A stretch of DNA of 64,000 nucleotides from Desulfofundulus kuznetsovii DSM 6115 (GTDB lineage Bacteria > Bacillota > Desulfotomaculia > Desulfotomaculales > Desulfovirgulaceae). Below, piece by piece: positions 1 to 64,000 of the stretch. The first letter of the stretch is position 1. Every line of letters begins with the position of its first letter. The DNA lies in assembly GCF_000214705.1 (NCBI RefSeq), contig NC_015573.1:570501-634500 (forward strand), given 5' to 3'. Under the pieces are notes generated by a model. That model was not told where the DNA came from. It saw only the letters and a list, made by a program, of their open reading frames with translations, and searched no databases. The position numbers and the translations under genes were made by a program.

Positions 1-369
1 CATGACATTCCGGAAGCCCGCCGGGCAATGCGGGAAGCCTTGCCTGTTCTCGACAGCCGCAGGCAGCACGCGATTGCCTTGTGCTTGACAGAGGCGCTGG
101 CCAATGCTCTCAAACATGCAGGGGGCGGTTGCTGGCAAGCCAGGCAGTCAGGGGACACCGTCAGGATTATCGTTCAGGACCGGGGTCCGGGAATCAAAAC
201 CAGCGAATTGGCCCGGGCAACGCTGATGCGACATTATTCAACCAAGAATTCCCTGGGGTGTGGATTTACCCTGATGCTCTACTATGCGGACCACCTCTAC
301 CTTAATACAGGACCGTCAGGTACCGCCCTGGCCCTGGACTTCGGCATTAAAACCGGACAAGACCAATGA
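1..369 (+). CDS. Anti-sigma-type histidine-kinase-like ATPase (RsbW/SpoIIAB family), 5' partial
   Basis: The reading frame is open from base 1, so the true start lies outside the window. The visible 122 residues carry the GHKL/HATPase_c signature. The N-box reads EALANALKH and the G1 box reads DRGPGI, followed by a glycine-containing lid region (STKNSLGCGFTLM). In this family the protein phosphorylates or sequesters a STAS-domain partner and may bind a sigma factor. Two STAS genes and a PP2C phosphatase follow directly, so this is the kinase arm of a partner-switching cassette. Its target cannot be read from the sequence. Confidence 0.85.
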   Translation, partial: HDIPEARRAMREALPVLDSRRQHAIALCLTEALANALKHAGGGCWQARQSGDTVRIIVQDRGPGIKTSELARATLMRHYSTKNSLGCGFTLMLYYADHLYLNTGPSGTALALDFGIKTGQDQ

Positions 370-384
370 AAGAGGGTGATTTTG

Positions 385-705
385 TTGCTGAAAGTAGATG
401 TTTACGTTGACCGGGGGGTGTGCCGGCTGGTGCTGAACGGTGAATTGGACGTGGAAACGGTAGCGCAGTTGCAAGAAGTTGTTGGGAAAGTGGGAGAACA
501 CACGCTGGAAGTTGACCTGTCGGGCGTTTCTTTCGTTGATTCCACCGGTTTGAAAAGTTTGCTGGACATTAGCAACGACTGGCGGCAAAAAGGGGGCCAG
601 ATGCTGATTTTGAGGCCGCAACCTGATGTGGCGGAGGTGATGCGGCTGGTAGGGTTGGACAGGCTCCTGGCGCAAAACACCGCTCCGGGCGGAGAAGAGA
701 GGTAG
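385..705 (+). CDS. STAS-domain anti-sigma factor antagonist
   Basis: A protein of about 106 residues with one STAS domain (SpoIIAA/RsbV type). The conserved motif DLSGVSFVDSTGLKSLL contains the Ser (or following Thr) that the cognate kinase would phosphorylate. AGAGGG at 371-376 is spaced for a TTG start at 382 or 385. An in-frame GTG at 376 overlaps the ribosome site and is less likely. The gene begins just after the ATPase and ends 7 bases before the phosphatase, so the three are surely co-transcribed. The phosphorylated form would be the substrate of the next gene. Confidence 0.85.
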   Translation: MLKVDVYVDRGVCRLVLNGELDVETVAQLQEVVGKVGEHTLEVDLSGVSFVDSTGLKSLLDISNDWRQKGGQMLILRPQPDVAEVMRLVGLDRLLAQNTAPGGEER

Positions 706-712
706 GAGCAGG

Positions 713-1438
713 ATGGGAGAAGTGATTACAGGGAATGGAAAAATACTAAGAGCTTACGGGTTGGAAGTTAGTGGGTGTAGCCTGCCTGCCGAACAGGTCG
801 GGGGGGATTTTTTTGAGTTTATTTCCTGCGACGAGAGAACCGTGTTTGCCGTCATCGGAGACGTAATGGGTAAAGGATTCCATGCGGCCCGGCTAATGGA
901 AACAATCCGCCATATGCTCCGGGAGTGTATCAGGATTAATCCCCATCCTCTGGAGGTGGTGCGCCGGTTAAACAGGGTGGGATGGGATGAACTGCGGAAA
1001 TGCGGGGCTTTTGCCACCCTGTGCCTGCTGTGTTACGACGGGATAGCTGGACGCCTCTCCTGTGTCAATGCAGGGCACCACCCTCCCCTCCTTCTATCTG
1101 ACGGCAAGGTGAAAGTGGCCCGGTGCCGGGGAGTCGCCCTGGGCCTGCTGGAAGATTACCTCGGGTCAGGGGTGGAGGAATTTTTTCTTGCCGACGGAGA
1201 TGCGGTGGTGCTGTATACCGATGGACTTGTGGAGGCCTGTGGCCCGGGCGAGCAAAGGTACGGGCAGGAACGATTGAAGGAGATAGTTCGCCTTCAGAAT
1301 GGTGCTGATGCAGACAGGATGAAACAAAACATTTTATCTGACCTGGAGACATTTACCCGCGGTTTTTCCCAAAAGGATGACGTGACACTGGTTGTTATGA
1401 AGGTGACGGGAAAGGCAGGTGAAAGGGGTGGAAATTAG
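713..1438 (+). CDS. PP2C-type serine phosphatase (SpoIIE/RsbU family)
   Basis: A 241-residue catalytic domain of the SpoIIE family without an obvious sensory domain. Metal-binding Asp motifs are visible: QVGGDFFEF near the start, VIGDVMGKG in the middle, VLYTDGLVEA, and QKDDVTLVV at the end. By family it removes phosphate from the STAS partner and so reverses the kinase. The start is ATG behind AGGAGCAGG. Its 3' end overlaps the second STAS gene by about 20 bases, which suggests translational coupling. The lack of a fused sensor means the input signal must reach it another way. Confidence 0.88.
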   Translation: MGEVITGNGKILRAYGLEVSGCSLPAEQVGGDFFEFISCDERTVFAVIGDVMGKGFHAARLMETIRHMLRECIRINPHPLEVVRRLNRVGWDELRKCGAFATLCLLCYDGIAGRLSCVNAGHHPPLLLSDGKVKVARCRGVALGLLEDYLGSGVEEFFLADGDAVVLYTDGLVEACGPGEQRYGQERLKEIVRLQNGADADRMKQNILSDLETFTRGFSQKDDVTLVVMKVTGKAGERGGN

Positions 1439-1739
1439 AGTCCGGCAAAAGGAAGGGATGGCAATCCTGGAGGTGGAGGGCGAACTGGATTTCAGCAACG
1501 TGGAGCAGTTGCAACAGGAAATTCAGCGACGGACGGAAGAAGTGGTGGAGATAGATCTGCAGGGACTTCGGTTCATAGACTCTTCCGGGGTGGGGATGCT
1601 TCTGAGTCAGGTCAGACACCTGTACAAGCAGGGGCGTACCTTGAGAATTGTTCGTATCCCCGATTTTATTCGAGAAGACCTGGATGTAATAGGTTTTTTT
1701 CAAGTACTGGAAGCTCTTAAGACAAATCCCAACGCTTAG
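1419..1739 (+). CDS. Second STAS-domain anti-sigma factor antagonist
   Basis: A 106-residue STAS protein with DLQGLRFIDSSGVGMLL, the phosphorylatable Ser-Ser pair typical of SpoIIAA/RsbV. The start is GTG at 1419, or GTG at 1428, behind GGAAAGGCAGG, and lies inside the 3' end of the phosphatase gene. Two STAS paralogues beside one kinase and one phosphatase suggest a branched or two-target switch; this is inference. The FapA/DUF342 gene follows after 17 bases. Confidence 0.85.
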   Translation: MKGVEIRVRQKEGMAILEVEGELDFSNVEQLQQEIQRRTEEVVEIDLQGLRFIDSSGVGMLLSQVRHLYKQGRTLRIVRIPDFIREDLDVIGFFQVLEALKTNPNA

Positions 1740-1756
1740 CAGGAGGTGGGTTCCTT

Positions 1757-3637
1757 GTGAAATATAAAGAAACTATCCGGGGCTCCCCCGCAGCAACAGC
1801 GAGTACAGTGGATAATGCTTTTCCGGATGGAGAATCGGTGGGTCCATATGCTTTTGTGAAACAGGGGCGCCTTGTTGTATGGCACCGGCCGGAGGGACCT
1901 TACCCGGTGGTGGTACCTTGTCCGGGAGTAAGGCTGATTGTTAACGGCCGGGAGTGCACTCAACCCACCCCCGTATCCATGAAGGATACGGTGCGGGTGG
2001 AAACGGTGGAAGAGCGTAGAGAAGGGAGCTGGTCTGTATCCGTTTCTTCCGATGGTCTACAAGCGATATTGCGAACGCGCCCTGCGGTGGTAGTTCACCG
2101 GGAACTGCCGGATCTCCCGCCTGCCAGGGTACTGCAACTGAAGGTAGTGGAACGGGAAGAACGTTTTCCACCACTCACTAAGGACGAACTATTGGGGGAG
2201 TTGTCCCGGTTGGGGATTAACTATGGCGTAGACTGGGAAGCATGTTCTCGCGGTGTTGCATCCTGTGCTGAAGAGGAGGTGGTTATCGCCCGGGGTATTC
2301 CTGCAGAAGCGGGAAAAGACGGCCGGGTAGAATTGCTTTTTTCCTCTATTTCCAAGGTGCCGGTACTGGCGGAGGAAGACGAAGCGGTGGATTTCCGGGA
2401 ACGCTATGTTTTTACTTCGGTAGAAGCGGGAGACGTCCTGGCTGTCAAACACCCGCCTGAGCCGGGTCGTCCCGGCACCAGCGTCAAGGGTGAGGTAATT
2501 GTGCCGCCGTCGCCCCGGGACTTCATCCTTTCGGTAGGCGAAGGAGCGGTGCTTACCAGGGATGGTGAACGGGCCGTAGCGACCCGGGCTGGACGTCCTG
2601 TGGCTTCCCGCTGGCGCGACCTGGTGAGAGTAAGCGTATTGCCTGAACTGGTGCATGCTGGTGACGTAGACCTTGCTTCAGGTAACATTGTCTTTAAAGG
2701 AGATATCCTGATTGCTGGAAATGTGGCAGAAGGGATGGTGGTAGAAGCGGGTGGGAATGTCAGGGTGGGAGGGTTGGTCTCCGGCGCGAGGGTTCAAGCC
2801 ACGGGGTCCGTCGTGATCAGGATGAATATCCTGTCATCGGTGGTAATCGCAGGAGGAGTTCCTGCTTTCCTGCAAGGAATGTTGCCACAGGTTCATACCC
2901 TGGCGACCGGTTTGCAAGAGATGACCATGGCTATCCGGCAGTTACTGAGTCACCCGGCGTTCAAGCAGGGCGATCTTAAACGCGGCATCGGCCCCCTGGT
3001 AAAGCTACTGCTGGAGGGGAAGTTTAGCCATCTTCCTTCTGCCGCCAATACCTTCAAGAAGCAGGTTAAAACCATGCCCCCGGGAATGGTCGCTGAAGGC
3101 CTGGAAGAGTTTGTCCGGGAAGTCGAACGGGCGCTGGTTCGTTCCCCTCTGGCCGTGCGTGACCTCCGGGAACTTGAAACATTGGCCCGGCGAGCCGGGG
3201 AATGGGAGCAGGCCTTTGCGTCCACGCCATCTACAGAAAGTGATGTGGTGGCGTCAAGTGTCCACAATTCTACCGTTGTAGCTACCGGCGATGTCCGGGT
3301 GGTGGGGAGTGGTTGTTATAATTCCCGGATCCAGGCTGGTAAGAAGGTGACTGTATCCGGGGTATTTCGCGGTGGCGAGATTCAGGCCGGCGGGGATGTG
3401 CATGTGGGAGAGCTGGGGTCCAAATCTGGAGCTGCCACCAGGGTGGTGACTGGCCCGGCAGCCGTGGTTACCGTGGGATGTGCTTTTGAGAACGCTTCTA
3501 TAGCGGTGGGCGGTCTGGTTTATCGTTTTAACAGGGAGGAAAAAGGCATCCGCCTCTGGCTGGATAAAGAAGGAAACCTCAGGTCCAAGGGAATTTCAAC
3601 CTGGGAAATCACAGATCTACTGCAAAACCGTCGTTGA
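1757..3637 (+). CDS. FapA/DUF342-family polymer-forming protein
   Basis: A 626-residue protein. The N-terminal half holds the FapA (formerly DUF342) region, recognisable from ARGIPAEAGKDGRVE and the HPPEPGRPGTSVKGE block. The C-terminal half alternates short beta strands and glycines (VEAGGNVRVGGLVSGARVQATGSVVI, and again near residues 500-580), as in a right-handed beta-helix related to bactofilins. FapA proteins are linked to flagellar assembly or envelope processes, but their biochemistry is poorly known. The start is GTG at 1757 behind AGGAGGTGGG. Its place as last gene of the partner-switching operon suggests it is an output or scaffold. Confidence 0.75.
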   Translation: MKYKETIRGSPAATASTVDNAFPDGESVGPYAFVKQGRLVVWHRPEGPYPVVVPCPGVRLIVNGRECTQPTPVSMKDTVRVETVEERREGSWSVSVSSDGLQAILRTRPAVVVHRELPDLPPARVLQLKVVEREERFPPLTKDELLGELSRLGINYGVDWEACSRGVASCAEEEVVIARGIPAEAGKDGRVELLFSSISKVPVLAEEDEAVDFRERYVFTSVEAGDVLAVKHPPEPGRPGTSVKGEVIVPPSPRDFILSVGEGAVLTRDGERAVATRAGRPVASRWRDLVRVSVLPELVHAGDVDLASGNIVFKGDILIAGNVAEGMVVEAGGNVRVGGLVSGARVQATGSVVIRMNILSSVVIAGGVPAFLQGMLPQVHTLATGLQEMTMAIRQLLSHPAFKQGDLKRGIGPLVKLLLEGKFSHLPSAANTFKKQVKTMPPGMVAEGLEEFVREVERALVRSPLAVRDLRELETLARRAGEWEQAFASTPSTESDVVASSVHNSTVVATGDVRVVGSGCYNSRIQAGKKVTVSGVFRGGEIQAGGDVHVGELGSKSGAATRVVTGPAAVVTVGCAFENASIAVGGLVYRFNREEKGIRLWLDKEGNLRSKGISTWEITDLLQNRR

Positions 3638-3678
3638 TTCTGTTGGATTACTTGCAAGAGCGGCCACGAAGATCTGAG

Positions 3679-3774
3679 CTGGCGCACCTTAACGGTGGTT
3701 GCGTCTTTTACGGGCGCGGTCTGTCCGGCAAAATCCACGAACATCTTCTCCCCGGCGCGGTGGGTCTGGTACAT
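3679..3774 (-). pseudogene. IS21-family transposase (IstA) fragment
   Basis: The minus strand encodes about 32 residues containing HRAGEKMFVDFAGQTAPV. This closely resembles the start of the DDE catalytic domain in IS21 IstA proteins (HKAGEKxFVDxAGxTxPV). Nothing recognisable of IstA precedes or follows it, and the reading frame runs into the antisense of the FapA gene. It is therefore a short relic of an old insertion. Confidence 0.6.
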
Positions 3775-3831
3775 GGCGTCAAGTTTCTGGCTAATTACAG
3801 GCGCCATAGAAATAAATGGCATTAGCAGAAA

Positions 3832-3858
3832 GCCGGGCGCCATTTTTTTGCGCCCGGC
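3832..3858 (-). terminator. Rho-independent terminator of the sporulation peptide gene
   Basis: A perfect 8-bp GC-rich stem (GCCGGGCG at 3832-3839 with CGCCCGGC at 3851-3858) closes an 11-base loop. It lies just beyond the stop codon of the minus-strand peptide gene. The T-tract is weak in both orientations. Confidence 0.55.
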
Positions 3859-3868
3859 CTGAAGGTTT

Positions 3869-3979
3869 TTACTGGGCCTGATAGGGGAAGAAGCCCTTGC
3901 CGAAGAACAGCAGGATCAGAATCAAGAAGAGAATGAAGGAGAATTGGCCGTAGTAGTAGTAGCCGGGATCAGGAGCCAT
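3869..3979 (-). CDS. YjcZ-type small sporulation membrane peptide
   Basis: A 36-residue peptide running from ATG at 3979 down to TAA at 3869. The sequence starts MAPDPGYYYYGQFSFILF and continues with a single hydrophobic helix rich in Ile, Leu and Phe, ending FFPYQAQ. Tyr/Gly-rich N-termini followed by one transmembrane segment are typical of the YjcZ-family sporulation proteins of Firmicutes. AAAGGAGGC lies at the right distance upstream of the start. It stands alone on the minus strand with its own terminator-like hairpin. The family match rests on overall character, because the peptide is too short for firm motif evidence. Confidence 0.65.
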   Translation of the reverse strand: MAPDPGYYYYGQFSFILFLILILLFFGKGFFPYQAQ

Positions 3980-4130
3980 ATAGTTGCCTCCTTTCTATTT
4001 TTGGTGTATTGTTGGTTTCAATAATAGGGTATGAACGAAGCCTGAAAAAGGTGCAGGGCTTAAGATAAACTTGGAGACTGGTTCCAACTTGTTTAATGGA
4101 TAGGATGGGGATTCCAAAAGCTCAGTACCG

Positions 4131-4139
4131 TGGTATAAT
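4131..4139 (+). promoter_or_regulatory. Extended -10 promoter upstream of the GNAT gene
   Basis: TGGTATAAT is a perfect -10 hexamer with the TGn extension. No good -35 hexamer lies 17 bases upstream, as often seen with extended -10 promoters. It would start a transcript about 75 bases upstream of the acetyltransferase gene. Confidence 0.55.
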
Positions 4140-4156
4140 TTAAGAAGAGATGAAAA

Positions 4157-4198
4157 GCTCCGGAGAGCACCCGGTTGCGCCGGCAACCTGCACGGAGC
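4157..4198 (+). promoter_or_regulatory. Structured 5' leader of the GNAT gene
   Basis: Two nested stems occur in the leader. The outer stem is GCTCCG (4157-4162) with CGGAGC (4193-4198). The inner stem is GGTTGC (4173-4178) with GCAACC (4183-4188), closing a 4-base loop. It is too far from a T-tract to be a terminator and ends just before the ribosome-binding region, so it could gate translation. I do not recognise it as a named riboswitch class. Confidence 0.4.
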
Positions 4199-4221
4199 GA
4201 TTATGAGGTGGTGGGGGTTCC

Positions 4222-4746
4222 TTGATATCGCGGGGGGAGTATCATTTTTATCTTTACTTTCCGGAAGGGGCAGAGCAAATGGGTGCCTATTTTGCCAGCC
4301 GCCTGCCGGGGGTAGGAAAAGTACCGTGGTTTATTTGTGAAACTCTTTCCTGTTTGTTTGATGACCTGGGAGAGATTAATCCCGACTATCCCGGTTTTAA
4401 GAAGATGTCAGAGCATTTTGTCCTCTCCATGTTCGGCAGCGATGGCCAGCCGGTGGGGTTCTGCGTATTTATCCCGGAACGATTGGACTTAGTTCAAATT
4501 GATATTATACTGATCAAAAAAGAATTGCGGGAAAGGGGATTGGGCAGGTTACTGCTGGGTTACCTGGAGCAGGCGTTGGAACAGGGCACTATTCTGTATG
4601 TCAGACAGGTAACTAACACAGGCAGGAAATTTTTCACCCGTTGTGGCTTTGCCCGAGATGTACAACTATTTAAAGTATTAAATCACAATAATCGTTTGCT
4701 CAAAGAAAAAACCTGCTATACGCCGGCCGTTTATGCCTGCGTGTAG
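4222..4746 (+). CDS. GNAT-family N-acetyltransferase
   Basis: A 174-residue protein with a GNAT core in its C-terminal half. IDIILIKKELRERGLGRLLLGYL gives beta-4 and the acetyl-CoA pyrophosphate-binding R-x-x-G-x-G turn. NTGRKFFTRCGFARDVQLFKV is the usual final strand-helix-strand. The N-terminal 70 residues match nothing I recognise. The start is TTG at 4222 behind GAGGTGG. The gene is monocistronic with its own promoter and a structured leader. The substrate is unknown. Confidence 0.8.
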   Translation: MISRGEYHFYLYFPEGAEQMGAYFASRLPGVGKVPWFICETLSCLFDDLGEINPDYPGFKKMSEHFVLSMFGSDGQPVGFCVFIPERLDLVQIDIILIKKELRERGLGRLLLGYLEQALEQGTILYVRQVTNTGRKFFTRCGFARDVQLFKVLNHNNRLLKEKTCYTPAVYACV

Positions 4747-4790
4747 TTGGCCGGTATCCGTCGCTACTATAAATTTACACCAAAATCTCC

Positions 4791-4819
4791 TTGACTTTTG
4801 GGAACGGGATTGTTATAAT
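4791..4819 (+). promoter_or_regulatory. Promoter of the tRNA operon
   Basis: TTGACT at 4791-4796 and TATAAT at 4814-4819 are separated by exactly 17 bp, a near-consensus sigma-A promoter. It lies about 65 bases upstream of tRNA-His and drives the His-Gln-(Lys) array. Confidence 0.85.
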
Positions 4820-4883
4820 AACAAATGCTGACGGAGCAGGGACACACCGGGAAGTGGTGTCGTTCCTGTGCGCAGCAGCATGT

Positions 4884-4961
4884 GGTGGATGTAGCTCAGT
4901 TGGTTAGAGCACCAGGTTGTGGCCCTGGGGGTCGTGGGTTCGAGTCCCATCTTCCACCCCA
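4884..4961 (+). tRNA. tRNA-His (GTG)
   Basis: The cloverleaf folds with GTGGATG pairing CTTCCAC (one T-T mismatch), GTG in the anticodon loop, a GTTCGAG T-loop and an encoded CCA. An extra 5' G at 4884 pairs with discriminator C at 4958, the hallmark of bacterial tRNA-His. Confidence 0.95.
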
Positions 4962-4964
4962 CGC

Positions 4965-5039
4965 TGGGGCGTAGCCAAGCGGTAAGGCAGCGGGCTTTGG
5001 ACCCGCCATTCGTTGGTTCGAATCCAGCCGCCCCAGCCA
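4965..5039 (+). tRNA. tRNA-Gln (TTG)
   Basis: The cloverleaf has acceptor TGGGGCG paired with CGCCCCA, anticodon TTG in the loop CTTTGGA, a GTTCGAA T-loop and an encoded CCA. It begins 3 bases after tRNA-His, in the same transcript. Confidence 0.95.
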
Positions 5040-5120
5040 AACAAGACAGCAGTAGTTGGTCGCAGGAGGCAATTATTTTTGCCAGCGGCCAACTATAATT
5101 TTATGTTTACGGAATTAAGT

Positions 5121-5165
5121 GGGCCATTAGCTCAGGTGGTAGAGCACTTGATTTTTAATCAGGGA
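5121..5165 (+). pseudogene. tRNA-Lys 5' half, cut in the anticodon arm
   Basis: These 45 bases match the first 45 bases of the intact tRNA-Lys (TTT) at 34312 at all but 3 positions, including the acceptor 5' strand, D-arm and anticodon loop. The match stops abruptly after AATCAGGGA at 5165. The next bases have no T-arm, acceptor 3' strand or CCA. The fragment sits where the third tRNA of the array would be. It looks like the left edge of an insertion into a tRNA-Lys gene. Confidence 0.85.
5153..5165 (+). repeat. Left attachment-site-like direct repeat (attL core)
   Basis: TTTTAATCAGGGA, identical to 34344-34356. It covers the anticodon loop and the 3' side of the anticodon stem of tRNA-Lys, a known crossover location for tyrosine integrases that target tRNA genes. 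Confidence 0.6.
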
Positions 5166-5269
5166 TGGAAAACTTCGGCAAAAACCCGGTATTTTCAAGG
5201 GTTGAGAGGTGATCAATAACTAAAATTTTTTGAGTAGTTAGTGACTAACAAAATAAACCAAAAAATAAG

Positions 5270-5545
5270 GTGGAGACGGACTACTCCCTGTGGCTATATA
5301 AATTTGGGGGTAGTCCTTTTTGCGTATCAAAAAGAATTTACCACCAAACAACAGGGTCACGTCAAAGTAAAACTTGCCTTGTCGCTGATTGGGGTTTAGA
5401 GGATGCGAGGAAGTTCGCTCGGGACTTTGACGGGAACCTGGATGGCTCCTTTATCTGGAATCCCCCTGCGGGGAAGAGATTCAAGAGCTTATCCCTGGAG
5501 GAAGAAAAACCGCGGCTGGTAAGCGAAGAGGGCCGGAAGCAATAG
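5270..5545 (+). CDS. Hypothetical protein, doubtful
   Basis: A 91-residue open frame from GTG at 5270, with no family I recognise. The middle reads CLVADWGLEDARKFARDFDGNLDGSF and the C-terminus is Lys/Glu-rich. The ribosome site is poor because GGTGGAG overlaps the proposed start. It lies just inside the left island boundary, where small recombination genes often sit, but no helix-turn-helix or integrase motif is visible. It could be a remnant. Confidence 0.3.
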   Translation: METDYSLWLYKFGGSPFCVSKRIYHQTTGSRQSKTCLVADWGLEDARKFARDFDGNLDGSFIWNPPAGKRFKSLSLEEEKPRLVSEEGRKQ

Positions 5546-5574
5546 TTGACTTAGTCTATGACTTAGTCTATACT
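5546..5574 (+). promoter_or_regulatory. Promoter with overlapping tandem operator of the toxin-antitoxin pair
   Basis: TTGACT (5546-5551) and TATACT (5569-5574) are 17 bp apart. The perfect direct repeat GACTTAGTCTAT occupies 5548-5559 and 5560-5571, covering both promoter elements. Each unit is itself nearly palindromic (GACTtAGTC). This fits autorepression by the Phd-type antitoxin encoded 24 bases downstream. Confidence 0.75.
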
Positions 5575-5597
5575 ATCGTCAACGGGGGTGAATCCGG

Positions 5598-5834
5598 ATG
5601 CCTGTTCAGGTGAATATTCACGAGGCAAAAACCCATTTTTCCAAGCTTTTAGCGCGGGTAAAAGAGGGCGAGGAAGTTGTAATTGCAAAAGCCGGCACGC
5701 CAGTAGCCCGTCTGGTTCCAGTAACGGAGCGGCCGGCCCGGCGCATTCCCGGCAGCGCAAAAGGGAGAGTCAGTATCAGCACAGATTTTAACGAGCCTCT
5801 CCCCGGGAATATTTTAGAGGCGTTTGAAAAATGA
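5598..5834 (+). CDS. Phd/YefM-family antitoxin
   Basis: A 78-residue protein with the full Phd/YefM pattern: VNIHEAKTHFSKLLARVKEGEEVVIAKAGTPVARLVP. The N-terminal half binds DNA as a dimer and the C-terminal tail (near ILEAFEK) should bind the toxin. The start is ATG at 5598 behind GGGGGTG. It overlaps the toxin gene by 4 bases (ATGA). It lies near the left island edge, where such pairs often stabilise mobile DNA. Confidence 0.9.
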   Translation: MPVQVNIHEAKTHFSKLLARVKEGEEVVIAKAGTPVARLVPVTERPARRIPGSAKGRVSISTDFNEPLPGNILEAFEK

Positions 5835-6217
5835 GAGCGCTGCTGGACACCCACGTTTTCTTGTGGTGGATTACCGACGATCCTCAGCTGTCCCCGCGAG
5901 CCCGGAAAATCATTAGCAGTGGAGAAAATAAGCTGTACCTCAGTGCTGCCAGCGGCTGGGAAATGGCTATTAAGGCCAGGCTCGGCAAGCTCTCTTTGCC
6001 GGATAATCCGGAACCCTTCATTCTCGAACAACTTGCCGTCAACGCCATTGAGCCCCTGGCTGTTTCGATGCGCCACGCCCTGCACGTTTATACCCTCCCG
6101 GATTTCCACCGTGATCCTTTTGACCGCCTTCTGATTGCCCAGGCTCAGTTAGAAAATCTGCCCATTATAACTGCAGATTCCAAAATTGCCTGTTATCCGG
6201 TAGAGGTTGTTTGGTGA
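5831..6217 (+). CDS. PIN-domain ribonuclease toxin (VapC-like)
   Basis: A 128-residue PIN-domain protein. Acidic residues expected at the metal site are visible: D6 in LLDTHVFLWW, E44 in SGWEMAIKARLGK, D98 in RDPFDRLLIAQA and D116 in ITADSKI. The family cleaves RNA, often tRNA or rRNA, when freed from its antitoxin. Its start codon overlaps the antitoxin stop, so the two are translationally coupled. Length and motifs are intact, so it is probably active. Confidence 0.9.
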   Translation: MRALLDTHVFLWWITDDPQLSPRARKIISSGENKLYLSAASGWEMAIKARLGKLSLPDNPEPFILEQLAVNAIEPLAVSMRHALHVYTLPDFHRDPFDRLLIAQAQLENLPIITADSKIACYPVEVVW

Positions 6218-6779
6218 AAGGCTTAAAGTCCGCTATATCATGGTCAGAGAACAGTAGCACCGGTAAGAATTTTTGCCGGGGCTTTTTGTTACTCCACTAC
6301 CTTCAGCATGATTCCCTGCAGGATTTCCAGAAAGCAGGTAAGGAGGTTCAAATCCCGGTGCTGAACGACGAAGTGCGTTGCAACAAGCTGTTAGGATTTT
6401 ATGTGGCGGGGGCTGCGCCGGAGTGGGTGTCGGAAAAGGCGGTGAGTATCGGCAATTTACATCTTCCGGTGGAAACCTTTGCAGGGGGATAACGCCGTTT
6501 ATTTTAGTTTTTCTGACATCTTTCGACAAAGGTTGACATATTTAAACAAGGAGATCGCGTGTTTGCTGTAGAAAATCATTATGAAATGTTGTTATTTATC
6601 CTCCACTTTGCTCATATTGCTTTCTTCTTCGTATCTGAAGAAAGGTTCACCAGCGCGGGAGGGTCTGAAAAATAGATGGGGCAGGCAGGCCTGATGTGCC
6701 GTTCTTAGTGTTTAAAGTTTTTTTGCCTATGCGTATTTTCGTAATTATCGCGGTTTAATGAAGGGATGGAGCGACAGGC
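6218..6779. other. Non-coding or decayed stretch between the toxin gene and the defence operon
   Basis: About 560 bases without a convincing gene. An open frame from TTG at 6211 to 6492 (93 codons) overlaps the toxin stop, lacks a ribosome site and matches nothing I know. TTGACA at 6533-6538 has no -10 at the right spacing, and TTGCCT at 6723 has only a poor -10. The defence operon promoter must lie here, but I cannot place it. Confidence 0.4.
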
Positions 6780-7709
6780 ATGCAGGCTGAAATATTGAAT
6801 ACGGACGGCCATATAGTACAGGGTAGACTGGGAAGACATGAAACTTTCACTCCTAGATATGGGTGGTTGAAAAAAGGGTATGACGCCGTAATCCAGGATG
6901 GCAACGTTTTTAAAGCTTCTGATGCAATAGAGCGGCTTGGTGTAGGAAAGAACATGGTTAGTTCTATCCGGTTCTGGTGTCAAGCGTTCAAATTGATTGA
7001 GCCTGCTCACAATGGCTGCATGGTGCCGACCGAACTGGGGCGTAGACTTCTTGATGATAACGGTTGGGACCCTTTCCTGGAGGATGTGGCATCCTTATGG
7101 TTGCTGCACTGGCAGCTTTTTGTACCGCGTCTCGAGGCAGTTAGCTGGACGCTGGCCTTTAATAAATGCAACCTCTGGAGTTTTGACATCAAACAACTCA
7201 CCAAAGTGATATTCAGTGCCGCTCAGAAATATCCGAGCTTTAAAACAATATCCGAAAATTCTTTTGAAAGGGATGCTTCTTGCATCATCCGGATGTACGC
7301 CGACGTGCCGTTAGAAAAAGAATCTGAGATTGAATGCCCATTCACACAGCTTGGGATTATTCGCAAAGCAGAAGAGAAGAATTCAGTTTGCTTTGATACC
7401 ACGGAAAAGCAAAGCCTTCCGCCCCTGATATTTGCCGCTGCGTGTTTCTCTTACATAGATTCTTATGTATCGGCAAAACAAAGGACCATATCCCTTCACC
7501 GGTTGACCTACGATTTCAACTCTCCGGGTGTAGTCTTCAAAGTACCGGAAAGTGCGGTGGGATCCTATCTATATACAGCAGCAAGGGAATTGAATGGTAT
7601 TTCCTTGATCGAGACTACGGGTAGCCTGCAACTCTATTTCGATGGTGAACCTAAAGCGCTATATTGGGATGCGCTACAGAAATATTATGATGGAGCTGTA
7701 AGAAGATGA
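6780..7709 (+). CDS. DUF4007 protein, SspB-like (first copy)
   Basis: A 309-residue protein with the DUF4007 pattern near its N-terminus: FTPRYGWLKKGYDAV, then LGVGKNMVSSIRFWCQAFKLI, then PTELGRRLL and LWLLHWQLF. To my knowledge this family corresponds to SspB, the protein linked to DNA nicking in the single-strand phosphorothioation (Ssp) systems. That link is recalled, not checked. The start is ATG at 6780 behind GAAGGGATGGAG. The stop overlaps the next ATG (ATGA). An ATPase and a PAPS-reductase-like gene follow directly, matching the order B-C-D. Confidence 0.8.
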   Translation: MQAEILNTDGHIVQGRLGRHETFTPRYGWLKKGYDAVIQDGNVFKASDAIERLGVGKNMVSSIRFWCQAFKLIEPAHNGCMVPTELGRRLLDDNGWDPFLEDVASLWLLHWQLFVPRLEAVSWTLAFNKCNLWSFDIKQLTKVIFSAAQKYPSFKTISENSFERDASCIIRMYADVPLEKESEIECPFTQLGIIRKAEEKNSVCFDTTEKQSLPPLIFAAACFSYIDSYVSAKQRTISLHRLTYDFNSPGVVFKVPESAVGSYLYTAARELNGISLIETTGSLQLYFDGEPKALYWDALQKYYDGAVRR

Positions 7710-10700
7710 AACTATTGGATTTTATATTCCCGGATATGAATATCGTTCGTTCGGTTAATCTGGAACGAGATTATGAGCACATAGGCCTGATTGAGGATTA
7801 TCAAATTACTGCCAAGACTCTGGAGATTCTTGGTCGTTTTGTGGATGCTTTGCAGGGCGAAAGGGTTTCCGCATGGTCGTTGACGGGACCATATGGTATG
7901 GGCAAATCAGCTTTTGTCAATTACCTGCTCGCTGTTACCGGTCCATCAGGCAGCAGGAGGTCACAAATTGCTTTAGAAAAGCTAAAATGTGCTGATTCAA
8001 AACTATATAGAGAACTTTCGAGTAGTATGAGCAGGATGGTTGGAAAAGCGGGATTTTTTCAGGTTCCCGTGACAGCTGCTTACGAGCCGGTGAACGACAC
8101 TCTGGCACGTGGATTGCACAATGCGCTGGCTGCTTCCGAATTGCCCAATAAGGATGAACTTATCGCCAGATTGGAATCGCTCCGGGAGCAGAAAGCCATT
8201 GACTCCCAGAAGCTTTTCGCTGCATTCAAGGACACATATCATTTATCTAACAGACCATTGCTCGTAGTAGTAGACGAGTTCGGTAAAAATCTGGACTACA
8301 TGTCGCACTATCATGACCGGGGCGACATTTTCATCATGCAACAACTCGCAGAAGTGGATTGGGTATATCTGTGGGTGTGCCTCCATCAAGCTGATGAGTA
8401 CGCGTTCGGACTATCTACGGTTCAAAGGCAGGAATGGAGCAAGGTCCAGGGGCGTTTCGAGGATATCACCTTTGTAGAATCAACTGCTCAGATGCTCCGT
8501 TTAATGCGAAAGGTGCTTAAACAAAATTTACAGGAAGATCAAAAGGAACGCCTAAGAAAATGGGCAGAGGAAGCACGGCGGTTCGTTGAAGGAACTCACA
8601 TGGCAAATAAGCAGGATTTTGATGTAAACACCATTGCAAGCCTATACCCTATTCATCCCCTTACTGCCATCGCCCTGATCGAGCTATGCCGTCAATTTGC
8701 TCAAAACGATAGGACCCTGCTTTCCTTCATGTGTAGCAGACATATGCATGCATTACCCGCATACCTCGAACATACAGAAGTCAGCGGCAAAGGGAGATTG
8801 CCTGCGGTGGGTCTGGATTACCTTTATGATTATTTTTTTAACATTAGCACCACTGTGTACAGCAACCGTGCCGTGTCACAGAGGTGGGTTGAGATTCAGG
8901 ACATTATAGAAAACGCTGTTCACCTATCAGCACAGGATCAGGCTCTCTTAAAAAACATAGGCGTACTCAACCTTTTACCCGGCAACCTCGGGGTAAGAGC
9001 CAGTTTGGATACCATTTCCGCTATCATGGAATACGCCCATGGTTTGGATAGAAAGATGGTCAAAGAAACCGTCGAAAGTCTTGTTTATAGGGGCATCCTC
9101 CTGTTCAGGGAATATGCGGGGGAGTACCGGTTGTGGGAAGGCTCCGACTTTGACGTGTACGGGGCGCTCCGGGAAAGGAAAATGAAATTGTCCATCGGGT
9201 CACTTGATGCGCTTCTGCAGGAATACCTGCCGCTTTCCCCGGTTATTGCCTCCCGCCATGCTCATAAAACGGGAACCATCAGGCGTTTTGAACGGCGCTG
9301 GCTGGATGTGGAATTGCTTACAGGCGATCTAGCCCCGCAAAAGGGCTTCGATGGGCTCTTCCTGTATTGTTTCGGCACGCTTAAAGAACCGAGTTTTGTT
9401 CCGGAGGTGTGCCGTGATGGTCGGCCGCTGCTGGTGGCATACGTCCCTTCCCAGTCAACTCTTCATGAACTTGCTTTGGAGGTAGCCGCTGCTCGTTCAG
9501 TGCTCGAGGAAAGCCCCGAACTTGTTCATGACAGTGTGGCAAGAAAAGAAGTCAAGTTCCGGATCAAGGTAGCAGAACAGCAGTTTCGTGAGCACTTTGC
9601 CAGACTTTACTCGCCAGGCTCAGAGGACGTCCTGTGGTATTCAGAAGGAAGACGGATAGAAATACATAATGCCAGGGAACTGTCAGCCACGCTGTCTGAA
9701 CTGTGCGACCGGTATTATTGCAAATGCCCGCGTATAGGTAATGAGATGATCAGTTATGATCACCTATCCAGCGCTGCCGCACGGGCACGGCGTGAGCTGG
9801 TGGAAGCGATGGTTACCAGGGCTGGCGAAGAGCGGCTTGGGTTGCGGGGCTTTGGCCCCGAGGTAGCGGTGTACAGGTCGCTGCTCCTGGCGGAAGGACT
9901 GCATGTAAAAGATGAGGAGACCGGCTGCTGGCATTTTTCGCTTGAAGGGAATGATCCCCAGTTAAAATATCTTTGGAAACAGATAGACGAATGTATAAAC
10001 ACTGCCGGTGACCAGGGAATAAGCGTAGCCAATATCCTCAGTGTGCTGCGTGAACCGCCGTTTGGAATGAGGCAGGGTCCGGCCCCAATCTACATCTGTT
10101 TATACCTCCTTGTCAAATCCGATGAAATTGCAGTGTTTCAAGAGGGCACTTATCGGCCTTATTTGACTGCTTCCGAAATGGCTTTGATGCTCAAGCGGCC
10201 GGATTTATTCGTACTCAAGCGATTTGTTTCCAACAATGTGGAACGGGAAGTTTTTGATATATACAAAAACATATTGAATAAAGCTCAGATAGAGGGTAAT
10301 CCCGGACTACGTAATACCACCATGCTGGGTGTCGTAGGTCCGTTGGTCAAATTCGTGAATGAACTGCCTGCGTATGCAAGGAACACCAGGCAAATATCCC
10401 GCGAAGCCCAACAATTGCGCTTAGCCATTCAGAACTCTGTTGAACCGATACGGCTCTTGTTTGAAGAATTGCCCAGGGCAGTCGGAATTGATCTAAAAGC
10501 AAAAACCGGAAACGACAGCGCCTGGCGAGAGGAGCTGCAGGTCAAACTGCGTTCAGCACTTTACGAGCTGGGTCAAGCATATCACGCCCTTAATGCTAAA
10601 GTGCAGAAGACGATGCTGCAGGTCTTTGAGGGCGAGAACCTGCAAGAGTTGTACAAAAAACAACGGGAACGTACCAAGCCGCTATTAGATATTTGTGATG

Positions 10701-11107
10701 AACCCGAACTCAAATCCGTGCTTCAGGCCTTCGCAAGAGAATACCGGGATCCGGCTGAATGGGTAAAAGGAATCGCCGGTATTGTGATTAAAAAACATAT
10801 GGATTCCTGGAATGATCAGGATTTCACGCTGTTCGCTGCAAAACTACGGGATTACGCCGACCGTATCCGGCAACTTGAGACATTAGCTTCCCTAAATGGC
10901 TGCTATGTGAAGGAGAACACCAGGTTAATCAGCATCATGAGGCCTGGTGGCAAGATCAGGAGAGAGGTTGTTAATGTAATTTCCACTCAAGATGCCGAAG
11001 TCCAGGGTAAGGTTAGCGAGATCCTGGCTCTTCCAGAAGAAAAATCCAGGGCTATCCTGGTAGCTTTAGCGGAGAAAATATTTGCGGGTGATTCAAATGA
11101 CCACTAA
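7706..11107 (+). CDS. Large P-loop ATPase, SspC-like (first copy)
   Basis: An 1133-residue protein with an N-terminal ATPase. Walker A is GPYGMGKS (residues 61-68) and Walker B is LLVVVDEFGKNLD (D190, E191). The remaining 900 residues are mostly helical and match nothing I can name. The DEFG(K/R)xL(D/E) form of Walker B recurs in the second large ATPase at 24249, so the two are probably paralogues. By position it is the SspC component of the writer. It overlaps the DUF4007 gene by 4 bases and the SspD gene by about 11. BrxC/PglY ATPases of BREX are similar in size, but no BREX partner genes are present. Confidence 0.75.
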   Translation: MKLLDFIFPDMNIVRSVNLERDYEHIGLIEDYQITAKTLEILGRFVDALQGERVSAWSLTGPYGMGKSAFVNYLLAVTGPSGSRRSQIALEKLKCADSKLYRELSSSMSRMVGKAGFFQVPVTAAYEPVNDTLARGLHNALAASELPNKDELIARLESLREQKAIDSQKLFAAFKDTYHLSNRPLLVVVDEFGKNLDYMSHYHDRGDIFIMQQLAEVDWVYLWVCLHQADEYAFGLSTVQRQEWSKVQGRFEDITFVESTAQMLRLMRKVLKQNLQEDQKERLRKWAEEARRFVEGTHMANKQDFDVNTIASLYPIHPLTAIALIELCRQFAQNDRTLLSFMCSRHMHALPAYLEHTEVSGKGRLPAVGLDYLYDYFFNISTTVYSNRAVSQRWVEIQDIIENAVHLSAQDQALLKNIGVLNLLPGNLGVRASLDTISAIMEYAHGLDRKMVKETVESLVYRGILLFREYAGEYRLWEGSDFDVYGALRERKMKLSIGSLDALLQEYLPLSPVIASRHAHKTGTIRRFERRWLDVELLTGDLAPQKGFDGLFLYCFGTLKEPSFVPEVCRDGRPLLVAYVPSQSTLHELALEVAAARSVLEESPELVHDSVARKEVKFRIKVAEQQFREHFARLYSPGSEDVLWYSEGRRIEIHNARELSATLSELCDRYYCKCPRIGNEMISYDHLSSAAARARRELVEAMVTRAGEERLGLRGFGPEVAVYRSLLLAEGLHVKDEETGCWHFSLEGNDPQLKYLWKQIDECINTAGDQGISVANILSVLREPPFGMRQGPAPIYICLYLLVKSDEIAVFQEGTYRPYLTASEMALMLKRPDLFVLKRFVSNNVEREVFDIYKNILNKAQIEGNPGLRNTTMLGVVGPLVKFVNELPAYARNTRQISREAQQLRLAIQNSVEPIRLLFEELPRAVGIDLKAKTGNDSAWREELQVKLRSALYELGQAYHALNAKVQKTMLQVFEGENLQELYKKQRERTKPLLDICDEPELKSVLQAFAREYRDPAEWVKGIAGIVIKKHMDSWNDQDFTLFAAKLRDYADRIRQLETLASLNGCYVKENTRLISIMRPGGKIRREVVNVISTQDAEVQGKVSEILALPEEKSRAILVALAEKIFAGDSNDH

Positions 11108-11921
11108 CCCCAACCTTAACAAAGACAGAAAAGAACGTCACATCCTCGCCCTCTCAGGAGGCAAGGACAGCGCGGCACTGGCTGTTTACATGCGCGATAA
11201 ATATCCTGACCTGGATATAGAGTACGTTTTTACAGACAGCGGATGTGAGCTACCAGAGACGTACGAGTATTTGGATAGAATAAGGGCTGTTCTTAATATT
11301 GATATAACTGTTATTAAACCAGAAAAGAGCTGGGAAAATTACTGGGCATTGACCAAAGTTAAAAAGACAAAATATGGAACCTTTACATACTTGCCATCCC
11401 CAAAAAATAGATGGTGTACTGAAGTATTAAAACTTATACCGTATAATGAGTGGTTAATGAACAATTATTCTAATTATACGGTACATAGTTATGTTGGTTT
11501 ACGTGCTGATGAAAAGCGGGATCGCAAAGGGTTTAATTTAAGTAGATCTAATGTGATATCACATTACCCATTTGTCGAAGATGGTCTAGTTTATGAGGAT
11601 ATCAAAAATTTACTAATAAACTCCGGGTTGGGATTCCCCGGTTATTATGAATGGCGTAAACGTTCTGGCTGTTATTTCTGTTTTTATCAAACAAAACGTG
11701 AATGGTTAGGGTTATATGAGCATCATCCAGATCTTTTTATGAAAGCGAAAAACTATGAAACTGTCATTCCCGAAAAAGGCATCAAATATACATGGTGTGA
11801 TGATATGAGTTTGGAAGAACTCCTTAAAAAGAAAGATGAAATTATGGCACAGGAGTTCATTGAAGATAGTTCTGGCAAGACTATTTCAAAATTGTGCGAT
11901 GTGCTAGCTAATATCTGTTGA
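11097..11921 (+). CDS. PAPS-reductase-like sulfur transferase, SspD/DndC-like
   Basis: A 274-residue protein from ATG at 11097; an in-frame TTG at 11082 is less likely. The PP-loop is SGGKDS at residues 20-25. Cysteines lie at C50 (DSGCE), C107 (NRWCT), C192 and C195 (GCYFC); the last three could ligate a 4Fe-4S cluster as in DndC and PAPS reductases. By family it activates the DNA backbone with ATP and passes sulfur to it, forming phosphorothioate. The upstream B and C genes make an SspD assignment more likely than assimilatory sulfate reduction. From about residue 58 the base composition falls sharply (see the AT-rich patch). Confidence 0.82.
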   Translation: MTTNPNLNKDRKERHILALSGGKDSAALAVYMRDKYPDLDIEYVFTDSGCELPETYEYLDRIRAVLNIDITVIKPEKSWENYWALTKVKKTKYGTFTYLPSPKNRWCTEVLKLIPYNEWLMNNYSNYTVHSYVGLRADEKRDRKGFNLSRSNVISHYPFVEDGLVYEDIKNLLINSGLGFPGYYEWRKRSGCYFCFYQTKREWLGLYEHHPDLFMKAKNYETVIPEKGIKYTWCDDMSLEELLKKKDEIMAQEFIEDSSGKTISKLCDVLANIC

Positions 11922-12700
11922 GGGGGGAGGGTAGATATGTATTTAGAAGTTTTTTTGAATCAGTTAAAACTATTGTCGCGTGATTCTTCGTTTAAACCCC
12001 ATAAATATTTATTATTGTTGGCTGTTCTAGATCAAATTGACAATCAAGAACAACACGAAAATAGATTTTATTTTGACGATGATCTAAAAAATCGTTTTAC
12101 CAAGTATTTTGAAAAATATAAACGTGAAGGGGATCGTAACCGTCCTTATACACCCTTTTTTCACCTTAAGAGTTCGGGTTTTTGGCATCTTAAAGCAAAG
12201 CCCGGAAGGGAAGATTTTCTCAGAGAGTTATCAACGATCGGTAGTCCCCGTGACATCATCGATAATATTGATTACGCATATTTGAGCGAACCTGTTTATG
12301 AGTTATTCGTTAACAAAGATTCATCAGCTAAAATAAAGGCTCAAATATTGTCTATTTTAGAAAACCAGTTAAATCAAGCTGAAATATCTGTCGTTTCGGA
12401 AGAAACTGGGCAGTATATTGTAAATAGTATGAGTGAATCGTTATTTGATCATGAGGAAAAAGCAATTAATGTTATTAATAGCGCAATTAAATCAATCGGA
12501 AAAATGTTAAACAACGTCTATTTATATGATAATCAGTCCAATAACTATTATGAATATGACATAATTATGGTCACTCATTCAGGGATATATGTCGTTGAAC
12601 TTAAACACTGGTCAGGTTATATACGTATAGCACCGTATAACTGGGAGATCAATGGCACCCATTACAGGACCGATCCGCATAAAAACAACAGTTTCAAGTG
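11270..12700. other. AT-rich mosaic patch spanning sspD and the reader domain
   Basis: Hand counts of 60-base lines give about 50% GC at 11101-11220, 30-38% at 11281-11520, 20% at 12061-12120, 23% at 12421-12480, 30-33% at 12541-12720 and 62% at 12781-12840. The low-GC segment covers the C-terminal three quarters of SspD and the first 250 residues of the next protein. Both edges fall inside genes, so this looks like a recombined module. Confidence 0.65.
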
Positions 12701-15700
12701 TAAGGTATTAAAAGGTATTTACCAGCATCATTTCAGGACATATCCCGACGTATGGGTAGAGTCCGTAGTGGTACTCACGAATAATGAGGCCATAGTAGAA
12801 GGAGCCTCCGCGCCGGGGCTTGCTGCCGAGCGGGACATACACAACCCTACTTTTGCATCCATTTCTGACTTCATCACCTACCTGAAGAAAAAGGAATCGT
12901 CAACCAGTAGACCTCTACTTGATGACACGCAAATCGACGCTATCATTAATTACCTGAAGAGCCTTAATACGTCCAGGTCAAGTTTAAAATACTGCATTCC
13001 CGGCTATGAGACTCTCGAGTATATTTCTCAAAAGCCGGAGTGTATCGAACTGATAGCCCGGCCGATTGACGGGCGAGCGAAAGGGCTGAGTCGTTTCCGC
13101 GTTTTCCGAGTACCCAATCAGGCAGTACCGGAAGAGAAGGAACGGTTTATCAGGAAGGCCTGGAATACCCTGGATGCAGTATCCCGGATCGGTGACCATC
13201 CCCACATTCATAAGGTGTGGGTGATGAGGAACGAGGATGGTGACATCATCGAGGGGTCGGAATGGTCGGAAACAGGAACGCTGCGCGACCAGATCCGCCA
13301 GCAGAAAGGGGCTTTCCCGGTTGACACAACCTTGAGAATATGCCGCGGAATTGCCCTGGCCCTGAACAGGGCGCATCAGGCTGGTGTAATCCACCGTGCG
13401 GTCAAACCGGAAAACATACTCATGATGAACGACATTCCTAAATTAATGAATTTTGACCTGGCATATCAGATTGAAGAAGACCATGTTACTGTTATGCCGG
13501 ATGTATCAAAGATCAAGGACGATGGCTACATAGCGCCGGAAATTCTCGCAGGTCAGGATATTGATGAAGGAACCGATTTCTTCAGCCTGGGAGTTATTGC
13601 TTACGAAATGCTTACCGGGGTCAGGCCTTTTGCCAGTGTCAGAGCATTTATCGCACATGGGGGGCTATTGAATGAGCAGGCCCGGCAAAAGCTAACAGAA
13701 ACAGGGGCTCCTGATAAGGTCATAGAAGCCATCATGGGCATGGTCATTGCCGACCGGCTAAGACGATTAAAAGATGGCGAGAAGATTATTGCCGCGTTCA
13801 GTCTGGATACAGAGGGAAGCCGAAAAGGTACCGATCCGGTGGCCGTTAATCCAAGGCTGCAACCCGGCGAACAGTATGATGTTTATGAGATCCTTGAGCT
13901 GATTGGCGAGGGAGCGGAAGCACAGATTTACAGGGCGAAGACTATCCGCTCAGAAGAGGTGGTTTTAAAGCTTTTTAACAAGGAGATCCCGCGGGAAAGG
14001 ATTTTCAAAGAAGCCGAGATCACCAGTGCTGTAGATTCAACGTATGTGGTTCATTGCGATAATCGAATTGGGCACTGGAAAAATGACCGTTTCTTTCTCG
14101 TATTGGATTACATCGAGGGCGAATCCATGCGGAAGATGATTGACCGGAATGAAAGACCGGACCTCGAAACCTTCCGGACCGTTGCGCTGTGCTTAATGGA
14201 GGCGGTGGAAGCTTTTCACGAACATAAGGATAGGGATGGCACCCCAAGGCCTCTGCTCCACAGCGATATCAAACCGGATAATATTTTAATTACCAGGGAC
14301 CGGAAAGCGGTCCTGATAGACTGTGGGATCGCCGGCGAGCCCCGGGTTGATGTCTTCCAGGGTACTTTCGGCTATGTTCCTCCGGACAGCATATCCGGGA
14401 CAGATAGGCTCTTTTCCCAGGATGGCGATCTATTCGCGCTGGGTGTAACTCTATGGGAGTGGCTCTTTGGGACGAAGCCTTACAATAACCCCGCTATCGG
14501 TGACAATCCGCAGATCCCCGAGACTCTTGGCGATGATGTGCAGGAATACCTTCCCTGGCTAATGAAAGCTGTAGCTACAGAAGCAAGCAAGCGATTTACC
14601 ACAATAAAAGAAATGCGGAAATCTTTCATAGAGCTCAAAAAAATAAAGGAGGAATCAGCCGAGCTAGTAGAAAAGGAATGTGCTACGGGACTAGACAGCG
14701 CTCAGAAGCTGGAAATGTCTCTGACGAACAAAACTGTTGGAGTTGAGCAAACAGAAGAGGTTACGGAGCAGTTGCTGCCTGTGAATCCCTTTGTGACCTA
14801 CCTCAATTCGCTTTCCAATGCATCTGCTTTTAATGAAAATGCTACCGCCGAATCCCAGCTGGGTAACCCTTTCTTTGCCAGGATATTCGTGGCTAATCCG
14901 CTTGCCGATTTTATTTATGAAAAGCTCATCAGCGAACACCGCAACGTTATCCTCACCGGTAATGCCGGTGATGGTAAGACAACCATCGCTGCAGAGATCT
15001 TCAAGAAAGTGACAGGTGAGTTCCGCTTGCTGCAGCCGAGAGAAGATATCGCTGCAAGTAACCTCGTCATCATTAAAGACATGAGCGAGTTGCCTGAAGA
15101 TAATCGTATCGAAGTTTTGATGGAGGCTGTGGGGAGCCAAAAAAATAGTTATCTCATTGTATCCAATACAGGTACGCTGCTGGAGAGTTTCAGGAAACTG
15201 AAAGTAAATGGAAGAAAAACCGATGAAAGCGAACTGTTAAAGGCCCTTGAAGCAGATACACCCCAATCTGTGCTCGATGGGCGCTTTCTGATCGTGAACA
15301 TTGGTAGGATGGACAGCATTAAAACCGCTTGTGATGTTTTTAAACGCATGCTGGATCCAGCAAACTGGCTCCCAAATAAAAACTGTCAATACAGGGAATA
15401 TTGTCCAATCTTCAGAAATGTAAAACTTCTCCAGGAGAATCTGGACGTAGTCTGTGAGCGGGTAATGCTTCTCTACAGGCGCCTGTACGAATATAATGTC
15501 CGCCTTACCATGCGGCAGATGACCGGCCACCTGGCGTACGCCATTACCGCCGGACGAAGCTGCGCGGAAATTGGTGCCATGTCCCTTATTGCTCTGCAGG
15601 ATTGTCTTTGCGGCTCCCTTTTCTTTAACCGCTTTTTCGGGGATGATGGCAATAATGTTGCAGCAGAGGCCATGCAACTGCTGCCGGTGCGGCGGATCCG

Positions 15701-16490
15701 GGAGGCCGAGTTCGGGGTGGTGCTCGCATCCTCATTTGAAAGAAAAGTCTGGATGAGAGAAGGGAAAGCACTACCCCTAACGGGAGAAGCCTTGCCGATA
15801 TACCAGAAACTGCTAGACGAACTAAATCGAGACGGCCCTGCGGCCCGCCGGCAGTTGCGGCGTCTTGTCTATTTTTTCGGTTCGCTGGACGATGAGGCCG
15901 GTAAACGTTATATCTCCATCTTTTTACGTTCACCCATGCTAATTAAATTTCTGGAATTTTCCCAGGGCGCCAGTAGAATACCGCCGCCGTTAGAACGCAA
16001 CTACCGTCTCCGGATATTGCAGGTATTACAGGAATATTTCATCGGTGTGCGCTTGCCGGAAGAAATCTGGCAGGAGAAGGACCTGTATATTACCCTCAAA
16101 CGGCACAGAGGCGGTGCCAGAACGCAAATGGTACTGGCAGATTTTCGGGTAGATGATTTTGAATTGACCGTCAAGCCAAGGTACCAGGCAGGTGAAAAAA
16201 GCAGCGGGGTGTTCTGCCTGCGCTTCAAACAAGGCGATGTGGAGATGGAACTCGACCTGCCGTTTCTTGATTATGTGGCCCGGAGATACGAAGGCGATGT
16301 GGCGGAAGAGCTTTCCGCCTGTTACGCCGATCGCCTGGAGCGGTTCAAGGTGGAACTAATGCATCAATATAATGAGAATCGTAAACAGCATGATCATCAA
16401 CATTTGCAGTTGTTACGGGTAGGCCCTGACCGCAGGTTTCAGGTGATGAAAGTGCTTGTTTCCGACGCTTCTTTGGAGGTGCTTTTATGA
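11937..16490 (+). CDS. Five-domain defence protein: sulfur-binding-like, NERD, pseudokinase, kinase, DptF-like ATPase
   Basis: A 1517-residue protein. Residues 1-90 carry PHKYLLLLAVLD and RPYTPFFHLKSSGFWHL, a pattern like the N-terminal sulfur-binding domains of phosphorothioate-dependent restriction enzymes. Residues about 150-270 form a NERD nuclease domain (D208, E221, K223 in VELKHW). Residues about 370-600 form a protein kinase fold with HRAVKPEN in place of HRD (A488) and no DFG, so it is a pseudokinase. Residues about 650-900 form a second kinase with GEGAEAQIY, K678, HSDIKPDN (D777) and DCG (D795), probably active. From about 960 a DptF-like ATPase follows with GNAGDGKT (1008-1015). 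The start is ATG behind GAGGGGGGAGGG. Its end overlaps the next gene by 4 bases. Sensing of modified DNA coupled to kinase and nuclease output is inference. Confidence 0.75.
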   Translation: MYLEVFLNQLKLLSRDSSFKPHKYLLLLAVLDQIDNQEQHENRFYFDDDLKNRFTKYFEKYKREGDRNRPYTPFFHLKSSGFWHLKAKPGREDFLRELSTIGSPRDIIDNIDYAYLSEPVYELFVNKDSSAKIKAQILSILENQLNQAEISVVSEETGQYIVNSMSESLFDHEEKAINVINSAIKSIGKMLNNVYLYDNQSNNYYEYDIIMVTHSGIYVVELKHWSGYIRIAPYNWEINGTHYRTDPHKNNSFKCKVLKGIYQHHFRTYPDVWVESVVVLTNNEAIVEGASAPGLAAERDIHNPTFASISDFITYLKKKESSTSRPLLDDTQIDAIINYLKSLNTSRSSLKYCIPGYETLEYISQKPECIELIARPIDGRAKGLSRFRVFRVPNQAVPEEKERFIRKAWNTLDAVSRIGDHPHIHKVWVMRNEDGDIIEGSEWSETGTLRDQIRQQKGAFPVDTTLRICRGIALALNRAHQAGVIHRAVKPENILMMNDIPKLMNFDLAYQIEEDHVTVMPDVSKIKDDGYIAPEILAGQDIDEGTDFFSLGVIAYEMLTGVRPFASVRAFIAHGGLLNEQARQKLTETGAPDKVIEAIMGMVIADRLRRLKDGEKIIAAFSLDTEGSRKGTDPVAVNPRLQPGEQYDVYEILELIGEGAEAQIYRAKTIRSEEVVLKLFNKEIPRERIFKEAEITSAVDSTYVVHCDNRIGHWKNDRFFLVLDYIEGESMRKMIDRNERPDLETFRTVALCLMEAVEAFHEHKDRDGTPRPLLHSDIKPDNILITRDRKAVLIDCGIAGEPRVDVFQGTFGYVPPDSISGTDRLFSQDGDLFALGVTLWEWLFGTKPYNNPAIGDNPQIPETLGDDVQEYLPWLMKAVATEASKRFTTIKEMRKSFIELKKIKEESAELVEKECATGLDSAQKLEMSLTNKTVGVEQTEEVTEQLLPVNPFVTYLNSLSNASAFNENATAESQLGNPFFARIFVANPLADFIYEKLISEHRNVILTGNAGDGKTTIAAEIFKKVTGEFRLLQPREDIAASNLVIIKDMSELPEDNRIEVLMEAVGSQKNSYLIVSNTGTLLESFRKLKVNGRKTDESELLKALEADTPQSVLDGRFLIVNIGRMDSIKTACDVFKRMLDPANWLPNKNCQYREYCPIFRNVKLLQENLDVVCERVMLLYRRLYEYNVRLTMRQMTGHLAYAITAGRSCAEIGAMSLIALQDCLCGSLFFNRFFGDDGNNVAAEAMQLLPVRRIREAEFGVVLASSFERKVWMREGKALPLTGEALPIYQKLLDELNRDGPAARRQLRRLVYFFGSLDDEAGKRYISIFLRSPMLIKFLEFSQGASRIPPPLERNYRLRILQVLQEYFIGVRLPEEIWQEKDLYITLKRHRGGARTQMVLADFRVDDFELTVKPRYQAGEKSSGVFCLRFKQGDVEMELDLPFLDYVARRYEGDVAEELSACYADRLERFKVELMHQYNENRKQHDHQHLQLLRVGPDRRFQVMKVLVSDASLEVLL

Positions 16491-18103
16491 GTTTACCGTT
16501 GCCCTTCCCTCGTCTTGACGTTTCCGATGATTATAACCCGGCCATCAGGCTGTTTGGCAAGCGCTTTATCAAAGAACAAACCGTTGTGGAATACCTGGCC
16601 GAGTTCCTGGCCGTCGTCTTTTCGGATAAGTGGATCGGTAATGGTGAGGTAATTAAGTCGCCCCTCCCATCCCTTGAAGAATTGAAAAGGTGGTCTGTCT
16701 CCTCCAAGACCAAACTGCAGTACAAGCCGCCCATTAAACTAAACCTGAAACTGTTTGCATTTCTGAGCATTTCCCGGGTTGATTCAAGACACGACGTGCA
16801 TAAGAAACATTACGAAGATTTGTGCAAAAAATTAAAAAGCAACTTAAAAGCAAGCAATGGAAATGCACAAGAAGTAATAGACTGGATAGAAGAGCTTTTG
16901 CGCGGTTTTCAAGGGGCCGGCTTTAATAGGGCCTGGTGCGCCCAGACTTTCTATCCTGTTTCTGCGAGTCTCCTGACACAAGAAACAATATGGAATGAGA
17001 CTGTTGTAAAGGGAGACCCCATTAATGAGTGGATGGATAGTGTAAGAAAATTTCATAAGTATTATAGTGTTTCGAAACATCGCTTTCTAGCTAGAGGTGG
17101 CGAGTTATTATACCTCCAGCTGTGCAATGTTTTCGCAACCGAAAGGGCAGAGGTTACAAAATTTGCCGAATCGATGGGATTTTCTACCGATGAAGCCGAC
17201 CTGAAAAAGCTACACGGGTCATTGCAGGAAGGGTTGCTGAAGCTGAGCGGCCAATATACCGGCCCCTTTGACCGGTTAGTTGATTACATAGAGTTGCTCG
17301 ATAAAAATACGCACGAATTGACCAACATGGAAGCTGAATGCTTGACCTGTGAGTGGTGCCCTGAGGAAAGCTGGCGGGAGGCTTATCTGTTTGCTGTGGA
17401 AATCAACCGCCTGCTGACTGCGGTATTGGAGCCGGTTGAACGCCTGGAGCTGATGATGACGGGATGCGCTCTGCAGGTTCTGCGCAGTTTGTGCGCCCAG
17501 AGCGTAAGGTATGCTGGAGGTTCTGCCGTAGCAGCAAATGGAAGCGCGCTGGGGTATGCCTGGATATTCTCGCCGCCGGGTTTGCCTTCGCGCCAGCAGC
17601 GCCTGGCTTCCCAGCGGAACCTGCAGGTCATTCAGGGACTTATCCAGAAAGCCCTGCGCTATGATGAATTGGTGAAAAACGCTGCAGGAGCAGAACCCAG
17701 GATCAAAGTAGATAAGCTTTATAGAGAAGCGGACAACAAATACGGGCACAAGTTGTTCCTTTCCCTGGGTAAGAAACTGGGAATTATTGTACCACAGAGG
17801 GGACGCGGGGCCAGGTTAATCATGACCGACAACATCCTGCGATATATGGTGTTGGTTCTCTTGAAACCCGGTGAGCGCTGCACTTATGAGGAATTTCTGC
17901 AGCGACTTTACCGCCATTATGGTATTGCTATTGAAGGGGAGGAACTCACAGAGGCCGTGATCTGGAGCGGATTGCCTGCCAACAGCTCCATCCAGCCGCT
18001 AAAGGGCTCCTGGTTGGCCAGGATGCTCCGGGCAGGCGGCTTTTTGACCGAGCTTTCTGACGCGTGTTCCATTGTGCACAATACTTTTGGCAAAAATAAA
18101 TAA
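16487..18103 (+). CDS. Unrecognised defence protein at the DptG position
   Basis: A 538-residue protein that I cannot assign by motif. It lies between the DptF-like and DptH-like genes, the position DptG has in Dnd restriction modules. The N-terminus reads PLPFPRLDVSDDYNPAIRLF. The C-terminal 100 residues (LIMTDNILRYMVLVLLKPGERCTYEEFLQRLYRHYG) look like a winged-helix fold. No Walker, nuclease or transmembrane motif is visible. The start overlaps the previous stop (ATGA). An AT-rich stretch occurs near 16790-17100. A DptG role is suggested by context only. Confidence 0.55.
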   Translation: MSLPLPFPRLDVSDDYNPAIRLFGKRFIKEQTVVEYLAEFLAVVFSDKWIGNGEVIKSPLPSLEELKRWSVSSKTKLQYKPPIKLNLKLFAFLSISRVDSRHDVHKKHYEDLCKKLKSNLKASNGNAQEVIDWIEELLRGFQGAGFNRAWCAQTFYPVSASLLTQETIWNETVVKGDPINEWMDSVRKFHKYYSVSKHRFLARGGELLYLQLCNVFATERAEVTKFAESMGFSTDEADLKKLHGSLQEGLLKLSGQYTGPFDRLVDYIELLDKNTHELTNMEAECLTCEWCPEESWREAYLFAVEINRLLTAVLEPVERLELMMTGCALQVLRSLCAQSVRYAGGSAVAANGSALGYAWIFSPPGLPSRQQRLASQRNLQVIQGLIQKALRYDELVKNAAGAEPRIKVDKLYREADNKYGHKLFLSLGKKLGIIVPQRGRGARLIMTDNILRYMVLVLLKPGERCTYEEFLQRLYRHYGIAIEGEELTEAVIWSGLPANSSIQPLKGSWLARMLRAGGFLTELSDACSIVHNTFGKNK

Positions 18104-18126
18104 TTTGGAACAGGGGTAGGCACATT

Positions 18127-21100
18127 ATGAGGTACATGTCTAATACGATAGTTGATTACATCTTGAGAGAAACAAGCCGAAATTCCGGCACGCTCAGGTT
18201 CGTGCTGCCTTCCTATCCCTCAGATCTCCTTTTGGCAATAGGTTGCGAACTTGAAGAACGATTCAGCAGGGGATTGGATCTCCGGGTTAGTTTTAAGTAC
18301 GGGATCGCTTATCGCCTGGGTAAGGAATGGCAGAACGGCACGGATACCGACAGGGCAAACTTTGCTGCAATTTGTAAAAAAGGATGGTATAACGCGGACG
18401 ATAATCTGACCAACCTCCGAAATACAGTGAAAAACCCCGACGATGATTGTCTTGTCATCCTGTTAGCTGGATACGAGCATATTGATGACCAGGCAAGCCT
18501 GCAGGATTTCTTCCATCTGGACCAGCAGGCCGTTTGGGAACTGTGCCTGCAAAGGTCATTCTACGACTGGGTGCATGCCTGCCTGAAAGATTATGTAAAT
18601 CCGGATGGCAGCGAGCAGGATTTTAAAAATATCGCTGATTTGTTCAAAGCCCTTTACGATTACGGCCTGGCAGATGTCCTGGAAGTTAGCCGCTATCTGG
18701 AAAAGCAAAGTTTCACGGGGGTGATGAGTGGCAGCGATGCCTACCGTCTTATCCTCAGCGACCTGTCATATTTCAAATTGCCTTGCATGATCGGGCTTAC
18801 GGGACGGTATGCAACAAGAAGGTCTTTTTCCAGATATATCACCCCGGCACAGGAGTTTTTCAATTACAGCATGTTCCTTGATGCCTCTGCCAGGGAAAAA
18901 GCCAAAAAAAAGATCGAAAAGTTCAGGGCCAGGTTCGGGGATGAACAGTTGGAGAGCGATACCCTGGGTCCATTTGCGTCGCTGGATGAGTTGCTGGATG
19001 CCCTGAAAGATTATATTGAAAACAGGTCGGAGGCAGCCCGCGCGCAATTGCAGACCGCCGACTTCATCTATATTTACGATAAGATCCTCGGTTACAGAGA
19101 AATAAGAGGACAAATTGAGCATGACCCTAAACCGAGAAAGTTATCTGGCTTGCCTCCGGAAGTCTTCCTGCGGGCATTATGGATTACACTGGGAGATTTT
19201 AAAAAGGAAGAAAAAGCGCGTTCGGTACTTGCCGCGGAAAGTTTGCGTAGTATCACCCTGCGAAGCACCTTGTTCAAACATGATTTCGATGCTGGTGACG
19301 AAGGCGATGACAAGGGCCGGGCAGAAACCTTCCTGTGTCATGTACTGGGCGGAATTGATGGGTTTCTCGAGGATCAGCTGCGTTTGAAGTTAGGAGGCGA
19401 ATATAATCCGGTCACGGTTGATTTTATGTCCTGTCTCTGTCCTGGCGAGAAGAACGACACCCTGGCATACAACAAGACGACAACAGCAGAGCCATCACTT
19501 AAGTTCGAGGTTATTATCTCGCCTCACGAGGGTGAACCCTACCGGCGCGAATTTCTCTGGACCCTACCCCAAAACCACCAGAGCCGTCTTCTGACAGACC
19601 TGTACAGATGGGCCCTGGAAGAATACGAAAGGAGCGGTAATGCTCTGCCGGCTTTTGCGGTGCCATACATGACAGAGATCTTTATGGCCCGTGACGAGGA
19701 AGAGGTAAACCGACTTCTGGGCTCCGCCCTGCGGAGCGGAAAGTGCTCCATGGCCGACTTGCTTAGTGCCGAGGGCATTGATAATGAAGATGAGGTCAAG
19801 CCGCTACTGGTCGAATTATCAAGGTGTTATCAATTATTCCTTAAGGAGTTTAAGACATCGGGTTTCTTCAGTGCGCTGGACAAGAGATATGATGCTCTGC
19901 GAAAAGCCTATTGCGCTGCTTATGAAAGATATCTTGAGAAGAGTGGGGAGAGCGCTTTAGGCCCGCTCCTCATGAAGGCCTTTATGATTGTATCCGATAG
20001 TGACCTGGCTCAAACTAATTGGGTTTGGAATGAATATCTGCAATGTGCGGTAGTCACCCCGTTGCACCCGGCTCTGCTAGAGATGCTTCGTCACCAGCAT
20101 GCTTACCTGTGCGAGAGCTTTTGCGTTTATGCGAAGAGAGGGTTGGAGGAATCCGGCGACAGAATGTTTACTGAAAAGCGCTGGGACCGGGTATCAGATC
20201 TCTCCAGGATACAATGGCCGATTTTTGGTACCCTGAAAGATTTGAACCTGGTGCTCGATACCAATGTCCGCAGTTATGGCTATATTCATCTTGTAGGCGA
20301 GTGCCGGGAATCTTCATCCTCAATTAGTTCTCGATTGCTTCTGGAATACGACAATACCGAGGATGAGGAGATAGCAGACACAGAACTCTTCCGGGAGACC
20401 CGGGATTCCCAGCTTATCAAGCAGGTACTGCTGGATTACCGGGAGCTGCATACTTACGCCGATGACGGGATAAGTATCGGTGCTTACTGCGGAAGGGAAA
20501 TACAACCTGTTATTGCAGGGATTGATGCTTATCTTGCGGCTATCCTGGCGGAACGCGGAGAACGTGTATATGCACTTCACTTGATTATTTTTTCTGACAG
20601 TGGGGACGATTCGGCCATCATGCGATGGGTCAACGCCTGGAAGGACCGGTGGCAGGAAGCGGAACTGTCACACAGCAAACAGCATTACAGCAATTGCAGA
20701 ATCTCCATCGCCTATCGGGTCGTTTCCAGAGATGATAATTTTGGGCAATTTATGAAGTTATTGCAGGGCACAGACCTGGATGTGATATTTTTTACGAACT
20801 TCATTGAATCAGGTGCAAGCCGTTTTGAGTTGCTTGGGGAAGATTATTATATCCAGGGAGATTACCGTAAGTTCCCGGTGCTGGAAAAAGTCTGTTGTCG
20901 GGTAACCGGCGGTGGGAGGGATAAACAGCGCGAGAGAGTGCTGAGCAACCAGCGATTCAGGCTGGGAGCATTGCATGCGGAGGTTATGGCTCACATCAAA
21001 AATGGGCACTCCGACGCGGTAAAGAAACATGCAGTTATTAGCCTTAGCGATTTCCAGCCGTGGACAGGTGTAATAGATGCCGCTCATGAACACAGTGCAT

Positions 21101-23397
21101 GGGTAGTGTGTATAGATCCTGCCGTGGATGAGCAACTGCTCCGGCGGGTAGAGACAGATGGCACCAGGGCCCGGGAGATCATCGGTTTCGGCACTGGTGT
21201 CGGACCACATGGGGAGAACAACTATACAATTTCTACCGAGCAATTTGCCATGGCAGACATTACAAAGAAGATCAGTTCACAGATATCTGCACTGTTGGGA
21301 CCCTTGGAACTGGACCTCTCCAAGCGTATCGCTGAAAGCCTGGTTAGAGAGGCGGCGCACATTGCTGGTCTTTCAGTAGTAAAAGCAACCGGTCCATCCA
21401 GGTATGTGCGGGAGTTTATTGCCAATGCGATGGTCAGGAAGCTGCTGCGCAGGGATAACAGCGCCTTTTGTGACGAAATCATCTCACTCGATGCTTTCCG
21501 GCACTGGTTCGATGATGCCGCGGACGGTAAACGCCCTGACATTTTGAGACTGCAGGCCAATATCGTGGACGGGTATTTTGAGATAAAGGCTCAGATTATC
21601 GAATGTAAACTGGCCCAGCAGTCAGAAGGGTATCTGGAAAAAGCTCGCCAGCAGATTGAGAGCGGCTTGAAGCAACTGGCTACCTGTTTCCGTCCCCGGG
21701 AAACGGAGAATCCCGTAGGGATTGATGATAAACCCGATCAACGTTACTGGTGGATGCAGCTTCACCGCTTGATAGCCAGCAAAGGCGAAACAAACCGGTC
21801 CAGGTACAAGGAAACTCTCCTCGCTCTGGAGCGTTTGAGCGAAGGGTACTTTAACATCACATGGCAGGCAGCGGCAGTTGCGTTTTGGACCGACCTGGAC
21901 AGCGATTCCATGCAGTGTAACCCTCAATGGAATTTTAGTTTGGACGGACAGAATATGGTCATATTCGTGGCTACGGCGGGAAGGAATTTTATTAAAAAGG
22001 CATGCCTTGAAGATACGGCAGCGGATATTTTCTGCAGTGAGTCCAGAATAAGTTATAGTTTCAGCAAGAGCGAAAGGAAACCTGGTATTGATGGTGGTGA
22101 TGACGGCGTACCTGAAGAACCCGAATCCGGCCGGGAACAGCCAGAGCAGGTAACAAAACCTTCTGCTGGAGAAGGAACATCAGTTGAAGATATGATGGGT
22201 GCCGGCACTACCGAGGAGGAGCCAATGGGGGACGACAGTTCTGTTGTTCTTGTGAAAAGGCGTATCCCAGAGCGAATTCTCCTGGGCAGCGGTACCGCCG
22301 GCGGCAGGGATGTCTGCTGGGAATTCGGCCATCCAGACCTGCCCAACAGGCATATTCTTCTGTTCGGGGCTTCCGGCACGGGGAAGACCTACACCATTCA
22401 GGCCCTGCTGTGTGAACTCGGCAAAGCAGGGCAAAACAGCCTGATCGTTGATTATACAAATGGATTCACCAACAAACAATTGGAACCAATAGTCATTGAA
22501 AAGTTAAATCCAAAGCAACATGTAATACGCAGGGAGCCGTTAGCGATCAATCCGTTCCGCAGGCAGTACGATTTCATTGACGATATGCAACTGGAAGAGG
22601 ACCCGGCAACAACTGCTCAAAGGGTCAGCGGGGTATTCGCGGAGGTTTATCAATTGGGTGATCAACAGAAGTCGGCCCTTTATAATGCCATTCGGGATGG
22701 TGTAGCCCGGGAAGGGAACAGATTTAATCTGCAAAGGTTAATGGATAAATTGGATGATATCCGCAATGCAGGGGGGCCTACCGCCAACTCTGCTGCTACC
22801 GTGATCAGCAAAATTCAACCGTTCGTGGACATGAACCCATTTGGAGAGGAAGACGTTGAAAGTTGGGAAAAACTGTTTACAGATCCAGGCTCAAGGTGCC
22901 ACATCATCCAGTTGGCCGGTTTCATGAAAGATACGGCCAGGCTGATCACGGAATTTTCCCTCATCGATCTTTATTGGTACTACCGGGCAAGGGGAAATAA
23001 GGATAATCCAAAGGTCATCGTGCTCGATGAGATACAGAACCTGGATCACCGCCTGGATAGCCCTTTGGGGCAGTTCCTCACCGAAGGGCGCAAGTTTGGC
23101 ATTTCTTTGATACTCGCTACCCAGACCTTGAGCAACCTTGACAAAGATCAGAGAGACAGGCTCTTCCAGGCTAGCCACAAACTTTTCTTCAAGCCGGCTG
23201 ATACGGAAGTCAGATCATTCGCCCAGATACTGGCGGATGCTACCAATGGGCGAATCGACGAGTGGGTTGAGCGTTTGTCTTCGCTGAAGCGGGGTGAATG
23301 TTACTCGCTCGGGTATGCTCTAAACGAATCAACCGGTAAATTAGAAGTCAGCAAATGGTTTAAGATTCGTATCAAGCCGTTGGAACAAAGGTTTTAG
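18127..23397 (+). CDS. DptH-like protein with PD-(D/E)xK-like motif and C-terminal HerA/FtsK ATPase
   Basis: A 1756-residue protein. Its first 1100 residues match nothing I know. Near 1138-1161 the segment IVDGYFEIKAQIIECKLAQ resembles a PD-(D/E)xK nuclease core (D1148, E1159, K1161). A Glu/Pro/Gly-rich linker at about 1325-1370 leads to a HerA/FtsK-type ATPase with Walker A GASGTGKT (1414-1421), Walker B VIVLDEIQN (D1634, E1635) and sensor ILATQTLSN. Large size and a C-terminal HerA ATPase fit DptH of Dnd restriction. The start is ATG at 18127 behind AGGGGTAGG; an alternative ATG is at 18136. The nuclease motif needs structural confirmation. Confidence 0.7.
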   Translation: MRYMSNTIVDYILRETSRNSGTLRFVLPSYPSDLLLAIGCELEERFSRGLDLRVSFKYGIAYRLGKEWQNGTDTDRANFAAICKKGWYNADDNLTNLRNTVKNPDDDCLVILLAGYEHIDDQASLQDFFHLDQQAVWELCLQRSFYDWVHACLKDYVNPDGSEQDFKNIADLFKALYDYGLADVLEVSRYLEKQSFTGVMSGSDAYRLILSDLSYFKLPCMIGLTGRYATRRSFSRYITPAQEFFNYSMFLDASAREKAKKKIEKFRARFGDEQLESDTLGPFASLDELLDALKDYIENRSEAARAQLQTADFIYIYDKILGYREIRGQIEHDPKPRKLSGLPPEVFLRALWITLGDFKKEEKARSVLAAESLRSITLRSTLFKHDFDAGDEGDDKGRAETFLCHVLGGIDGFLEDQLRLKLGGEYNPVTVDFMSCLCPGEKNDTLAYNKTTTAEPSLKFEVIISPHEGEPYRREFLWTLPQNHQSRLLTDLYRWALEEYERSGNALPAFAVPYMTEIFMARDEEEVNRLLGSALRSGKCSMADLLSAEGIDNEDEVKPLLVELSRCYQLFLKEFKTSGFFSALDKRYDALRKAYCAAYERYLEKSGESALGPLLMKAFMIVSDSDLAQTNWVWNEYLQCAVVTPLHPALLEMLRHQHAYLCESFCVYAKRGLEESGDRMFTEKRWDRVSDLSRIQWPIFGTLKDLNLVLDTNVRSYGYIHLVGECRESSSSISSRLLLEYDNTEDEEIADTELFRETRDSQLIKQVLLDYRELHTYADDGISIGAYCGREIQPVIAGIDAYLAAILAERGERVYALHLIIFSDSGDDSAIMRWVNAWKDRWQEAELSHSKQHYSNCRISIAYRVVSRDDNFGQFMKLLQGTDLDVIFFTNFIESGASRFELLGEDYYIQGDYRKFPVLEKVCCRVTGGGRDKQRERVLSNQRFRLGALHAEVMAHIKNGHSDAVKKHAVISLSDFQPWTGVIDAAHEHSAWVVCIDPAVDEQLLRRVETDGTRAREIIGFGTGVGPHGENNYTISTEQFAMADITKKISSQISALLGPLELDLSKRIAESLVREAAHIAGLSVVKATGPSRYVREFIANAMVRKLLRRDNSAFCDEIISLDAFRHWFDDAADGKRPDILRLQANIVDGYFEIKAQIIECKLAQQSEGYLEKARQQIESGLKQLATCFRPRETENPVGIDDKPDQRYWWMQLHRLIASKGETNRSRYKETLLALERLSEGYFNITWQAAAVAFWTDLDSDSMQCNPQWNFSLDGQNMVIFVATAGRNFIKKACLEDTAADIFCSESRISYSFSKSERKPGIDGGDDGVPEEPESGREQPEQVTKPSAGEGTSVEDMMGAGTTEEEPMGDDSSVVLVKRRIPERILLGSGTAGGRDVCWEFGHPDLPNRHILLFGASGTGKTYTIQALLCELGKAGQNSLIVDYTNGFTNKQLEPIVIEKLNPKQHVIRREPLAINPFRRQYDFIDDMQLEEDPATTAQRVSGVFAEVYQLGDQQKSALYNAIRDGVAREGNRFNLQRLMDKLDDIRNAGGPTANSAATVISKIQPFVDMNPFGEEDVESWEKLFTDPGSRCHIIQLAGFMKDTARLITEFSLIDLYWYYRARGNKDNPKVIVLDEIQNLDHRLDSPLGQFLTEGRKFGISLILATQTLSNLDKDQRDRLFQASHKLFFKPADTEVRSFAQILADATNGRIDEWVERLSSLKRGECYSLGYALNESTGKLEVSKWFKIRIKPLEQRF

Positions 23398-23412
23398 GAG
23401 GTACCGTTTGAA

Positions 23413-24234
23413 ATGTTACCGGTAAATTTTCACAAAACCTTTGTTCCCGAAAGGCGTTTGATTGCTGCCTTGCTTGATTATGCAGCTCTCGGCAAGCAAG
23501 GCAATTTCAAAGAGATCTCTTCAGAAACAGGCATACCGATGGGTGAGTCAACCGGTAAGGTACCGGCGATACTCGATTATGCCAGGGGCATGGGGCTGAT
23601 AGAAATCGCAAGCAATAAAGCTAGTTCTGTGAAGAAACCGGTGCTTACCTCTTTTGGAAAAGTCGTTTATTTAGAAGATAAATTTTTAGGCGAACAAATG
23701 GTGCAGTGGTTAGCCCACATGAACTTGTGCCGCAGCGACATCGGAGCGAAGACCTGGCATGAGGTTTTTGCGAAAGGGCGAAGCATTCTGGGAACAAACT
23801 TCACCAAACGGCAATTGGAGGATTACCTGATAAGTGTCTGCGGCCCGGGCAATGACAGAACAGGACCGCTGGTATCGGTGTACACAGAAGATGCAGCACT
23901 AGGAAGGTCCGGGGTGCTGACCGTAAAGGGGGAAATTGTAACGAGAAAGAAAGCTCCGATCTTTGATGCCTACGCAATACCATATTCTGCATATATATTA
24001 TGCCTCATGGAGGCATTCTTTCCCGGGCAGGAGCAGGTGACCTTCTCTGATTTCAACAGTAAGACGTTCTGGTTTGACATTTGTCTCTGGAACCAGTACG
24101 ATATTGAGTACGTGTTTTCGTTAGTGGAGCGGAAAGGTTTCATTTCAATTGATCGACAAATGCATCCGTGGATAATCGAAAAGAAAGCCATGGCGGATGA
24201 GGTGTGGCCGCATATCTATGATGATATGGCATAA
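23413..24234 (+). CDS. Divergent DUF4007-like protein (second SspB-like copy)
   Basis: A 273-residue protein. FHKTFVPERRLIAALLDYA, then EISSETGIPMGESTGKVPAILDYARGMGLIE, then PVLTSFGKVVYLEDKFLGEQMVQWLAHMNL follow the same order of elements as the DUF4007 protein at 6780, with weak identity. It begins 15 bases after the DptH-like gene behind AGGAGGT and ends 14 bases before the second large ATPase. A second DUF4007-plus-ATPase pair without a second SspD is unusual. It might act on already modified DNA or as an alternative specificity pair; this is inference. Confidence 0.6.
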   Translation: MLPVNFHKTFVPERRLIAALLDYAALGKQGNFKEISSETGIPMGESTGKVPAILDYARGMGLIEIASNKASSVKKPVLTSFGKVVYLEDKFLGEQMVQWLAHMNLCRSDIGAKTWHEVFAKGRSILGTNFTKRQLEDYLISVCGPGNDRTGPLVSVYTEDAALGRSGVLTVKGEIVTRKKAPIFDAYAIPYSAYILCLMEAFFPGQEQVTFSDFNSKTFWFDICLWNQYDIEYVFSLVERKGFISIDRQMHPWIIEKKAMADEVWPHIYDDMA

Positions 24235-24248
24235 CAGGGGGGCCATAG

Positions 24249-27200
24249 ATGAAGCTTGCAGATATTGTATCCTTCAGAAAAGATTTGCTTTTCAACGGAG
24301 CAGTCCAGATAAGCTGGTTTGAAAACGACAGGTTGCAGGCTGAAAAAGCCGCGGCGCATTATGTTTTCCATGGTCCAGATTATCATGGTGTTGCCGAGGA
24401 AGACCTGGATGGCAGTAGTTACAAATTAGTCGATACTGCGAACTTCACTCTGGACATTTTGGAACGGATAAACGGCAAAATTGCCGACGAACCGTTTGCT
24501 CTGGCTATTGCCGGATACGGGACAGGGAAATCTCACCTTGCTGTAACGCTCGCATTATTGTTGAGTAACCCGAAATCTGGCGTTGCCGGGAAAATCATTG
24601 ATAATATAACTATGGCTGATGCCGCCATCGGTGATCGGGTACGCAAAATATTGCAAAAATCGAATCAGCCTTTCCTGGTAGTTGCCATTAACGGCATGCA
24701 GGATTTTGATTTATGTGATGAGATAATCAGGCAGGTATTGCTTGTCTTGAATCAAAACGGGCTGGATACTACTGTTCTGGAGAATCTGCGCCCGCGCTTC
24801 AAATCGGCCATTAATTTCACTGAATCTTTTTTTATCCCGTTGAAAGATGATTTTGAGAAGTATTTTGGAGAGTCCTGTTCCGTTCAAGAGATTGTCGAGC
24901 GCCTGAAATGCCAGGATGATGAAACTTTTCGCAAGGTCAGCGCTATTTATGAGCAAAAAATGGGTTCACCTATCCATGCGGTTGGGCAGGAGTCGTTGCA
25001 TGACTTTATCCGTATCGCCAAGGAAACCTATTGCGGTCCGGATAAGCCTTTTGCCGGTATTCTCATCATTTTTGACGAGTTCGGCCGTTACCTGGAATTT
25101 GCCGTTCAGAAGCCCCATATTGCCGGTCCAGGGGCGCTTCAACAGCTATTCGAGTGCGTGCAAGCTAACGGCGACAAGGTTTTTTTGCTGTGCTTCATTC
25201 AGAACGAGTTAAAGGCATATATCTCCAGGGTAGCTCAGGAACGCCGCGAAGACATGAGCCGTTATGTGACCCGGTATGATGCCGTCCGCAAGGTTAGACT
25301 GTCTATCAATTTGGAAACACTTATAGCAAATCTGCTGGAAAAGAAAAACCCGGAAGAACTTGAGCGCCAGGTTGCAGGCATCGACGAGCCTCCTGCTTCT
25401 ATTCAATTGTACATGAAACGCTGGTTCCCCGATATAAAAAACCATGCGCTCTGGATGAATATAAACAGGTTCGAGAGAGTTATTTATAAAGGGTGCTGGC
25501 CGCTCCACCCCCTTTCAACCTGGGTGCTGTACAAGCTTACCTCAATAGGCAAGTCACTCCAACAACGCTCGGCGCTTTCTCTTCTTGCAGAGGTTTATAC
25601 TGCTTTCCAGGATGGCGAGTTTGCTCCAGGCAGAACGATAAGACCGGTAGATCTCTGCAATGAGGCAATGATTAACGAATTCCTTGCCTCGGAGCGATAC
25701 GGCCAACAGGGAGCGACCGCGCATGCCTACGAGAGTGTTTTGCAAAAATATCAGTATGAGCTTTCCACGAACGAAAAGACGGTTTTGAAAGCCGTGCTGG
25801 TATCAGCAAAAATCGGGGTTAAGGTCGAGTCGAAAGAAGAGTATCTGAAAGTTCTGGCTATATTCAGCGGCATTGGAACTGACGCAGTAAAGGATGCAGT
25901 GCGTTCACTTGAGTACGAGTATGCAGTGCTGGAATGGAATGAGCTACTCCACCAGTATGAGATTACCGGTGATGCTGTTCCTAGAAGGGCGTTTATCGCT
26001 CAGCTGGAGGCAAAGGTTGCAGAAATTGATTCTCATAAGAGAGCAAATATCTTTGGGCAGAATTATAAAAAATGGACACAATTGGAAATATATAACACCG
26101 ATTTCGGGACTCAAAATAATATTACTACAAGAGAGTGGAATTTCAAAGTTTACTTTACCAATGTATCTATGTTGGAAGGGCAGATTGATTATGCATTGCG
26201 TACCTGGTGGGATGCAAGGGGGGTCGATGAAGAGAAGGGGCAATTAATCTACTGTTATGTGGGGCCTGAGAGCAATATTGATGCTGTTAAGGAAATTGCC
26301 CTTAAGATGATGAAGTCCAGCATGGAGAAGAATGACCGCGACTGGGGAACAGGAGCGCCAGTTGCTGTGATACTTCTCCATGATGCGGACGGGACCTTTG
26401 GACATAAGATCGCCGAATACTGGGTTCTGCAGGAACAGATGAGTGAGGAAGAATCTCAAAAATACGCCAATTTCATACTTGATAGGAAGAACAGCCTGGT
26501 GCAGGAGATGCAGAACCAATTTTCCGAGCTGGAACGGGCAAGACATATAGTCTTTGCAACCGATAAGCAGATTGCCAGGTCGCGCACTAAGAATATGCTG
26601 ACGCAGCTGTTTGATGTAATTTATCCCAAGCGGATACCATTTCCCTTTGATGGTTTCCATACAGCCAGAGGTAACGCTGCAAAAGACTGCCAGGTGTTCA
26701 CCAAGGAGTTGTTCCTGGGAAATCTTGATCGGGATTGGATATCCGCCCGTAGCGTACAGCAACGGAATCGAGCTTACGAAGTGCTGGACAAGTCATGGGG
26801 TGTAATTAGTGATGACGGTTCTATAAGAATGAAGCCGTCGAACAATGCGGTACGTGAAATAATAGAGCTTCTGGAATCACAGCTAGGGGGAACAGAAGGT
26901 TTTGAAACTCAAAAGCCCATGAACATGGGCGAGGCGATGCGGCTCCTGTGCGCGCCTCCCTACGGTTGCAATATTGCTTCGGCCGGAATGATATTAGCAC
27001 TTTTCATAGGCCGTCGGAAAAATGAACTTAACTTGCTGAAAAACAATCAGGCGGTTAAGTTCGAGAACTGGTTGCAGGATGCGATTCCCGGTAATTTTTT
27101 TGATTTGTCGGTTCTTGAGGTTACTGATGTCGTACGAGTTTCAAAGGATAGTTTGTCAGAGTGGGAAAACCTGCTCGATGAATGGGACTTAGAAACAACG

Positions 27201-28553
27201 TTAGTTGGGAAGGTCGATTTTCGAAACAGGGCAATGGAATTAAATGAGCGCATTCCTGTACCGCAACAGCTCTATTACAAATATAAGCATTTAAATGATC
27301 AAGCAAATGATGCCTTGGTGAAGCTGAACGCATGGCAACATGATATCGATGAGGCTTTGGAGAAAGTATTAAATAAGGGAATAGAAAAAGATAATTTTAA
27401 TTGGTTATCCTGGGGGGCTGCAGAATTAGCTGACATAATTGATAGGATGCTTAGAGAAGGAAAGCAGTGGACGAAGGAACAGGTTGAAACAGTTGAAAAA
27501 CATTTAGCGTATGCCCGCCTGCAAACGCAGCAACGTTTCTCGAAGTGGTTGATCCGGCAGACTGTTGTGGATATCGAGCAGTTGAGTAAGTTCAAGCACC
27601 ATATGCTAAAAAATATTGGAAGCAATTTAGAAAAGCTTGGCCTTGATGAAGAAAAAAAGCAATTAGAGGCACACGTAAATAAAGTCGAAAAGCATGTTCA
27701 TGATATCGCGGAGGTAAAAAGAACAGCGTCCGACATTGAGAATATGGTTCAGAATAATAAAATCACCAGCTCTACGCCAGTTTCAGTATTGAACGCGTGG
27801 CTGGAACAGGTCAAGGAATTCGCGGGGCGCTTGGAAAAAGCAAAGAAGAGAACGGATATTGCCCAGGGTGATGTGGAGGCTGCGGCTAGAAAACTGGTAG
27901 ACTTCCAACAGGCCTGCAAAGAACAGCTTGTGCAGTACCAGGAGAGAACGGCTAATGTTTATAATATCAAGGATATTACTTCCTTGAGCGATATAGCTTA
28001 CTGGCGAGGTGAAGTCGCTTCGTTGATATTGATCTATGAAGGGCAAGAAAAGGATGTTGAGGATTTAAAACTGGTTCAGAAGCAACTCGATCTGGTAGAA
28101 AGGCATTATCGACAGCTTGATGACGAGAGCCTGAATGAGGAAGAGTTCGAAGCAGCCTGCAAACGATGTATAGAAGAAAACAATAACGAATTTTCTGATG
28201 ATGCTCCGCCGCTGGATAATGAGTTAGTTTACAATGGACTCATAAAGACAATTAGAGCCAACAGGGAGCGGGCAGCATTGGAGTGGATGCAGCACAATGT
28301 TCCTGACCCGCAAGCAATAGCCGGATTTGACGCTTCGATGGCTATGGAATACAAAACCCGCTTGCAAAAAATGCCCCGGGTGCTGTCCGCCCAACAAGTC
28401 AAAATTGTACGCGAGGCACTCGCAGCCTGTGAAAGGCGCCTTGACGAACTTGAAGTAGAAGGCCTGCTGGCAAAATTTCAGGCACTGTCTGAGGAAAACA
28501 AGAAAATGTTTTTGAGGAAGTTATCAAACTACATCAAATCCTTGTGGCCTTGA
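24249..28553 (+). CDS. Large P-loop ATPase with coiled coils, SspC-like (second copy)
   Basis: A 1434-residue protein with Walker A GYGTGKSH (residues 89-96) and Walker B LIIFDEFGRYLE (D276, E277). The Walker B form matches the first ATPase (LVVVDEFGKNLD), and both follow a DUF4007 gene, so they are likely paralogues. The C-terminal 400 residues are rich in Glu, Lys and Gln with heptad-like spacing, indicating long coiled coils (for example EKVLNKGIEKDNF and KVEKHVHDIAEVKRT). The start is ATG behind AGGGGGGCC. It is the last gene of the 21.8-kb operon. Confidence 0.65.
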   Translation: MKLADIVSFRKDLLFNGAVQISWFENDRLQAEKAAAHYVFHGPDYHGVAEEDLDGSSYKLVDTANFTLDILERINGKIADEPFALAIAGYGTGKSHLAVTLALLLSNPKSGVAGKIIDNITMADAAIGDRVRKILQKSNQPFLVVAINGMQDFDLCDEIIRQVLLVLNQNGLDTTVLENLRPRFKSAINFTESFFIPLKDDFEKYFGESCSVQEIVERLKCQDDETFRKVSAIYEQKMGSPIHAVGQESLHDFIRIAKETYCGPDKPFAGILIIFDEFGRYLEFAVQKPHIAGPGALQQLFECVQANGDKVFLLCFIQNELKAYISRVAQERREDMSRYVTRYDAVRKVRLSINLETLIANLLEKKNPEELERQVAGIDEPPASIQLYMKRWFPDIKNHALWMNINRFERVIYKGCWPLHPLSTWVLYKLTSIGKSLQQRSALSLLAEVYTAFQDGEFAPGRTIRPVDLCNEAMINEFLASERYGQQGATAHAYESVLQKYQYELSTNEKTVLKAVLVSAKIGVKVESKEEYLKVLAIFSGIGTDAVKDAVRSLEYEYAVLEWNELLHQYEITGDAVPRRAFIAQLEAKVAEIDSHKRANIFGQNYKKWTQLEIYNTDFGTQNNITTREWNFKVYFTNVSMLEGQIDYALRTWWDARGVDEEKGQLIYCYVGPESNIDAVKEIALKMMKSSMEKNDRDWGTGAPVAVILLHDADGTFGHKIAEYWVLQEQMSEEESQKYANFILDRKNSLVQEMQNQFSELERARHIVFATDKQIARSRTKNMLTQLFDVIYPKRIPFPFDGFHTARGNAAKDCQVFTKELFLGNLDRDWISARSVQQRNRAYEVLDKSWGVISDDGSIRMKPSNNAVREIIELLESQLGGTEGFETQKPMNMGEAMRLLCAPPYGCNIASAGMILALFIGRRKNELNLLKNNQAVKFENWLQDAIPGNFFDLSVLEVTDVVRVSKDSLSEWENLLDEWDLETTLVGKVDFRNRAMELNERIPVPQQLYYKYKHLNDQANDALVKLNAWQHDIDEALEKVLNKGIEKDNFNWLSWGAAELADIIDRMLREGKQWTKEQVETVEKHLAYARLQTQQRFSKWLIRQTVVDIEQLSKFKHHMLKNIGSNLEKLGLDEEKKQLEAHVNKVEKHVHDIAEVKRTASDIENMVQNNKITSSTPVSVLNAWLEQVKEFAGRLEKAKKRTDIAQGDVEAAARKLVDFQQACKEQLVQYQERTANVYNIKDITSLSDIAYWRGEVASLILIYEGQEKDVEDLKLVQKQLDLVERHYRQLDDESLNEEEFEAACKRCIEENNNEFSDDAPPLDNELVYNGLIKTIRANRERAALEWMQHNVPDPQAIAGFDASMAMEYKTRLQKMPRVLSAQQVKIVREALAACERRLDELEVEGLLAKFQALSEENKKMFLRKLSNYIKSLWP

Positions 28554-28642
28554 AAATCGAACTGTTCATGGCGGCAACCTTCCCCTGTTAAACTACCTTA
28601 TCCTACCGGTCGGGATTTTACCGGCCGAATAGACGTCTTTAT

Positions 28643-28912
28643 TTGAAAGATCTATACAAGCGTTCAAAATTCAAAGTCTGGAAAAAAGCAAAAGTTAAGC
28701 TAGCTTTTACCGGAGCGAAGGCAATCAAAATAATGGTCTTTGCGGCAGCCCTTTCTACCCCCGGCTTGAACATCCTGACCGCTGCCTTTCTATTCTTCAG
28801 GTTGATTTATACTATACGCGTCACCTATTTTGTTGATGAAAATGTGCAGGATGAGAATAAGGAAAGCATCGAAATAGTTGGGACACGGAGACATTTGCTA
28901 ACAGGTAGTTAA
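28643..28912 (+). CDS. Small putative membrane protein, doubtful
   Basis: An 89-codon frame from TTG at 28643 with a Lys-rich N-terminus and a hydrophobic centre (IKIMVFAAALSTPGLNILTA) that could form one or two membrane helices. No ribosome site is clear. No family is recognised. It lies between the composite system and the SIR2-HerA pair; the rest of 28554-28995 holds only a weak hairpin near 28608. Confidence 0.35.
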   Translation: MKDLYKRSKFKVWKKAKVKLAFTGAKAIKIMVFAAALSTPGLNILTAAFLFFRLIYTIRVTYFVDENVQDENKESIEIVGTRRHLLTGS

Positions 28913-28995
28913 TTTACGAAGAAATCTTAGCTACGAGCTAAAGCAACCATCAGATTGATATGCTAATAACAACTTTAGAGAACGGGGTAAGGCAA

Positions 28996-30543
28996 ATGGA
29001 TACTGAAAAAAGCGATAAATTAGTAGAGGAAACGCCTCATGATCCTTTTCCGCAATTGGAAGGAAAAAGTCAAGACCCCTGGTTTAACTTGCAGTTTGAT
29101 CTCCAATCTTCAACAGAAATGCCTGGTATAACACAAATACCACCAGGTATTTGGAACCCAAACATTCTCTATCGGGGGTCAGAAAATTGGCTATCAAGAT
29201 TTGCAAAAGATAACGAAGATGAACAAAAAAGTAATATCCGTCAGGAAGTGCTTGCGCTTTTTGCTCGATGGTTAAAAATGCAGAATGTTCGCATCTTGAT
29301 CGGAGCAGGAGCTTCTTTTTATGTGACCGGGTTTATCGGTTCCGGACTCTTTGGTCGGGTAAGGAAGTTGCTCGAAGGGCGAAGTTCGGAGTTGACACTG
29401 AAAGCGATACTTGCACATGCGAGCGCTCCCGATAAAGTTGGATGCCATTTTGAAAAATTTCTTTCCCAGTTAACGGCCTGGCGATCTTTGTCAGAGGCAA
29501 GCCAGTGGCCGATAGATCAAATGATCTTGGATATACCTCTCAAGGGAATTCGGGGGCGCCAGCTTAGAATTACAAAGTTAAGCGAGTTGCTGCTTGATCT
29601 GGAGCGGGCAATCACTGTTGTTTGTAATGTAGATCTTCCTTCAAGCCGATTTTCCGCACCCGACGATCGCTATCATGAATGGAATATCACTCCTCACGAA
29701 GCTTTAATTGCCAAGCTCAGTGCGCGCGATCCCCAACAGGGCAGAACAAAAATATTTACAACAAATTACGATACGCTAATCGAACAAGCAATGGATCGGC
29801 TGGGAGTCATGTATTGCGATGGCTTCTCAGGCACTGTTGCAAGGCGTTTCAATCCTGCTGCATATGATTTGGATCTTTATTATCCAGGAGAGGTTACCGA
29901 GGGAAGGGTTCGCCGCTTCGATAAAGTTCTGCACCTTTATAAGTTACATGGAAGCATTAACTGGCGGCGCAGTAAATTTGGCACGGCAGGAAATCCTTAT
30001 GGAATTGTATTTGACAACAGACCTCTACCCCGAGAGGTTGACCTTCTTCATGGCAAGAGTAAGAATCCAGCCAGTCCTGACCTGGAGAGGGTTCTTGATA
30101 AAGGTGAAGGACTTGCTATCCTTCCCACATCCGGTAAATATGGAGAAACCCTTGCAATGCCTTTCTCACATATGTTTCGGGCATTTTCGCAAGCCTTGAG
30201 AGAACCCCAAACGGTTTTAATGATTATTGGGTACAGTGGATGGGATGATCATATAAATCAGCTAATCGAAGATGCCCTCACAAATCCCAGTTTCACGTGT
30301 GTCATCATAGATCCAAATCCCTCTTCTTGGGCCAGGAGACTTTGTCGTGCTGATGCTTGCGGCCGTGTTTATTGCCTGGGCGGTCATTGGGGAACATTTG
30401 AATTTTTTGCTTTGCATGTTTTACCTGATCTGGAAGTTTTAAGAACTGAATTAGCAATAGCGCAAACACTTAGAGACCTGCAGAAATCGCAAAATAATAA
30501 GATTTGGTTGAAGCTACAAGAAGGGGGTGGGGATGGTGCCTGA
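28996..30543 (+). CDS. SIR2-domain NADase-like defence effector
   Basis: A 515-residue protein from ATG at 28996 behind GGGGTAAGG; a longer frame from 28960 lacks a ribosome site. The SIR2 motifs are GAGAS (103-107), TTNYDTLIE (N257) and LHGSINW (H318), with a final LMIIGYSGWDD. In defence systems such proteins degrade NAD when phage is sensed. It overlaps the HerA gene by about 11 bases. The pair matches the known SIR2-HerA (Nezha-type) architecture, where both proteins assemble into one complex. Base composition is lower in GC than the flanking chromosome. Confidence 0.88.
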   Translation: MDTEKSDKLVEETPHDPFPQLEGKSQDPWFNLQFDLQSSTEMPGITQIPPGIWNPNILYRGSENWLSRFAKDNEDEQKSNIRQEVLALFARWLKMQNVRILIGAGASFYVTGFIGSGLFGRVRKLLEGRSSELTLKAILAHASAPDKVGCHFEKFLSQLTAWRSLSEASQWPIDQMILDIPLKGIRGRQLRITKLSELLLDLERAITVVCNVDLPSSRFSAPDDRYHEWNITPHEALIAKLSARDPQQGRTKIFTTNYDTLIEQAMDRLGVMYCDGFSGTVARRFNPAAYDLDLYYPGEVTEGRVRRFDKVLHLYKLHGSINWRRSKFGTAGNPYGIVFDNRPLPREVDLLHGKSKNPASPDLERVLDKGEGLAILPTSGKYGETLAMPFSHMFRAFSQALREPQTVLMIIGYSGWDDHINQLIEDALTNPSFTCVIIDPNPSSWARRLCRADACGRVYCLGGHWGTFEFFALHVLPDLEVLRTELAIAQTLRDLQKSQNNKIWLKLQEGGGDGA

Positions 30544-32740
30544 TCTTGGGGTGAAAAACGTACGAGAGGTTGGGCGGGTAATTTCTGTGTTCAACTATCG
30601 GGTAAAAGTGTTACTCGATCCTGATGTCAGAAGCCAAATTTGGTCGTATCCCCATCGTGTATCAATTGTCACCCAAATAGGCGGATATCTTTTGTTTCCC
30701 GTTGCTCCGGGTGAGTCGGCGGTCGGTATTGTGATAGGGGCTTCAGAAAACGAAACCATAGAGGCAGATACAGAAAGGGATATGACCTTACAACTTGCCC
30801 GTTCGCGAAGGATTTTAACCATTAATCTTCTTGGTCAACTCAGAGAGAGCATGCCTTTCGAGCCAGGAGTGTCTATATACCCTGTTCTCGAAACGCCCGC
30901 ACTTTTACCTTCGGAAGAAGAATTAAAAGCCATTTTGGAATACCAGCCACGAGATAATAGGGATATTGCCCTGGTTGTAGGTCAATCGCCCATATACAGA
31001 CAGGATGTAACCGTTTCCTTTAACGATCTATTGGCCCGGCCTTTTGGTGTTATTGGTAATACCGGTTCCGGGAAGTCCTGGAGTGTTGCTTCAATTATTC
31101 AATCGGCTCTAGCGTTACTGAATAAGCAGGAGCAACCGGTTGTTGAGCAGCTGAACTGGGAATTTAAACCATTACCAAAGTTTATTATTCTTGACATTAA
31201 CGGCGAGTACGGAAGTGCTTTTCCTTTTAAAAATACGGATAGTGAAGCGATATCGGATCGAGAATTGAATAAGTCGTACATTAACGGAAAACCTTTTGAA
31301 CTCCCACTGTGGATATTTAACCTGGCTGAATTGATTAGTTTTTTCGAAGCCTCACAGGCTAGTCAAGTCCCTATCCTTGAAAGAGTTATAACAATGATTA
31401 GGGAAGATTCGATAGACCCGAGTGCGGTCAAGCCGTTCAGGCAGCTTGTCAGGCTCATAGATAAATGCCTTAATTATTTAGGGAGCCTTTCTGTATATGC
31501 AGGTGAGGCAAACGGCAGAGCAGTATCAGATAATACGGCCGAGTTGATATCACACTTACAAGAAATCATTTGTATAATTAGACAAGTGGCGAAAGATAAA
31601 GTTGAGTTACCCTCACAATTTAATGAGATAGAAGAAGATATTGCGAAGATTAGAGAACGAGGACTTAGAACCAAGGAAGAATATGAGGAGCTCCGAAAAG
31701 AAAGGAACTGGGCCGAATTTAATAGGTTGCCCCCTGGTGTGGCTGAGGGGGTAATGCAATTTGTTGCTAAATTAGAACCTGTTATTCAGCAGTTCCGTTT
31801 GGATATAGTTACGAAAGGTGGGCTCAAGCAGATTATTGCGGATAGCCCGATCCAATTTAATCCCCGTGAACTTGAACGGGATGCTCACTTTCATATCGCT
31901 GCTTCGCGTCACGGAGCAGAGTCACGGATTCAGGAGTTTATTTCCACTTTGAGGTTACGTATTCATCGGCAACTGGCAGACAAGCGGTGGTCGGTATTTA
32001 CACAAGGCGGCGGTTCGTTAAAAGATATCCTATGGGCAATGACTGGTCAAGATGATGACCAAGTTATCGTAGTGGACTGCTCGATGCTTGCCCACGACGT
32101 ACTTCCTTTCTTTTGCGCTGTCTTTGGGCGCATTTTACTGGAAGTTAGGACCCAAGCAGAGCCTGCCCAAAGAACTGTTCAACCGTACGTAATCGTACTT
32201 GAAGAGGCTCACAACTACCTTAAGCCGCGGAACCAAGGTGAAGCTCCCGGTCTTACATTAGCGCGGGAAACCTTTGAGAGAATTGCCAAGGAAGGCCGAA
32301 AGTTTGGGCTTTCTCTTGTCATTGCGAGTCAGCGTCCGTCGGATGTCAGTGCTACGGTGCTGTCCCAGTGCGCAAATTTCCTGGTGCATCGCATCCAAAA
32401 TCCCGAGGATATAGAATATTTCAAGAAAATCCTACCCGTTGGTTCACGTGATTTACTCGAGCAATTACCAATCTTAGCCCCCGGCGAAGGCCTTCTTTTG
32501 GGAAGTGCTGTTAACGTAGCAGCAAGAGTGAAGGTGCGAAAGCCGGAGCCCGTTCCGACGAGTGATACTCCTCGACCGTGGGAAGCATGGCAACCGGGAA
32601 AAGAGCAGTTCAACATTGGGGAGTTCCTAAAAACCTGGATACATGAAAGTGATGGCGAGCCAGAGGATGGATCAAAAGATACAGCGTTTGAAGAAACAGA
32701 AGTTGTTCCACAAAATGATTTTGATGACGAAGTACCGTAA
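30533..32740 (+). CDS. HerA-family ATPase/translocase partner of SIR2
   Basis: A protein of about 735 residues. An N-terminal HAS-barrel-like region (VGRVISVFNYRVKVLL, then GGYLLFPVAPGESAVGIVIG) precedes the ATPase. Walker A is GNTGSGKS (175-182) and Walker B is VIVLEEAHNYL (E557, E558), followed by SLVIASQRPSDVS. A Glu/Lys-rich helical insert lies near residues 340-420. The start is taken as ATG at 30533 because AGAAGGGGG lies just upstream; GTG at 30527 is possible. HerA hexamers form the scaffold for SIR2 in characterised systems. Confidence 0.87.
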   Translation: MVPDLGVKNVREVGRVISVFNYRVKVLLDPDVRSQIWSYPHRVSIVTQIGGYLLFPVAPGESAVGIVIGASENETIEADTERDMTLQLARSRRILTINLLGQLRESMPFEPGVSIYPVLETPALLPSEEELKAILEYQPRDNRDIALVVGQSPIYRQDVTVSFNDLLARPFGVIGNTGSGKSWSVASIIQSALALLNKQEQPVVEQLNWEFKPLPKFIILDINGEYGSAFPFKNTDSEAISDRELNKSYINGKPFELPLWIFNLAELISFFEASQASQVPILERVITMIREDSIDPSAVKPFRQLVRLIDKCLNYLGSLSVYAGEANGRAVSDNTAELISHLQEIICIIRQVAKDKVELPSQFNEIEEDIAKIRERGLRTKEEYEELRKERNWAEFNRLPPGVAEGVMQFVAKLEPVIQQFRLDIVTKGGLKQIIADSPIQFNPRELERDAHFHIAASRHGAESRIQEFISTLRLRIHRQLADKRWSVFTQGGGSLKDILWAMTGQDDDQVIVVDCSMLAHDVLPFFCAVFGRILLEVRTQAEPAQRTVQPYVIVLEEAHNYLKPRNQGEAPGLTLARETFERIAKEGRKFGLSLVIASQRPSDVSATVLSQCANFLVHRIQNPEDIEYFKKILPVGSRDLLEQLPILAPGEGLLLGSAVNVAARVKVRKPEPVPTSDTPRPWEAWQPGKEQFNIGEFLKTWIHESDGEPEDGSKDTAFEETEVVPQNDFDDEVP

Positions 32741-32764
32741 ACATTGGTAATGTTAAGTTATTTT

Positions 32765-34013
32765 GGAGAACGTAAAAAGTTTTGGGTAAATGGTTAAACT
32801 TAACGCAATAGGAGATGACCATTTATGCAAGACTTGAAGGACAAAACCATTAGGGATCTGACGAAGGGCTGCCGAACTGTCGATGACGTTCATGAGATGC
32901 TCAAGAATTTATTCAAGGACACCCTACAGCAGATTTTTGAGGCTGAGATGGAAGAGCACCTTGGATACAAGAAACACAGCCCAGTAGGAAATAATACAGG
33001 CAACAGCCGAAACGGCTACAGTAAGAAAACCATCAAGACCAGGTTTGGCGAAACCGAAATCTCTGTTCCTAGAGACCGTAACGGTGAATTTGAACCCAGG
33101 ATTGTTAGGAAATACGAGACAACCTCCAACCAACTGGAGGAACAGATTATTGCCATGTACGGGAAAGGTATGTCCACTCGTGATATCGAAGAACACATGC
33201 GGGACATTTACGGGATCGATATTTCGCCAACCATGGTCAGCAAAATAACCGACAAAATTCTGCCCATGATTTCTGAGTGGCAATCAAGACCGTTAGAGCG
33301 GATTTACCCTGTGGTCTTTCTCGATGCTATCCACTTCAAAGTTCGCAAAGACGGCAGAATTGTTAATAAGGCCGCCTACAGCGTACTGGGTGCCTTACAA
33401 AAAGCAAAAGGTGTTTATGGCTGACTTGAAGAAAGTGTATCAGGCTTTAACAATTGAAGAAGCGGAATTGGCCTTTACCGCCTTTAAAGAAAAATGGGGC
33501 AAAAGACATCCCATCATTATAAGGTCGTGGGAAAACAACTGGCTCGAATTAACGGCTTACTTTAAATATCCTCACGAAATACGTCGCTTAATCTACACAA
33601 CCAACGTCATTGAGGGTTATCACAGGCAGTAACGTAAAGACAAAAACAGCTTATCCGACTGATGAGGCCCTTGTCAAACTAATGTACCTTGCTACCATCG
33701 GGGCATCCAAAAAATGGATAATGCCCATCAGGGAGTGGAAAAAATGCATGTCTCAATTTGCAATTTACTTTGAAGACAGGTTAGAATCAGAAATGGCAGT
33801 ATGAACATGAGTTTATCGCTTTGGTTCTCCCAGGGATAGAGGAAAAGAATAGGGGCAACTCTGATGAAAGTTACCCTCTATCCCCGGCAGAACCCCGCCA
33901 GGCGCTCGGGTTGCTCTCCAGCATTGCCCTATCCTCCTGGCGAGTAAGAGCCATCTATAGGGTAACCAGTTTTTCGGAGGAATTTCCATTTACACAAAAT
34001 TATTTACACTCCC
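32765..34013 (+). mobile_element. Degenerate IS256 (Mutator)-family insertion sequence
   Basis: Imperfect terminal inverted repeats bound the element. The left repeat at 32765-32793 begins GGAGAACGTAAAAAG. The right repeat at 33986-34013 reads, reversed, GGGAGTGTAAATAATTTTG and ends GTAAATGG like the left. The transposase gene inside is broken. No clean 8-9 bp target duplication is visible, which suggests age or rearrangement. The right 180 bases contain a 10-bp inverted repeat (GGGATAGAGG at 33833-33842 with CCTCTATCCC at 33875-33884). Confidence 0.75.
32825..33804 (+). pseudogene. IS256-family transposase, internally deleted and frameshifted
   Basis: The first 199 codons (32825-33424) give the N-terminal half of a Mutator transposase: EMEEHLGYKKHS, ETEISVPRDRNGEF, MSTRDIEEHM and the first catalytic Asp in VVFLDAIHFKVRKDG. 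The frame then jumps to MADLKKVYQALTIEEA, missing about 100 central residues that include the second catalytic Asp. A further shift occurs near 33625, where IYTTNVIEGYHRQ ends and TKTAYPTDEALVKLMYLAT resumes in another frame. It cannot make active enzyme. The start is ATG behind AGGAG. Confidence 0.88.
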
Positions 34014-34110
34014 TTATTAACCCCTTCATTCATGACCTAATCCGTTCACCTAAAATAGCTATAGTTGTTAAGCCCTTGATGTAACTGCTTTAGCGCTTAG
34101 GGGTTATTGA

Positions 34111-34213
34111 GTGGTCAGGTGTTATTAAATTTGTTTTTGCGGTTTTTGAACACATGACCCGGGGGTCCGTGGGGTCCGTTGCGCTACTTGACAGGGCAAC
34201 AACACCTGACTAC
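34111..34213. repeat. MITE-like 103-bp inverted-repeat element
   Basis: The ends form an imperfect 16-bp inverted repeat (14 of 16 match), with a perfect 10-bp core GTCAGGTGTT at 34114-34123 and AACACCTGAC at 34201-34210. The interior holds a tandem GGGTCCGT repeat and no gene. It could be a solo miniature transposon. A strong promoter lies at its right end. No target duplication is obvious. Confidence 0.45.
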
Positions 34214-34216
34214 AAT
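34188..34216 (+). promoter_or_regulatory. Promoter reading into tRNA-Lys and tRNA-Leu at the right island edge
   Basis: TTGACA (34188-34193) and TACAAT (34211-34216) are separated by exactly 17 bp. The promoter points at tRNA-Lys, about 95 bases downstream, and lies inside the island. The right arm of the inverted repeat fills the spacer. Confidence 0.75.
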
Positions 34217-34311
34217 AAAAGTATATGGTTACAGGGTGGGTAGTCCGGTGCTGATAACCTAAAAATTAGTAGTAATAATTCCTACATAGTCCTGAAAACC
34301 GTGAAAAATGT

Positions 34312-34387
34312 GGGCCATTAGCTCAGCTGGTAGAGCACCTGACTTTTAATCAGGGAGTCGGAGGTTCGAGTCCTCCATGGCTCACCA
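34312..34387 (+). tRNA. tRNA-Lys (TTT)
   Basis: A complete cloverleaf: acceptor GGGCCAT with ATGGCTC (one G-T pair), anticodon stem CCTGA/TCAGG, loop CTTTTAA giving anticodon TTT, T-loop GTTCGAG and an encoded CCA. If the insertion model is right, its 5' part came with the island and its 3' part is the original chromosomal gene. Confidence 0.95.
34344..34356 (+). repeat. Right attachment-site-like direct repeat (attR core)
   Basis: TTTTAATCAGGGA within the anticodon arm of the intact tRNA-Lys, identical to 5153-5165. Confidence 0.6.
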
Positions 34388-34395
34388 GTTTTTAT

Positions 34396-34479
34396 GCGGG
34401 CGTGGCGGAATGGCAGACGCGCCGGACTTAGGATCCGGTGGGGCAACCCGTGGGAGTTCAAGTCTCCCCGCCCGCACCA
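34396..34479 (+). tRNA. tRNA-Leu (TAG)
   Basis: An 84-base class II tRNA with acceptor GCGGGCG paired to CGCCCGC, anticodon TAG in loop ACTTAGGA, a long variable arm and an encoded CCA. It lies 8 bases after tRNA-Lys. Confidence 0.95.
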
Positions 34480-34586
34480 AGAACAAAAAAATCAAGGGTT
34501 TGCGGGTTGGCAATAAGTGCCATCGGGTGCAGGAAAAGTCTAGTCCGGTGGTATTAAACAAGGTACGCAAACCACACCGGATGCAG

Positions 34587-34642
34587 CCTCCTTCGGTTAC
34601 CCGTTACGTAAAAACCTGGGTAGCGAAGGAGGTTTGCTTTTT
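34587..34642 (+). terminator. Terminator of the tRNA-Lys-Leu transcript
   Basis: CCTCCTTCG (34587-34595) pairs with CGAAGGAGG (34624-34632), with TACCC/GGGTA extending the stem inward. The T-rich tail TTTGCTTTTT follows. Confidence 0.8.
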
Positions 34643-34667
34643 ATGGCGAAGGGAAAAGTTTTAATTG

Positions 34668-35426
34668 TTAGCTTCTCGAAATCGCGCTTTGGGCGTACCC
34701 GAACAATTCTTTGCTATTCCCGCCGTTTTCCGGGTAAACCGCCAGGCCAAAGCGCCACCCTTTTTCAGCCACCCATTCCTGCAGCTTTTTTATTACTGTG
34801 GCTGCTCCTTCCTTATCTGTTAAGGGAAGTACCAGTGCCAGGAGGTTATCATCAAGCATCAGTACCTCGTCAATTTCACGCAGCTTTTTCTGCAGAATCC
34901 TCTTTACACTTGCTGTGTTAAACCTGCCGGCTGCTGTTCTCTGCGCCAGTACCAGGGAAAATTTTGAATTTCCTCTCTTGGCGCGGTTAATTTCTAATCT
35001 AAGCAACCTTTCTAAAATTTCGCGGGGGTCTTCGCTGCGTCCAATAAGCCTTTCTACCCGCTGCAGTAATTGTTCGGAGCTGAAAGGCTTGCAAAGGTAT
35101 TCGATGGCGCCTACCTGGATGGCCTGCTTAACCGTGGATATCTTTGCTTCAACAGTCAAAATCATCACCGGAACGTGACGGTAATGCGGGATGGCCTTTA
35201 TTTTTTTTATAGTGGTCAGACCATCAATACCGGGCAGGTTAATGTCTATAATAACAAGATCAAATGGATCAAGCCTTTCCCTTATTTTGACCAGGGCTTC
35301 TTCCCCGCTGGCTGCTTCTGCTACTTCATAACCGTTGTTTTCTAAAAGCCTTCTGGAATAAAACCTGGTTAATGTAGAGTCTTCCACCAGAAGTATCGAT
35401 CCTTTGCTGCGGCTTAAAAACCCCAC
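34668..35426 (-). CDS. Response regulator: REC domain plus degenerate GGDEF-like domain
   Basis: A 252-residue protein. Residues 10-125 form a receiver domain with the acidic pair after ILLVEDS, the phospho-acceptor Asp in DLVIIDINLPG and the conserved Lys in YLCKPFS. The C-terminal 120 residues (LRLEINRAKRGNSKFSLVLAQ, then WRFGLAVYPENGGNSKELFGYAQSAI) have the fold pattern of a diguanylate cyclase domain, but no GGDEF or RxxD motif is visible. It is therefore probably a non-catalytic sensor of partners or nucleotide. No histidine kinase gene is adjacent. It converges with the tRNA terminator. Confidence 0.8.
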   Translation of the reverse strand: MGFLSRSKGSILLVEDSTLTRFYSRRLLENNGYEVAEAASGEEALVKIRERLDPFDLVIIDINLPGIDGLTTIKKIKAIPHYRHVPVMILTVEAKISTVKQAIQVGAIEYLCKPFSSEQLLQRVERLIGRSEDPREILERLLRLEINRAKRGNSKFSLVLAQRTAAGRFNTASVKRILQKKLREIDEVLMLDDNLLALVLPLTDKEGAATVIKKLQEWVAEKGWRFGLAVYPENGGNSKELFGYAQSAISRS

Positions 35427-35585
35427 CCCGTCTCACCCCTGTAAGTCCAGATTAGATAACAGGGCCTTTTTTCTACATCAAAACAAAAAATTCCTGCATT
35501 AGAAAATATAGATCCTGTCCTCCCGGGCTTGTCTCGGAGGAGGTTCGCATTTTACGGCGAAAGACTATAAAGGCAGGTGACAACC

Positions 35586-36392
35586 ATGAGCCTTTTAAAT
35601 AAATTTGATCATCTGAAGAAAATCCTGGAGAATCTGGATGGTTGCCTGGTGGCCTTTTCCGGGGGGGTAGATAGCACCTTACTTCTTAAAGTGGCCCATA
35701 TGGTCCTGGGGGAGGAAAAAGTTCTGGGGGTTACGGCCACCTCCGATATTTACCCCGCGGAAGAGGTTGAAGAGGCGAAAGATCTGGCCCGTTTAATTGG
35801 AGCCAGGCACCTGATTATGGAAACAGCGGGTTCAGATAACCCGGTATTTGCCACCAACCCTCCGGACCGGTGTTACCACTGCAAGAAAGAAATATACGCC
35901 AGGCTATGGGAGGAGGCCCGCAGCCACGGCTTAAATTGCGTGCTCGACGGCCTGAATGCCGATGACACGGGCGATTACCGGCCGGGCATAAAAGCCGCGA
36001 AGGAAATGGGGGTTCGCAGCCCTCTGCAGGAAGCAGGTTTGACTAAAGGGGAGATCCGCGCGCTGTCTCGCCAGCTGGGGTTGCCCACTGCCGGTAAGCC
36101 GGCTTCTCCCTGCCTGGCCACCAGGTTTCCTTACGGCACCCCCGTTACCCGGGAAGGACTGGCACGGGTGGCAGAAGGGGAAAGGTTTTTACGGCAGCTG
36201 GGCATTCCGGAGCTGAGAGTCAGGGACCACGGCAACCTGGCCCGGATAGAGGTGCCAAAGGATTATCTTGCTTTTATTATCCAGCGATCCGGTGAAATTA
36301 GTGAAAAATTAAAGCAACTGGGATATACTTATGTAACGCTGGATATACAGGGCTTCCGGAGCGGGAGCATGAATGAGGCTTTAAACCTGTAG
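35586..36392 (+). CDS. larE: ATP-dependent sacrificial sulfur transferase LarE
   Basis: A 268-residue PP-loop protein from ATG at 35586. SGGVDST is the AMP-forming loop. DRCYHCKKEIY and PASPCLATRFPYGTP follow the LarE pattern. The Cys in PCLAT is residue 176, matching the sacrificial Cys176 of the characterised enzyme. LarE gives its own sulfur to build the nickel-pincer cofactor of lactate racemase. No larA, larB or larC is in the window, so it may serve a related enzyme elsewhere. The ribosome site is AAAGGCAGGTG; the frame opens at a GTG 9 bases earlier, which is less likely. Confidence 0.88.
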   Translation: MSLLNKFDHLKKILENLDGCLVAFSGGVDSTLLLKVAHMVLGEEKVLGVTATSDIYPAEEVEEAKDLARLIGARHLIMETAGSDNPVFATNPPDRCYHCKKEIYARLWEEARSHGLNCVLDGLNADDTGDYRPGIKAAKEMGVRSPLQEAGLTKGEIRALSRQLGLPTAGKPASPCLATRFPYGTPVTREGLARVAEGERFLRQLGIPELRVRDHGNLARIEVPKDYLAFIIQRSGEISEKLKQLGYTYVTLDIQGFRSGSMNEALNL

Positions 36393-36440
36393 AGCCGGCT
36401 TTAATCCGGTTACATCACTTAATTTTTAAAGAGCATCCAC

Positions 36441-37448
36441 TCAGCTCCAGCAGGTGGGCCAGGCACGGGAATGATCTGCCGGAGCGGCGGGGTCCGGGTT
36501 ATGCTCACGGCTTTTGATCAGCTGATAAAATCCTTCTATCACTTCATCCAGCGGTTCGGTATTTTTGAGCGACTTTAGCCATCTTTGGGGGATGGCCTCA
36601 AAGCCGTAATAGGTTCCAGCCAGGCCGCCGGTTGCCGTACCCGCGGTATCTGTATCATCCCCCCGGTTGACTACCGCAATAAGGGCATCTTCAAAACTTT
36701 CCGTATTCAAAAAGCACTGCAGCGCTGCGGCCAGGGTATCCAGGGCGCTGCCCCGGGGGACAACCTCCGGTGCACCCTTCTGGATGTGGCGGATAATATA
36801 CCAGAAAAATTTGCTCGGCTGGATGCCCACCTGCTTGCAGTATTGATCCGTCAGGTGCAAGGCCCGGGTTACCGCTTCCCGCCGGTTTAAATTCCGCTGG
36901 GACCCCAGCAGGTAGATCAGCAGGTTGTAAAACAGGCAGCAGGCGGCGCCCTCCTGGCTGTAATGGGTCATGTAAGCTATTTCCACCGACCACTTGGCCA
37001 TGGCCGGAAGGTTGTGCCAGTAGCCGAAACTCACCGGCAGGGTGCGCATCAGTCCTCCGTTGGAGTCGAGCTTGTTCAGGGCCTGGGCGGTAAGGCGGGA
37101 GGCTTCCTGCCAGTTGCCCGTGCGCAGGAAATTGCGGAAAGACATTAAAGTGGTGTTGCCGATATCCTTGGGCCTGGACTGGTACCAGCGGATGAAGCCG
37201 CGACCGATTTCTTCAATGGGGGAAACGGGGTTGGCCAGGATGCCCCGGGCCACCGCCAGGGTCATCTGGGTATCATCGGTGTATTCCCCGGGTTCTAAAT
37301 TCAGCCAACCGCCGCCGACCATATCCTTCAGGACGCCGTACTTTTCGCGGATTTCGCCGGCACTCATAAGTTCCACCGGGCCGCCCAGGGCATCCCCCAC
37401 TGCGGCACCGTAAAAGGCTCCTTTAATTATGTGTTTCACCGCGGTCAC
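36441..37448 (-). CDS. ADP-ribosylglycohydrolase family protein (DraG-like)
   Basis: A 335-residue protein with both metal-binding signatures of the family: GEYTDDTQMTLAVARG near residue 57, and NRGDDTDTAGTATGGLAGTYYG near residue 262. It would remove ADP-ribose from protein or another acceptor using two magnesium ions. It overlaps the end of the upstream transglycosylase gene by 4 bases on the minus strand, so the two are co-transcribed. A cognate ADP-ribosyltransferase is not visible in the window. Confidence 0.88.
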   Translation of the reverse strand: MTAVKHIIKGAFYGAAVGDALGGPVELMSAGEIREKYGVLKDMVGGGWLNLEPGEYTDDTQMTLAVARGILANPVSPIEEIGRGFIRWYQSRPKDIGNTTLMSFRNFLRTGNWQEASRLTAQALNKLDSNGGLMRTLPVSFGYWHNLPAMAKWSVEIAYMTHYSQEGAACCLFYNLLIYLLGSQRNLNRREAVTRALHLTDQYCKQVGIQPSKFFWYIIRHIQKGAPEVVPRGSALDTLAAALQCFLNTESFEDALIAVVNRGDDTDTAGTATGGLAGTYYGFEAIPQRWLKSLKNTEPLDEVIEGFYQLIKSREHNPDPAAPADHSRAWPTCWS

Positions 37449-38014
37449 CTCCCGTAAAGATAGCGGTAAACCTGGTAGTTCCAGAGCACTTTACGGACAA
37501 ACTCCCTGGTTTCGGCAAAAGGGATCTGGTCCAGTTTGCTTTTTTCGCCTGTCCAGTGCTGCTGTTCCAGCCATTTTTGCACGTTTCCCTGCCCGCCGTT
37601 ATAGGCAGCCAGAGCCAGGATGGTGTCCCGGTCAAAAGTCCGGTACAGGTCGGCTAAATACCAGGTGCCAATGCGAATATTGAATTCAGGATCATACAGC
37701 AGGTCCGGGTGGTAGCAGGACAGGCCCATTTTTTTAGCCGCCCAGGTTCCTGTTTCCGGCATTACCTGCATCAATCCCCGGGCACCCCGGCGGGATGTGG
37801 CCCGGGGATTAAAGTTGCTTTCGGTTTTAATTACCGCCGCTACCAGGTAAGGATCCAGCCCGCGGCCGGCGGCATACTCCATTACCGTTTCCCGGTAAGG
37901 GAAGGGATAGATGAGCCGGCCCAGGTGATCGATGTTCAGGATGGCCAGCAACGATAAGATGAAGAAAAACAACCGTACCTTGAAGCCTTTACTCCTCTTC
38001 AGGTGTAAAGACAA
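37445..38014 (-). CDS. Membrane-anchored lytic transglycosylase (SLT/GEWL fold)
   Basis: A 189-residue protein. A basic N-terminus and a transmembrane anchor (VRLFFFILSLLAILNI) precede the catalytic domain with AVIKTESNFNPRATS (catalytic Glu), GLMQVMPETGTWAA and ALAAYNGGQGNV. It cleaves the glycan strands of peptidoglycan outside the membrane. In Firmicutes a gene of this type commonly ends the polA-mutM-ytaF-coaE cluster. Here that cluster lies 12 kb away on the same strand, separated by the oxidoreductase operon. Confidence 0.9.
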   Translation of the reverse strand: MSLHLKRSKGFKVRLFFFILSLLAILNIDHLGRLIYPFPYRETVMEYAAGRGLDPYLVAAVIKTESNFNPRATSRRGARGLMQVMPETGTWAAKKMGLSCYHPDLLYDPEFNIRIGTWYLADLYRTFDRDTILALAAYNGGQGNVQKWLEQQHWTGEKSKLDQIPFAETREFVRKVLWNYQVYRYLYGR

Positions 38015-38217
38015 GCAGTCATCACTCCTGCAAGTGAAAAATTAAAAATAGTCCCCTGACCTCCCTTATTATGTACAAGCAATTCGCTTCCGCAGGGCCG
38101 GGTTCCTGCACGCAGCCCTCTTTCATTTTTTCCCTGGAGAAATATTCCCAAAACGTACGAATGAAAAATATAAACTTAAAGGCAGGTTGCTGGGGCCGGG
38201 AGGGGAAGAAGGTGCTG

Positions 38218-38242
38218 GACCGGGTTAGCCGGTCTTATTTTT
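38218..38242 (+). terminator. First terminator-like hairpin in the gntR leader
   Basis: GACCGG (38218-38223), loop GTTAG, CCGGTC (38229-38234), then TTATTTTT. No convincing coding gene precedes it on this strand between 38015 and 38452, so it may be an attenuator or end a small RNA. An ORF at 38071-38358 has no ribosome site and reads through both hairpins. Confidence 0.6.
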
Positions 38243-38274
38243 CAGCAAAGTACGGTTGGCCGCGGTCAGTTTTG

Positions 38275-38310
38275 CCCGGAAGGCTCCGGGTAAAATTTTT
38301 TTGTTTTTTT
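38275..38310 (+). terminator. Second terminator-like hairpin in the gntR leader
   Basis: CCCGGA (38275-38280), loop AGGC, TCCGGG (38285-38290), followed by a long T-rich run. It lies 33 bases after the first hairpin and about 140 bases upstream of the regulator gene. Confidence 0.6.
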
Positions 38311-38452
38311 AATTTTTTTTGCAGGAGTTTTAACCGCATCGTCGAAATTGTTAAATAGAATACAACATACAACATGTAGCATGCATTTTGATTCGCTCCC
38401 ACATTGTGGCCTGTGTTTTAAGGGGCTGATTTTAGGGAAAGGGGGGATAGCG

Positions 38453-39205
38453 ATGGAAGTTCAAAAAAGGTTGAACAAGTCTCCCTTGTATATGCAGGCT
38501 TACCTGGCCCTGAAGGAAGATATCATGAGCGGCAGGCTGCAAGCCGGTGAAAAGCTTACCGACCAGGGATTGGCTGAATTGCTGGGCATTAGCCGCACTC
38601 CGGTAAGGGAAGCGGTCAGGCAGTTGGTCAAAGAAGGCCTCCTGGTGGGCGCCCCTAACCGCAGCGTAACCGTGTTTTCCCCTAATGCCAGGGATATCGC
38701 GGAAGTTTACGCGATCAGGTCGTGCCTGGAGGGACTGGCCGCAGGGCTTGCGGCGCTTCGCCCGGACCGGTCGTCCTTTACCGACAAAATGGCCCAAATA
38801 AGCGAGGAGGCCAAGCAATACGCTCGAAATCAGGACGCCGGCATGGTGGCAAGAAAAAACACCGAGTTTCATGATCTTCTGATTGCGGCCAGTGGGTGCG
38901 ATAGCCTGGTATCCTTGCTGGAGCCCATAAGGAACAGAGCTTTTATCTGCCGCCTGTCTTCTATGCGCAACCAGGCCAGTGTTCATGTATCTCTCCAGGA
39001 ACATGACGAGATTATCAAATGCCTGGTGGAGGGTGATAGCCCTAGGGCCGAGCAACTGGTCCGGCATCATGTGACCATGGCCGGAAGGCGTTTACTGATG
39101 AGGCTTCATGCCAGGGAACTAAACGAATCGGATCCAATTTTCAAGTATTACCAAAAACTAGCAGATGAAGATGGGGGTCTGAAACTTGAAAATAACCAAT
39201 GTTGA
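38453..39205 (+). CDS. GntR-family regulator with FCD ligand domain
   Basis: A 250-residue protein from ATG at 38453 behind AAAGGGGGGAT; the open frame extends to 38348 without a better site. Residues about 10-75 form the winged helix-turn-helix (MSGRLQAGEKLTDQGLAELLGISRTPVREAVRQL). The C-terminal FCD domain (NTEFHDLLIAASG, later HDEIIKCLVEGD and RHHVTMAGRRLL) binds a small organic acid, usually with a metal. It overlaps the dehydratase gene by 20 bases, so it is the first gene of the catabolic operon and probably controls it in response to the transported acid. Confidence 0.88.
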   Translation: MEVQKRLNKSPLYMQAYLALKEDIMSGRLQAGEKLTDQGLAELLGISRTPVREAVRQLVKEGLLVGAPNRSVTVFSPNARDIAEVYAIRSCLEGLAAGLAALRPDRSSFTDKMAQISEEAKQYARNQDAGMVARKNTEFHDLLIAASGCDSLVSLLEPIRNRAFICRLSSMRNQASVHVSLQEHDEIIKCLVEGDSPRAEQLVRHHVTMAGRRLLMRLHARELNESDPIFKYYQKLADEDGGLKLENNQC

Positions 39206-40352
39206 AGCCATTTCGCTGGTTGTACCCATGGAAAAAGCCATTAAAGCACCCATCAGTCTCCCGTATGCAGATGATTTGGCCAAAGTCGTCTTCAGTGAGT
39301 ACAGGACCACACTGGTCAAGGTATACACCGACGAAGGCATAACCGGCGTTGGGGAGTGCATGGTCAGGCTTGCTCCCGTGGCCACCAAGAAAATTGTAGA
39401 GTATGTGAAGCCCATTCTGATCGGGGCGGATCCCTTTGACATTGAACTGATCTGGGACAAGCTTTACGGTGCCATGATGAACCGGGGCCATTACAAGGGC
39501 TTTTATATCGAGGCTATCAGCGGGATTGACGTGGCCCTGTGGGACATTATGGGCAAGGCGCTTAACATGCCGGTTTATAAGCTTTTCGGGGGGCACACCA
39601 ACAAAAAAATGTGGTCCTACGCCTCATCCCTGCGCTTCAGGGACATGGAAACCATCCTTGCCGACGCCCAGAGGTTTATCGACATGGGATTTAACGCCAT
39701 GAAGATAAAAATCGGGCAGGATCCCCGGAATTACAAGAAGGATATCGAGGTGGTGCGGGAGGTCCGCAGGGCTGTAGGCGACAAGATCACTCTGATGGTC
39801 GACGCCAACTGCGCTTATGATGTCAAGACGGCCATCCAGGTGGGCCGGGCTCTGGAAGAGCTGGACATCTTCTGGTTTGAAGAGCCCATCTCGCCGGACA
39901 ACATCGAGGGTTACGAGCAGATATGCAAGGCTTTGGATATGCGCATCGCCCTGGGTGAGGCGGACTTTACCAGGTTTGGCTACCGCCAGTTTTTCACCCG
40001 CCAGGCCATTGACATCATTCAGCCCAACGTCTGCCGCACCGGCGGGTTTACCGAGTGCCGCAAGATAGCCGCGTTGAGCAGCACCTTCCACATCCCGTAC
40101 GCTCCCCACACCGGGAGTTCGTCGGCAGTTTGCATGGCCGCTACCCTGCACCTTGCTGCTGCGCTGCCCAATTTCCTCATTTACGAATACATGCAAAGCG
40201 ACTGGAACAAGGATCAGAAAAACCCCCTGCGCTGGGACCTGGTTCAGTTGCCCATCAAGTCCTTTGAGGACGGCTACATTGAAATCGACGACAAGCCGGG
40301 CCTGGGTATCGAAATCAACGAGGATGTGGTCAAAAGGTACGCGGTGGAATAA
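39186..40352 (+). CDS. Enolase-superfamily dehydratase/racemase (mandelate racemase subgroup)
   Basis: A 388-residue protein. Catalytic residues are in place: MKIKIG (K173, K175), DANCAY (D206 metal ligand), FEEP (E232), GEADF (E258), and a His-Asp dyad with D276 (IDIIQPN) and H308 (APHTGSS). This K-x-K plus His/Asp arrangement is that of the mandelate racemase subgroup, which includes sugar-acid dehydratases. The neighbours (alcohol dehydrogenase, TRAP transporter, aldehyde oxidoreductases) favour dehydration or racemisation of an imported hydroxy or sugar acid. The exact substrate cannot be read. Confidence 0.85.
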   Translation: MKITNVEAISLVVPMEKAIKAPISLPYADDLAKVVFSEYRTTLVKVYTDEGITGVGECMVRLAPVATKKIVEYVKPILIGADPFDIELIWDKLYGAMMNRGHYKGFYIEAISGIDVALWDIMGKALNMPVYKLFGGHTNKKMWSYASSLRFRDMETILADAQRFIDMGFNAMKIKIGQDPRNYKKDIEVVREVRRAVGDKITLMVDANCAYDVKTAIQVGRALEELDIFWFEEPISPDNIEGYEQICKALDMRIALGEADFTRFGYRQFFTRQAIDIIQPNVCRTGGFTECRKIAALSSTFHIPYAPHTGSSSAVCMAATLHLAAALPNFLIYEYMQSDWNKDQKNPLRWDLVQLPIKSFEDGYIEIDDKPGLGIEINEDVVKRYAVE

Positions 40353-40406
40353 GCGCCGCGGGGATTTGACATCACGAAAAAGAGGAAGCAAGGGGAGGTA
40401 CATACA

Positions 40407-41556
40407 GTGTTTAAAGCATTCGAGTTCCAGGTAACCACCCGGGTGAAGTGCGGCGCCAACCTGGTGGACGGGCTGGGGAAGGAAGTCCTGGCTCTGGGCG
40501 GCAAGAAGGTGCTGGTGGTGACCGACCAGGGCATAGTGAAGGCAGGACTGCTGGAGAAGGTGACTGCGGCTCTGGAAAAGGAAGGCCTCGCCTTCGAGGT
40601 TTATGACCGGGTGGAAGCGAACCCGCGGGTGGAAACCATCGACCGCGGCCATGAATTTTACCGCCGGGTCGGGGCTGACGTGATTGTGGGTTTTGGCGGG
40701 GGAAGCTCTATGGACACGGCCAAGGGGATTGCCGTCCTGGCCACCAACGGCGGATCCATGGCCCAATACGCGGGGCAAAACAAGGTGCAGAACCGGCCGG
40801 CTCCGGTCATTGCCGTTCCCACCACTGCCGGCACTGGTAGCGAGGTCACCGGGAACATAGCCTTCACCGACCTCACCAAGAAGGACAAGATGTCCTGCCG
40901 CAGCCCCCTGAATTTCCCCAGGGTGGCCATTCTGGACCATACCCTGTTGGCCTCGCTTCCCGCTTCCATCGCGGCGGCCACCGGTATGGACGCTCTCACC
41001 CACGCGGTGGAGGGTTACCTGTCCAAAAAGGCCTCGCCTATGAGTGATGTGCTGGCCCTGGAAGCCATCCGCATGATCGGAAGCAACATACGGAAGTTCG
41101 TGGCCAATCCGGAAAACGAGGAAGCGGCCGCCAATATGCTCCTGGCCAGCGCCCTGGCCGGCATGGTGATTACCAACACCGGCACCGGCAACGTGCACGG
41201 TATGGCCAGGCCGGTAGGCGGGCAGTTTGACGTTCCCCACGGTGTGGCCTGTGCCATTATGTTCGCGCCGGTGATGCGCTTTAACCTGATCAGCAGCCCG
41301 GAAAAAAATGGCCAAAGTGGCCGCGGCCCTGGGTGAAAAGGTTGAGGGGCTGCCGGTGCTGGAGGCCGCCGCCAGGGCGGTGGATGCGGTGGAAAAACTG
41401 GTGGCCGATCTCGGCATTCCGAAAAAACTGTCCGCCGTTGGCGTAACCAGTGACGCCATCCCCACCCTGGCTCAATTATCCCTCGCCAACACGGGCCCTA
41501 ACCCCAGGCGTACGACCTATGAGGACCTGGTTGCGCTGTTTAATGAGGCCATTTAA
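40407..41556 (+). pseudogene. Iron-containing alcohol dehydrogenase, frameshifted in an A7 tract
   Basis: The first 309 codons carry the NAD-binding GGGSSMDTAKG and the metal-ligand region (MDALTHAVEGY, GNVHGMARPVGGQFDVPHG) of group III dehydrogenases. At 41302-41308 a run of seven A's breaks the frame. The frame from 41308 gives the missing C-terminus (MAKVAAALGEKVEGLPVLEA... to ...LVALFNEAI). Removing one A restores PEKMAKVAAAL and a normal length of about 382 residues. It may be a sequencing error, a recent mutation or ribosomal/transcriptional slippage. The enzyme would interconvert an alcohol and an aldehyde or ketone for the oxidoreductases downstream. Confidence 0.85.
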
Positions 41557-41578
41557 AAAATTAAAGGGAGGGTAAACC

Positions 41579-42613
41579 ATGAATTGGAAAAAATTAACCG
41601 GCCTCGGATTGATTCTGGCATTGGTTGTCTTTTCTGCGGTGGGCTGCGGCGGCAAGGATACCGCCAAGCAGGCCGACCAGAATGGCGCCGTTAAAAAACT
41701 GGTGCTCGCCCACTCCGCCACTCCGGATAACTCGCTGGCCATAGCCTACGATAAATTTGCCGAATTGGTCAAGGCCAAGTCCAACGGCAAGCTGATCATT
41801 GAAGTCCACGGCGGCGGCAGCCTGGCCGGCGACCAGACGGCAGTGGAAGGAGTAAAGATGGGCACCATCGACATCGGATCGTCAGCCAGCAACAATATGG
41901 CCCCCTTCACCAACGCCTTTTTGTTTGCCGACCTCCCATATATATTCGACAGCATTGAGAGCTCCCACAAAGTATGGTGGGGACCGATAGGCGAAGAGCT
42001 GAAACAGAAAGTGGAAAAAGACATTAACGCCAAGGTGCTGTTTTATCTTGATACCGGCGGCGGTTTCAGGGTAATCACCAACAATAAAAAGGAAGTTAAA
42101 ACCCCGGCCGACCTGAAGGGGCTGAAGCTCCGGGCCACCGCCTCCCCCATTGAGGTGGCGCTGTTGAAGGCCTGGGGGGCCAACCCCACTCCCATACCCT
42201 GGCCCGAGGTTTACACTGCCCTCGAGCAGAAAGTGGTTGAGGGCGAACACCTGCACCCGGTGTGGATTTACCAGGCCAAGCACTATGAGGCCCTCAAGTA
42301 CATGACCGTGGTTGACGCCATGTCCAACGTGCATGTAGCCCTGATGAGCAAAAAGGCCTGGGACAGCCTGACCCCCGAAGAGCAGAAGATAATCATGGAA
42401 GCCGGCAAGGAAACGCAGGAATTCTGCGCCAAGGTAGACGCCGAGAAGGGCCAGGAGGCCCTGAAGAAGCTGCAGGAAGCGGGTCTCAAGCTGTACAAGC
42501 CCACCCCCGAGGAAGCGAAACAGTGGAAGGACGCGGGTGTAGCCATCTGGCCCCAGTTTTACGACAAGGTTCCCAAGGATTTCATCGACCGGGTGATTGC
42601 TGCTCAGAAGTAG
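41579..42613 (+). CDS. dctP: TRAP transporter solute-binding lipoprotein (DctP family)
   Basis: A 344-residue protein. The lipoprotein signal peptide LGLILALVVFSAVGCGGK has its lipobox Cys near residue 23, so the protein is anchored outside the membrane. The body matches DctP: LKGLKLRATASPIEVALLKAWGANPTPIPWPEVYTALEQKVVEG holds the conserved Arg that binds the carboxylate and the helix-hinge region. It binds an organic acid and passes it to the DctQM permease encoded next. The start is ATG at 41579 behind AAGGGAGGG. Confidence 0.93.
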   Translation: MNWKKLTGLGLILALVVFSAVGCGGKDTAKQADQNGAVKKLVLAHSATPDNSLAIAYDKFAELVKAKSNGKLIIEVHGGGSLAGDQTAVEGVKMGTIDIGSSASNNMAPFTNAFLFADLPYIFDSIESSHKVWWGPIGEELKQKVEKDINAKVLFYLDTGGGFRVITNNKKEVKTPADLKGLKLRATASPIEVALLKAWGANPTPIPWPEVYTALEQKVVEGEHLHPVWIYQAKHYEALKYMTVVDAMSNVHVALMSKKAWDSLTPEEQKIIMEAGKETQEFCAKVDAEKGQEALKKLQEAGLKLYKPTPEEAKQWKDAGVAIWPQFYDKVPKDFIDRVIAAQK

Positions 42614-42652
42614 AGGTATTGTTTTATTCCCCAGTTTACTGTCGCCTTTAAC

Positions 42653-42678
42653 GGAGGGGCCCTTCGGGGCTCCCCTCC
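42653..42678 (+). promoter_or_regulatory. Strong hairpin between dctP and dctQ
   Basis: GGAGGGG (42653-42659) pairs with CCCCTCC (42672-42678); inside, CCC-TTCG-GGG closes a stable TTCG tetraloop. No T-tract follows, so it is more likely an mRNA stabiliser for the dctP end than a full terminator. Confidence 0.6.
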
Positions 42679-42705
42679 ACCGGATTAATGGGGAAGGGGA
42701 TGCTG

Positions 42706-43221
42706 ATGTCTTGGTTTAACCGCTGCTATTCGGCCATGGAAAAAATCAGCCTGGCGGTAAACGCCCTGGCCAAATTCATGGTCATTGCCTTTCTGGCCAC
42801 CATGACCCTGACCACGGCGGCCCAGATATTTTTTCGCTATATTTTGAATGCGGCCCTTATCTGGCCTGAAGAACTGAATGTTTTCCTAATGGCCTGGATT
42901 ACTTTCACCGGGTCCAGCATCGCCCTGAGGAATATGGGCCACATCGGCGTGGAGCTGTTTGTTAACCTGCTGCCCGGGCCTTTGACCCGCGTGGTGGGCT
43001 TGTGCACCAAAGTGGCCATTTTGTTTTTCGTGGTTCTGCTGGTTAAATACGGCTTCAGTGTGGCTCAGATGAACCTCGGCGTTTCTTCTTCCGCCCTGGG
43101 AATTTCTATGTTCTGGCCGCGGTTCAGCCTCGTGGCGGGAGGTTTGATGATGCTTGTGCAGGCTCTTTTCCTGTTGATGAGGGATCTGAGGGCAATTATA
43201 ACCAAGGGGGAAACGGCATGA
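42706..43221 (+). CDS. dctQ: TRAP transporter small permease (DctQ family)
   Basis: About 171 residues with four membrane helices (for example FMVIAFLATMTLTTAAQIFFRY and VVGLCTKVAILFFVVLLV). The family signature WPEELNVFLMAWITFTGSSIALR is present. The open frame begins at ATG 42688, but GGGGAAGGGG lies inside it and best serves ATG 42700 or 42706. Its end overlaps dctM by 4 bases. Confidence 0.9.
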   Translation: MSWFNRCYSAMEKISLAVNALAKFMVIAFLATMTLTTAAQIFFRYILNAALIWPEELNVFLMAWITFTGSSIALRNMGHIGVELFVNLLPGPLTRVVGLCTKVAILFFVVLLVKYGFSVAQMNLGVSSSALGISMFWPRFSLVAGGLMMLVQALFLLMRDLRAIITKGETA

Positions 43222-44498
43222 TTGCCTGGCTGGTGATTCCCTTTGTCATTGCCTTAATCGGCGGAATACCCATAGCCTTTAGCCTGTCCCTGGGGACGGT
43301 GGTCTTTCTGCTGGCGACCAGCAAGGTGAGCCTGGATGTGATGGCGCAGCAGATGTACCAGGCATCGGCTTCCTTTCCCCTCATGGCCATACCCCTCTTC
43401 CTCCTGGCCGGTGACCTGATGGATAGGACCGGAATTACCACCAGACTGATCAACTTTATAAAAATTGTGGTGGGTCGCGTCACCGGCGGCCTATCCCAGG
43501 TGATGATTCTCTCGGGGACCATTTTTGCCGGGCTCAGCGGGTCCGGAGCTGCTGACACGGCGGCCCTGGCCAAGGTTCTGGTTCCCGGCATGAAGCGGGA
43601 AGGGTACGATGTCAGTTACAGCGCCGCCGTGGCCGCGGCCACCGGGGTATTGGGGCCCATTATCCCGCCCAGCATTGTAATGATTGTATATGGATCTTTG
43701 ATGAATGTTTCCATCGGCGCCATGTTTATGGCGGGCATTGTTCCCGGCCTCATCATCGGCCTGTCGCTTATGGTTACCGCCTATTATATAAGCAAAAAAA
43801 ATAAATATCCCAGAAGTGATAAGCCATTTTCCTGGGCCCAGTTCTTCTCCGGGCTGAAAGACGCTTCCCTGGCGCTGATGATGCCATTCATCATTCTTTT
43901 TGGAATCAGGGGGGGCATTTTCACCCCCACCGAGGGCGGCGCCGTTGCTGTGGTATATGCGCTGCTGATCGGTATTTTCGTTTACCGTTCCCTGCGGCTG
44001 AAGGATTTGGTAGAGTCGCTGTTGAGCAGCGGTGTAATGGCGGCCGTGATTATGCTCATTGTGGCGGCGGCCAGCCCCTTTGGCTGGTTGTTGTCCTTAA
44101 ACCAGGTGCCCCAGCAGGTGGCCGGGTTAATGCTGGGCATAACGCAAAACAAATACGTAATTCTGTTCTTAATCAACGTCTTATTGCTGATCATGGGCAT
44201 GCTGATGGAAACCAACGCCGTCATATTGCTGCTGGCTCCCATCCTGGCGCCCATTGCCATCAATGTAGGCGTTGATCCGCTCCACTTTGCCGTACTTATG
44301 GTAATCAACCTGTGTATCGGGCTGGCAACTCCTCCGGTGGGCATCAACCTTTTTGTGGCGGCGCCCGTGGCCGGAGTTTCCCTGGAGAAGATAAGCCGGG
44401 CCATCTGGCCCTTTGTTCTGGTGGAAATCGCCATACTTTTGCTGATTACTTACATTCCCGAGATTACCCTTTTTGTGCCGCGTGCTTTAGGGATGTAG
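43218..44498 (+). CDS. dctM: TRAP transporter large permease (DctM family)
   Basis: A 426-residue protein with about 12 hydrophobic segments. Family motifs are visible: ASFPLMAIPLFLLAGDLMDRTGIT, SGSGAADTAALAKVLVPGMKREGYD, AATGVLGPIIPPSIVMIVYG and CIGLATPPVGINLFVA. It forms the sodium-driven channel with DctQ. The ATG overlaps the dctQ stop. Length is normal, so the transporter is complete. Confidence 0.94.
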   Translation: MIAWLVIPFVIALIGGIPIAFSLSLGTVVFLLATSKVSLDVMAQQMYQASASFPLMAIPLFLLAGDLMDRTGITTRLINFIKIVVGRVTGGLSQVMILSGTIFAGLSGSGAADTAALAKVLVPGMKREGYDVSYSAAVAAATGVLGPIIPPSIVMIVYGSLMNVSIGAMFMAGIVPGLIIGLSLMVTAYYISKKNKYPRSDKPFSWAQFFSGLKDASLALMMPFIILFGIRGGIFTPTEGGAVAVVYALLIGIFVYRSLRLKDLVESLLSSGVMAAVIMLIVAAASPFGWLLSLNQVPQQVAGLMLGITQNKYVILFLINVLLLIMGMLMETNAVILLLAPILAPIAINVGVDPLHFAVLMVINLCIGLATPPVGINLFVAAPVAGVSLEKISRAIWPFVLVEIAILLLITYIPEITLFVPRALGM

Positions 44499-44522
44499 TT
44501 TAACGGCAAAGGAGGTCTTGTT

Positions 44523-45251
44523 TTGAAGGTTATACCGCTGCATCTAGGGTCGATGACCGTGGACAAATCGGGGCTTACTTCGGTCAGGGACGCCGGGACA
44601 AAGATTGACATCCCGGTGGTGGCCTGGCTTATCGAGGGAGGAAAGGAAAGGGTCCTGGTGGACACCGGGGCCGGGGACCCGGAGTGGAGCAGGAAATACC
44701 ACAATCCCATGGTGCGCACCGAGGAACAGAGGATTGACAGAGCGCTGGAGTCGCTGGGGATCAGTCCGAAGGAGATCAGAATTGTAATCAACACCCATTT
44801 GCACTGGGATCACTGCTTCAACAACCACCTCTTCGAGAACGCCGTGATTTACGTGCAGAGGGAGGAACTGGCATACGCCGCCGACCCGCTGCCCAGGGAC
44901 AGGCGCTACTACGAAACCGATCTGGGGGCGCCGCCTTATCTGAAAGCCGCGGATAATATAAGGGAAATTGAGGGCGATATGGAGATCATCCCCGGAGTCT
45001 GGGCCGTTCATATCCCGGGACACACCCCGGGTATGCAGGGCGTGGCCGTGGAAACGATTTCCGGCACCTGTTTTATAGCCAGTGACGCCGTGGCGCTGTG
45101 GGAAAACTGGGAGGCCGACCCGCCGGTGCCTGGCCAGATATACGTGGACCTGCACCAGGTCTACCGCTCATTCGAAAAGATCCGGCGCCTGGCCGATTTT
45201 GTGCTGCCCGGCCACGATCCCAGGATATTTGACAAAAAGTGCTACCCCTGA
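44523..45251 (+). CDS. MBL-fold metallo-hydrolase (lactonase-like)
   Basis: A 242-residue protein with the metallo-beta-lactamase zinc motif NTHLHWDHCFNN, the second His in HIPGHTPGMQG, the bridging Asp in FIASDAVALWE and a final His in VLPGHDPRIF. The layout resembles quorum-quenching and sugar-lactone hydrolases of the AttM/AiiA type. In this operon a lactone or thioester intermediate is a plausible substrate. The start is TTG at 44523 behind AAAGGAGGTC. Confidence 0.82.
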   Translation: MKVIPLHLGSMTVDKSGLTSVRDAGTKIDIPVVAWLIEGGKERVLVDTGAGDPEWSRKYHNPMVRTEEQRIDRALESLGISPKEIRIVINTHLHWDHCFNNHLFENAVIYVQREELAYAADPLPRDRRYYETDLGAPPYLKAADNIREIEGDMEIIPGVWAVHIPGHTPGMQGVAVETISGTCFIASDAVALWENWEADPPVPGQIYVDLHQVYRSFEKIRRLADFVLPGHDPRIFDKKCYP

Positions 45252-45314
45252 ATGACCTGAAGTTGATATCAAAGCGGCCGTTGAATTTTTGGCCGGGGGG
45301 AGGGATATTTTCCG

Positions 45315-47147
45315 TTGTCAGGTAAGGACGCTTATGCCGGCAGCATTCTCTTCGTTGATCTGTCCTCCCGCACGGTGAGGCGGGAGAACACGCCGGAGGA
45401 TCTGAAAAGGAAGTTCCTGGGCGGGAACGGCTTTGCCGTGAAACTGGCTTATGATTTGATAAGGCCGGGTGTGGATCCCCTGGGCCCGGAAAACGTGCTG
45501 GTCTTCGCCGTGGGCCCGGCGGCGGGAACCCTGATTCCCTGCAGTTCACGATTTGTGGTGGGGTCAAAGTCGCCCCTGACGGGCCTTTTTGTGGACAGCT
45601 ACGCGGGCGGTAGCTGGGGGGAGGAGCTAAAATGCGCCGGCTATGACGCCCTGGTTGTGACCGGGGTTTCGCCGACACCGGTTTACCTGCTCATAGATGG
45701 GGACCACGTGGAGTTAAGGGACGCCGGCCACCTGTGGGGGCGCATGGTCTCCGGCGCCCAGAGGCGCATTGCCGGCGAGTGTCAAATACCCGGTTTAGCG
45801 GTGGCTGCCATCGGCCCGGCGGGAGAAAACCTGGTCCGGTACGCCTCCATTATCGCCGGCACCCGGGCCGCCGGCAGGGGCGGCATGGGGGCAGTGATGG
45901 GGGCCAAAAAATTAAAGGCCATTGCCGTACGAGGGCAGAAGCCCGTTTTTGTGCCCGATCAGGAGGGCATGTGGCGGTTTTTCCACGACAGCTTAAGGCG
46001 GTTGAGGGAACATCCCGGGACCGGGAAGTTATTGCCCGAGGTGGGGACGGGGGCGGGAGTAAACGCCTTTAACAGGATTGGCATGCTCCCCGCCAGAAAC
46101 TGGCAGGAAGAAGTTTTTGCCGGCGCAGAGAACATCAGTGGTGAAAGATTGAGGGATGAAGGATACTTTATTCGCAGCAAGGCGTGCCCCGGATGCCCCA
46201 TCGGCTGCGGCAAAGTTGCCAGCACCTACGGGGTTGACGGGGGGCCGGTAATTACAGAAGGGCCGGAATACGAGACCCTGTATTCCTTTGGGTCGCTGCT
46301 GGGCAACAGCGACCTGGATTCAATCATATACGCGGACCGGATGTGCGATGAATTGGGAATCGACACCATTTCCTCGGGGGTGGCCATCGCTTTTGCCATG
46401 GAGGCCTTTGAAAGGGGAATTTTGTCCCCCGGGGATACCGGTGGGATTGACCTGCATTTCGGCAACCACCGGGCCGCCATTGATCTCCTGCAGGATATAG
46501 CCTACCGCAGGGGGCTGGGGGATACCCTGGCCGAAGGTGTGAAGCGGGCTGCGGAAATAATCGGGCGCGGCAGCGAAAAGTACGCCATGCATGTCAAGGG
46601 TATGGAACTGCCCGGCCACTCGGCCCGGGGACTAAAAGGGATGGCCCTGGGGTATGCCGTTTCCACCCGGGGCGGCACTCACCAGGACACCCGGCCCACC
46701 GTGGAGCGTTCGGGACAGTTCGACCCCCTGGCGGTGCAGGGCAAGGGGAAGATGAACAAGGACAACCAGGACATGACCGCTGTATGCGATTCACTGATTA
46801 TTTGCCGCTACACCGAGGGGATTTACGGCTTCTTCCTGGGCGAGGATCACGTCAGAATGGCCAACCTGGTCACCGGTGCCGGCTACTCGCTGGAGGATTT
46901 AAGAAAGGTAGGGGAAAGGGTTTACACCCTGGAGAGGCTCTTCAACGTCCGCGAAGGGTTAACCCGCAAGGACGACCGGCTACCGGAGCGCTTCCTGGAG
47001 GAACCCATTCCGGGGGGGCCCGCGGCGGGGCGGGTCGTACTCAGGGCAGACCTGGACCAGATGCTGGACGAGTACTATACCGCCCGGGGCTGGGACCCGC
47101 GAACCGGGGCTCCCACGGAGGAGAAACTCAGGGAGCTGGGCCTGTAA
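45315..47147 (+). CDS. Tungsten-type aldehyde:ferredoxin oxidoreductase (first copy)
   Basis: A 610-residue protein of the AOR family. The N-terminal domain (LFVDLSSRTVRRE, FLGGNGFAVKLAYDL, VGSKSPLTGLFVDSY) binds the bis-pterin cofactor. The 4Fe-4S ligands ACPGCPIGCGK (C291, C294, C298) and a C-terminal Cys in DSLIIC are intact. It oxidises an aldehyde to an acid and reduces ferredoxin in the cytoplasm. The start is TTG at 45315 behind GGGGGGAGGGA. A MoaD-like protein and a polyferredoxin follow, giving cofactor and electron-transfer partners. Confidence 0.9.
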   Translation: MSGKDAYAGSILFVDLSSRTVRRENTPEDLKRKFLGGNGFAVKLAYDLIRPGVDPLGPENVLVFAVGPAAGTLIPCSSRFVVGSKSPLTGLFVDSYAGGSWGEELKCAGYDALVVTGVSPTPVYLLIDGDHVELRDAGHLWGRMVSGAQRRIAGECQIPGLAVAAIGPAGENLVRYASIIAGTRAAGRGGMGAVMGAKKLKAIAVRGQKPVFVPDQEGMWRFFHDSLRRLREHPGTGKLLPEVGTGAGVNAFNRIGMLPARNWQEEVFAGAENISGERLRDEGYFIRSKACPGCPIGCGKVASTYGVDGGPVITEGPEYETLYSFGSLLGNSDLDSIIYADRMCDELGIDTISSGVAIAFAMEAFERGILSPGDTGGIDLHFGNHRAAIDLLQDIAYRRGLGDTLAEGVKRAAEIIGRGSEKYAMHVKGMELPGHSARGLKGMALGYAVSTRGGTHQDTRPTVERSGQFDPLAVQGKGKMNKDNQDMTAVCDSLIICRYTEGIYGFFLGEDHVRMANLVTGAGYSLEDLRKVGERVYTLERLFNVREGLTRKDDRLPERFLEEPIPGGPAAGRVVLRADLDQMLDEYYTARGWDPRTGAPTEEKLRELGL

Positions 47148-47172
47148 AATACCGCGCGGGGGGTGGTTCGGG

Positions 47173-47490
47173 ATGAGCTTTGATGAAGGAAAAGGCGGTA
47201 CGGTGACCATATCGGTGGTGTTCCTGGGCAATTACCGCCTGCTTACCGGGCAGGGCAGGGTGGAAATACAACTTCCCCAGGGATCCAGCGTCAATGACCT
47301 GATTGCCTGGCTGGCCGGCCGCTATGGCGGCGACCTGCGGGACCAGTTGATTGATCCCGGCACGGGGAAGGTGTGGAACCTGATGGCCCTGGCCGTGAAC
47401 GGTAAAATACTCAACAGCGTTGAAAAGTTTTCACTAATCTTAAAGACAGGGGACGAGGTGCTATTTTTACCCCCCGCCCTGGGGGGCTAA
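47173..47490 (+). CDS. MoaD/ThiS-family sulfur carrier
   Basis: A 105-residue beta-grasp protein with LTGQGRVEIQLPQGSSVNDLIAWL near the N-terminus and the diagnostic C-terminus LPPALGG, which is adenylated and thiocarboxylated in this family. MoaD-type carriers supply dithiolene sulfur to molybdopterin. A dedicated copy next to AOR genes is common for tungstopterin enzymes. The start is ATG at 47173. Confidence 0.88.
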   Translation: MSFDEGKGGTVTISVVFLGNYRLLTGQGRVEIQLPQGSSVNDLIAWLAGRYGGDLRDQLIDPGTGKVWNLMALAVNGKILNSVEKFSLILKTGDEVLFLPPALGG

Positions 47491-47512
47491 TCTTCTTGGG
47501 GGTGCAAGTTTT

Positions 47513-47944
47513 ATGTATAGGATACTGGTTGATGCTGAAAAGTGCACGGGATGCCGCGTATGTGAGGCCGTTTGTTCCACCCGGATTTTGGATAATAAAG
47601 GCTTTAACCGTAAAATGGCGGCCATCAGGGTGCTCTTCAGGGGCGAACTGGAGGAGGACATCAGGCCGGTTTTGTGCAGGCAGTGCAGGCGGCCCCTTTG
47701 CGCCGAAAACTGCCCCACGGAGAGTATTTCCCGGGGCGGGGACGGGATTGTACGGATCAGCAGGAACAGCTGCATAGGCTGCGGCAACTGCGCTGAAGCC
47801 TGCCCCTTCGGGGCCGTGATACTTCACCCCGACCTTGATTTTCCTAGCAAGTGCGACCTCTGCGAAGGCGATCCCCTCTGCGTGAAATACTGCGTTGCCG
47901 GGGCCCTTCGCCTGGTCCATGAAAACGCCGTAGGAGTTGAATAG
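47513..47944 (+). CDS. Polyferredoxin (4Fe-4S electron carrier) of the AOR operon
   Basis: A 143-residue protein with several 4Fe-4S motifs: CTGCRVCEAVC, CRQCRRPLCAENCP, CIGCGNCAEACP and CDLCEGDPLCVKYC. This resembles HycB/DmsB-type subunits carrying up to four clusters. It probably accepts electrons from one or both oxidoreductases. The start is ATG at 47513 behind GGGGGTG. It ends 12 bases before the second oxidoreductase gene. Confidence 0.92.
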   Translation: MYRILVDAEKCTGCRVCEAVCSTRILDNKGFNRKMAAIRVLFRGELEEDIRPVLCRQCRRPLCAENCPTESISRGGDGIVRISRNSCIGCGNCAEACPFGAVILHPDLDFPSKCDLCEGDPLCVKYCVAGALRLVHENAVGVE

Positions 47945-47956
47945 GAGGGACAGGGA

Positions 47957-49792
47957 ATGGCCAGAGACAACTCGCAGCAGATGATCCTGTTCGTTGATCT
48001 GAGTACCGGGAAAACCAGGCAGGAAGCCGTCAGCCCCGAGATGCGCCGGAAATTCATCGGGGGCAACGGCTTCGCCGTTAAGATTTTATATGACCTTTTG
48101 CGGGCGGGGGTGGATCCCCTGGGGCCGGAAAATGCCGTGGTTTTCGCAGTAGGCCCGGCCACCGGGACGGTTATTCCGGGCGCCGCCATTACCGCCGCCG
48201 CTACCAAGTCGCCCTTGACGGGAATTTTCATTGACAGCTATATGGGTGGGCAGTGGGGTACGGAACTGAAGGAGGCGGGCTGCGAGGCGCTGGTCCTGCA
48301 GGGGGCGGCGGCCGAACCGGTTTACTTGTTCGTGGACGACGGCCGGGTGGAAATACGCCCGGCGGCCCACCTGTGGGGGAAGAAGACCTCGGAAACCGAA
48401 AGGGCTATCAAGGAAGAGCTGGGTGACCCGCGCGTGCAGGTTGCGGCCATCGGCCCTGCCGGGGAGAACCTGGTTAAATTCGCCACTATTATCCATTCCA
48501 CCAGGGCCTTCGGCCGGGGCGGCCTGGGGGCGGTTCTGGGATCCAAAAAGGTAAAGGCAATTGCCGTGCGGGGAACCGGGGGGGTTCCCCACCCCAATAC
48601 ACAAAAAATACTGGAGTACGCCCGGCGCACCTACGACGAAATGTTGCGCCAGCCAGCCTTTGCCAAGAATATACCAACATTTGGCAGTACTGTGTCGGTG
48701 GCCGGGAACAACGCCCTGGGTATACTGGGATCTTACAACTGGCAGCGGGAGGTATTCGCCGACGCCGAAAAGATCAGCGGCAATGACATGGTCAACCGGG
48801 GGCTGAGGGTGGGGCACAAGGCCTGCGCCAGCTGCATCGCCCGTTCCGCCATAATCTGGCGGGCCTGCGAGGGCCCCTTCAAGGGAGCCACAAGCCGCGG
48901 ACCCGAGTATGAAACCCTGTATTCTTACGGCTCCTTGATCGGCAACGGCAATGTGGAGTCGATTATCCTGGCCGACAGGCTGAGCGACGAATTGGGGCTG
49001 GACACCATAAGCACCGGTGTAGTCATAGCCTTTGTTATGGAGTGTGTGGAAAAGGGAATTTTGAGTACACAGGAACTGGACGGCATGGATGTGAGATTTG
49101 GCAACTACCGGGCTATGCTTGACCTGCTGCCCAAAATAGCCGCCAGGGAGGGGGTCGGTGACCTGCTGGCAGAAGGCGTGCGGGAAATAAGCCGGCGCAT
49201 CGGCAAGGGCTCCGAGTACTTTGCCATTCACGTGAAAGGTCTGGAGTTACCCGGCCACACCGCCCGGGGCCTGAAGGGCATGGGGCTGGGGTACGCCACT
49301 TCTTCCAGGGGAGGCAGCCACCAGGATTTCCGGCCGGGGCCCGAAAGGTCCGGCAAGTTTGACCGGGCCACCATCGAGGGCAAGGCCGCCCTGGTCAAGA
49401 AAAACCAGGACATGACCACCATCGGCGACTGCCTGATCGTGTGCCGCCGCCACTCCGAGGGTTTCCACGGGGCGTTCCTCAATGAAAGATATGTTGAGCT
49501 GGCCAGCCTGGCCACCGGCATGGAATTCAGCCTTGAGGAGCTGACCCTGGCGGCCGAGCGGATATACACTCTGGAAAGGATGTTTAACGTGCGGGAAGGA
49601 GTCCGCCGCAAGGACGATACCCTGCCCGAACGCTTCCTGAAGGAAGGGATTCCCGGAGGTCCCAGCGCAGGGATGTACGTCAGTCGTGAGGAGCTTGACA
49701 CCATGCTTGATGAGTATTACCAGATCCGCGGCTGGGACCCTGAAACCGGTGTGCCGACGGAATCCACTCTGAAAAAGCTGGGGCTAAAGTGA
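47957..49792 (+). CDS. Aldehyde:ferredoxin oxidoreductase paralogue with altered cluster motif
   Basis: A 611-residue AOR-family protein, clearly a paralogue of the copy at 45315 (LFVDLSTGKTRQE, FIGGNGFAVKILYDL, TRGLKGMGLGYATSSRGG-like pterin loop). The iron-sulfur motif reads KACASCIARSAIIWRAC: C290 and C293 are kept, but the third ligand position is S297 instead of Cys. The next Cys is C304. The late Cys in DCLIVC is kept. The cluster may therefore use Ser or C304, or be lost. The start is ATG at 47957 behind AGGAGGGACAGGG. Confidence 0.88.
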   Translation: MARDNSQQMILFVDLSTGKTRQEAVSPEMRRKFIGGNGFAVKILYDLLRAGVDPLGPENAVVFAVGPATGTVIPGAAITAAATKSPLTGIFIDSYMGGQWGTELKEAGCEALVLQGAAAEPVYLFVDDGRVEIRPAAHLWGKKTSETERAIKEELGDPRVQVAAIGPAGENLVKFATIIHSTRAFGRGGLGAVLGSKKVKAIAVRGTGGVPHPNTQKILEYARRTYDEMLRQPAFAKNIPTFGSTVSVAGNNALGILGSYNWQREVFADAEKISGNDMVNRGLRVGHKACASCIARSAIIWRACEGPFKGATSRGPEYETLYSYGSLIGNGNVESIILADRLSDELGLDTISTGVVIAFVMECVEKGILSTQELDGMDVRFGNYRAMLDLLPKIAAREGVGDLLAEGVREISRRIGKGSEYFAIHVKGLELPGHTARGLKGMGLGYATSSRGGSHQDFRPGPERSGKFDRATIEGKAALVKKNQDMTTIGDCLIVCRRHSEGFHGAFLNERYVELASLATGMEFSLEELTLAAERIYTLERMFNVREGVRRKDDTLPERFLKEGIPGGPSAGMYVSREELDTMLDEYYQIRGWDPETGVPTESTLKKLGLK

Positions 49793-49808
49793 CCCATGAA
49801 TGCATAGA

Positions 49809-49841
49809 GCCCTGGGCAACGCCTGCTGGCAGTCCCAGGGC
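49809..49841. terminator. Bidirectional hairpin between the AOR operon and ytaF
   Basis: GCCCTGGG (49809-49816) pairs perfectly with CCCAGGGC (49834-49841) around a 17-base loop. It lies between convergent operons. The T-tract is poor, so termination is likely but not certain. Confidence 0.5.
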
Positions 49842-49864
49842 CTAATAAGCCTAACCAAACGCTG

Positions 49865-50512
49865 TCACTGCAGTTTGAATAACCCCAGCAAGATTAATAT
49901 GCATCCGGGCAGGGCGGAGAACTGGCGGCCCAGAGCGGTGGCACCAAACCCCCGGCCGGCCAGCAGGCCCGCATAAGTGGTAATTATATGCCCGGCGCCA
50001 ACTAAAAGGGCGGTGAGCACCAGGTCGAAACCAAGCATGGAAAAGGCAAAGCCGGCGCCGAAGGCGTCCAGGGCCAGGGCCAGGCCCAGCAGGATGGCCT
50101 CCCCGGCAGAGATCACGCCCGAGCGGTCCAGGTCGGCCCGGTGGGGTTCCCGCAGTACCTGGACCATTACCCCCAGGGTGCGGATCCTTATTTGGACCAC
50201 CGTTTGGGGTTCCTCTTCACAGGCGGACGGTTCAACTCCTTTTTTCCCTTCCCTGAGAGCCTGGAACATTATCCAGAGCCCGATGAGGATTAAGATGATC
50301 CCGCCCAGGCGCCGGGCGAAGCTTATGGAGATGGCCTGGGCCACCAGGTTCCCGGCGATCATGGAAAGGCTGATGGCCGTCACCGACATGAGGCTGATGA
50401 TCAGTACGGAAGAAAAGGGCAGCCGGATACCCCTTACCCCGTAGGCTACCCCGGTTGCGAAGGCGTCCATATTCAGGGCGAGGGCAAAGATGATGATGGT
50501 GAATAACTCCAC
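49865..50512 (-). CDS. ytaF: Sporulation membrane protein YtaF (MntP-like)
   Basis: A 215-residue protein with six hydrophobic helices. The first repeat starts FALALNMDAFATGVAYGVRGI and the second LLGLALALDAFGAGFAFSM, the paired Asp-containing repeats of the MntP/YtaF superfamily. An acidic loop lies between the halves. Its place directly downstream of mutM and polA on the same strand matches the gene order in Bacillus and many Clostridia, which supports YtaF over a general MntP manganese exporter. Confidence 0.85.
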   Translation of the reverse strand: MELFTIIIFALALNMDAFATGVAYGVRGIRLPFSSVLIISLMSVTAISLSMIAGNLVAQAISISFARRLGGIILILIGLWIMFQALREGKKGVEPSACEEEPQTVVQIRIRTLGVMVQVLREPHRADLDRSGVISAGEAILLGLALALDAFGAGFAFSMLGFDLVLTALLVGAGHIITTYAGLLAGRGFGATALGRQFSALPGCILILLGLFKLQ

Positions 50513-50597
50513 TGACCAGTCCCTCCCGGGTGGTTTTTAAAGTCTCCTAACCATTTGTATGGGAGGAACGGCCGAATGGTGATTTTAAAAGCCCCGG

Positions 50598-51422
50598 TTA
50601 CTTCTGGCATCCGGGACAAAAGTAGGCGCTGCGGCCACCCAGGCGCAGGCGTTCGATAGTTTTGCCGCACCGCATGCAGGGCCGGCCGCTTTTGCCGTAA
50701 ACCCTTAGTTTTTCTTGAAAGGTACCGGCCTGTCCCGTGCCGTCCACATAGTCCCTCACGCTGGTACCCCGGCTGGCAATTCCCTCTTCCAGCACCGCCC
50801 GGATGGCCTGGAAAAGGGCCTCCACTTCCCCGGGAGTGAGGGTGTTTGCCGGTCTTGAGGGGTGCAGCCCCGCCCGGTGGAGGGCTTCGTCTACGTAGAT
50901 GTTGCCCAGGCCGGAAATAAATGTCTGGTCCAGTAAAAGGGTTTTTAAACGGGTGCGCCGCGCCTTTAATTCCTTCTCCAGAAATTCTATGGTAAATTCC
51001 CGGCTTAAGGGCTCCACTCCCAGATCTTTCAGGCCGCTGACGGCCTGCAGATCCCTTTCCGGCACAAGCCAGAAGCGGCCGAACTGGCGCATATCGGTAA
51101 ACCGCAGCTGGTGGCCGTTGTTCAGGTGAAAAACCAGGTGGGTGTGTTTGGACCGGGGTTCATCCGTGACGGTGTAAACAAGCTGCCCCGTCATGCGCAG
51201 GTGGACGACCAGCATCAGCCCCTGGGAGAGGGAGATTAAAAGGTACTTGCCCCGGCGGCCTACGTCCAGGATCTTTTTGTCCACCACCTGGCGGCAGAAT
51301 TCCTCCGGTGAAGGCGTCTGGATGATTTTGGGAAGATAGATGTCAACGCCGCAGATGGTGAGGCCGGGTAATCTTTCCTTCAGGGTGCGCTTGACCGTTT
51401 CTACCTCCGGTAATTCAGGCAT
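50598..51422 (-). CDS. mutM: Formamidopyrimidine-DNA glycosylase (Fpg/MutM)
   Basis: A 274-residue protein beginning MPELPEVETVKR, where Pro2 is the catalytic nucleophile and Glu3 the acid. The helix-two-turn-helix (LLLDQTFISGLGNIYVDEALHRAGLHP) and the C-terminal zinc finger (CMRCGKT...YFCPGCQ) are complete. It removes 8-oxoguanine and ring-opened purines and cuts at the abasic site. It lies 11 bases downstream of polA in the same operon. Confidence 0.96.
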   Translation of the reverse strand: MPELPEVETVKRTLKERLPGLTICGVDIYLPKIIQTPSPEEFCRQVVDKKILDVGRRGKYLLISLSQGLMLVVHLRMTGQLVYTVTDEPRSKHTHLVFHLNNGHQLRFTDMRQFGRFWLVPERDLQAVSGLKDLGVEPLSREFTIEFLEKELKARRTRLKTLLLDQTFISGLGNIYVDEALHRAGLHPSRPANTLTPGEVEALFQAIRAVLEEGIASRGTSVRDYVDGTGQAGTFQEKLRVYGKSGRPCMRCGKTIERLRLGGRSAYFCPGCQK

Positions 51423-51433
51423 CTGCTCCGCTC

Positions 51434-54076
51434 CTAAATTTTCTTCACCTCGTACCAGTTTGGCCCCAGCTTCATGTCTACCACCAGCGGGACATCCAGC
51501 ACCAGGGCGTTTTCCATGTGTCGCCGGACCAGTTCGGAAACCTCCGGCAGTTCCCCGGCGGGCATGTCGAAAATCAACTCGTCGTGCACCTGCAGGATCA
51601 TCCTGGTGGCCAGTCCCCGGTCCTTTAATTCCCGGTGGATGCGCACCATGGCCAGCTTGATGATGTCGGCGGCGCTGCCCTGAATGGGTGTATTGATGGC
51701 GGTACGCTCGCCAAACATGCGCACGTTGCGGTTGGCGCTAAAGAGATCCGGCAGGTAGCGGCGCCGGTTTAAAAGAGTGGTTACGTAGCCCTTCTCCCTG
51801 GCCTGCTGGATGGTGCGCTCTATAAAAGCCTTTACCCCTGCGTAACGGGCAAAGTAATTTTCAATGTATTGCCGGGCTTCCTGGCGGGAGACGTTAATGT
51901 CCCGGGCCAGGCCAAAATCACTGATGCCGTAGACAATACCGAAGTTGACCGCCTTGGCCCGGCCCCGCATATCGGCCGTTACTTCGGTGATGGCCACGCC
52001 AAAAACCTCGGCGGCCGTGCGGGTGTGGATGTCCTGGCCCTGGCGGAAGGCTTCCAGCAGGTTGGGGTCCCCGGCCATATGGGCCAGAATCCGCAATTCG
52101 ATCTGGGAGTAATCGGCGGTAAGGATCAGGTTCCCCTCCCGGCGGGGAATGAAAACCCTTCTGATTTTGCGTCCTTCCTCCATGCGGATGGGGATGTTCT
52201 GCAAGTTGGGATCGGAGCTGGATAGCCGTCCGGTAGCCGTTACCGTCTGGTGGAAGGTGGTATGCAGCCGGCCCGTTTCGGGATTGATCAGGGCGGCCAG
52301 GCCGTCAACGTAGGTGGATTTTAATTTCATCAGCTGGCGGTATTCCAGTACCAGAGGAACAATGGGATGAGCGCCGGCCAGTTCCTCCAGCACGGAAGCA
52401 TCGGTGGAATAACTTGTTTTGGTTTTTTTGATTACGGGCAATTCCAGCTTTTCAAAAAGGATGTAACCCAGCTGGCGGGTGGAGTTGATGTTGAATTGTT
52501 CCCCGGCCAGCTGGTAAATCTGCTCCGCTATAGCGGCGAGCTTTATCTCCAGTTCCCGGGACATTTCTTCCAGGTATTGTTTATCCACGGCCACCCCGGT
52601 CATTTCCATGTCGGCCAGGACGGCTACCAGGGGCAGCTCTACTTCGTAATACAACCTTTCCATTTCCGCCAGGCGCAGCTTTTCGGCCAGCAGTTCCGAC
52701 AGGCGCCAGATGACGTCGGCCCGGGCCGCCAGGGCTTCCTCACCCCGGGCGGGCAGGACAACTTTTAAATGTTCCAGGGCCAGGTCCGCGAGTTCCTGGT
52801 TGGCCGAGGCGGGATTGAGCAGGTACGCAGCCACCATGGTATCAAAAGCCAGGTTGTTTAAGGCGAGGCCGTGCTTTTGTAAAAGCCACAGGGCGCTCTT
52901 GCCGTCATGGAGGAGCTTTTCTGTATCGGGGTCGCGGAAAATCCCGGCCAGCGTGTCCAGGGCCGCCGGGTTGCTGGCCGGGTCCCCCGGTTCCAGGTAA
53001 AAAATCGATAGATAGGGTGCTTCCGGACTGTCCCCGGGGGCTTTTAATCCCAGGGCCGCCGCCACTATGCCTTCCTGGCGGCTCCCGCTCAAAGCTATAG
53101 CCACCCGGCCCGCGCGCCGGCACAGTTCCACCAAACGGGACAACTCTTCCTGATCTGCCAGGACCCGGAAGGTTACCCGGTAAGTTTCCACCACCCGGGC
53201 AGGCTGCCCAAGTTCCTGCCTGATAGCCCGGATTAAAGTTTTAAATTCCAGCCTGCTGAAGAGGGCCAGCAACCGGTTGTAATCCGGCCCCGGCCAGCGA
53301 AAAGCGTCCACGTCAATTTCCAGGGGTACCTCCCGCTCAATGGTGGCCAGTCGTTTGGACAACAAGGCCTGTTCTTGATACGGGAGTATTTTATCCCGGA
53401 AACGGACGGGCAGGGAGTCGACTTGGGACACCAGTTCTTCCAGGCAGCCATATTCTTTAAGCAAAGCTTTAGCCGTTTTAGGACCAATTCCCGGTACCCC
53501 GGGAATGTTGTCGGAAGGATCTCCCACCAGTCCTTTATAATCGGGAAACTGGGCCGGGGTAATGCCAAAGCGCTCCCATACCCGGCCCTCAGTGTATTCC
53601 TCCAGTTCACTGATTCCCTTGCGGGTGAGGAACACCCTGGTCAGGGGTGAAACCAGTTGCAGGGTATCCTGGTCACCGGTAACGATAATGCTGGAGATTC
53701 CCGCTTGCTCCGCCCGGTTGACCAGCGTCCCGATTAGATCATCGGCCTCATATCCCTCACGTTCCAGCACGGGGATGTTCATGGCCGCTAAAACTTCTTT
53801 AATCAGGGGGAACTGGGGGCGCAGCTCATCGGGGGTAGCCGGACGGTGGGCCTTGTAATCCTCATAATGATCGTGGCGAAAGGTGATCTTTCCCTTATCA
53901 AAGCAAACGGCTACCAGGCCGGGTTTGAGTTCTTTGAGAACCTTGAGGAGCATATTGGTAAAACCGTAGACGGCATTGGTTGCCACCCCTTGACTGGTCG
54001 CCAGATGGGGTATGGCATGAAAGGCCCGGTGGGCCAGGCTGTTGCCGTCGAGGATTAAGAACGTGCTTTCCTGCAA
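51434..54076 (-). CDS. polA: DNA polymerase I
   Basis: An 880-residue protein with the usual three parts. The N-terminal 5'-3' exonuclease is complete (LILDGNSLAHRAFHAI, YEADDLIGTL, VTGDQDTLQLV, LVGDPSDNIPGVPGIGPKTA). The middle 3'-5' exonuclease-like domain lacks the catalytic D-x-E (VAIALSGSRQ at that point), so proofreading is probably absent, as in Bacillus and Thermus. The polymerase motifs are complete (TADYSQIELRILAH, RRAKAVNFGIVYG-type O-helix, LQVHDELIF). It starts a polA-mutM-ytaF operon on the minus strand. Confidence 0.96.
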   Translation of the reverse strand: MQESTFLILDGNSLAHRAFHAIPHLATSQGVATNAVYGFTNMLLKVLKELKPGLVAVCFDKGKITFRHDHYEDYKAHRPATPDELRPQFPLIKEVLAAMNIPVLEREGYEADDLIGTLVNRAEQAGISSIIVTGDQDTLQLVSPLTRVFLTRKGISELEEYTEGRVWERFGITPAQFPDYKGLVGDPSDNIPGVPGIGPKTAKALLKEYGCLEELVSQVDSLPVRFRDKILPYQEQALLSKRLATIEREVPLEIDVDAFRWPGPDYNRLLALFSRLEFKTLIRAIRQELGQPARVVETYRVTFRVLADQEELSRLVELCRRAGRVAIALSGSRQEGIVAAALGLKAPGDSPEAPYLSIFYLEPGDPASNPAALDTLAGIFRDPDTEKLLHDGKSALWLLQKHGLALNNLAFDTMVAAYLLNPASANQELADLALEHLKVVLPARGEEALAARADVIWRLSELLAEKLRLAEMERLYYEVELPLVAVLADMEMTGVAVDKQYLEEMSRELEIKLAAIAEQIYQLAGEQFNINSTRQLGYILFEKLELPVIKKTKTSYSTDASVLEELAGAHPIVPLVLEYRQLMKLKSTYVDGLAALINPETGRLHTTFHQTVTATGRLSSSDPNLQNIPIRMEEGRKIRRVFIPRREGNLILTADYSQIELRILAHMAGDPNLLEAFRQGQDIHTRTAAEVFGVAITEVTADMRGRAKAVNFGIVYGISDFGLARDINVSRQEARQYIENYFARYAGVKAFIERTIQQAREKGYVTTLLNRRRYLPDLFSANRNVRMFGERTAINTPIQGSAADIIKLAMVRIHRELKDRGLATRMILQVHDELIFDMPAGELPEVSELVRRHMENALVLDVPLVVDMKLGPNWYEVKKI

Positions 54077-54251
54077 AACTACACACCTGCCTTTTTTAAA
54101 TTATTTCACCATATAAATCTCCAATACCTTCTGCATAAGAATGTTGATAAATTTAAACATCTCCCTGTCTTCTTCCGGAGTTGGCGGCAGGAGATTAAAC
54201 CTGGCAGGGCGAATTACAGCTTATGGATTAAAAGCTTTGGGGTGAGCCGGC

Positions 54252-55736
54252 TTGCGGACAAGATTAATCCTTCTGGTAATGGCTTTATTATTTTTTCTGC
54301 CTGTTTTTCCTGCCGGTGCGGGCGACGACCTGGAACGGGCAGCTGCTGCGGTGACAGAAGTGATGGACTATGTTTACCATTACCATATTGCCCGTCCCGG
54401 TGTGGACCAGCTTGTGGAGGGGGCCATTAACGGCCTTCTAAACAGTGTGGGTGACCCCTATACGGAATATTTTACAGCCGAAGATCTTGATAATTTTACC
54501 GGTTCTCTGGAAGGTAACTTCGCCGGAATTGGCGTGGAACTGGAAGGGTGGCCCCCTTACCCCCAGGTGGCCAGGGTACTGCGCAACTCACCGGCTTACC
54601 GGGCTGGAATCAGGGAAAAAGACCTGATTATCCGGGTAAATGGGGAAGATACAGCCGGGTTAACCCTTTCCCAGGTGGTGGAAAAAATTCGCGGCCCGGC
54701 CGGATCCCGGGTACAACTGACCATTCGCCGCAGAGGTGTTCCTGATTTTGAGGTGGAACTTGTACGGGAAAAGGTAAGCAGTCCCCCGGTTGAAGGGGAA
54801 ATGCTTCCTGGGAATATCGGCTACGTGAGAGTGCATGTTTTTGGTTCCAGGACGGCTGAGGAATTTGGTGTCCTGATGCAGGAATTCCGGGCCAGGGGAA
54901 TCAAGGGAATGATCCTGGATTTGCGCAATGATCCGGGGGGCTACCTGCAGGCGGCCGTTGATCTGGCCGGTTATTTCTTGCCGGCCGGTCAGGTGGTAGT
55001 CACCACGCTGGACAGGAATAATCACAAAGAAGTGTATTATACTGCCGGTAAAACTCCCGCCCTTGATCTGCCCCTGGTGGTTCTGGTCAACGATACAAGC
55101 GCCAGTTCCGCCGAAGTCCTGGCCGCAGCATTGCAGGACTACCGGCGGGCGGTGCTGGTGGGTGACCGTACCTACGGCAAGGGAGTTGTCCAGGCCATCA
55201 TTCCCCTGGAAACAGGAGGCGCACTGAAATTAACCATTGCCCGTTATCTAACCCCGGCCGGCAGGTCTATTGACGGCCGAGGCATTGAGCCCGACCGGTG
55301 GGTTTCCACGCCATCCCTGCAACTGGTGGCTGCCCGGCAGGAATTGCAGCCCCACTCACCGCGCAGTATAGTATTTAATTTTTCGGGCACCGGTGTTATA
55401 GTTAGCGGGGAAAAGATAGGCGATTTTATATCACCCCTGATTCGGGCCGGGGAAATTTATGTTCCCCTGCGTTTTACCCTGGAGGCTCTGGGGTTCAGCG
55501 TCCACTGGCACCGCGAAGGTCATAAGGTTTTAGCCCGTGCCGGTGACCGAGAGCTTATTCTGGACGTGGACATGAAAACGGCCATAATCGGGGGACAAAA
55601 GGTGGGATTGGGATCTCTCATGATCCGGGGAGGGAGTATGTACCTGCCGGTTTCCCTTTTTTCCCGGTTGGGAGTAAAAGTCGAACGGGAGGGGGAACAA
55701 CTAAAACTGGAATTATTACCGGTTAAGCAGGAATAA
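54252..55736 (+). CDS. S41-family carboxyl-terminal processing protease with copper-amine-oxidase-like domain
   Basis: A 494-residue exported protein. The signal peptide (LILLVMALLFFLPVFPAGAG) is followed by an N-terminal region with GDPYTEYF, a PDZ domain (GIGVELEG...VLRNSPAYRAGIREKDLIIRVNGED) and the S41 catalytic core. The Ser is in NDTSASSAEVLAAAL and the Lys in DRTYGKGVVQ. The C-terminal 120 residues form a copper amine oxidase N-terminal-like domain (IYVPLRFTLEALGFSVHW, then MYLPVSLFSRLGVKV) thought to bind the cell wall. The start is TTG at 54252. It is divergent from polA. Confidence 0.9.
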   Translation: MRTRLILLVMALLFFLPVFPAGAGDDLERAAAAVTEVMDYVYHYHIARPGVDQLVEGAINGLLNSVGDPYTEYFTAEDLDNFTGSLEGNFAGIGVELEGWPPYPQVARVLRNSPAYRAGIREKDLIIRVNGEDTAGLTLSQVVEKIRGPAGSRVQLTIRRRGVPDFEVELVREKVSSPPVEGEMLPGNIGYVRVHVFGSRTAEEFGVLMQEFRARGIKGMILDLRNDPGGYLQAAVDLAGYFLPAGQVVVTTLDRNNHKEVYYTAGKTPALDLPLVVLVNDTSASSAEVLAAALQDYRRAVLVGDRTYGKGVVQAIIPLETGGALKLTIARYLTPAGRSIDGRGIEPDRWVSTPSLQLVAARQELQPHSPRSIVFNFSGTGVIVSGEKIGDFISPLIRAGEIYVPLRFTLEALGFSVHWHREGHKVLARAGDRELILDVDMKTAIIGGQKVGLGSLMIRGGSMYLPVSLFSRLGVKVEREGEQLKLELLPVKQE

Positions 55737-55833
55737 TGCTGCCCGTGTTGAATCACTTAGAATAAACTAAAGTAAAAGAATGCATGCATAACCCGCGGGC
55801 CAGGTTTTCTGCCGGCAAAGGGGGTGTTTTAAA

Positions 55834-57333
55834 ATGGATGAATATCTTTGCCCTTGCGGGAGTGGGAAATCTTATCGCAAATGTTGTGGTGTCGGGGAGA
55901 AGGTAATTTTTTTGGAACAGTACAGGTGGCGGCGTGCAGGCCAGGAGTTACGCCGTAAACTGGGCGAATTTGCCGATAGCCAGTTTTTTGCTCAGGAAGC
56001 ACTTAAGGCCCAGGAGAAGTATCTCAGTTGTCTTGATCCGGAACTGGTTGACCGGGATGACGAATTTACCATGGAAAGATGCTTTGAATGGTTTATCTTC
56101 GATTATGTCCTCCCCAACGGGTCAACCATCATTGAAACGTTCCGGCAGAATTCTGACCTTTCGGAAAGGGAGCAGACCTTACTGGCAGACTGGGCCGCGG
56201 CGAGAATTTCCCTTTATGAAGTGCTCCAGGTTCTTCCTCGTAAAGGGGTTGTATTACGGGACCTCCTTCAGAAAAAAGAATTAAAGGTGCACGATATAAA
56301 TGCAGCTGTGGAACTTCAACCCGGGACTATCCTGCTTATGCGGATTTTAAAGGTGGGTGACGAATACGAGTTTTCCACCAGTGGTCTTGCTTTACCGGGT
56401 TTCTGCAAGGATGTCCTGTTGAAAAAGTTGCGCCGGGACCTGCGGTTTTATGCCCGGAAACGAAATGCTTCTACCAAGCAGGTGCTCAGTGACTACCTGC
56501 GGGAACGTTCCCATATCATCAATGGTATCGTGGTGGAAATGGGTTTTAATTATACCCTGCCCCATTTAGTTGATGATAGTGAGGGAGACGAGTATTTTCC
56601 GTCGGTTAACGATGACTTGTTTGACAGGATTTCGGCCCGGATTGCCCAGCAAATTACCGAGGCCATCTTAGATGAATATTACGACCGCTGGATCGATAAG
56701 CCCGTTCCGGCCCTGGGTGGGAAAACTCCCCGGGAGGCTTGCCGTACAGCCGAAGGCAGGGCCAGGCTGGAAGAGATGTTTCGCGAACTGGAATTGGTGG
56801 AAACCAGCCGGGAATTAAAGGGGGAACCCCATTACGACGTTCAGAAGGTGCGTCGCAAGTTGGGGCTTTTGCCGGCCGGTGGCAATGTAGATCAGGATCT
56901 ACGGGAACAGGGGAATTTCAAAAAGCCCGAGGATTACCAGTGGCCGACGGTAACCCATGCCGATGTGGCCCGGGGTGTGATGGAAGACCTCAGGGGAAGA
57001 GGTTATGGGCCGGGTCAAGTTCAGGGAGCTTTACATCTGTGGCACGACTACTGCTCCAAGGTCCGGCCCTCCTTTCGCAAGCCGGCCCTGTGGGTGGCTA
57101 CGGTGGTATATGCCATGGCCCGCCTGGAGTGCGATCACCGGGTGAGCCAGCATGAGCTGGCCAGGCAATACGGGGTGGCTCCCTCGAGCATTTCAGCCAA
57201 TTTCCGGGCTATGTGCCGGGCGCTGGATCTGGTGGCCTTCGACAAGCGCTATTCCACACGGAAGTCGCCGCTCGCCGGGCTGAAGGAAGCTGATCCGCTT
57301 CTGGCCCAGATACTTGAGAACCTGAAGCTGTAA
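55834..57333 (+). CDS. SEC-C motif protein with C-terminal helix-turn-helix
   Basis: A 499-residue protein. The first 20 residues hold a SEC-C zinc motif (CPCGSGKSYRKCC). The next part (FEWFIFDYVLPNGSTIIETF) resembles other SEC-C proteins of clostridia of unknown role. The C-terminal 100 residues (VVYAMARLECDHRVSQHELARQYGVAPSSISANFRAMCRAL) include a clear helix-turn-helix, so nucleic-acid binding is likely. Monocistronic, with a strong terminator at 57374. Function unknown. Confidence 0.75.
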   Translation: MDEYLCPCGSGKSYRKCCGVGEKVIFLEQYRWRRAGQELRRKLGEFADSQFFAQEALKAQEKYLSCLDPELVDRDDEFTMERCFEWFIFDYVLPNGSTIIETFRQNSDLSEREQTLLADWAAARISLYEVLQVLPRKGVVLRDLLQKKELKVHDINAAVELQPGTILLMRILKVGDEYEFSTSGLALPGFCKDVLLKKLRRDLRFYARKRNASTKQVLSDYLRERSHIINGIVVEMGFNYTLPHLVDDSEGDEYFPSVNDDLFDRISARIAQQITEAILDEYYDRWIDKPVPALGGKTPREACRTAEGRARLEEMFRELELVETSRELKGEPHYDVQKVRRKLGLLPAGGNVDQDLREQGNFKKPEDYQWPTVTHADVARGVMEDLRGRGYGPGQVQGALHLWHDYCSKVRPSFRKPALWVATVVYAMARLECDHRVSQHELARQYGVAPSSISANFRAMCRALDLVAFDKRYSTRKSPLAGLKEADPLLAQILENLKL

Positions 57334-57373
57334 CCCCGGTTGAGATACATGATATTGAATGATATTGCAAGGA

Positions 57374-57405
57374 AAAGGGCGGGTTAAGCACCCGCCCTTT
57401 TTCAG
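57374..57405 (+). terminator. Rho-independent terminator after the SEC-C gene
   Basis: AAAGGGCGGGT (57374-57384), loop TAAGC, ACCCGCCCTTT (57390-57400), then T's. A perfect 11-bp stem. Confidence 0.9.
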
Positions 57406-57421
57406 GCGGAGGGATTATTAG

Positions 57422-58033
57422 TTGGATTATCTTTCTTCTTTGCTGGAAATTGTTGTTGAATGGGTGGTTGGTTTTATTTCCGACCTGGGGTACTGGGGGA
57501 TTGCCATTGGCATGGCCATTGAGAGTGCCAATATACCCCTGCCCAGCGAGGTCATTCTCCCCTTTGGCGGCTACCTGGTGTCCACAGGCCGGTTGGATTT
57601 CTTCTGGGCGGCAATGGCCGGTACCATTGGCGGTACCGTGGGGTCGATCATCTCTTATTTGATCGGTTTTTGGGGTGGGCGCCCTTTTTTACTGCGTTAC
57701 GGGCGCTACATTGGGATTTCCCACAAGCACTTCGAACTGGCGGAGAGATGGTTTCATCGCTATGGTGAGGCAACAGTATTCTTCACCCGGCTGATGCCGA
57801 TAGTGCGCACCTTTATTTCCCTGCCGGCGGGAATTTCCGGCATGAACTTTCCCCGTTTTGTCATTTACACCTTTTTGGGTTCTCTGCCCTGGTGCTTTTT
57901 CCTCACCTACCTGGGTGTGAAAATGGGCCAGCACTGGCAGGATTTGAAATACTGGTTCCACCGCCTGGACCTGGTGGTGGCCCTGGCACTGGTTGCGCTG
58001 GTGGTTTACCTGTGGCGCAAACGGAAGAGATAG
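57422..58033 (+). CDS. DedA-family membrane protein (VTT domain)
   Basis: A 203-residue protein with the DedA signature: ESANIPLPSEVILPFGGYLV, then GTIGGTVGSIISYLIGFWGG, FTRLMPIVRTFISLPAGISGM and NFPRFVIYTFLGSLPWCFFLTYLG. The conserved Glu and the Arg of TRLMPIVR support proton-driven lipid flipping (undecaprenyl phosphate or phospholipid) as in characterised members. The start is TTG at 57422 behind GGCGGAGGG. Confidence 0.92.
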   Translation: MDYLSSLLEIVVEWVVGFISDLGYWGIAIGMAIESANIPLPSEVILPFGGYLVSTGRLDFFWAAMAGTIGGTVGSIISYLIGFWGGRPFLLRYGRYIGISHKHFELAERWFHRYGEATVFFTRLMPIVRTFISLPAGISGMNFPRFVIYTFLGSLPWCFFLTYLGVKMGQHWQDLKYWFHRLDLVVALALVALVVYLWRKRKR

Positions 58034-58088
58034 GCCGGATTTTGCCCGGGCAACGGGTTTGAACCAGTTCTTTTAACTTCATTGGTTA

Positions 58089-58120
58089 AAACCAGCCTTT
58101 TCCTGCGGCTGGTTTTTTTT
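58089..58120 (+). terminator. Rho-independent terminator after the DedA gene
   Basis: AAACCAGCC (58089-58097) pairs with GGCTGGTTT (58107-58115) and continues into a run of T's. Confidence 0.88.
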
Positions 58121-58179
58121 ACTTTCATAAAGCACCCGGCGGGCGAGGGAAAATAAGGGGGAGAAGGGAAGGGGTTGCT

Positions 58180-59439
58180 TTGAAACGGAAAACAGGTGAA
58201 AAAACGGGCGACAGGCTGCCTTTGAAAGCCCCAGCCGTCATCCGGTATTCTGCATATATTTTAAGCCTGACATTGTTCCTGTCTGGCGCTTTGCTTTTGT
58301 CTTTCCCTGCGCCTGCAGGAGCCGTTCCGCCTTCTGTAACTGCAGATGCTGCTGTGCTCATGGATGCGCGCACGGGGCAGATCTTCTACGATAAAAATGG
58401 CCTGCAAAGGCGTGAACCGGCCAGCCTGACCAAGATCATGACGGCCATAATCGCGCTGGAGTACGGCCGTTTAAACGATGTGGTAACCGTAAGCCGCAAT
58501 GCCGCCGCCATAGGCATGGGTTCCGTGCTGGACCTGCGGGCCGGTGAAAAAATTACCCTGGAAGACCTGCTCAAGGCGGCCCTGATCATGTCGGCCAACG
58601 ACAGCACCGTGGCTATTGCCGAACATGTGGGCGGCTCCGAGGAGGCCTTTATCGAGATGATGAATGCCAAGGCACTGGTCCTGGGGGCCCTGCACACCCG
58701 CTTTGCCAATACCAACGGTTATCATGATCCCCGGCATTATACCTGCGCCCGCGACCTGGCCGTGATTACCCGTTACGCCCTGCAAAACCCCCTTTTTAAC
58801 AAGATGGTACGCACCCGGGAAACAACCATCAGCTTTTGTGACTCCAGGCGGAAAGAAACCATTTACAACACCAACCGCCTTTTGCGTGAAGGCAGCTACC
58901 CGGGCATTGACGGGGTGAAAACCGGCTCCACCCCCCGGGCGGGCAACTGCCTGATTGCTTCGGCCACCCGGGGCGGCCGCCGGTTGATTGCGGTGGTGCT
59001 CCACAGTGCCAACCGCTACCGGGACGCGGTTACCCTGCTGGACTATGGTTTTAGCGAAGTAACACGGGTGACCCTCGGTGCCGAAGGGGAAGAGGTGGCC
59101 CAGCTACCCGTTGCCAACGGCCTGACCGGCAGGGTACCCGTTATTGTTGCTGCTCCAGTGGAGGTTGACCTGGCCCGGGACCAGCTTTCCCAGGTGCGAA
59201 GGGAAGTCAGGATGGTGCCGTCACTTGTTGCCCCCGTTAAGGCCGGGCAAAAAGTGGGTGAAGCAGTCTTTCGTTTAAAAGATGAGGAACTGGGCCGGGC
59301 GGCCCTGGTGACCGGCCAGGACGTTCCGAAAAAAGGCTTCTTCTCCCGGTTGCGAAAAACAATGGCCCGAGCAAACGCATCTGGTGCTGGTGCGGGGGAT
59401 GCCACCTGTGATCCCTTCTTCAGGTTGCCCCCCTTTTAG
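58180..59439 (+). CDS. D-alanyl-D-alanine carboxypeptidase (penicillin-binding protein 5 type)
   Basis: A 419-residue exported serine peptidase. A long basic N-terminus and signal helix (LSLTLFLSGALLLSFPAPAGA) precede the S11 catalytic domain, with SLTKIMT (Ser-x-x-Lys), SANDS (Ser-x-Asn) and DGVKTGSTPRAG (Lys-Thr-Gly). The C-terminal domain (VARDQ-type beta sandwich from about residue 310) is also present. It trims the terminal D-Ala from peptidoglycan stems. The DacF-like sporulation role is possible but not shown. The start is TTG at 58180. Confidence 0.93.
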   Translation: MKRKTGEKTGDRLPLKAPAVIRYSAYILSLTLFLSGALLLSFPAPAGAVPPSVTADAAVLMDARTGQIFYDKNGLQRREPASLTKIMTAIIALEYGRLNDVVTVSRNAAAIGMGSVLDLRAGEKITLEDLLKAALIMSANDSTVAIAEHVGGSEEAFIEMMNAKALVLGALHTRFANTNGYHDPRHYTCARDLAVITRYALQNPLFNKMVRTRETTISFCDSRRKETIYNTNRLLREGSYPGIDGVKTGSTPRAGNCLIASATRGGRRLIAVVLHSANRYRDAVTLLDYGFSEVTRVTLGAEGEEVAQLPVANGLTGRVPVIVAAPVEVDLARDQLSQVRREVRMVPSLVAPVKAGQKVGEAVFRLKDEELGRAALVTGQDVPKKGFFSRLRKTMARANASGAGAGDATCDPFFRLPPF

Positions 59440-59500
59440 CTGTAATGTATCCTTGGGGAAGGTTCCCTTAGCCGGGGAACAACTTTCCGGGGGTCACCCC

Positions 59501-59529
59501 TTGACATCCTCCCCTGTTTACGTCATAAT
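59501..59529 (+). promoter_or_regulatory. Promoter of tRNA-Val
   Basis: TTGACA (59501-59506), 17-bp spacer, CATAAT (59524-59529), 21 bases upstream of the tRNA. An inverted repeat GTTCCC/GGGAAC just upstream (about 59462-59480) may end the carboxypeptidase transcript. Confidence 0.8.
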
Positions 59530-59550
59530 ATAGGTGTTATAACCGCATAT

Positions 59551-59625
59551 GGGCGGGTAGTTCAGTGGGAGAACGTCTGCTTGACGCGCAGAAGGTCGTA
59601 GGTTCAATTCCTACCCCGCCCACCA
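59551..59625 (+). tRNA. tRNA-Val (GAC)
   Basis: A complete cloverleaf with acceptor GGGCGGG/CCCGCCC, anticodon stem TCTGC/GCAGA, loop TTGACGC giving GAC, T-loop GTTCAAT and an encoded CCA. Confidence 0.95.
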
Positions 59626-59651
59626 GGAAAATCAAGGTGTTGTCACATTCG

Positions 59652-59679
59652 CCTTCCTGAACGGAAGGCTTTTCTTTTG
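59652..59679 (+). terminator. Terminator of tRNA-Val
   Basis: GCCTTCC (59652-59658), loop TGAAC, GGAAGGC (59664-59670), then TTTTCTTTT. The remaining bases to 59929 hold no gene I can support. Confidence 0.88.
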
Positions 59680-59929
59680 CCTTCAGGAAGGCCGCCCGGG
59701 GCCTGACCTCGGAACAGGAAAAATTTGCGACAGGAAAGTAACTTTTTCGTTTCAGAGAAGGATTCCACGCCGGAAAGTAGAAAGAAAATCCAAAAATGAC
59801 GATGGTACGTAACCGTTTAGCTAAAAAGTTTAGAAGAACCGGCAATTAGATAAGCGGGGGACGGCGAACAGGCATTCTCCGGCAGGTGATGGCAGGATAT
59901 TTGGCCGGTTTCGTGGAAAGGGGAAGCTG

Positions 59930-62080
59930 ATGCAACTCTACGGAGAACTAAAAAATTTACAAAAACTTCAAGAAACCATGAGCCGGGCTCTGGGACTGTC
60001 GGCCCTGATCGCTTACCCGGACGGGCGCCCGCTTACCGAAATCACCAACCTGTGTTCATTCTGTGCTTTAATAAACAGCAATCCGGAAGGAAAGGCCAGG
60101 TGCGCCGCTTCGCGGGCGGCCTCGGTCAGAGCCGCCGTGAGCGCAGGGAAGGCGGTTACCCACACCTGCCATGCCGGGCTGGTGCACCTGGCAACGCCTT
60201 TAAATGTGGCGGGGGAGCTGGCGGCAGTGCTGGTGGGCGGCAGTGTGGCGCTGCAGGAGCTTGCAAAAGAAGCGGTGCTGCAACTGGCCCGGGAAACGGG
60301 CATTGACCGCGAAGAGCTTCTGGCGGCGGCCATAAAGGTACCCGTCTGGAGTGAAGAGCGGCTCTCGGCTGCCACGGGGATGATGCAGGCAGTGGCGGAG
60401 ACCGTAGCCCGGCTCCTGTACACCGGGCAGGAACTCCAGAAGAAGGTGAACGAACTTACAGCCCTTTTTGAGTTCAGTAAAACTGTTTCCAGCAGCCTGA
60501 AGTTGGCCGAAGCAGCCCGGCAGGGGCTGGAGGCGGTGCTGAGGCTGACCGGGGCCGCCGGCGGCTCGGTGCTTATGCTGGACGAGGCGGAGCCGGGGGC
60601 GGCAACCGCCGAAGTGGCGGCCGCCCTGGAGCCGGACAACGGGCCGGGAGTTATTCCTGCAGGGGAAGTAATAGCCGCAGTTGGACGGGAAGCTGCCGCC
60701 GCACACTTTGGCGATGAAAAAAACGCAGCCGAAGGAAAGCGGCCGGCAGTGGCGGTACCTCTTACAGTCGGAGGCAGGGTGACGGGGGTGCTCACCCTGG
60801 CGGGCAGGCCGGGAGGGCAGCACTTCACCGGGGAGGAAACCGTTTTCCTGACCACCCTGGGCACCGCTCTGGGCCTGGCGCTGGAGAACGCCCGGCTTTT
60901 CCGGAGGGTTCAGGAAAGGGCGGCCATGCTGGAACGGCTGCTCGAGGTAGGACAGGTGGTGTCGGGCAGTTTCGATGCAGACCGGATCATTGAAGCCGCT
61001 CTGGGTGGCGTGCGGGATGTGCTGGGCGCCCGGTGGTGTGTGTTGCGGCTGCTTGACGAGAGTACCGGCGATCTGGTGCTCAGGGGTAATGTGGGCATGA
61101 GCCCGGGGTTGCAGGCGGAGACGGGCCGTATCCGGCCGGACGGCAATTTGCTGGGCGAGGTGCTCCAGAAGGGGGAACCTGTGGTCGTGGAGGACCTGGC
61201 CGATGCCGTGACGAGTACGCGCCTCCCCTACTCCGTGCCCGAGGTGCGGGCGCTGGTTGTCGTGCCGGTGAAAGCGGGCGGAAAGACCCTGGGCACTTTA
61301 AAGATCTATTCTCCCGTACCGCGGCGGTGGTCGGAAGAGGAAGTCGAATATCTGATCATCATTGCCTCTCAACTGGGCCTGGCGCTGGAAAATGCCCGCC
61401 TGTATTCCTCGCTGCGGAAATATTACCTGAATGTCGTGCAGGCACTGGCGGCTGCCCTGGAGGCCAGGGACGCTTACACCAGGGGTCACTCCTTGAGGGT
61501 TGCAAAGCTGGCGCGTTTATGCGCCCGCTTCCTGGGACTCGGTGCCGGAGAACAGGAGCAGGTGTATATGGCCGGGCTCCTGCACGACATCGGCAAAATT
61601 GGCGTTCGCGAGAACATTCTTCTCAAGCCGGGCCCCCTCACTCCGGAAGAAAGGAAAGAAATGCAGGGTCACCCCGAGGTGGGGGCCAGGATTCTGGAAC
61701 CGGCCGGGTTCCCCGGCGGAGTTACGGCAGCCGTGCGGCACCACCACGAAGACTACGGCGGCGGGGGCTACCCAGACGGGCTTTCAGGAGAAGAAATTCC
61801 GCTCCTGGCGCGCATAATCCGCGTGGCCGACGCATACGACGCCATAACCTCCGCCAGGCCCTACAGGAAAGCACTTACCCCGGACCAGGCGTTCAATGAA
61901 CTGAAGCGGTGCGCGGGCAGTCAGTTTGACCCCCGGGTAGTGGAGGCATTCCTGCGAATCCCCGGGGACGAAATGGTAAATATTGACGGGGGGGGGGGTA
62001 GCAACTCTTCTGGCTATTTTAGGAGAAATTCTCTTTTTGTTCAGACAGGTGCGGTGATGGCCGCGGCCCGCTCCGGGTGA
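59930..62080 (+). CDS. PocR-GAF-GAF-HD-GYP sensor phosphodiesterase
   Basis: A 716-residue protein. Residues 1-165 form a PocR-type sensor with cysteines NLCSFCALIN, ARCAASR and HTCHAGLVHLATPL. Two GAF domains follow (about 180-325 and 340-490). The C-terminus is an HD-GYP domain with HSLRVAKLARL, LLHDIGKIGV (H552, D553), HHHEDYGGGGYPDGL and RVADAYDAITSARPY. By family it hydrolyses cyclic di-GMP in response to small ligands. The start is ATG behind AAAGGGGAAG. The last 38 codons run through an 11-G tract near 61988-61998 and overlap decayed genes on the other strand, so the natural end may be near residue 685. Confidence 0.85.
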   Translation: MQLYGELKNLQKLQETMSRALGLSALIAYPDGRPLTEITNLCSFCALINSNPEGKARCAASRAASVRAAVSAGKAVTHTCHAGLVHLATPLNVAGELAAVLVGGSVALQELAKEAVLQLARETGIDREELLAAAIKVPVWSEERLSAATGMMQAVAETVARLLYTGQELQKKVNELTALFEFSKTVSSSLKLAEAARQGLEAVLRLTGAAGGSVLMLDEAEPGAATAEVAAALEPDNGPGVIPAGEVIAAVGREAAAAHFGDEKNAAEGKRPAVAVPLTVGGRVTGVLTLAGRPGGQHFTGEETVFLTTLGTALGLALENARLFRRVQERAAMLERLLEVGQVVSGSFDADRIIEAALGGVRDVLGARWCVLRLLDESTGDLVLRGNVGMSPGLQAETGRIRPDGNLLGEVLQKGEPVVVEDLADAVTSTRLPYSVPEVRALVVVPVKAGGKTLGTLKIYSPVPRRWSEEEVEYLIIIASQLGLALENARLYSSLRKYYLNVVQALAAALEARDAYTRGHSLRVAKLARLCARFLGLGAGEQEQVYMAGLLHDIGKIGVRENILLKPGPLTPEERKEMQGHPEVGARILEPAGFPGGVTAAVRHHHEDYGGGGYPDGLSGEEIPLLARIIRVADAYDAITSARPYRKALTPDQAFNELKRCAGSQFDPRVVEAFLRIPGDEMVNIDGGGGSNSSGYFRRNSLFVQTGAVMAAARSG

Positions 62081-62084
62081 AAAA

Positions 62085-62300
62085 CCCGCAAGCCACTCGG
62101 GGTGGGCGGGCCAGGCTGGTGCGGTAACCAGGTTGCTTTCAATGTAAGCCCCGTTTATCTCTACGTCAACCATTTACCTCCTGCATTTTCCACCTCGGGT
62201 TTTACCGCCGGGTAGGCAGTGCAGGTTTTCCCACGGAGCACACCTGCCGCTGCCAGTACCTGTATGCCGTGGCAAATGAGGGCGATCGCCAGCTCCAGTG
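62085..62300 (-). pseudogene. DJ-1/PfpI-family protein, 3' fragment with frameshift
   Basis: On the minus strand [22 protein letters not shown] (nucleophile-elbow Cys-His) and [17 protein letters not shown] match the middle of PfpI-type proteins. The frame then breaks near 62165, and [19 protein letters not shown] resumes the family's C-terminus in another frame. The N-terminal half is missing and is replaced by MFS transporter sequence. Confidence 0.75.
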
Positions 62301-62668
62301 GTCCGTAATCCACCCGCCGAGAGTGGGACCCAGGAGGGTGGCCAGGGCAAATACGCTCATCATGATTCCCTGCCAGCGTCCCCTCTGGGCCCGTGGGAAA
62401 AGATCCCCGATGGTAATGGTATTCATAGCCATTAACATGCCGCCGCCCAGGCCCTGCACGGCCCGGGCGGTAATCAGCCACTCCATGCTGCGGGCCAGGC
62501 CGGAAGCCCAGGATCCCACCAGAAAGAGCATTATTCCGGCCAGGAAAAAGGGCCTGCGCCCCCACAGGTCGGAGAACTTTCCGGAAAGGGGTACTACCAC
62601 GCTGGAGGTAAGAATGTAAACAGTAGCCAGCCAGCTGTATAGATCCAGGCCACCCAGATCGGCAACCC
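62296..62668 (-). pseudogene. MFS transporter (EmrB/DHA2 type), N-terminal fragment
   Basis: The minus strand encodes [61 protein letters not shown] and [14 protein letters not shown], covering helices 1-5 of a 14-helix drug transporter. Both ends are cut: the start lacks its Met and first strand, and the end stops at 62296 where PfpI sequence begins. Confidence 0.8.
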
Positions 62669-62924
62669 TGGTTCTGAGCTTTGTGAATGTGTCGTTGCAA
62701 GCGGCACATTTTTTCTGTTCAGGAATTATATAACCATCGGCAAGAGCAACTTTCTGGTCGATTCCAACAGGTATTAAATATTTTAGTTTTATGGTAGGAA
62801 TTTGTTTCCTCTTGTAGAATAAAGTATCAATGGATCAAGTATACAGAAGTGCAAGGGGTGATAGTAGCTGGATTGGTTTAGGCACTTAAAAGTATTTTGT
62901 CAATGAAAGGAGAGAACCACGGTT

Positions 62925-63653
62925 GTGCGAGTGAAGATCAGCATGTTTCCCCGGGAGGAAACAGGCGTAATTAACATATCACTGGACTTCCGCCGGCACT
63001 TCATCTCCTTCACCAAAACTCTGCTTCAGTCGTCCCCTTTTTTCAGCCGCTTTGATGAAACCCGGCCGGGATACAGCCCCTACGTATTCCACGTCAGCTT
63101 TGGCAAAATCCACAGTACCGACTCCACGGAAAAGGTAATGACCGTTAGACCTCCAGTGACTTACATTTTTTCTACGGGAATGCCTGACCTGCTTACGCAG
63201 GTTTGTAATGCCGCCATTGCCTGCAAGGGGAGAGAAGCAGTGCTTGGACTGGTGATCAAAAAAGTGGAATTACTCCCCTTCCGGCAGTTTCGCAAAAGCA
63301 ATGTCCATTTTCGTGTCCCAGGGCACGCCGTCTTTCGCACCAGGGAAGGCTACCTGGACGGAAAAGATACGGCTGCCCTTGAGGAGGCAGTAAACTGCCA
63401 TCTTGCGACCAGGGCTGAATTCCTGTCACGGTACTATGGTACATGTCCTGCTTCAAAAGAAAAAGTTCGACTGGCTTGTGACCCTGTATTAAGAAAAGGG
63501 GTCTGCTACCACTACGGCGGTACCCTGACCACCGTCCGCGGTGACATCTTTCTAACGGGCAGTCCGGCAGTTCTCCAATTTCTTTATGATTACGGCCTGG
63601 GTGTGCGGACGGGTCAGGGGTTTGGCTACGTTGAGGTGGTGCGGGAATGGTAG
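62925..63653 (+). CDS. cas6: CRISPR-associated endoribonuclease Cas6
   Basis: A 242-residue protein. The C-terminus YGLGVRTGQGFGYVEVVREW is the glycine-rich loop of Cas6, and GTLTTVRGDIFLTGSPAVLQFLYD precedes it in the usual way. It cuts precursor CRISPR RNA within repeats. The start is GTG at 62925 behind AAAGGAGAG. It overlaps the next gene by 7 bases. The 215 bases between the MFS debris and cas6 hold no repeats; the CRISPR array must lie outside the window. Confidence 0.92.
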   Translation: MRVKISMFPREETGVINISLDFRRHFISFTKTLLQSSPFFSRFDETRPGYSPYVFHVSFGKIHSTDSTEKVMTVRPPVTYIFSTGMPDLLTQVCNAAIACKGREAVLGLVIKKVELLPFRQFRKSNVHFRVPGHAVFRTREGYLDGKDTAALEEAVNCHLATRAEFLSRYYGTCPASKEKVRLACDPVLRKGVCYHYGGTLTTVRGDIFLTGSPAVLQFLYDYGLGVRTGQGFGYVEVVREW

Positions 63654-64000
63654 AAGCGGTCACTCTTTACCCGGCTTCCTGGTATTACAATGCCTGTGTT
63701 TACGGTTTTTTGAAGGTACTGGCTTACGGTCTCGAGGAGGAGTACGTTGAAAACAATGTCCTGCAGAAGGACGGGACGGTGCTGCTCGCACCCGAGTTAA
63801 TGACGGCTCTCTTCACAACCCCGGAGGAAGAAACCTCGCCCAAAGTGCCCATTAAAGAAAATCGGCACCCACCTCTAGGCGACATCAAGCGGTTGGCCTG
63901 GTGGTGGGTGGAGATGAACAGGGAGATAATTACCTGGGAAAAGGATGAACTCCCCAGTGATCTTCCGCCGGATGAGGTTATCGAGAAAGTCTGCAGTAGA
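63647..64000 (+). CDS. Cas8b/Cst1-like Cascade large subunit, 3' partial
   Basis: An open frame from ATG at 63647 to the window end (118 residues). The start MVEAVTLYPASWYYNACVYGFLKVLAYGL resembles the N-terminal pattern PxxWxYNAxxxGFLxVL of Cas8b1/Cst1 proteins of type I-B systems. A cas8 gene directly after cas6 fits I-B order. Only the N-terminus is visible, so the subtype is provisional. Confidence 0.7.
   Translation, partial: MVEAVTLYPASWYYNACVYGFLKVLAYGLEEEYVENNVLQKDGTVLLAPELMTALFTTPEEETSPKVPIKENRHPPLGDIKRLAWWWVEMNREIITWEKDELPSDLPPDEVIEKVCSR

Follow-up and report, generated by a model that had tools for sequence, protein, structure and literature searches.

A putative phosphorothioation operon of Desulfofundulus kuznetsovii with a candidate exchangeable specificity set

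Eight genes of Desulfofundulus kuznetsovii DSM 6115 probably constitute a phosphorothioate (PT) restriction-modification system in which writer, reader and effector carry a matched, exchangeable specificity set. The operon occupies positions 6780-28553 of the window, i.e. the whole stretch of 64,000 nucleotides analyzed here. With slightly less confidence, we read three regions – a loop of SspD, the sulfur-binding domain (SBD) at the start of gene 4 and a small patch of SspG – as the matching parts of a code that has three or more states; this code would be swapped between near-identical machines, much as HsdS is switched in type I restriction. An SBD opening the F protein and the exchanged SspD/SBD block with the SspG patch appear to be new as far as our searches reach.

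Gene order and the SspBCD writer

All eight open reading frames lie on the + strand, and each overlaps its neighbor or is at most 25 bases away from it; successive genes overlap by 4, 26 and 4 bases or are separated by 15, 23, 15 and 14 bases (Table 1). Judged by the near full-length profile matches of three adjacent genes, genes 1-3 are SspB, SspC and SspD. Both the compact layout and the sspB-C-D order had been described in a first-pass annotation, and the gene calls as well as the DUF4007 and PADLOC SspB, SspC and SspD matches agree with it. The open reading frame of SspD starts with TTG, and the next ATG is at 11100. SspB is the DNA-recognition and nicking subunit of the Ssp writer; a review assigns Ssp DNA recognition to this protein (PMC12707154). 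No cysteine desulfurase is encoded within the operon, and three strong matches to Aminotran_5, a family that includes desulfurases, were found elsewhere in the genome and counted as supplying this function.

Table 1. Features of the operon; coordinates refer to the window.
Feature	Coordinates	Strand	Basis
Gene 1, SspB (DUF4007), 309 aa	6780..7709	+	PF13182 E 6.8e-90; PADLOC SspB 348 bits
Gene 2, SspC, writer ATPase, 1133 aa	7706..11107	+	PADLOC SspC 1261 bits, residues 15-1107
Gene 3, SspD, PAPS-reductase-like sulfur transferase, 279 aa	11082..11921	+	PF01507 E 4e-12; PADLOC SspD 296 bits
SspD loop with flanks, ending at the residue after RWCT; residues 95-118 of the ORF (subtract 4 for TTG numbering)	11352..11423	+	aligned-column scan
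Exchanged cassette, SspD about codon 76 to end and gene 4 residues 1 to about 186	11308..12495	+	DNA identity steps vs L046
Gene 4, multi-domain F protein, 1517 aa	11937..16490	+	domains in the next five rows
Domain 1, SBD, residues 1-150	11937..12386	+	phmmer, model, Foldseek
Domain 2, NERD (PD-(D/E)xK) nuclease with ELK motif	12450..12779	+	PF08378 E 1.7e-14, residues 172-281
Domain 3, pseudokinase, residues about 400-620	13134..13796	+	Pfam PK_Tyr_Ser-Thr 407-579; alignment
Domain 4, Ser/Thr kinase, residues about 650-915	13884..14681	+	PF00069 E 1.2e-55; alignment
Domain 5, SspF-like P-loop NTPase core, residues 950-1517	14784..16487	+	PADLOC SspF E 4e-35
Gene 5, SspG-like subunit, 538 aa	16487..18103	+	PADLOC SspG E 2e-22, residues 370-534
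SspG patch, residues about 173-220, including R199 (codon 17081-17083)	17003..17146	+	residue differences vs L046
Gene 6, SspH/DndH-like subunit, 1756 aa	18127..23397	+	PADLOC SspH E 1e-20 (middle); DndH E 9e-59 (C-terminus)
Gene 7, SspB2, second SspB-fold protein, 273 aa	23413..24234	+	predicted fold; weak DUF4007
Gene 8, SspC2, second SspC-like ATPase, 1434 aa	24249..28553	+	PADLOC SspC E 6e-19

Orthologs of gene 4 are present in 8 out of 398 genomes of the phylum, the own genome counted, and strong orthologs of gene 8 occur in the same eight genomes, one of them ending at a contig end; a ninth genome (G214) contains only a partial gene 8 at a contig end. The search for the same eight-gene order, which the first-pass annotation had proposed as a check, revealed it in G070, G274, G370 and also G178, whose gene 4 is devoid of the NERD and kinase domains. 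The shared gene order exceeds chance. Two scans of viral contigs yielded no relative; on plasmids, gene 8 gave only distant partial matches, and the gene 7 homolog from L100 gave no match when used as query. Downstream of the eight genes lies a SIR2-HerA pair.

The F, G and H proteins and the second SspB/SspC-like pair

According to profile comparisons, genes 4-6 are F, G and H subunits, nearer to SspF, SspG and SspH of PADLOC than to their Dnd counterparts. The PADLOC matches are distant and of partial length on all three proteins, which stand in this order: the SspF match spans the first 287 residues of the F core, SspG matches the C-terminus of G and SspH the middle of H; the DndH match on H covers only the C-terminal HerA part. 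No match to the PADLOC DndF model at E<=0.01 was obtained for the F core of the window; one relative (L074) matches it at E 0.002. Plasmid SspF genes share 25-30% identity with the F protein of a relative, L100, in alignments covering between a quarter and a third of the latter. The first-pass annotation was right in joining an F-G-H restriction set with kinases to an Ssp writer; its Dnd-type label did not hold, because none of the dnd_assoc models, which we take to be the NCBIfam models for DndFGH, appeared among the NCBIfam matches at E<=0.01. Nor does DndBCDE occur among the eight genes, whose writer is SspBCD.

Gene 4 opens with a domain that matches SBDHga1 (PDB 8h0l; phmmer E 1.6e-27) and whose predicted structure (pLDDT 86) has the SBD fold, the top Foldseek match being again 8h0l (E 2.6e-12), followed by SBDs of SprMcrA. 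The cavity residues of this fold, His, Arg/Lys and Pro (PMC6224610), correspond to H22, K23 and P73 in the window; among the aligned SBDs, 45 of the 48 rows that have letters there show His-Lys, and 48 of 50 show Pro. On these grounds, the SBD of F is a predicted phosphorothioate reader. With the SBD models, no such domain was detected in 12 F loci (L068, L069, L070, L078, L086, L092, L102, L104, L105, L108, L123, G135), and the available stretches of SBD-less loci contain no separate SBD gene (L047 is ambiguous and L054 ends at a contig end). The reader is therefore not obligatory, or it was missed.

For the following domains of F, signature residues were counted: the E-x-K pattern occurs in 28 of 30 NERD regions, H-x-D-x-K-x-x-N in 26 of 30 kinase parts (HSDIKPDN and IDCG in the window), and the Walker A lysine of the F core in all 67 relatives. 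In the pseudokinase, the aspartate of the HRD motif is replaced (HRAVKPEN). H is a putative nuclease with a C-terminal HerA/FtsK translocase; it possesses an ECK motif at about residue 1160 (54/54) and the Walker A lysine (47/47 relatives), and matches DptH (PDB 7es4) at E 2e-4.

Neither gene 7 nor gene 8 is represented by a dedicated model among the Pfam, PADLOC and NCBIfam matches. The predicted structure of SspB2 (pLDDT 92) has the fold of the SspB crystal structures, with VIA Z scores of 19.9 to 6juf and 19.6 to 6lb9; BrxA is the next family at 9.1, and rows below it were treated as background. The DUF4007 match is weak and just under the cut-off (E 3.9e-6). R-x-G-W, a motif noted here in writer SspB and not a published criterion, is present in 32 of 38 gene-1 proteins and in only one of 50 gene-7 proteins; because gene 7 does not have it, we name the protein SspB-fold and not SspB. 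SspC2 relatives carry the Walker A lysine (47/47) and the Walker B residues DE (46/46).

Among loci with enough sequence beyond H, SspB2 is found in 42 of 44 and SspC2 in 37 of 39, both counts being unfiltered for an H profile match; L109 is a locus without gene 7. F, G, H, SspB2 and SspC2 would represent a widespread five-gene effector. By comparison, no SspB/SspC-like pair follows H within 3-6 kb downstream in six plasmid loci (L126-L130, L143) that were labelled SspFGH in this analysis. As far as the literature was searched, the second pair after F-G-H appears to be new, and no description of such an arrangement was found in the accessible part of PMC10853773. What is not new in itself is the hybrid of writer and FGH with kinases that the first-pass annotation had proposed as a new arrangement, since SspBCD-SspFGH was published in 2021 (PMC8092258) and a DndF fused to wHTH, NERD, and inactive and active kinases in 2024 (PMC10853773). 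That annotation did not name the SBD and NERD with which gene 4 starts, nor the additional SspB/SspC-like pair, nor the candidate exchangeable specificity set.

Exchange and co-variation of SspD, SBD and SspG

The congeneric locus L046, whose DNA is 98% identical to that of the window, differs by the replacement of a single 1.2-kb block which comprises SspD from about residue 76 and the SBD. Inner 150-base steps of this cassette are 41-60% identical to L046, as against 98.2-98.4% on both sides, and its GC content is 34.0% vs. 47-49%. At a distance of 4.5 kb from the block, 18 of the 48 residues of the SspG patch differ between the two loci, compared with 4 of 487 in the rest of SspG. The L046 cassette is nearest to G070 (SspD-C 74%, SBD 56%), and so is the backbone; the window would therefore carry the newer allele. 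Four locus pairs have F proteins that are at least 89% identical: three possess unlike SBDs (35, 22 and 47%), and in the fourth, L076/L077, all parts are 99% alike. SspD is for the most part unreplaced in L080/L083, yet its diagnostic residues differ. Further congeneric pairs were sought in Bacillota, and only G442 (L144) was new (G400 is L046 by DNA, and G456 was taken as L072).

SBDs were assigned to three classes by motif labels, which agree with identity clusters; an initial labelling by the lid residue alone mixed deep groups and was replaced. Rows from the same contigs (L048, L059 and L064, identical to G135, G243 and G073) and a near copy of L076 (L077) were dropped before counting, L049 and L079 were left out of the trees, and the SspD counts omit one gapped row (L077). 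The SspD residue after RWCT is acidic in 21/21 loci of class I, basic in 13/13 of class II and uncharged in 8/8 of class III, and it switches with the SBD class in all eight independent pairs (p 0.008). SspG R199 is present in 20 of 22 loci of class I and in none of 13 of class II; nine of ten independent pairs change in the same direction and none in the opposite one (p 0.004). In a column scan of seven proteins, the best single-residue association with SBD class was 0.94 bits in SspD, 0.68 bits in SspG and at most 0.31 bits in F core, H, SspB2, SspC and SspB, the maximum of 300 label shuffles, which ignore relatedness, being 0.65. On the effector tree, 12 or more changes of SBD class are required, and L144, a single locus from outside the discovery set, fits the pattern.

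Co-variation holds only at the SspD loop and at class level: whole-protein co-variation of SspD and SBD was rejected as a general rule (Spearman 0.08 for the C-terminal part of SspD; partial 0.028, p 0.29). SspD adjoins the SBD, so part of the co-change could be due to linkage; the SspD end nearest to the SBD has little association signal.

One could argue that the co-changing residues form a protein-protein compatibility surface, with SspD, SBD and SspG in contact and the DNA motif unchanged by the exchange. The SspG signal is indeed one small patch, its distances co-vary with those of the SBD (partial 0.284, p 0.002), and F and G probably belong to the same complex. Such a surface is nonetheless unlikely in our estimation, as SspD belongs to the writer and yet follows the same three-state pattern, and as its signal lies around a loop whose DndC counterpart has been proposed to read the PT motif and, by prediction, inserts into the major groove (PMC12193691); the residue after RWCT flanks this SspD loop. 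Also, the classes differ, though not cleanly, at the SBD position that corresponds to Y164 of ScoMcrA, a residue contacting bases through its side chain in that enzyme (PMC6224610): Tyr/Phe occurs in 0/23 rows of class I and 9/16 of class II, and Tyr in 8/9 of class III.

In favor of a linked effector set, the distances measured pairwise for F, G, H, SspB2, SspC2 and the kinase part show correlations of 0.84-0.92. Those of writer and effector correlate at only 0.38-0.57 (0.27-0.29 with the kinase part). Together with the five of 39 loci in which no SspC+SspD was found in the available upstream stretch, and with the view of DndFGH as stand-alone (PMC10853773), this latter value might indicate that F-G-H-SspB2-SspC2 is a defence of its own merely travelling with SspBCD. 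We regard this as highly improbable: SspC and SspD are located upstream in the other 34 of the 39 loci with enough upstream sequence (G-labelled loci and the window are left out of this and the SspB2 and SspC2 counts above), and specificity residues of writer and effector switch together. The five loci without SspC+SspD are all among those where no SBD was found, which fits a coupling of writer and reader.

Proposed mechanism and related systems

The following model is preferred. A desulfurase encoded elsewhere would supply sulfur to SspD, and SspB-SspC-SspD would introduce PT into a single strand of a short motif; which motif this is would depend, at least in part, on the SspD loop before RWCT. 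In the F protein, the SBD, aided by the SspG patch, would read the mark, while F-G-H and their own SspB2-SspC2 pair would load on DNA; where the expected PT is absent, H may cut while DNA is being pulled by the HerA motor. As optional extra effectors, the NERD nuclease and the kinase may come into play. We infer that what has to match is DNA sequence; SspD loop, SBD and SspG patch would then need to fit one another and would therefore be exchanged together, like the specificity subunits of type I restriction systems.

An opposite role of PT, as a trigger that the SBD senses in order to activate kinase, NERD or H in an SspE-like manner, draws on McrA-type SBDs, which direct cutting of PT DNA (PMC6224610), and on SspE, which is stimulated by PT (PMC8092258). 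It seems quite improbable, given that SspFGH and DndFGH reportedly attack PT-less DNA and harm cells without PT (PMC8092258), and that a nuclease triggered by PT would turn against the host when encoded next to its own writer.

If the specificity set is modular and matched as in the model preferred here, the choice of PT sequence would lie in SspD and not in SspB alone, new PT motifs would be expected where SspD is of the acidic or the uncharged class, and PT restriction would, like classical restriction enzymes, acquire new specificities through the exchange of cassettes; the residue code could then predict PT motifs from sequence. The two congeneric operons, which differ almost only in SspD, SBD and SspG patch, constitute a natural swap experiment on PT motif choice.

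Of the known systems, SspABCD-SspFGH of Vibrio anguillarum FF-93 (PMC8092258) shares the SspBCD writer and F, G and H; in the window, F additionally contains the SBD and the NERD-kinase cassette, and the SspB/SspC-like pair follows H. DndFGH with multi-domain DndF and the HerA/FtsK capture systems (PMC10853773) share wHTH, NERD, and inactive and active kinase before F as well as an H with nuclease and HerA/FtsK; the set of the window is coupled to SspBCD and not to DndBCDE. For other operons, the same paper describes an Orc/Cdc6 ATPase that stands beside HerA together with a DndG/SspB-like wHTH protein, which is close in theme to genes 7-8. MAD6 of MADS and PglW of BREX type 2 share the NERD, pseudokinase and kinase arrangement. 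Membership in MADS was rejected (MAD6 model 351 bits, below the cut-off of 460; no methylase match on the eight proteins), as was membership in BREX (PglW 158 bits of 990; no PglZ or BrxL match on the eight genes or the following SIR2-HerA pair). SBD-HNH type IV enzymes (ScoMcrA, SprMcrA) and SBDHga have the same sulfur-binding fold and cavity residues as the SBD of gene 4; ScoMcrA-type enzymes cut PT DNA via HNH, whereas the SBD of the window is fused to an SspF-type core beside its own PT writer. Finally, Thermomicrobium roseum has a BREX type 4-like locus (L140) in which another DUF4007/ATPase pair, related to genes 7-8 (57 and 116 bits against their profiles), comes after SspBCD, with PglZ and BrxL as effectors instead of F-G-H.

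Organization and distribution of the operon

The eight-gene placement of the first-pass annotation is borne out: all ORFs are open, lie on a single strand and are tightly packed, and the window (570501-634500) lies inside a single 3.60-Mb contig. Profile matches identify genes 1, 2 and 3 as SspB (DUF4007), SspC and SspD. Gene 4 encodes a single chain of five parts. It opens with the sulfur-binding domain (SBD), followed by a NERD nuclease domain; then come a pseudokinase whose HRD aspartate is missing, a kinase that has motifs of the HRD and DFG types, and finally a P-loop core resembling SspF (F core). Gene 5 is SspG-like, and gene 6 is SspH/DndH-like, with a HerA/FtsK motor and an ECK motif kept in 54/54 relatives. 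Genes 7 and 8 (SspB2, SspC2) are a second round of the SspB/SspC theme. The predicted structure of gene 7 (pLDDT 92) matches SspB crystal structures with Z-scores of 19.9 and 19.6, and BrxA with a far lower 9.1; gene 8 has intact Walker motifs and a weak SspC match.

Orthologs of gene 4 occur in 8 of 398 genomes of the phylum, the window's own counted. Relatives in genome contigs were taken from the best 80 of 342 matching stretches. Among the matches listed, 65 loci with a strong F core remain once duplicates are removed, and at least 29 of these carry the cassette of NERD domain and kinases, a lower bound because contig ends cut some genes. Judged by record title, 57 of the 65 loci, many of them MAGs, span 17 named phyla (one locus lacking a phylum is excluded). 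Again among the matches listed, 44 loci have 1.2 kb or more of sequence beyond H, and gene 7 is present in 42 of them (not found in L098 and L109); where 2.6 kb is available beyond H, gene 8 is present in 37 of 39 loci (not found in L098, nor in L093, whose available stretch stops with gene 7). SspC plus SspD lie upstream in 34 of 39 listed loci whose upstream sequence covers 4.5 kb or more. All five loci without the latter pair belong to the 12 relatives in which our models found no SBD.

F, G, H, SspB2, SspC2 and the kinase part have pairwise distances that correlate with one another at 0.84-0.92, and we therefore regard genes 7 and 8 as part of the effector. The correlation between SspB and SspC is 0.75; theirs with the effector is lower, at 0.38-0.57, and at 0.27-0.29 for the kinase part. 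In six plasmid SspFGH loci serving as yardsticks, no second SspB/SspC pair was found in the 3-6 kb after H.

Several loci deviate in gene content. L098 and L109 show no gene 7 in 2.6-2.8 kb past H; ATPase genes come next, which from their sequence may be BrxD-like. Six loci (L074, L086, L078, L082, L065, L058) contain, as read from sequence, a cysteine desulfurase gene between SspD and F.

Coordinates of features in the window and in related loci
Sequence	Positions	Feature
Window	4885-5039	tRNA-His/Gln
Window	~6000-35000	GC 39-51%, vs 49-64% farther out
Window	6516-11308	98.2-98.4% DNA identity to L046
Window	11308-12495	exchanged block; only 41-60% DNA identity to L046 in inner steps
Window	12495-22093	98.2-98.4% DNA identity to L046
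Window	28960-32740	downstream of operon, same strand: SIR2-like protein (527 aa), HerA helicase (737 aa)
Window	32825-33424	mutator transposase fragment
Window	34312-34479	tRNA-Lys/Leu
L076	15052-16846	two extra genes between H and gene 7: may be an SMC/AAA-like ATPase (read from sequence) and a 224-aa protein
L143, plasmid Ssp operon	7420-11993	sensor histidine kinase gene and neighbouring hypothetical, inside/beside writer
L142, plasmid Ssp operon	12850-17237	sensor histidine kinase gene and neighbouring hypothetical, inside/beside writer
L140, Thermomicrobium roseum megaplasmid	9696-25259	SspBCD, second DUF4007 gene and small gene, 1400-aa ATPase, PglZ, BrxL, cysteine desulfurase

The SBD and its exchange within the genus

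Residues 1-150 of gene 4 align with the SBD structure 8h0l (E 1.6e-27). A Foldseek search with the SBD model likewise places 8h0l on top, followed by the SprMcrA SBDs and, lower, the ScoMcrA SBD bound to phosphorothioate (PT) DNA. The sulfur cavity known from ScoMcrA includes His-Lys and Pro positions (PMC6224610). His-Lys is retained in 45 of the 48 rows that have letters at that site, and 48 of 50 rows retain the Pro. The domain is fused straight to the F core in genome G178, where NERD and kinases are absent, and the fused SBD is absent from G135; hence the front parts of the F chain are optional modules.

The congener Desulfofundulus thermosubterraneus (L046), identical in DNA over 7.5 kb to genome G400 of the window's genus, provides a close comparison, which stops at 22093, approximately the end of its contig. 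Divergence is concentrated in a block comprising SspD from about codon 76 and the SBD, as far as the NERD domain. Its GC content is 34.0% in both alleles, with 47-49% in the surroundings. The L046 allele is closest to genome G070 (74% and 56%), as is the remaining operon, so the newer allele is that of the window. Outside the block, amino-acid differences are few, with 3/304 in SspB, 19/1132 in SspC, 12/544 in the kinase part, 4/567 in the F core and 18/1320 in H. The exception is a patch of SspG about 4.5 kb from the block, where 18 of 48 residues differ. Four locus pairs share F cores of 89% identity or more. SBDs are unlike in three of these pairs (35, 22 and 47%); the fourth, L076/L077, is 99% alike across all available sequence. 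The F cores of L114 (Methyloprofundus) and L103 are 97% identical and their SBDs 47%; in our alignment, Tyr and Ala replace the cavity His and Pro in the SBD of L114, which is possibly a decayed reader.

Covariation of SspD, SBD and SspG

Three SBD classes were assigned in this analysis from the motif around the cavity proline: RPxxPFFHL-like (I), E/DxPFYxL-like (II) and xYPFGRL-like (III, seen in gammaproteobacterial loci). We count 12 or more changes of class along the effector tree; the trees come from quick searches that used a single substitution matrix. At the position of ScoMcrA Y164, which has a part in motif recognition (PMC6224610), the window has Thr and L046 has Tyr; Tyr/Phe occurs in 0/23 class I and 9/16 class II rows, and Tyr in 8/9 of class III.

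A single-residue scan of class I against class II covered the aligned columns of seven proteins, SspB, SspC, SspD, F core, G, H and SspB2. The top discriminators are SspD ORF residues 95, 118 and 107, and SspG 198 (residue 199 of the complete protein). In bits, the highest value for one residue is 0.94 for SspD, 0.68 for SspG and 0.21-0.31 for each of F core, SspB2, H, SspC and SspB; 300 label shuffles, which do not keep relatedness, gave at most 0.65 (median 0.36). Mere linkage to the neighboring SBD gene is insufficient to explain the SspD signal, because in a somewhat enlarged set (34 rows) it peaks at residues 81-120 (0.71), whereas residues 201 to the end, adjoining the SBD gene, stay at 0.11-0.37.

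The SspD residue after RWCT is acidic in 21/21 class I, basic in 13/13 class II and uncharged in 8/8 class III loci, and switches along with SBD class in 8/8 independent pairs (p 0.008). SspG R199 is found in 20/22 class I and 0/13 class II loci, following SBD class in 9/10 independent pairs and opposing it in none (p 0.004). In L080/L083 most of SspD is unreplaced, yet the diagnostic residues differ along with the SBD; L144, one locus from outside the discovery set, conforms. At the level of distances, whole SspD and SBD show no correlation across all loci. Given F distance, SspD-C has a small partial association with SBD class (0.196, p 0.006); values for SspD-N, SspB, SspC, H and kinase are not significant (0.03-0.07, p 0.11-0.31).

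The class-tracking SspD residues flank G-x-LPSPxx-RWCT. In the SspD homolog DndC, which belongs to Dnd rather than Ssp, a loop ahead of the Fe-S cysteine, GYPAPTRSFRW, is predicted to insert into the major groove, and three loop residues correlate with the PT motif, their alteration abolishing modification (PMC12193691); the SspD-DndC loop alignment is ours. Because PT reading by SBDs shows some sequence preference (PMC7470945) and the SspD loop aligns with that of DndC, writer loop and reader would need to match. By this analogy, the covariation of SspD, SBD and SspG looks like PT sequence specificity.

Proposed mechanism and surroundings

We propose that the writer would mark self DNA and F would read the mark. 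In line with published work on SspFGH, which describes attack on DNA without PT (PMC8092258), F-G-H with SspB2-SspC2 would attack unmarked DNA, NERD and kinase acting as added effectors. SspB2-SspC2 may be the effector's own DNA-recognizing ring, since a related second DUF4007/ATPase pair exists in Thermomicrobium roseum (L140), there accompanied by PglZ and BrxL, and since other operons combine Orc/Cdc6 ATPases and SspB/DndG-like wHTH proteins adjoining HerA (PMC10853773). In the literature covered (open access only, with few subscription journals and no preprints), we found no description of a second SspB/SspC pair after H, an SBD-headed F or an SspD/SBD exchange.

The L140 Ssp locus adjoins type III CRISPR genes. 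In the window, the two genes downstream of the operon are a separate defense pair of the SIR2-HerA type. With its low GC content, flanking tRNA genes and transposase fragment, the whole region looks like a defense island.
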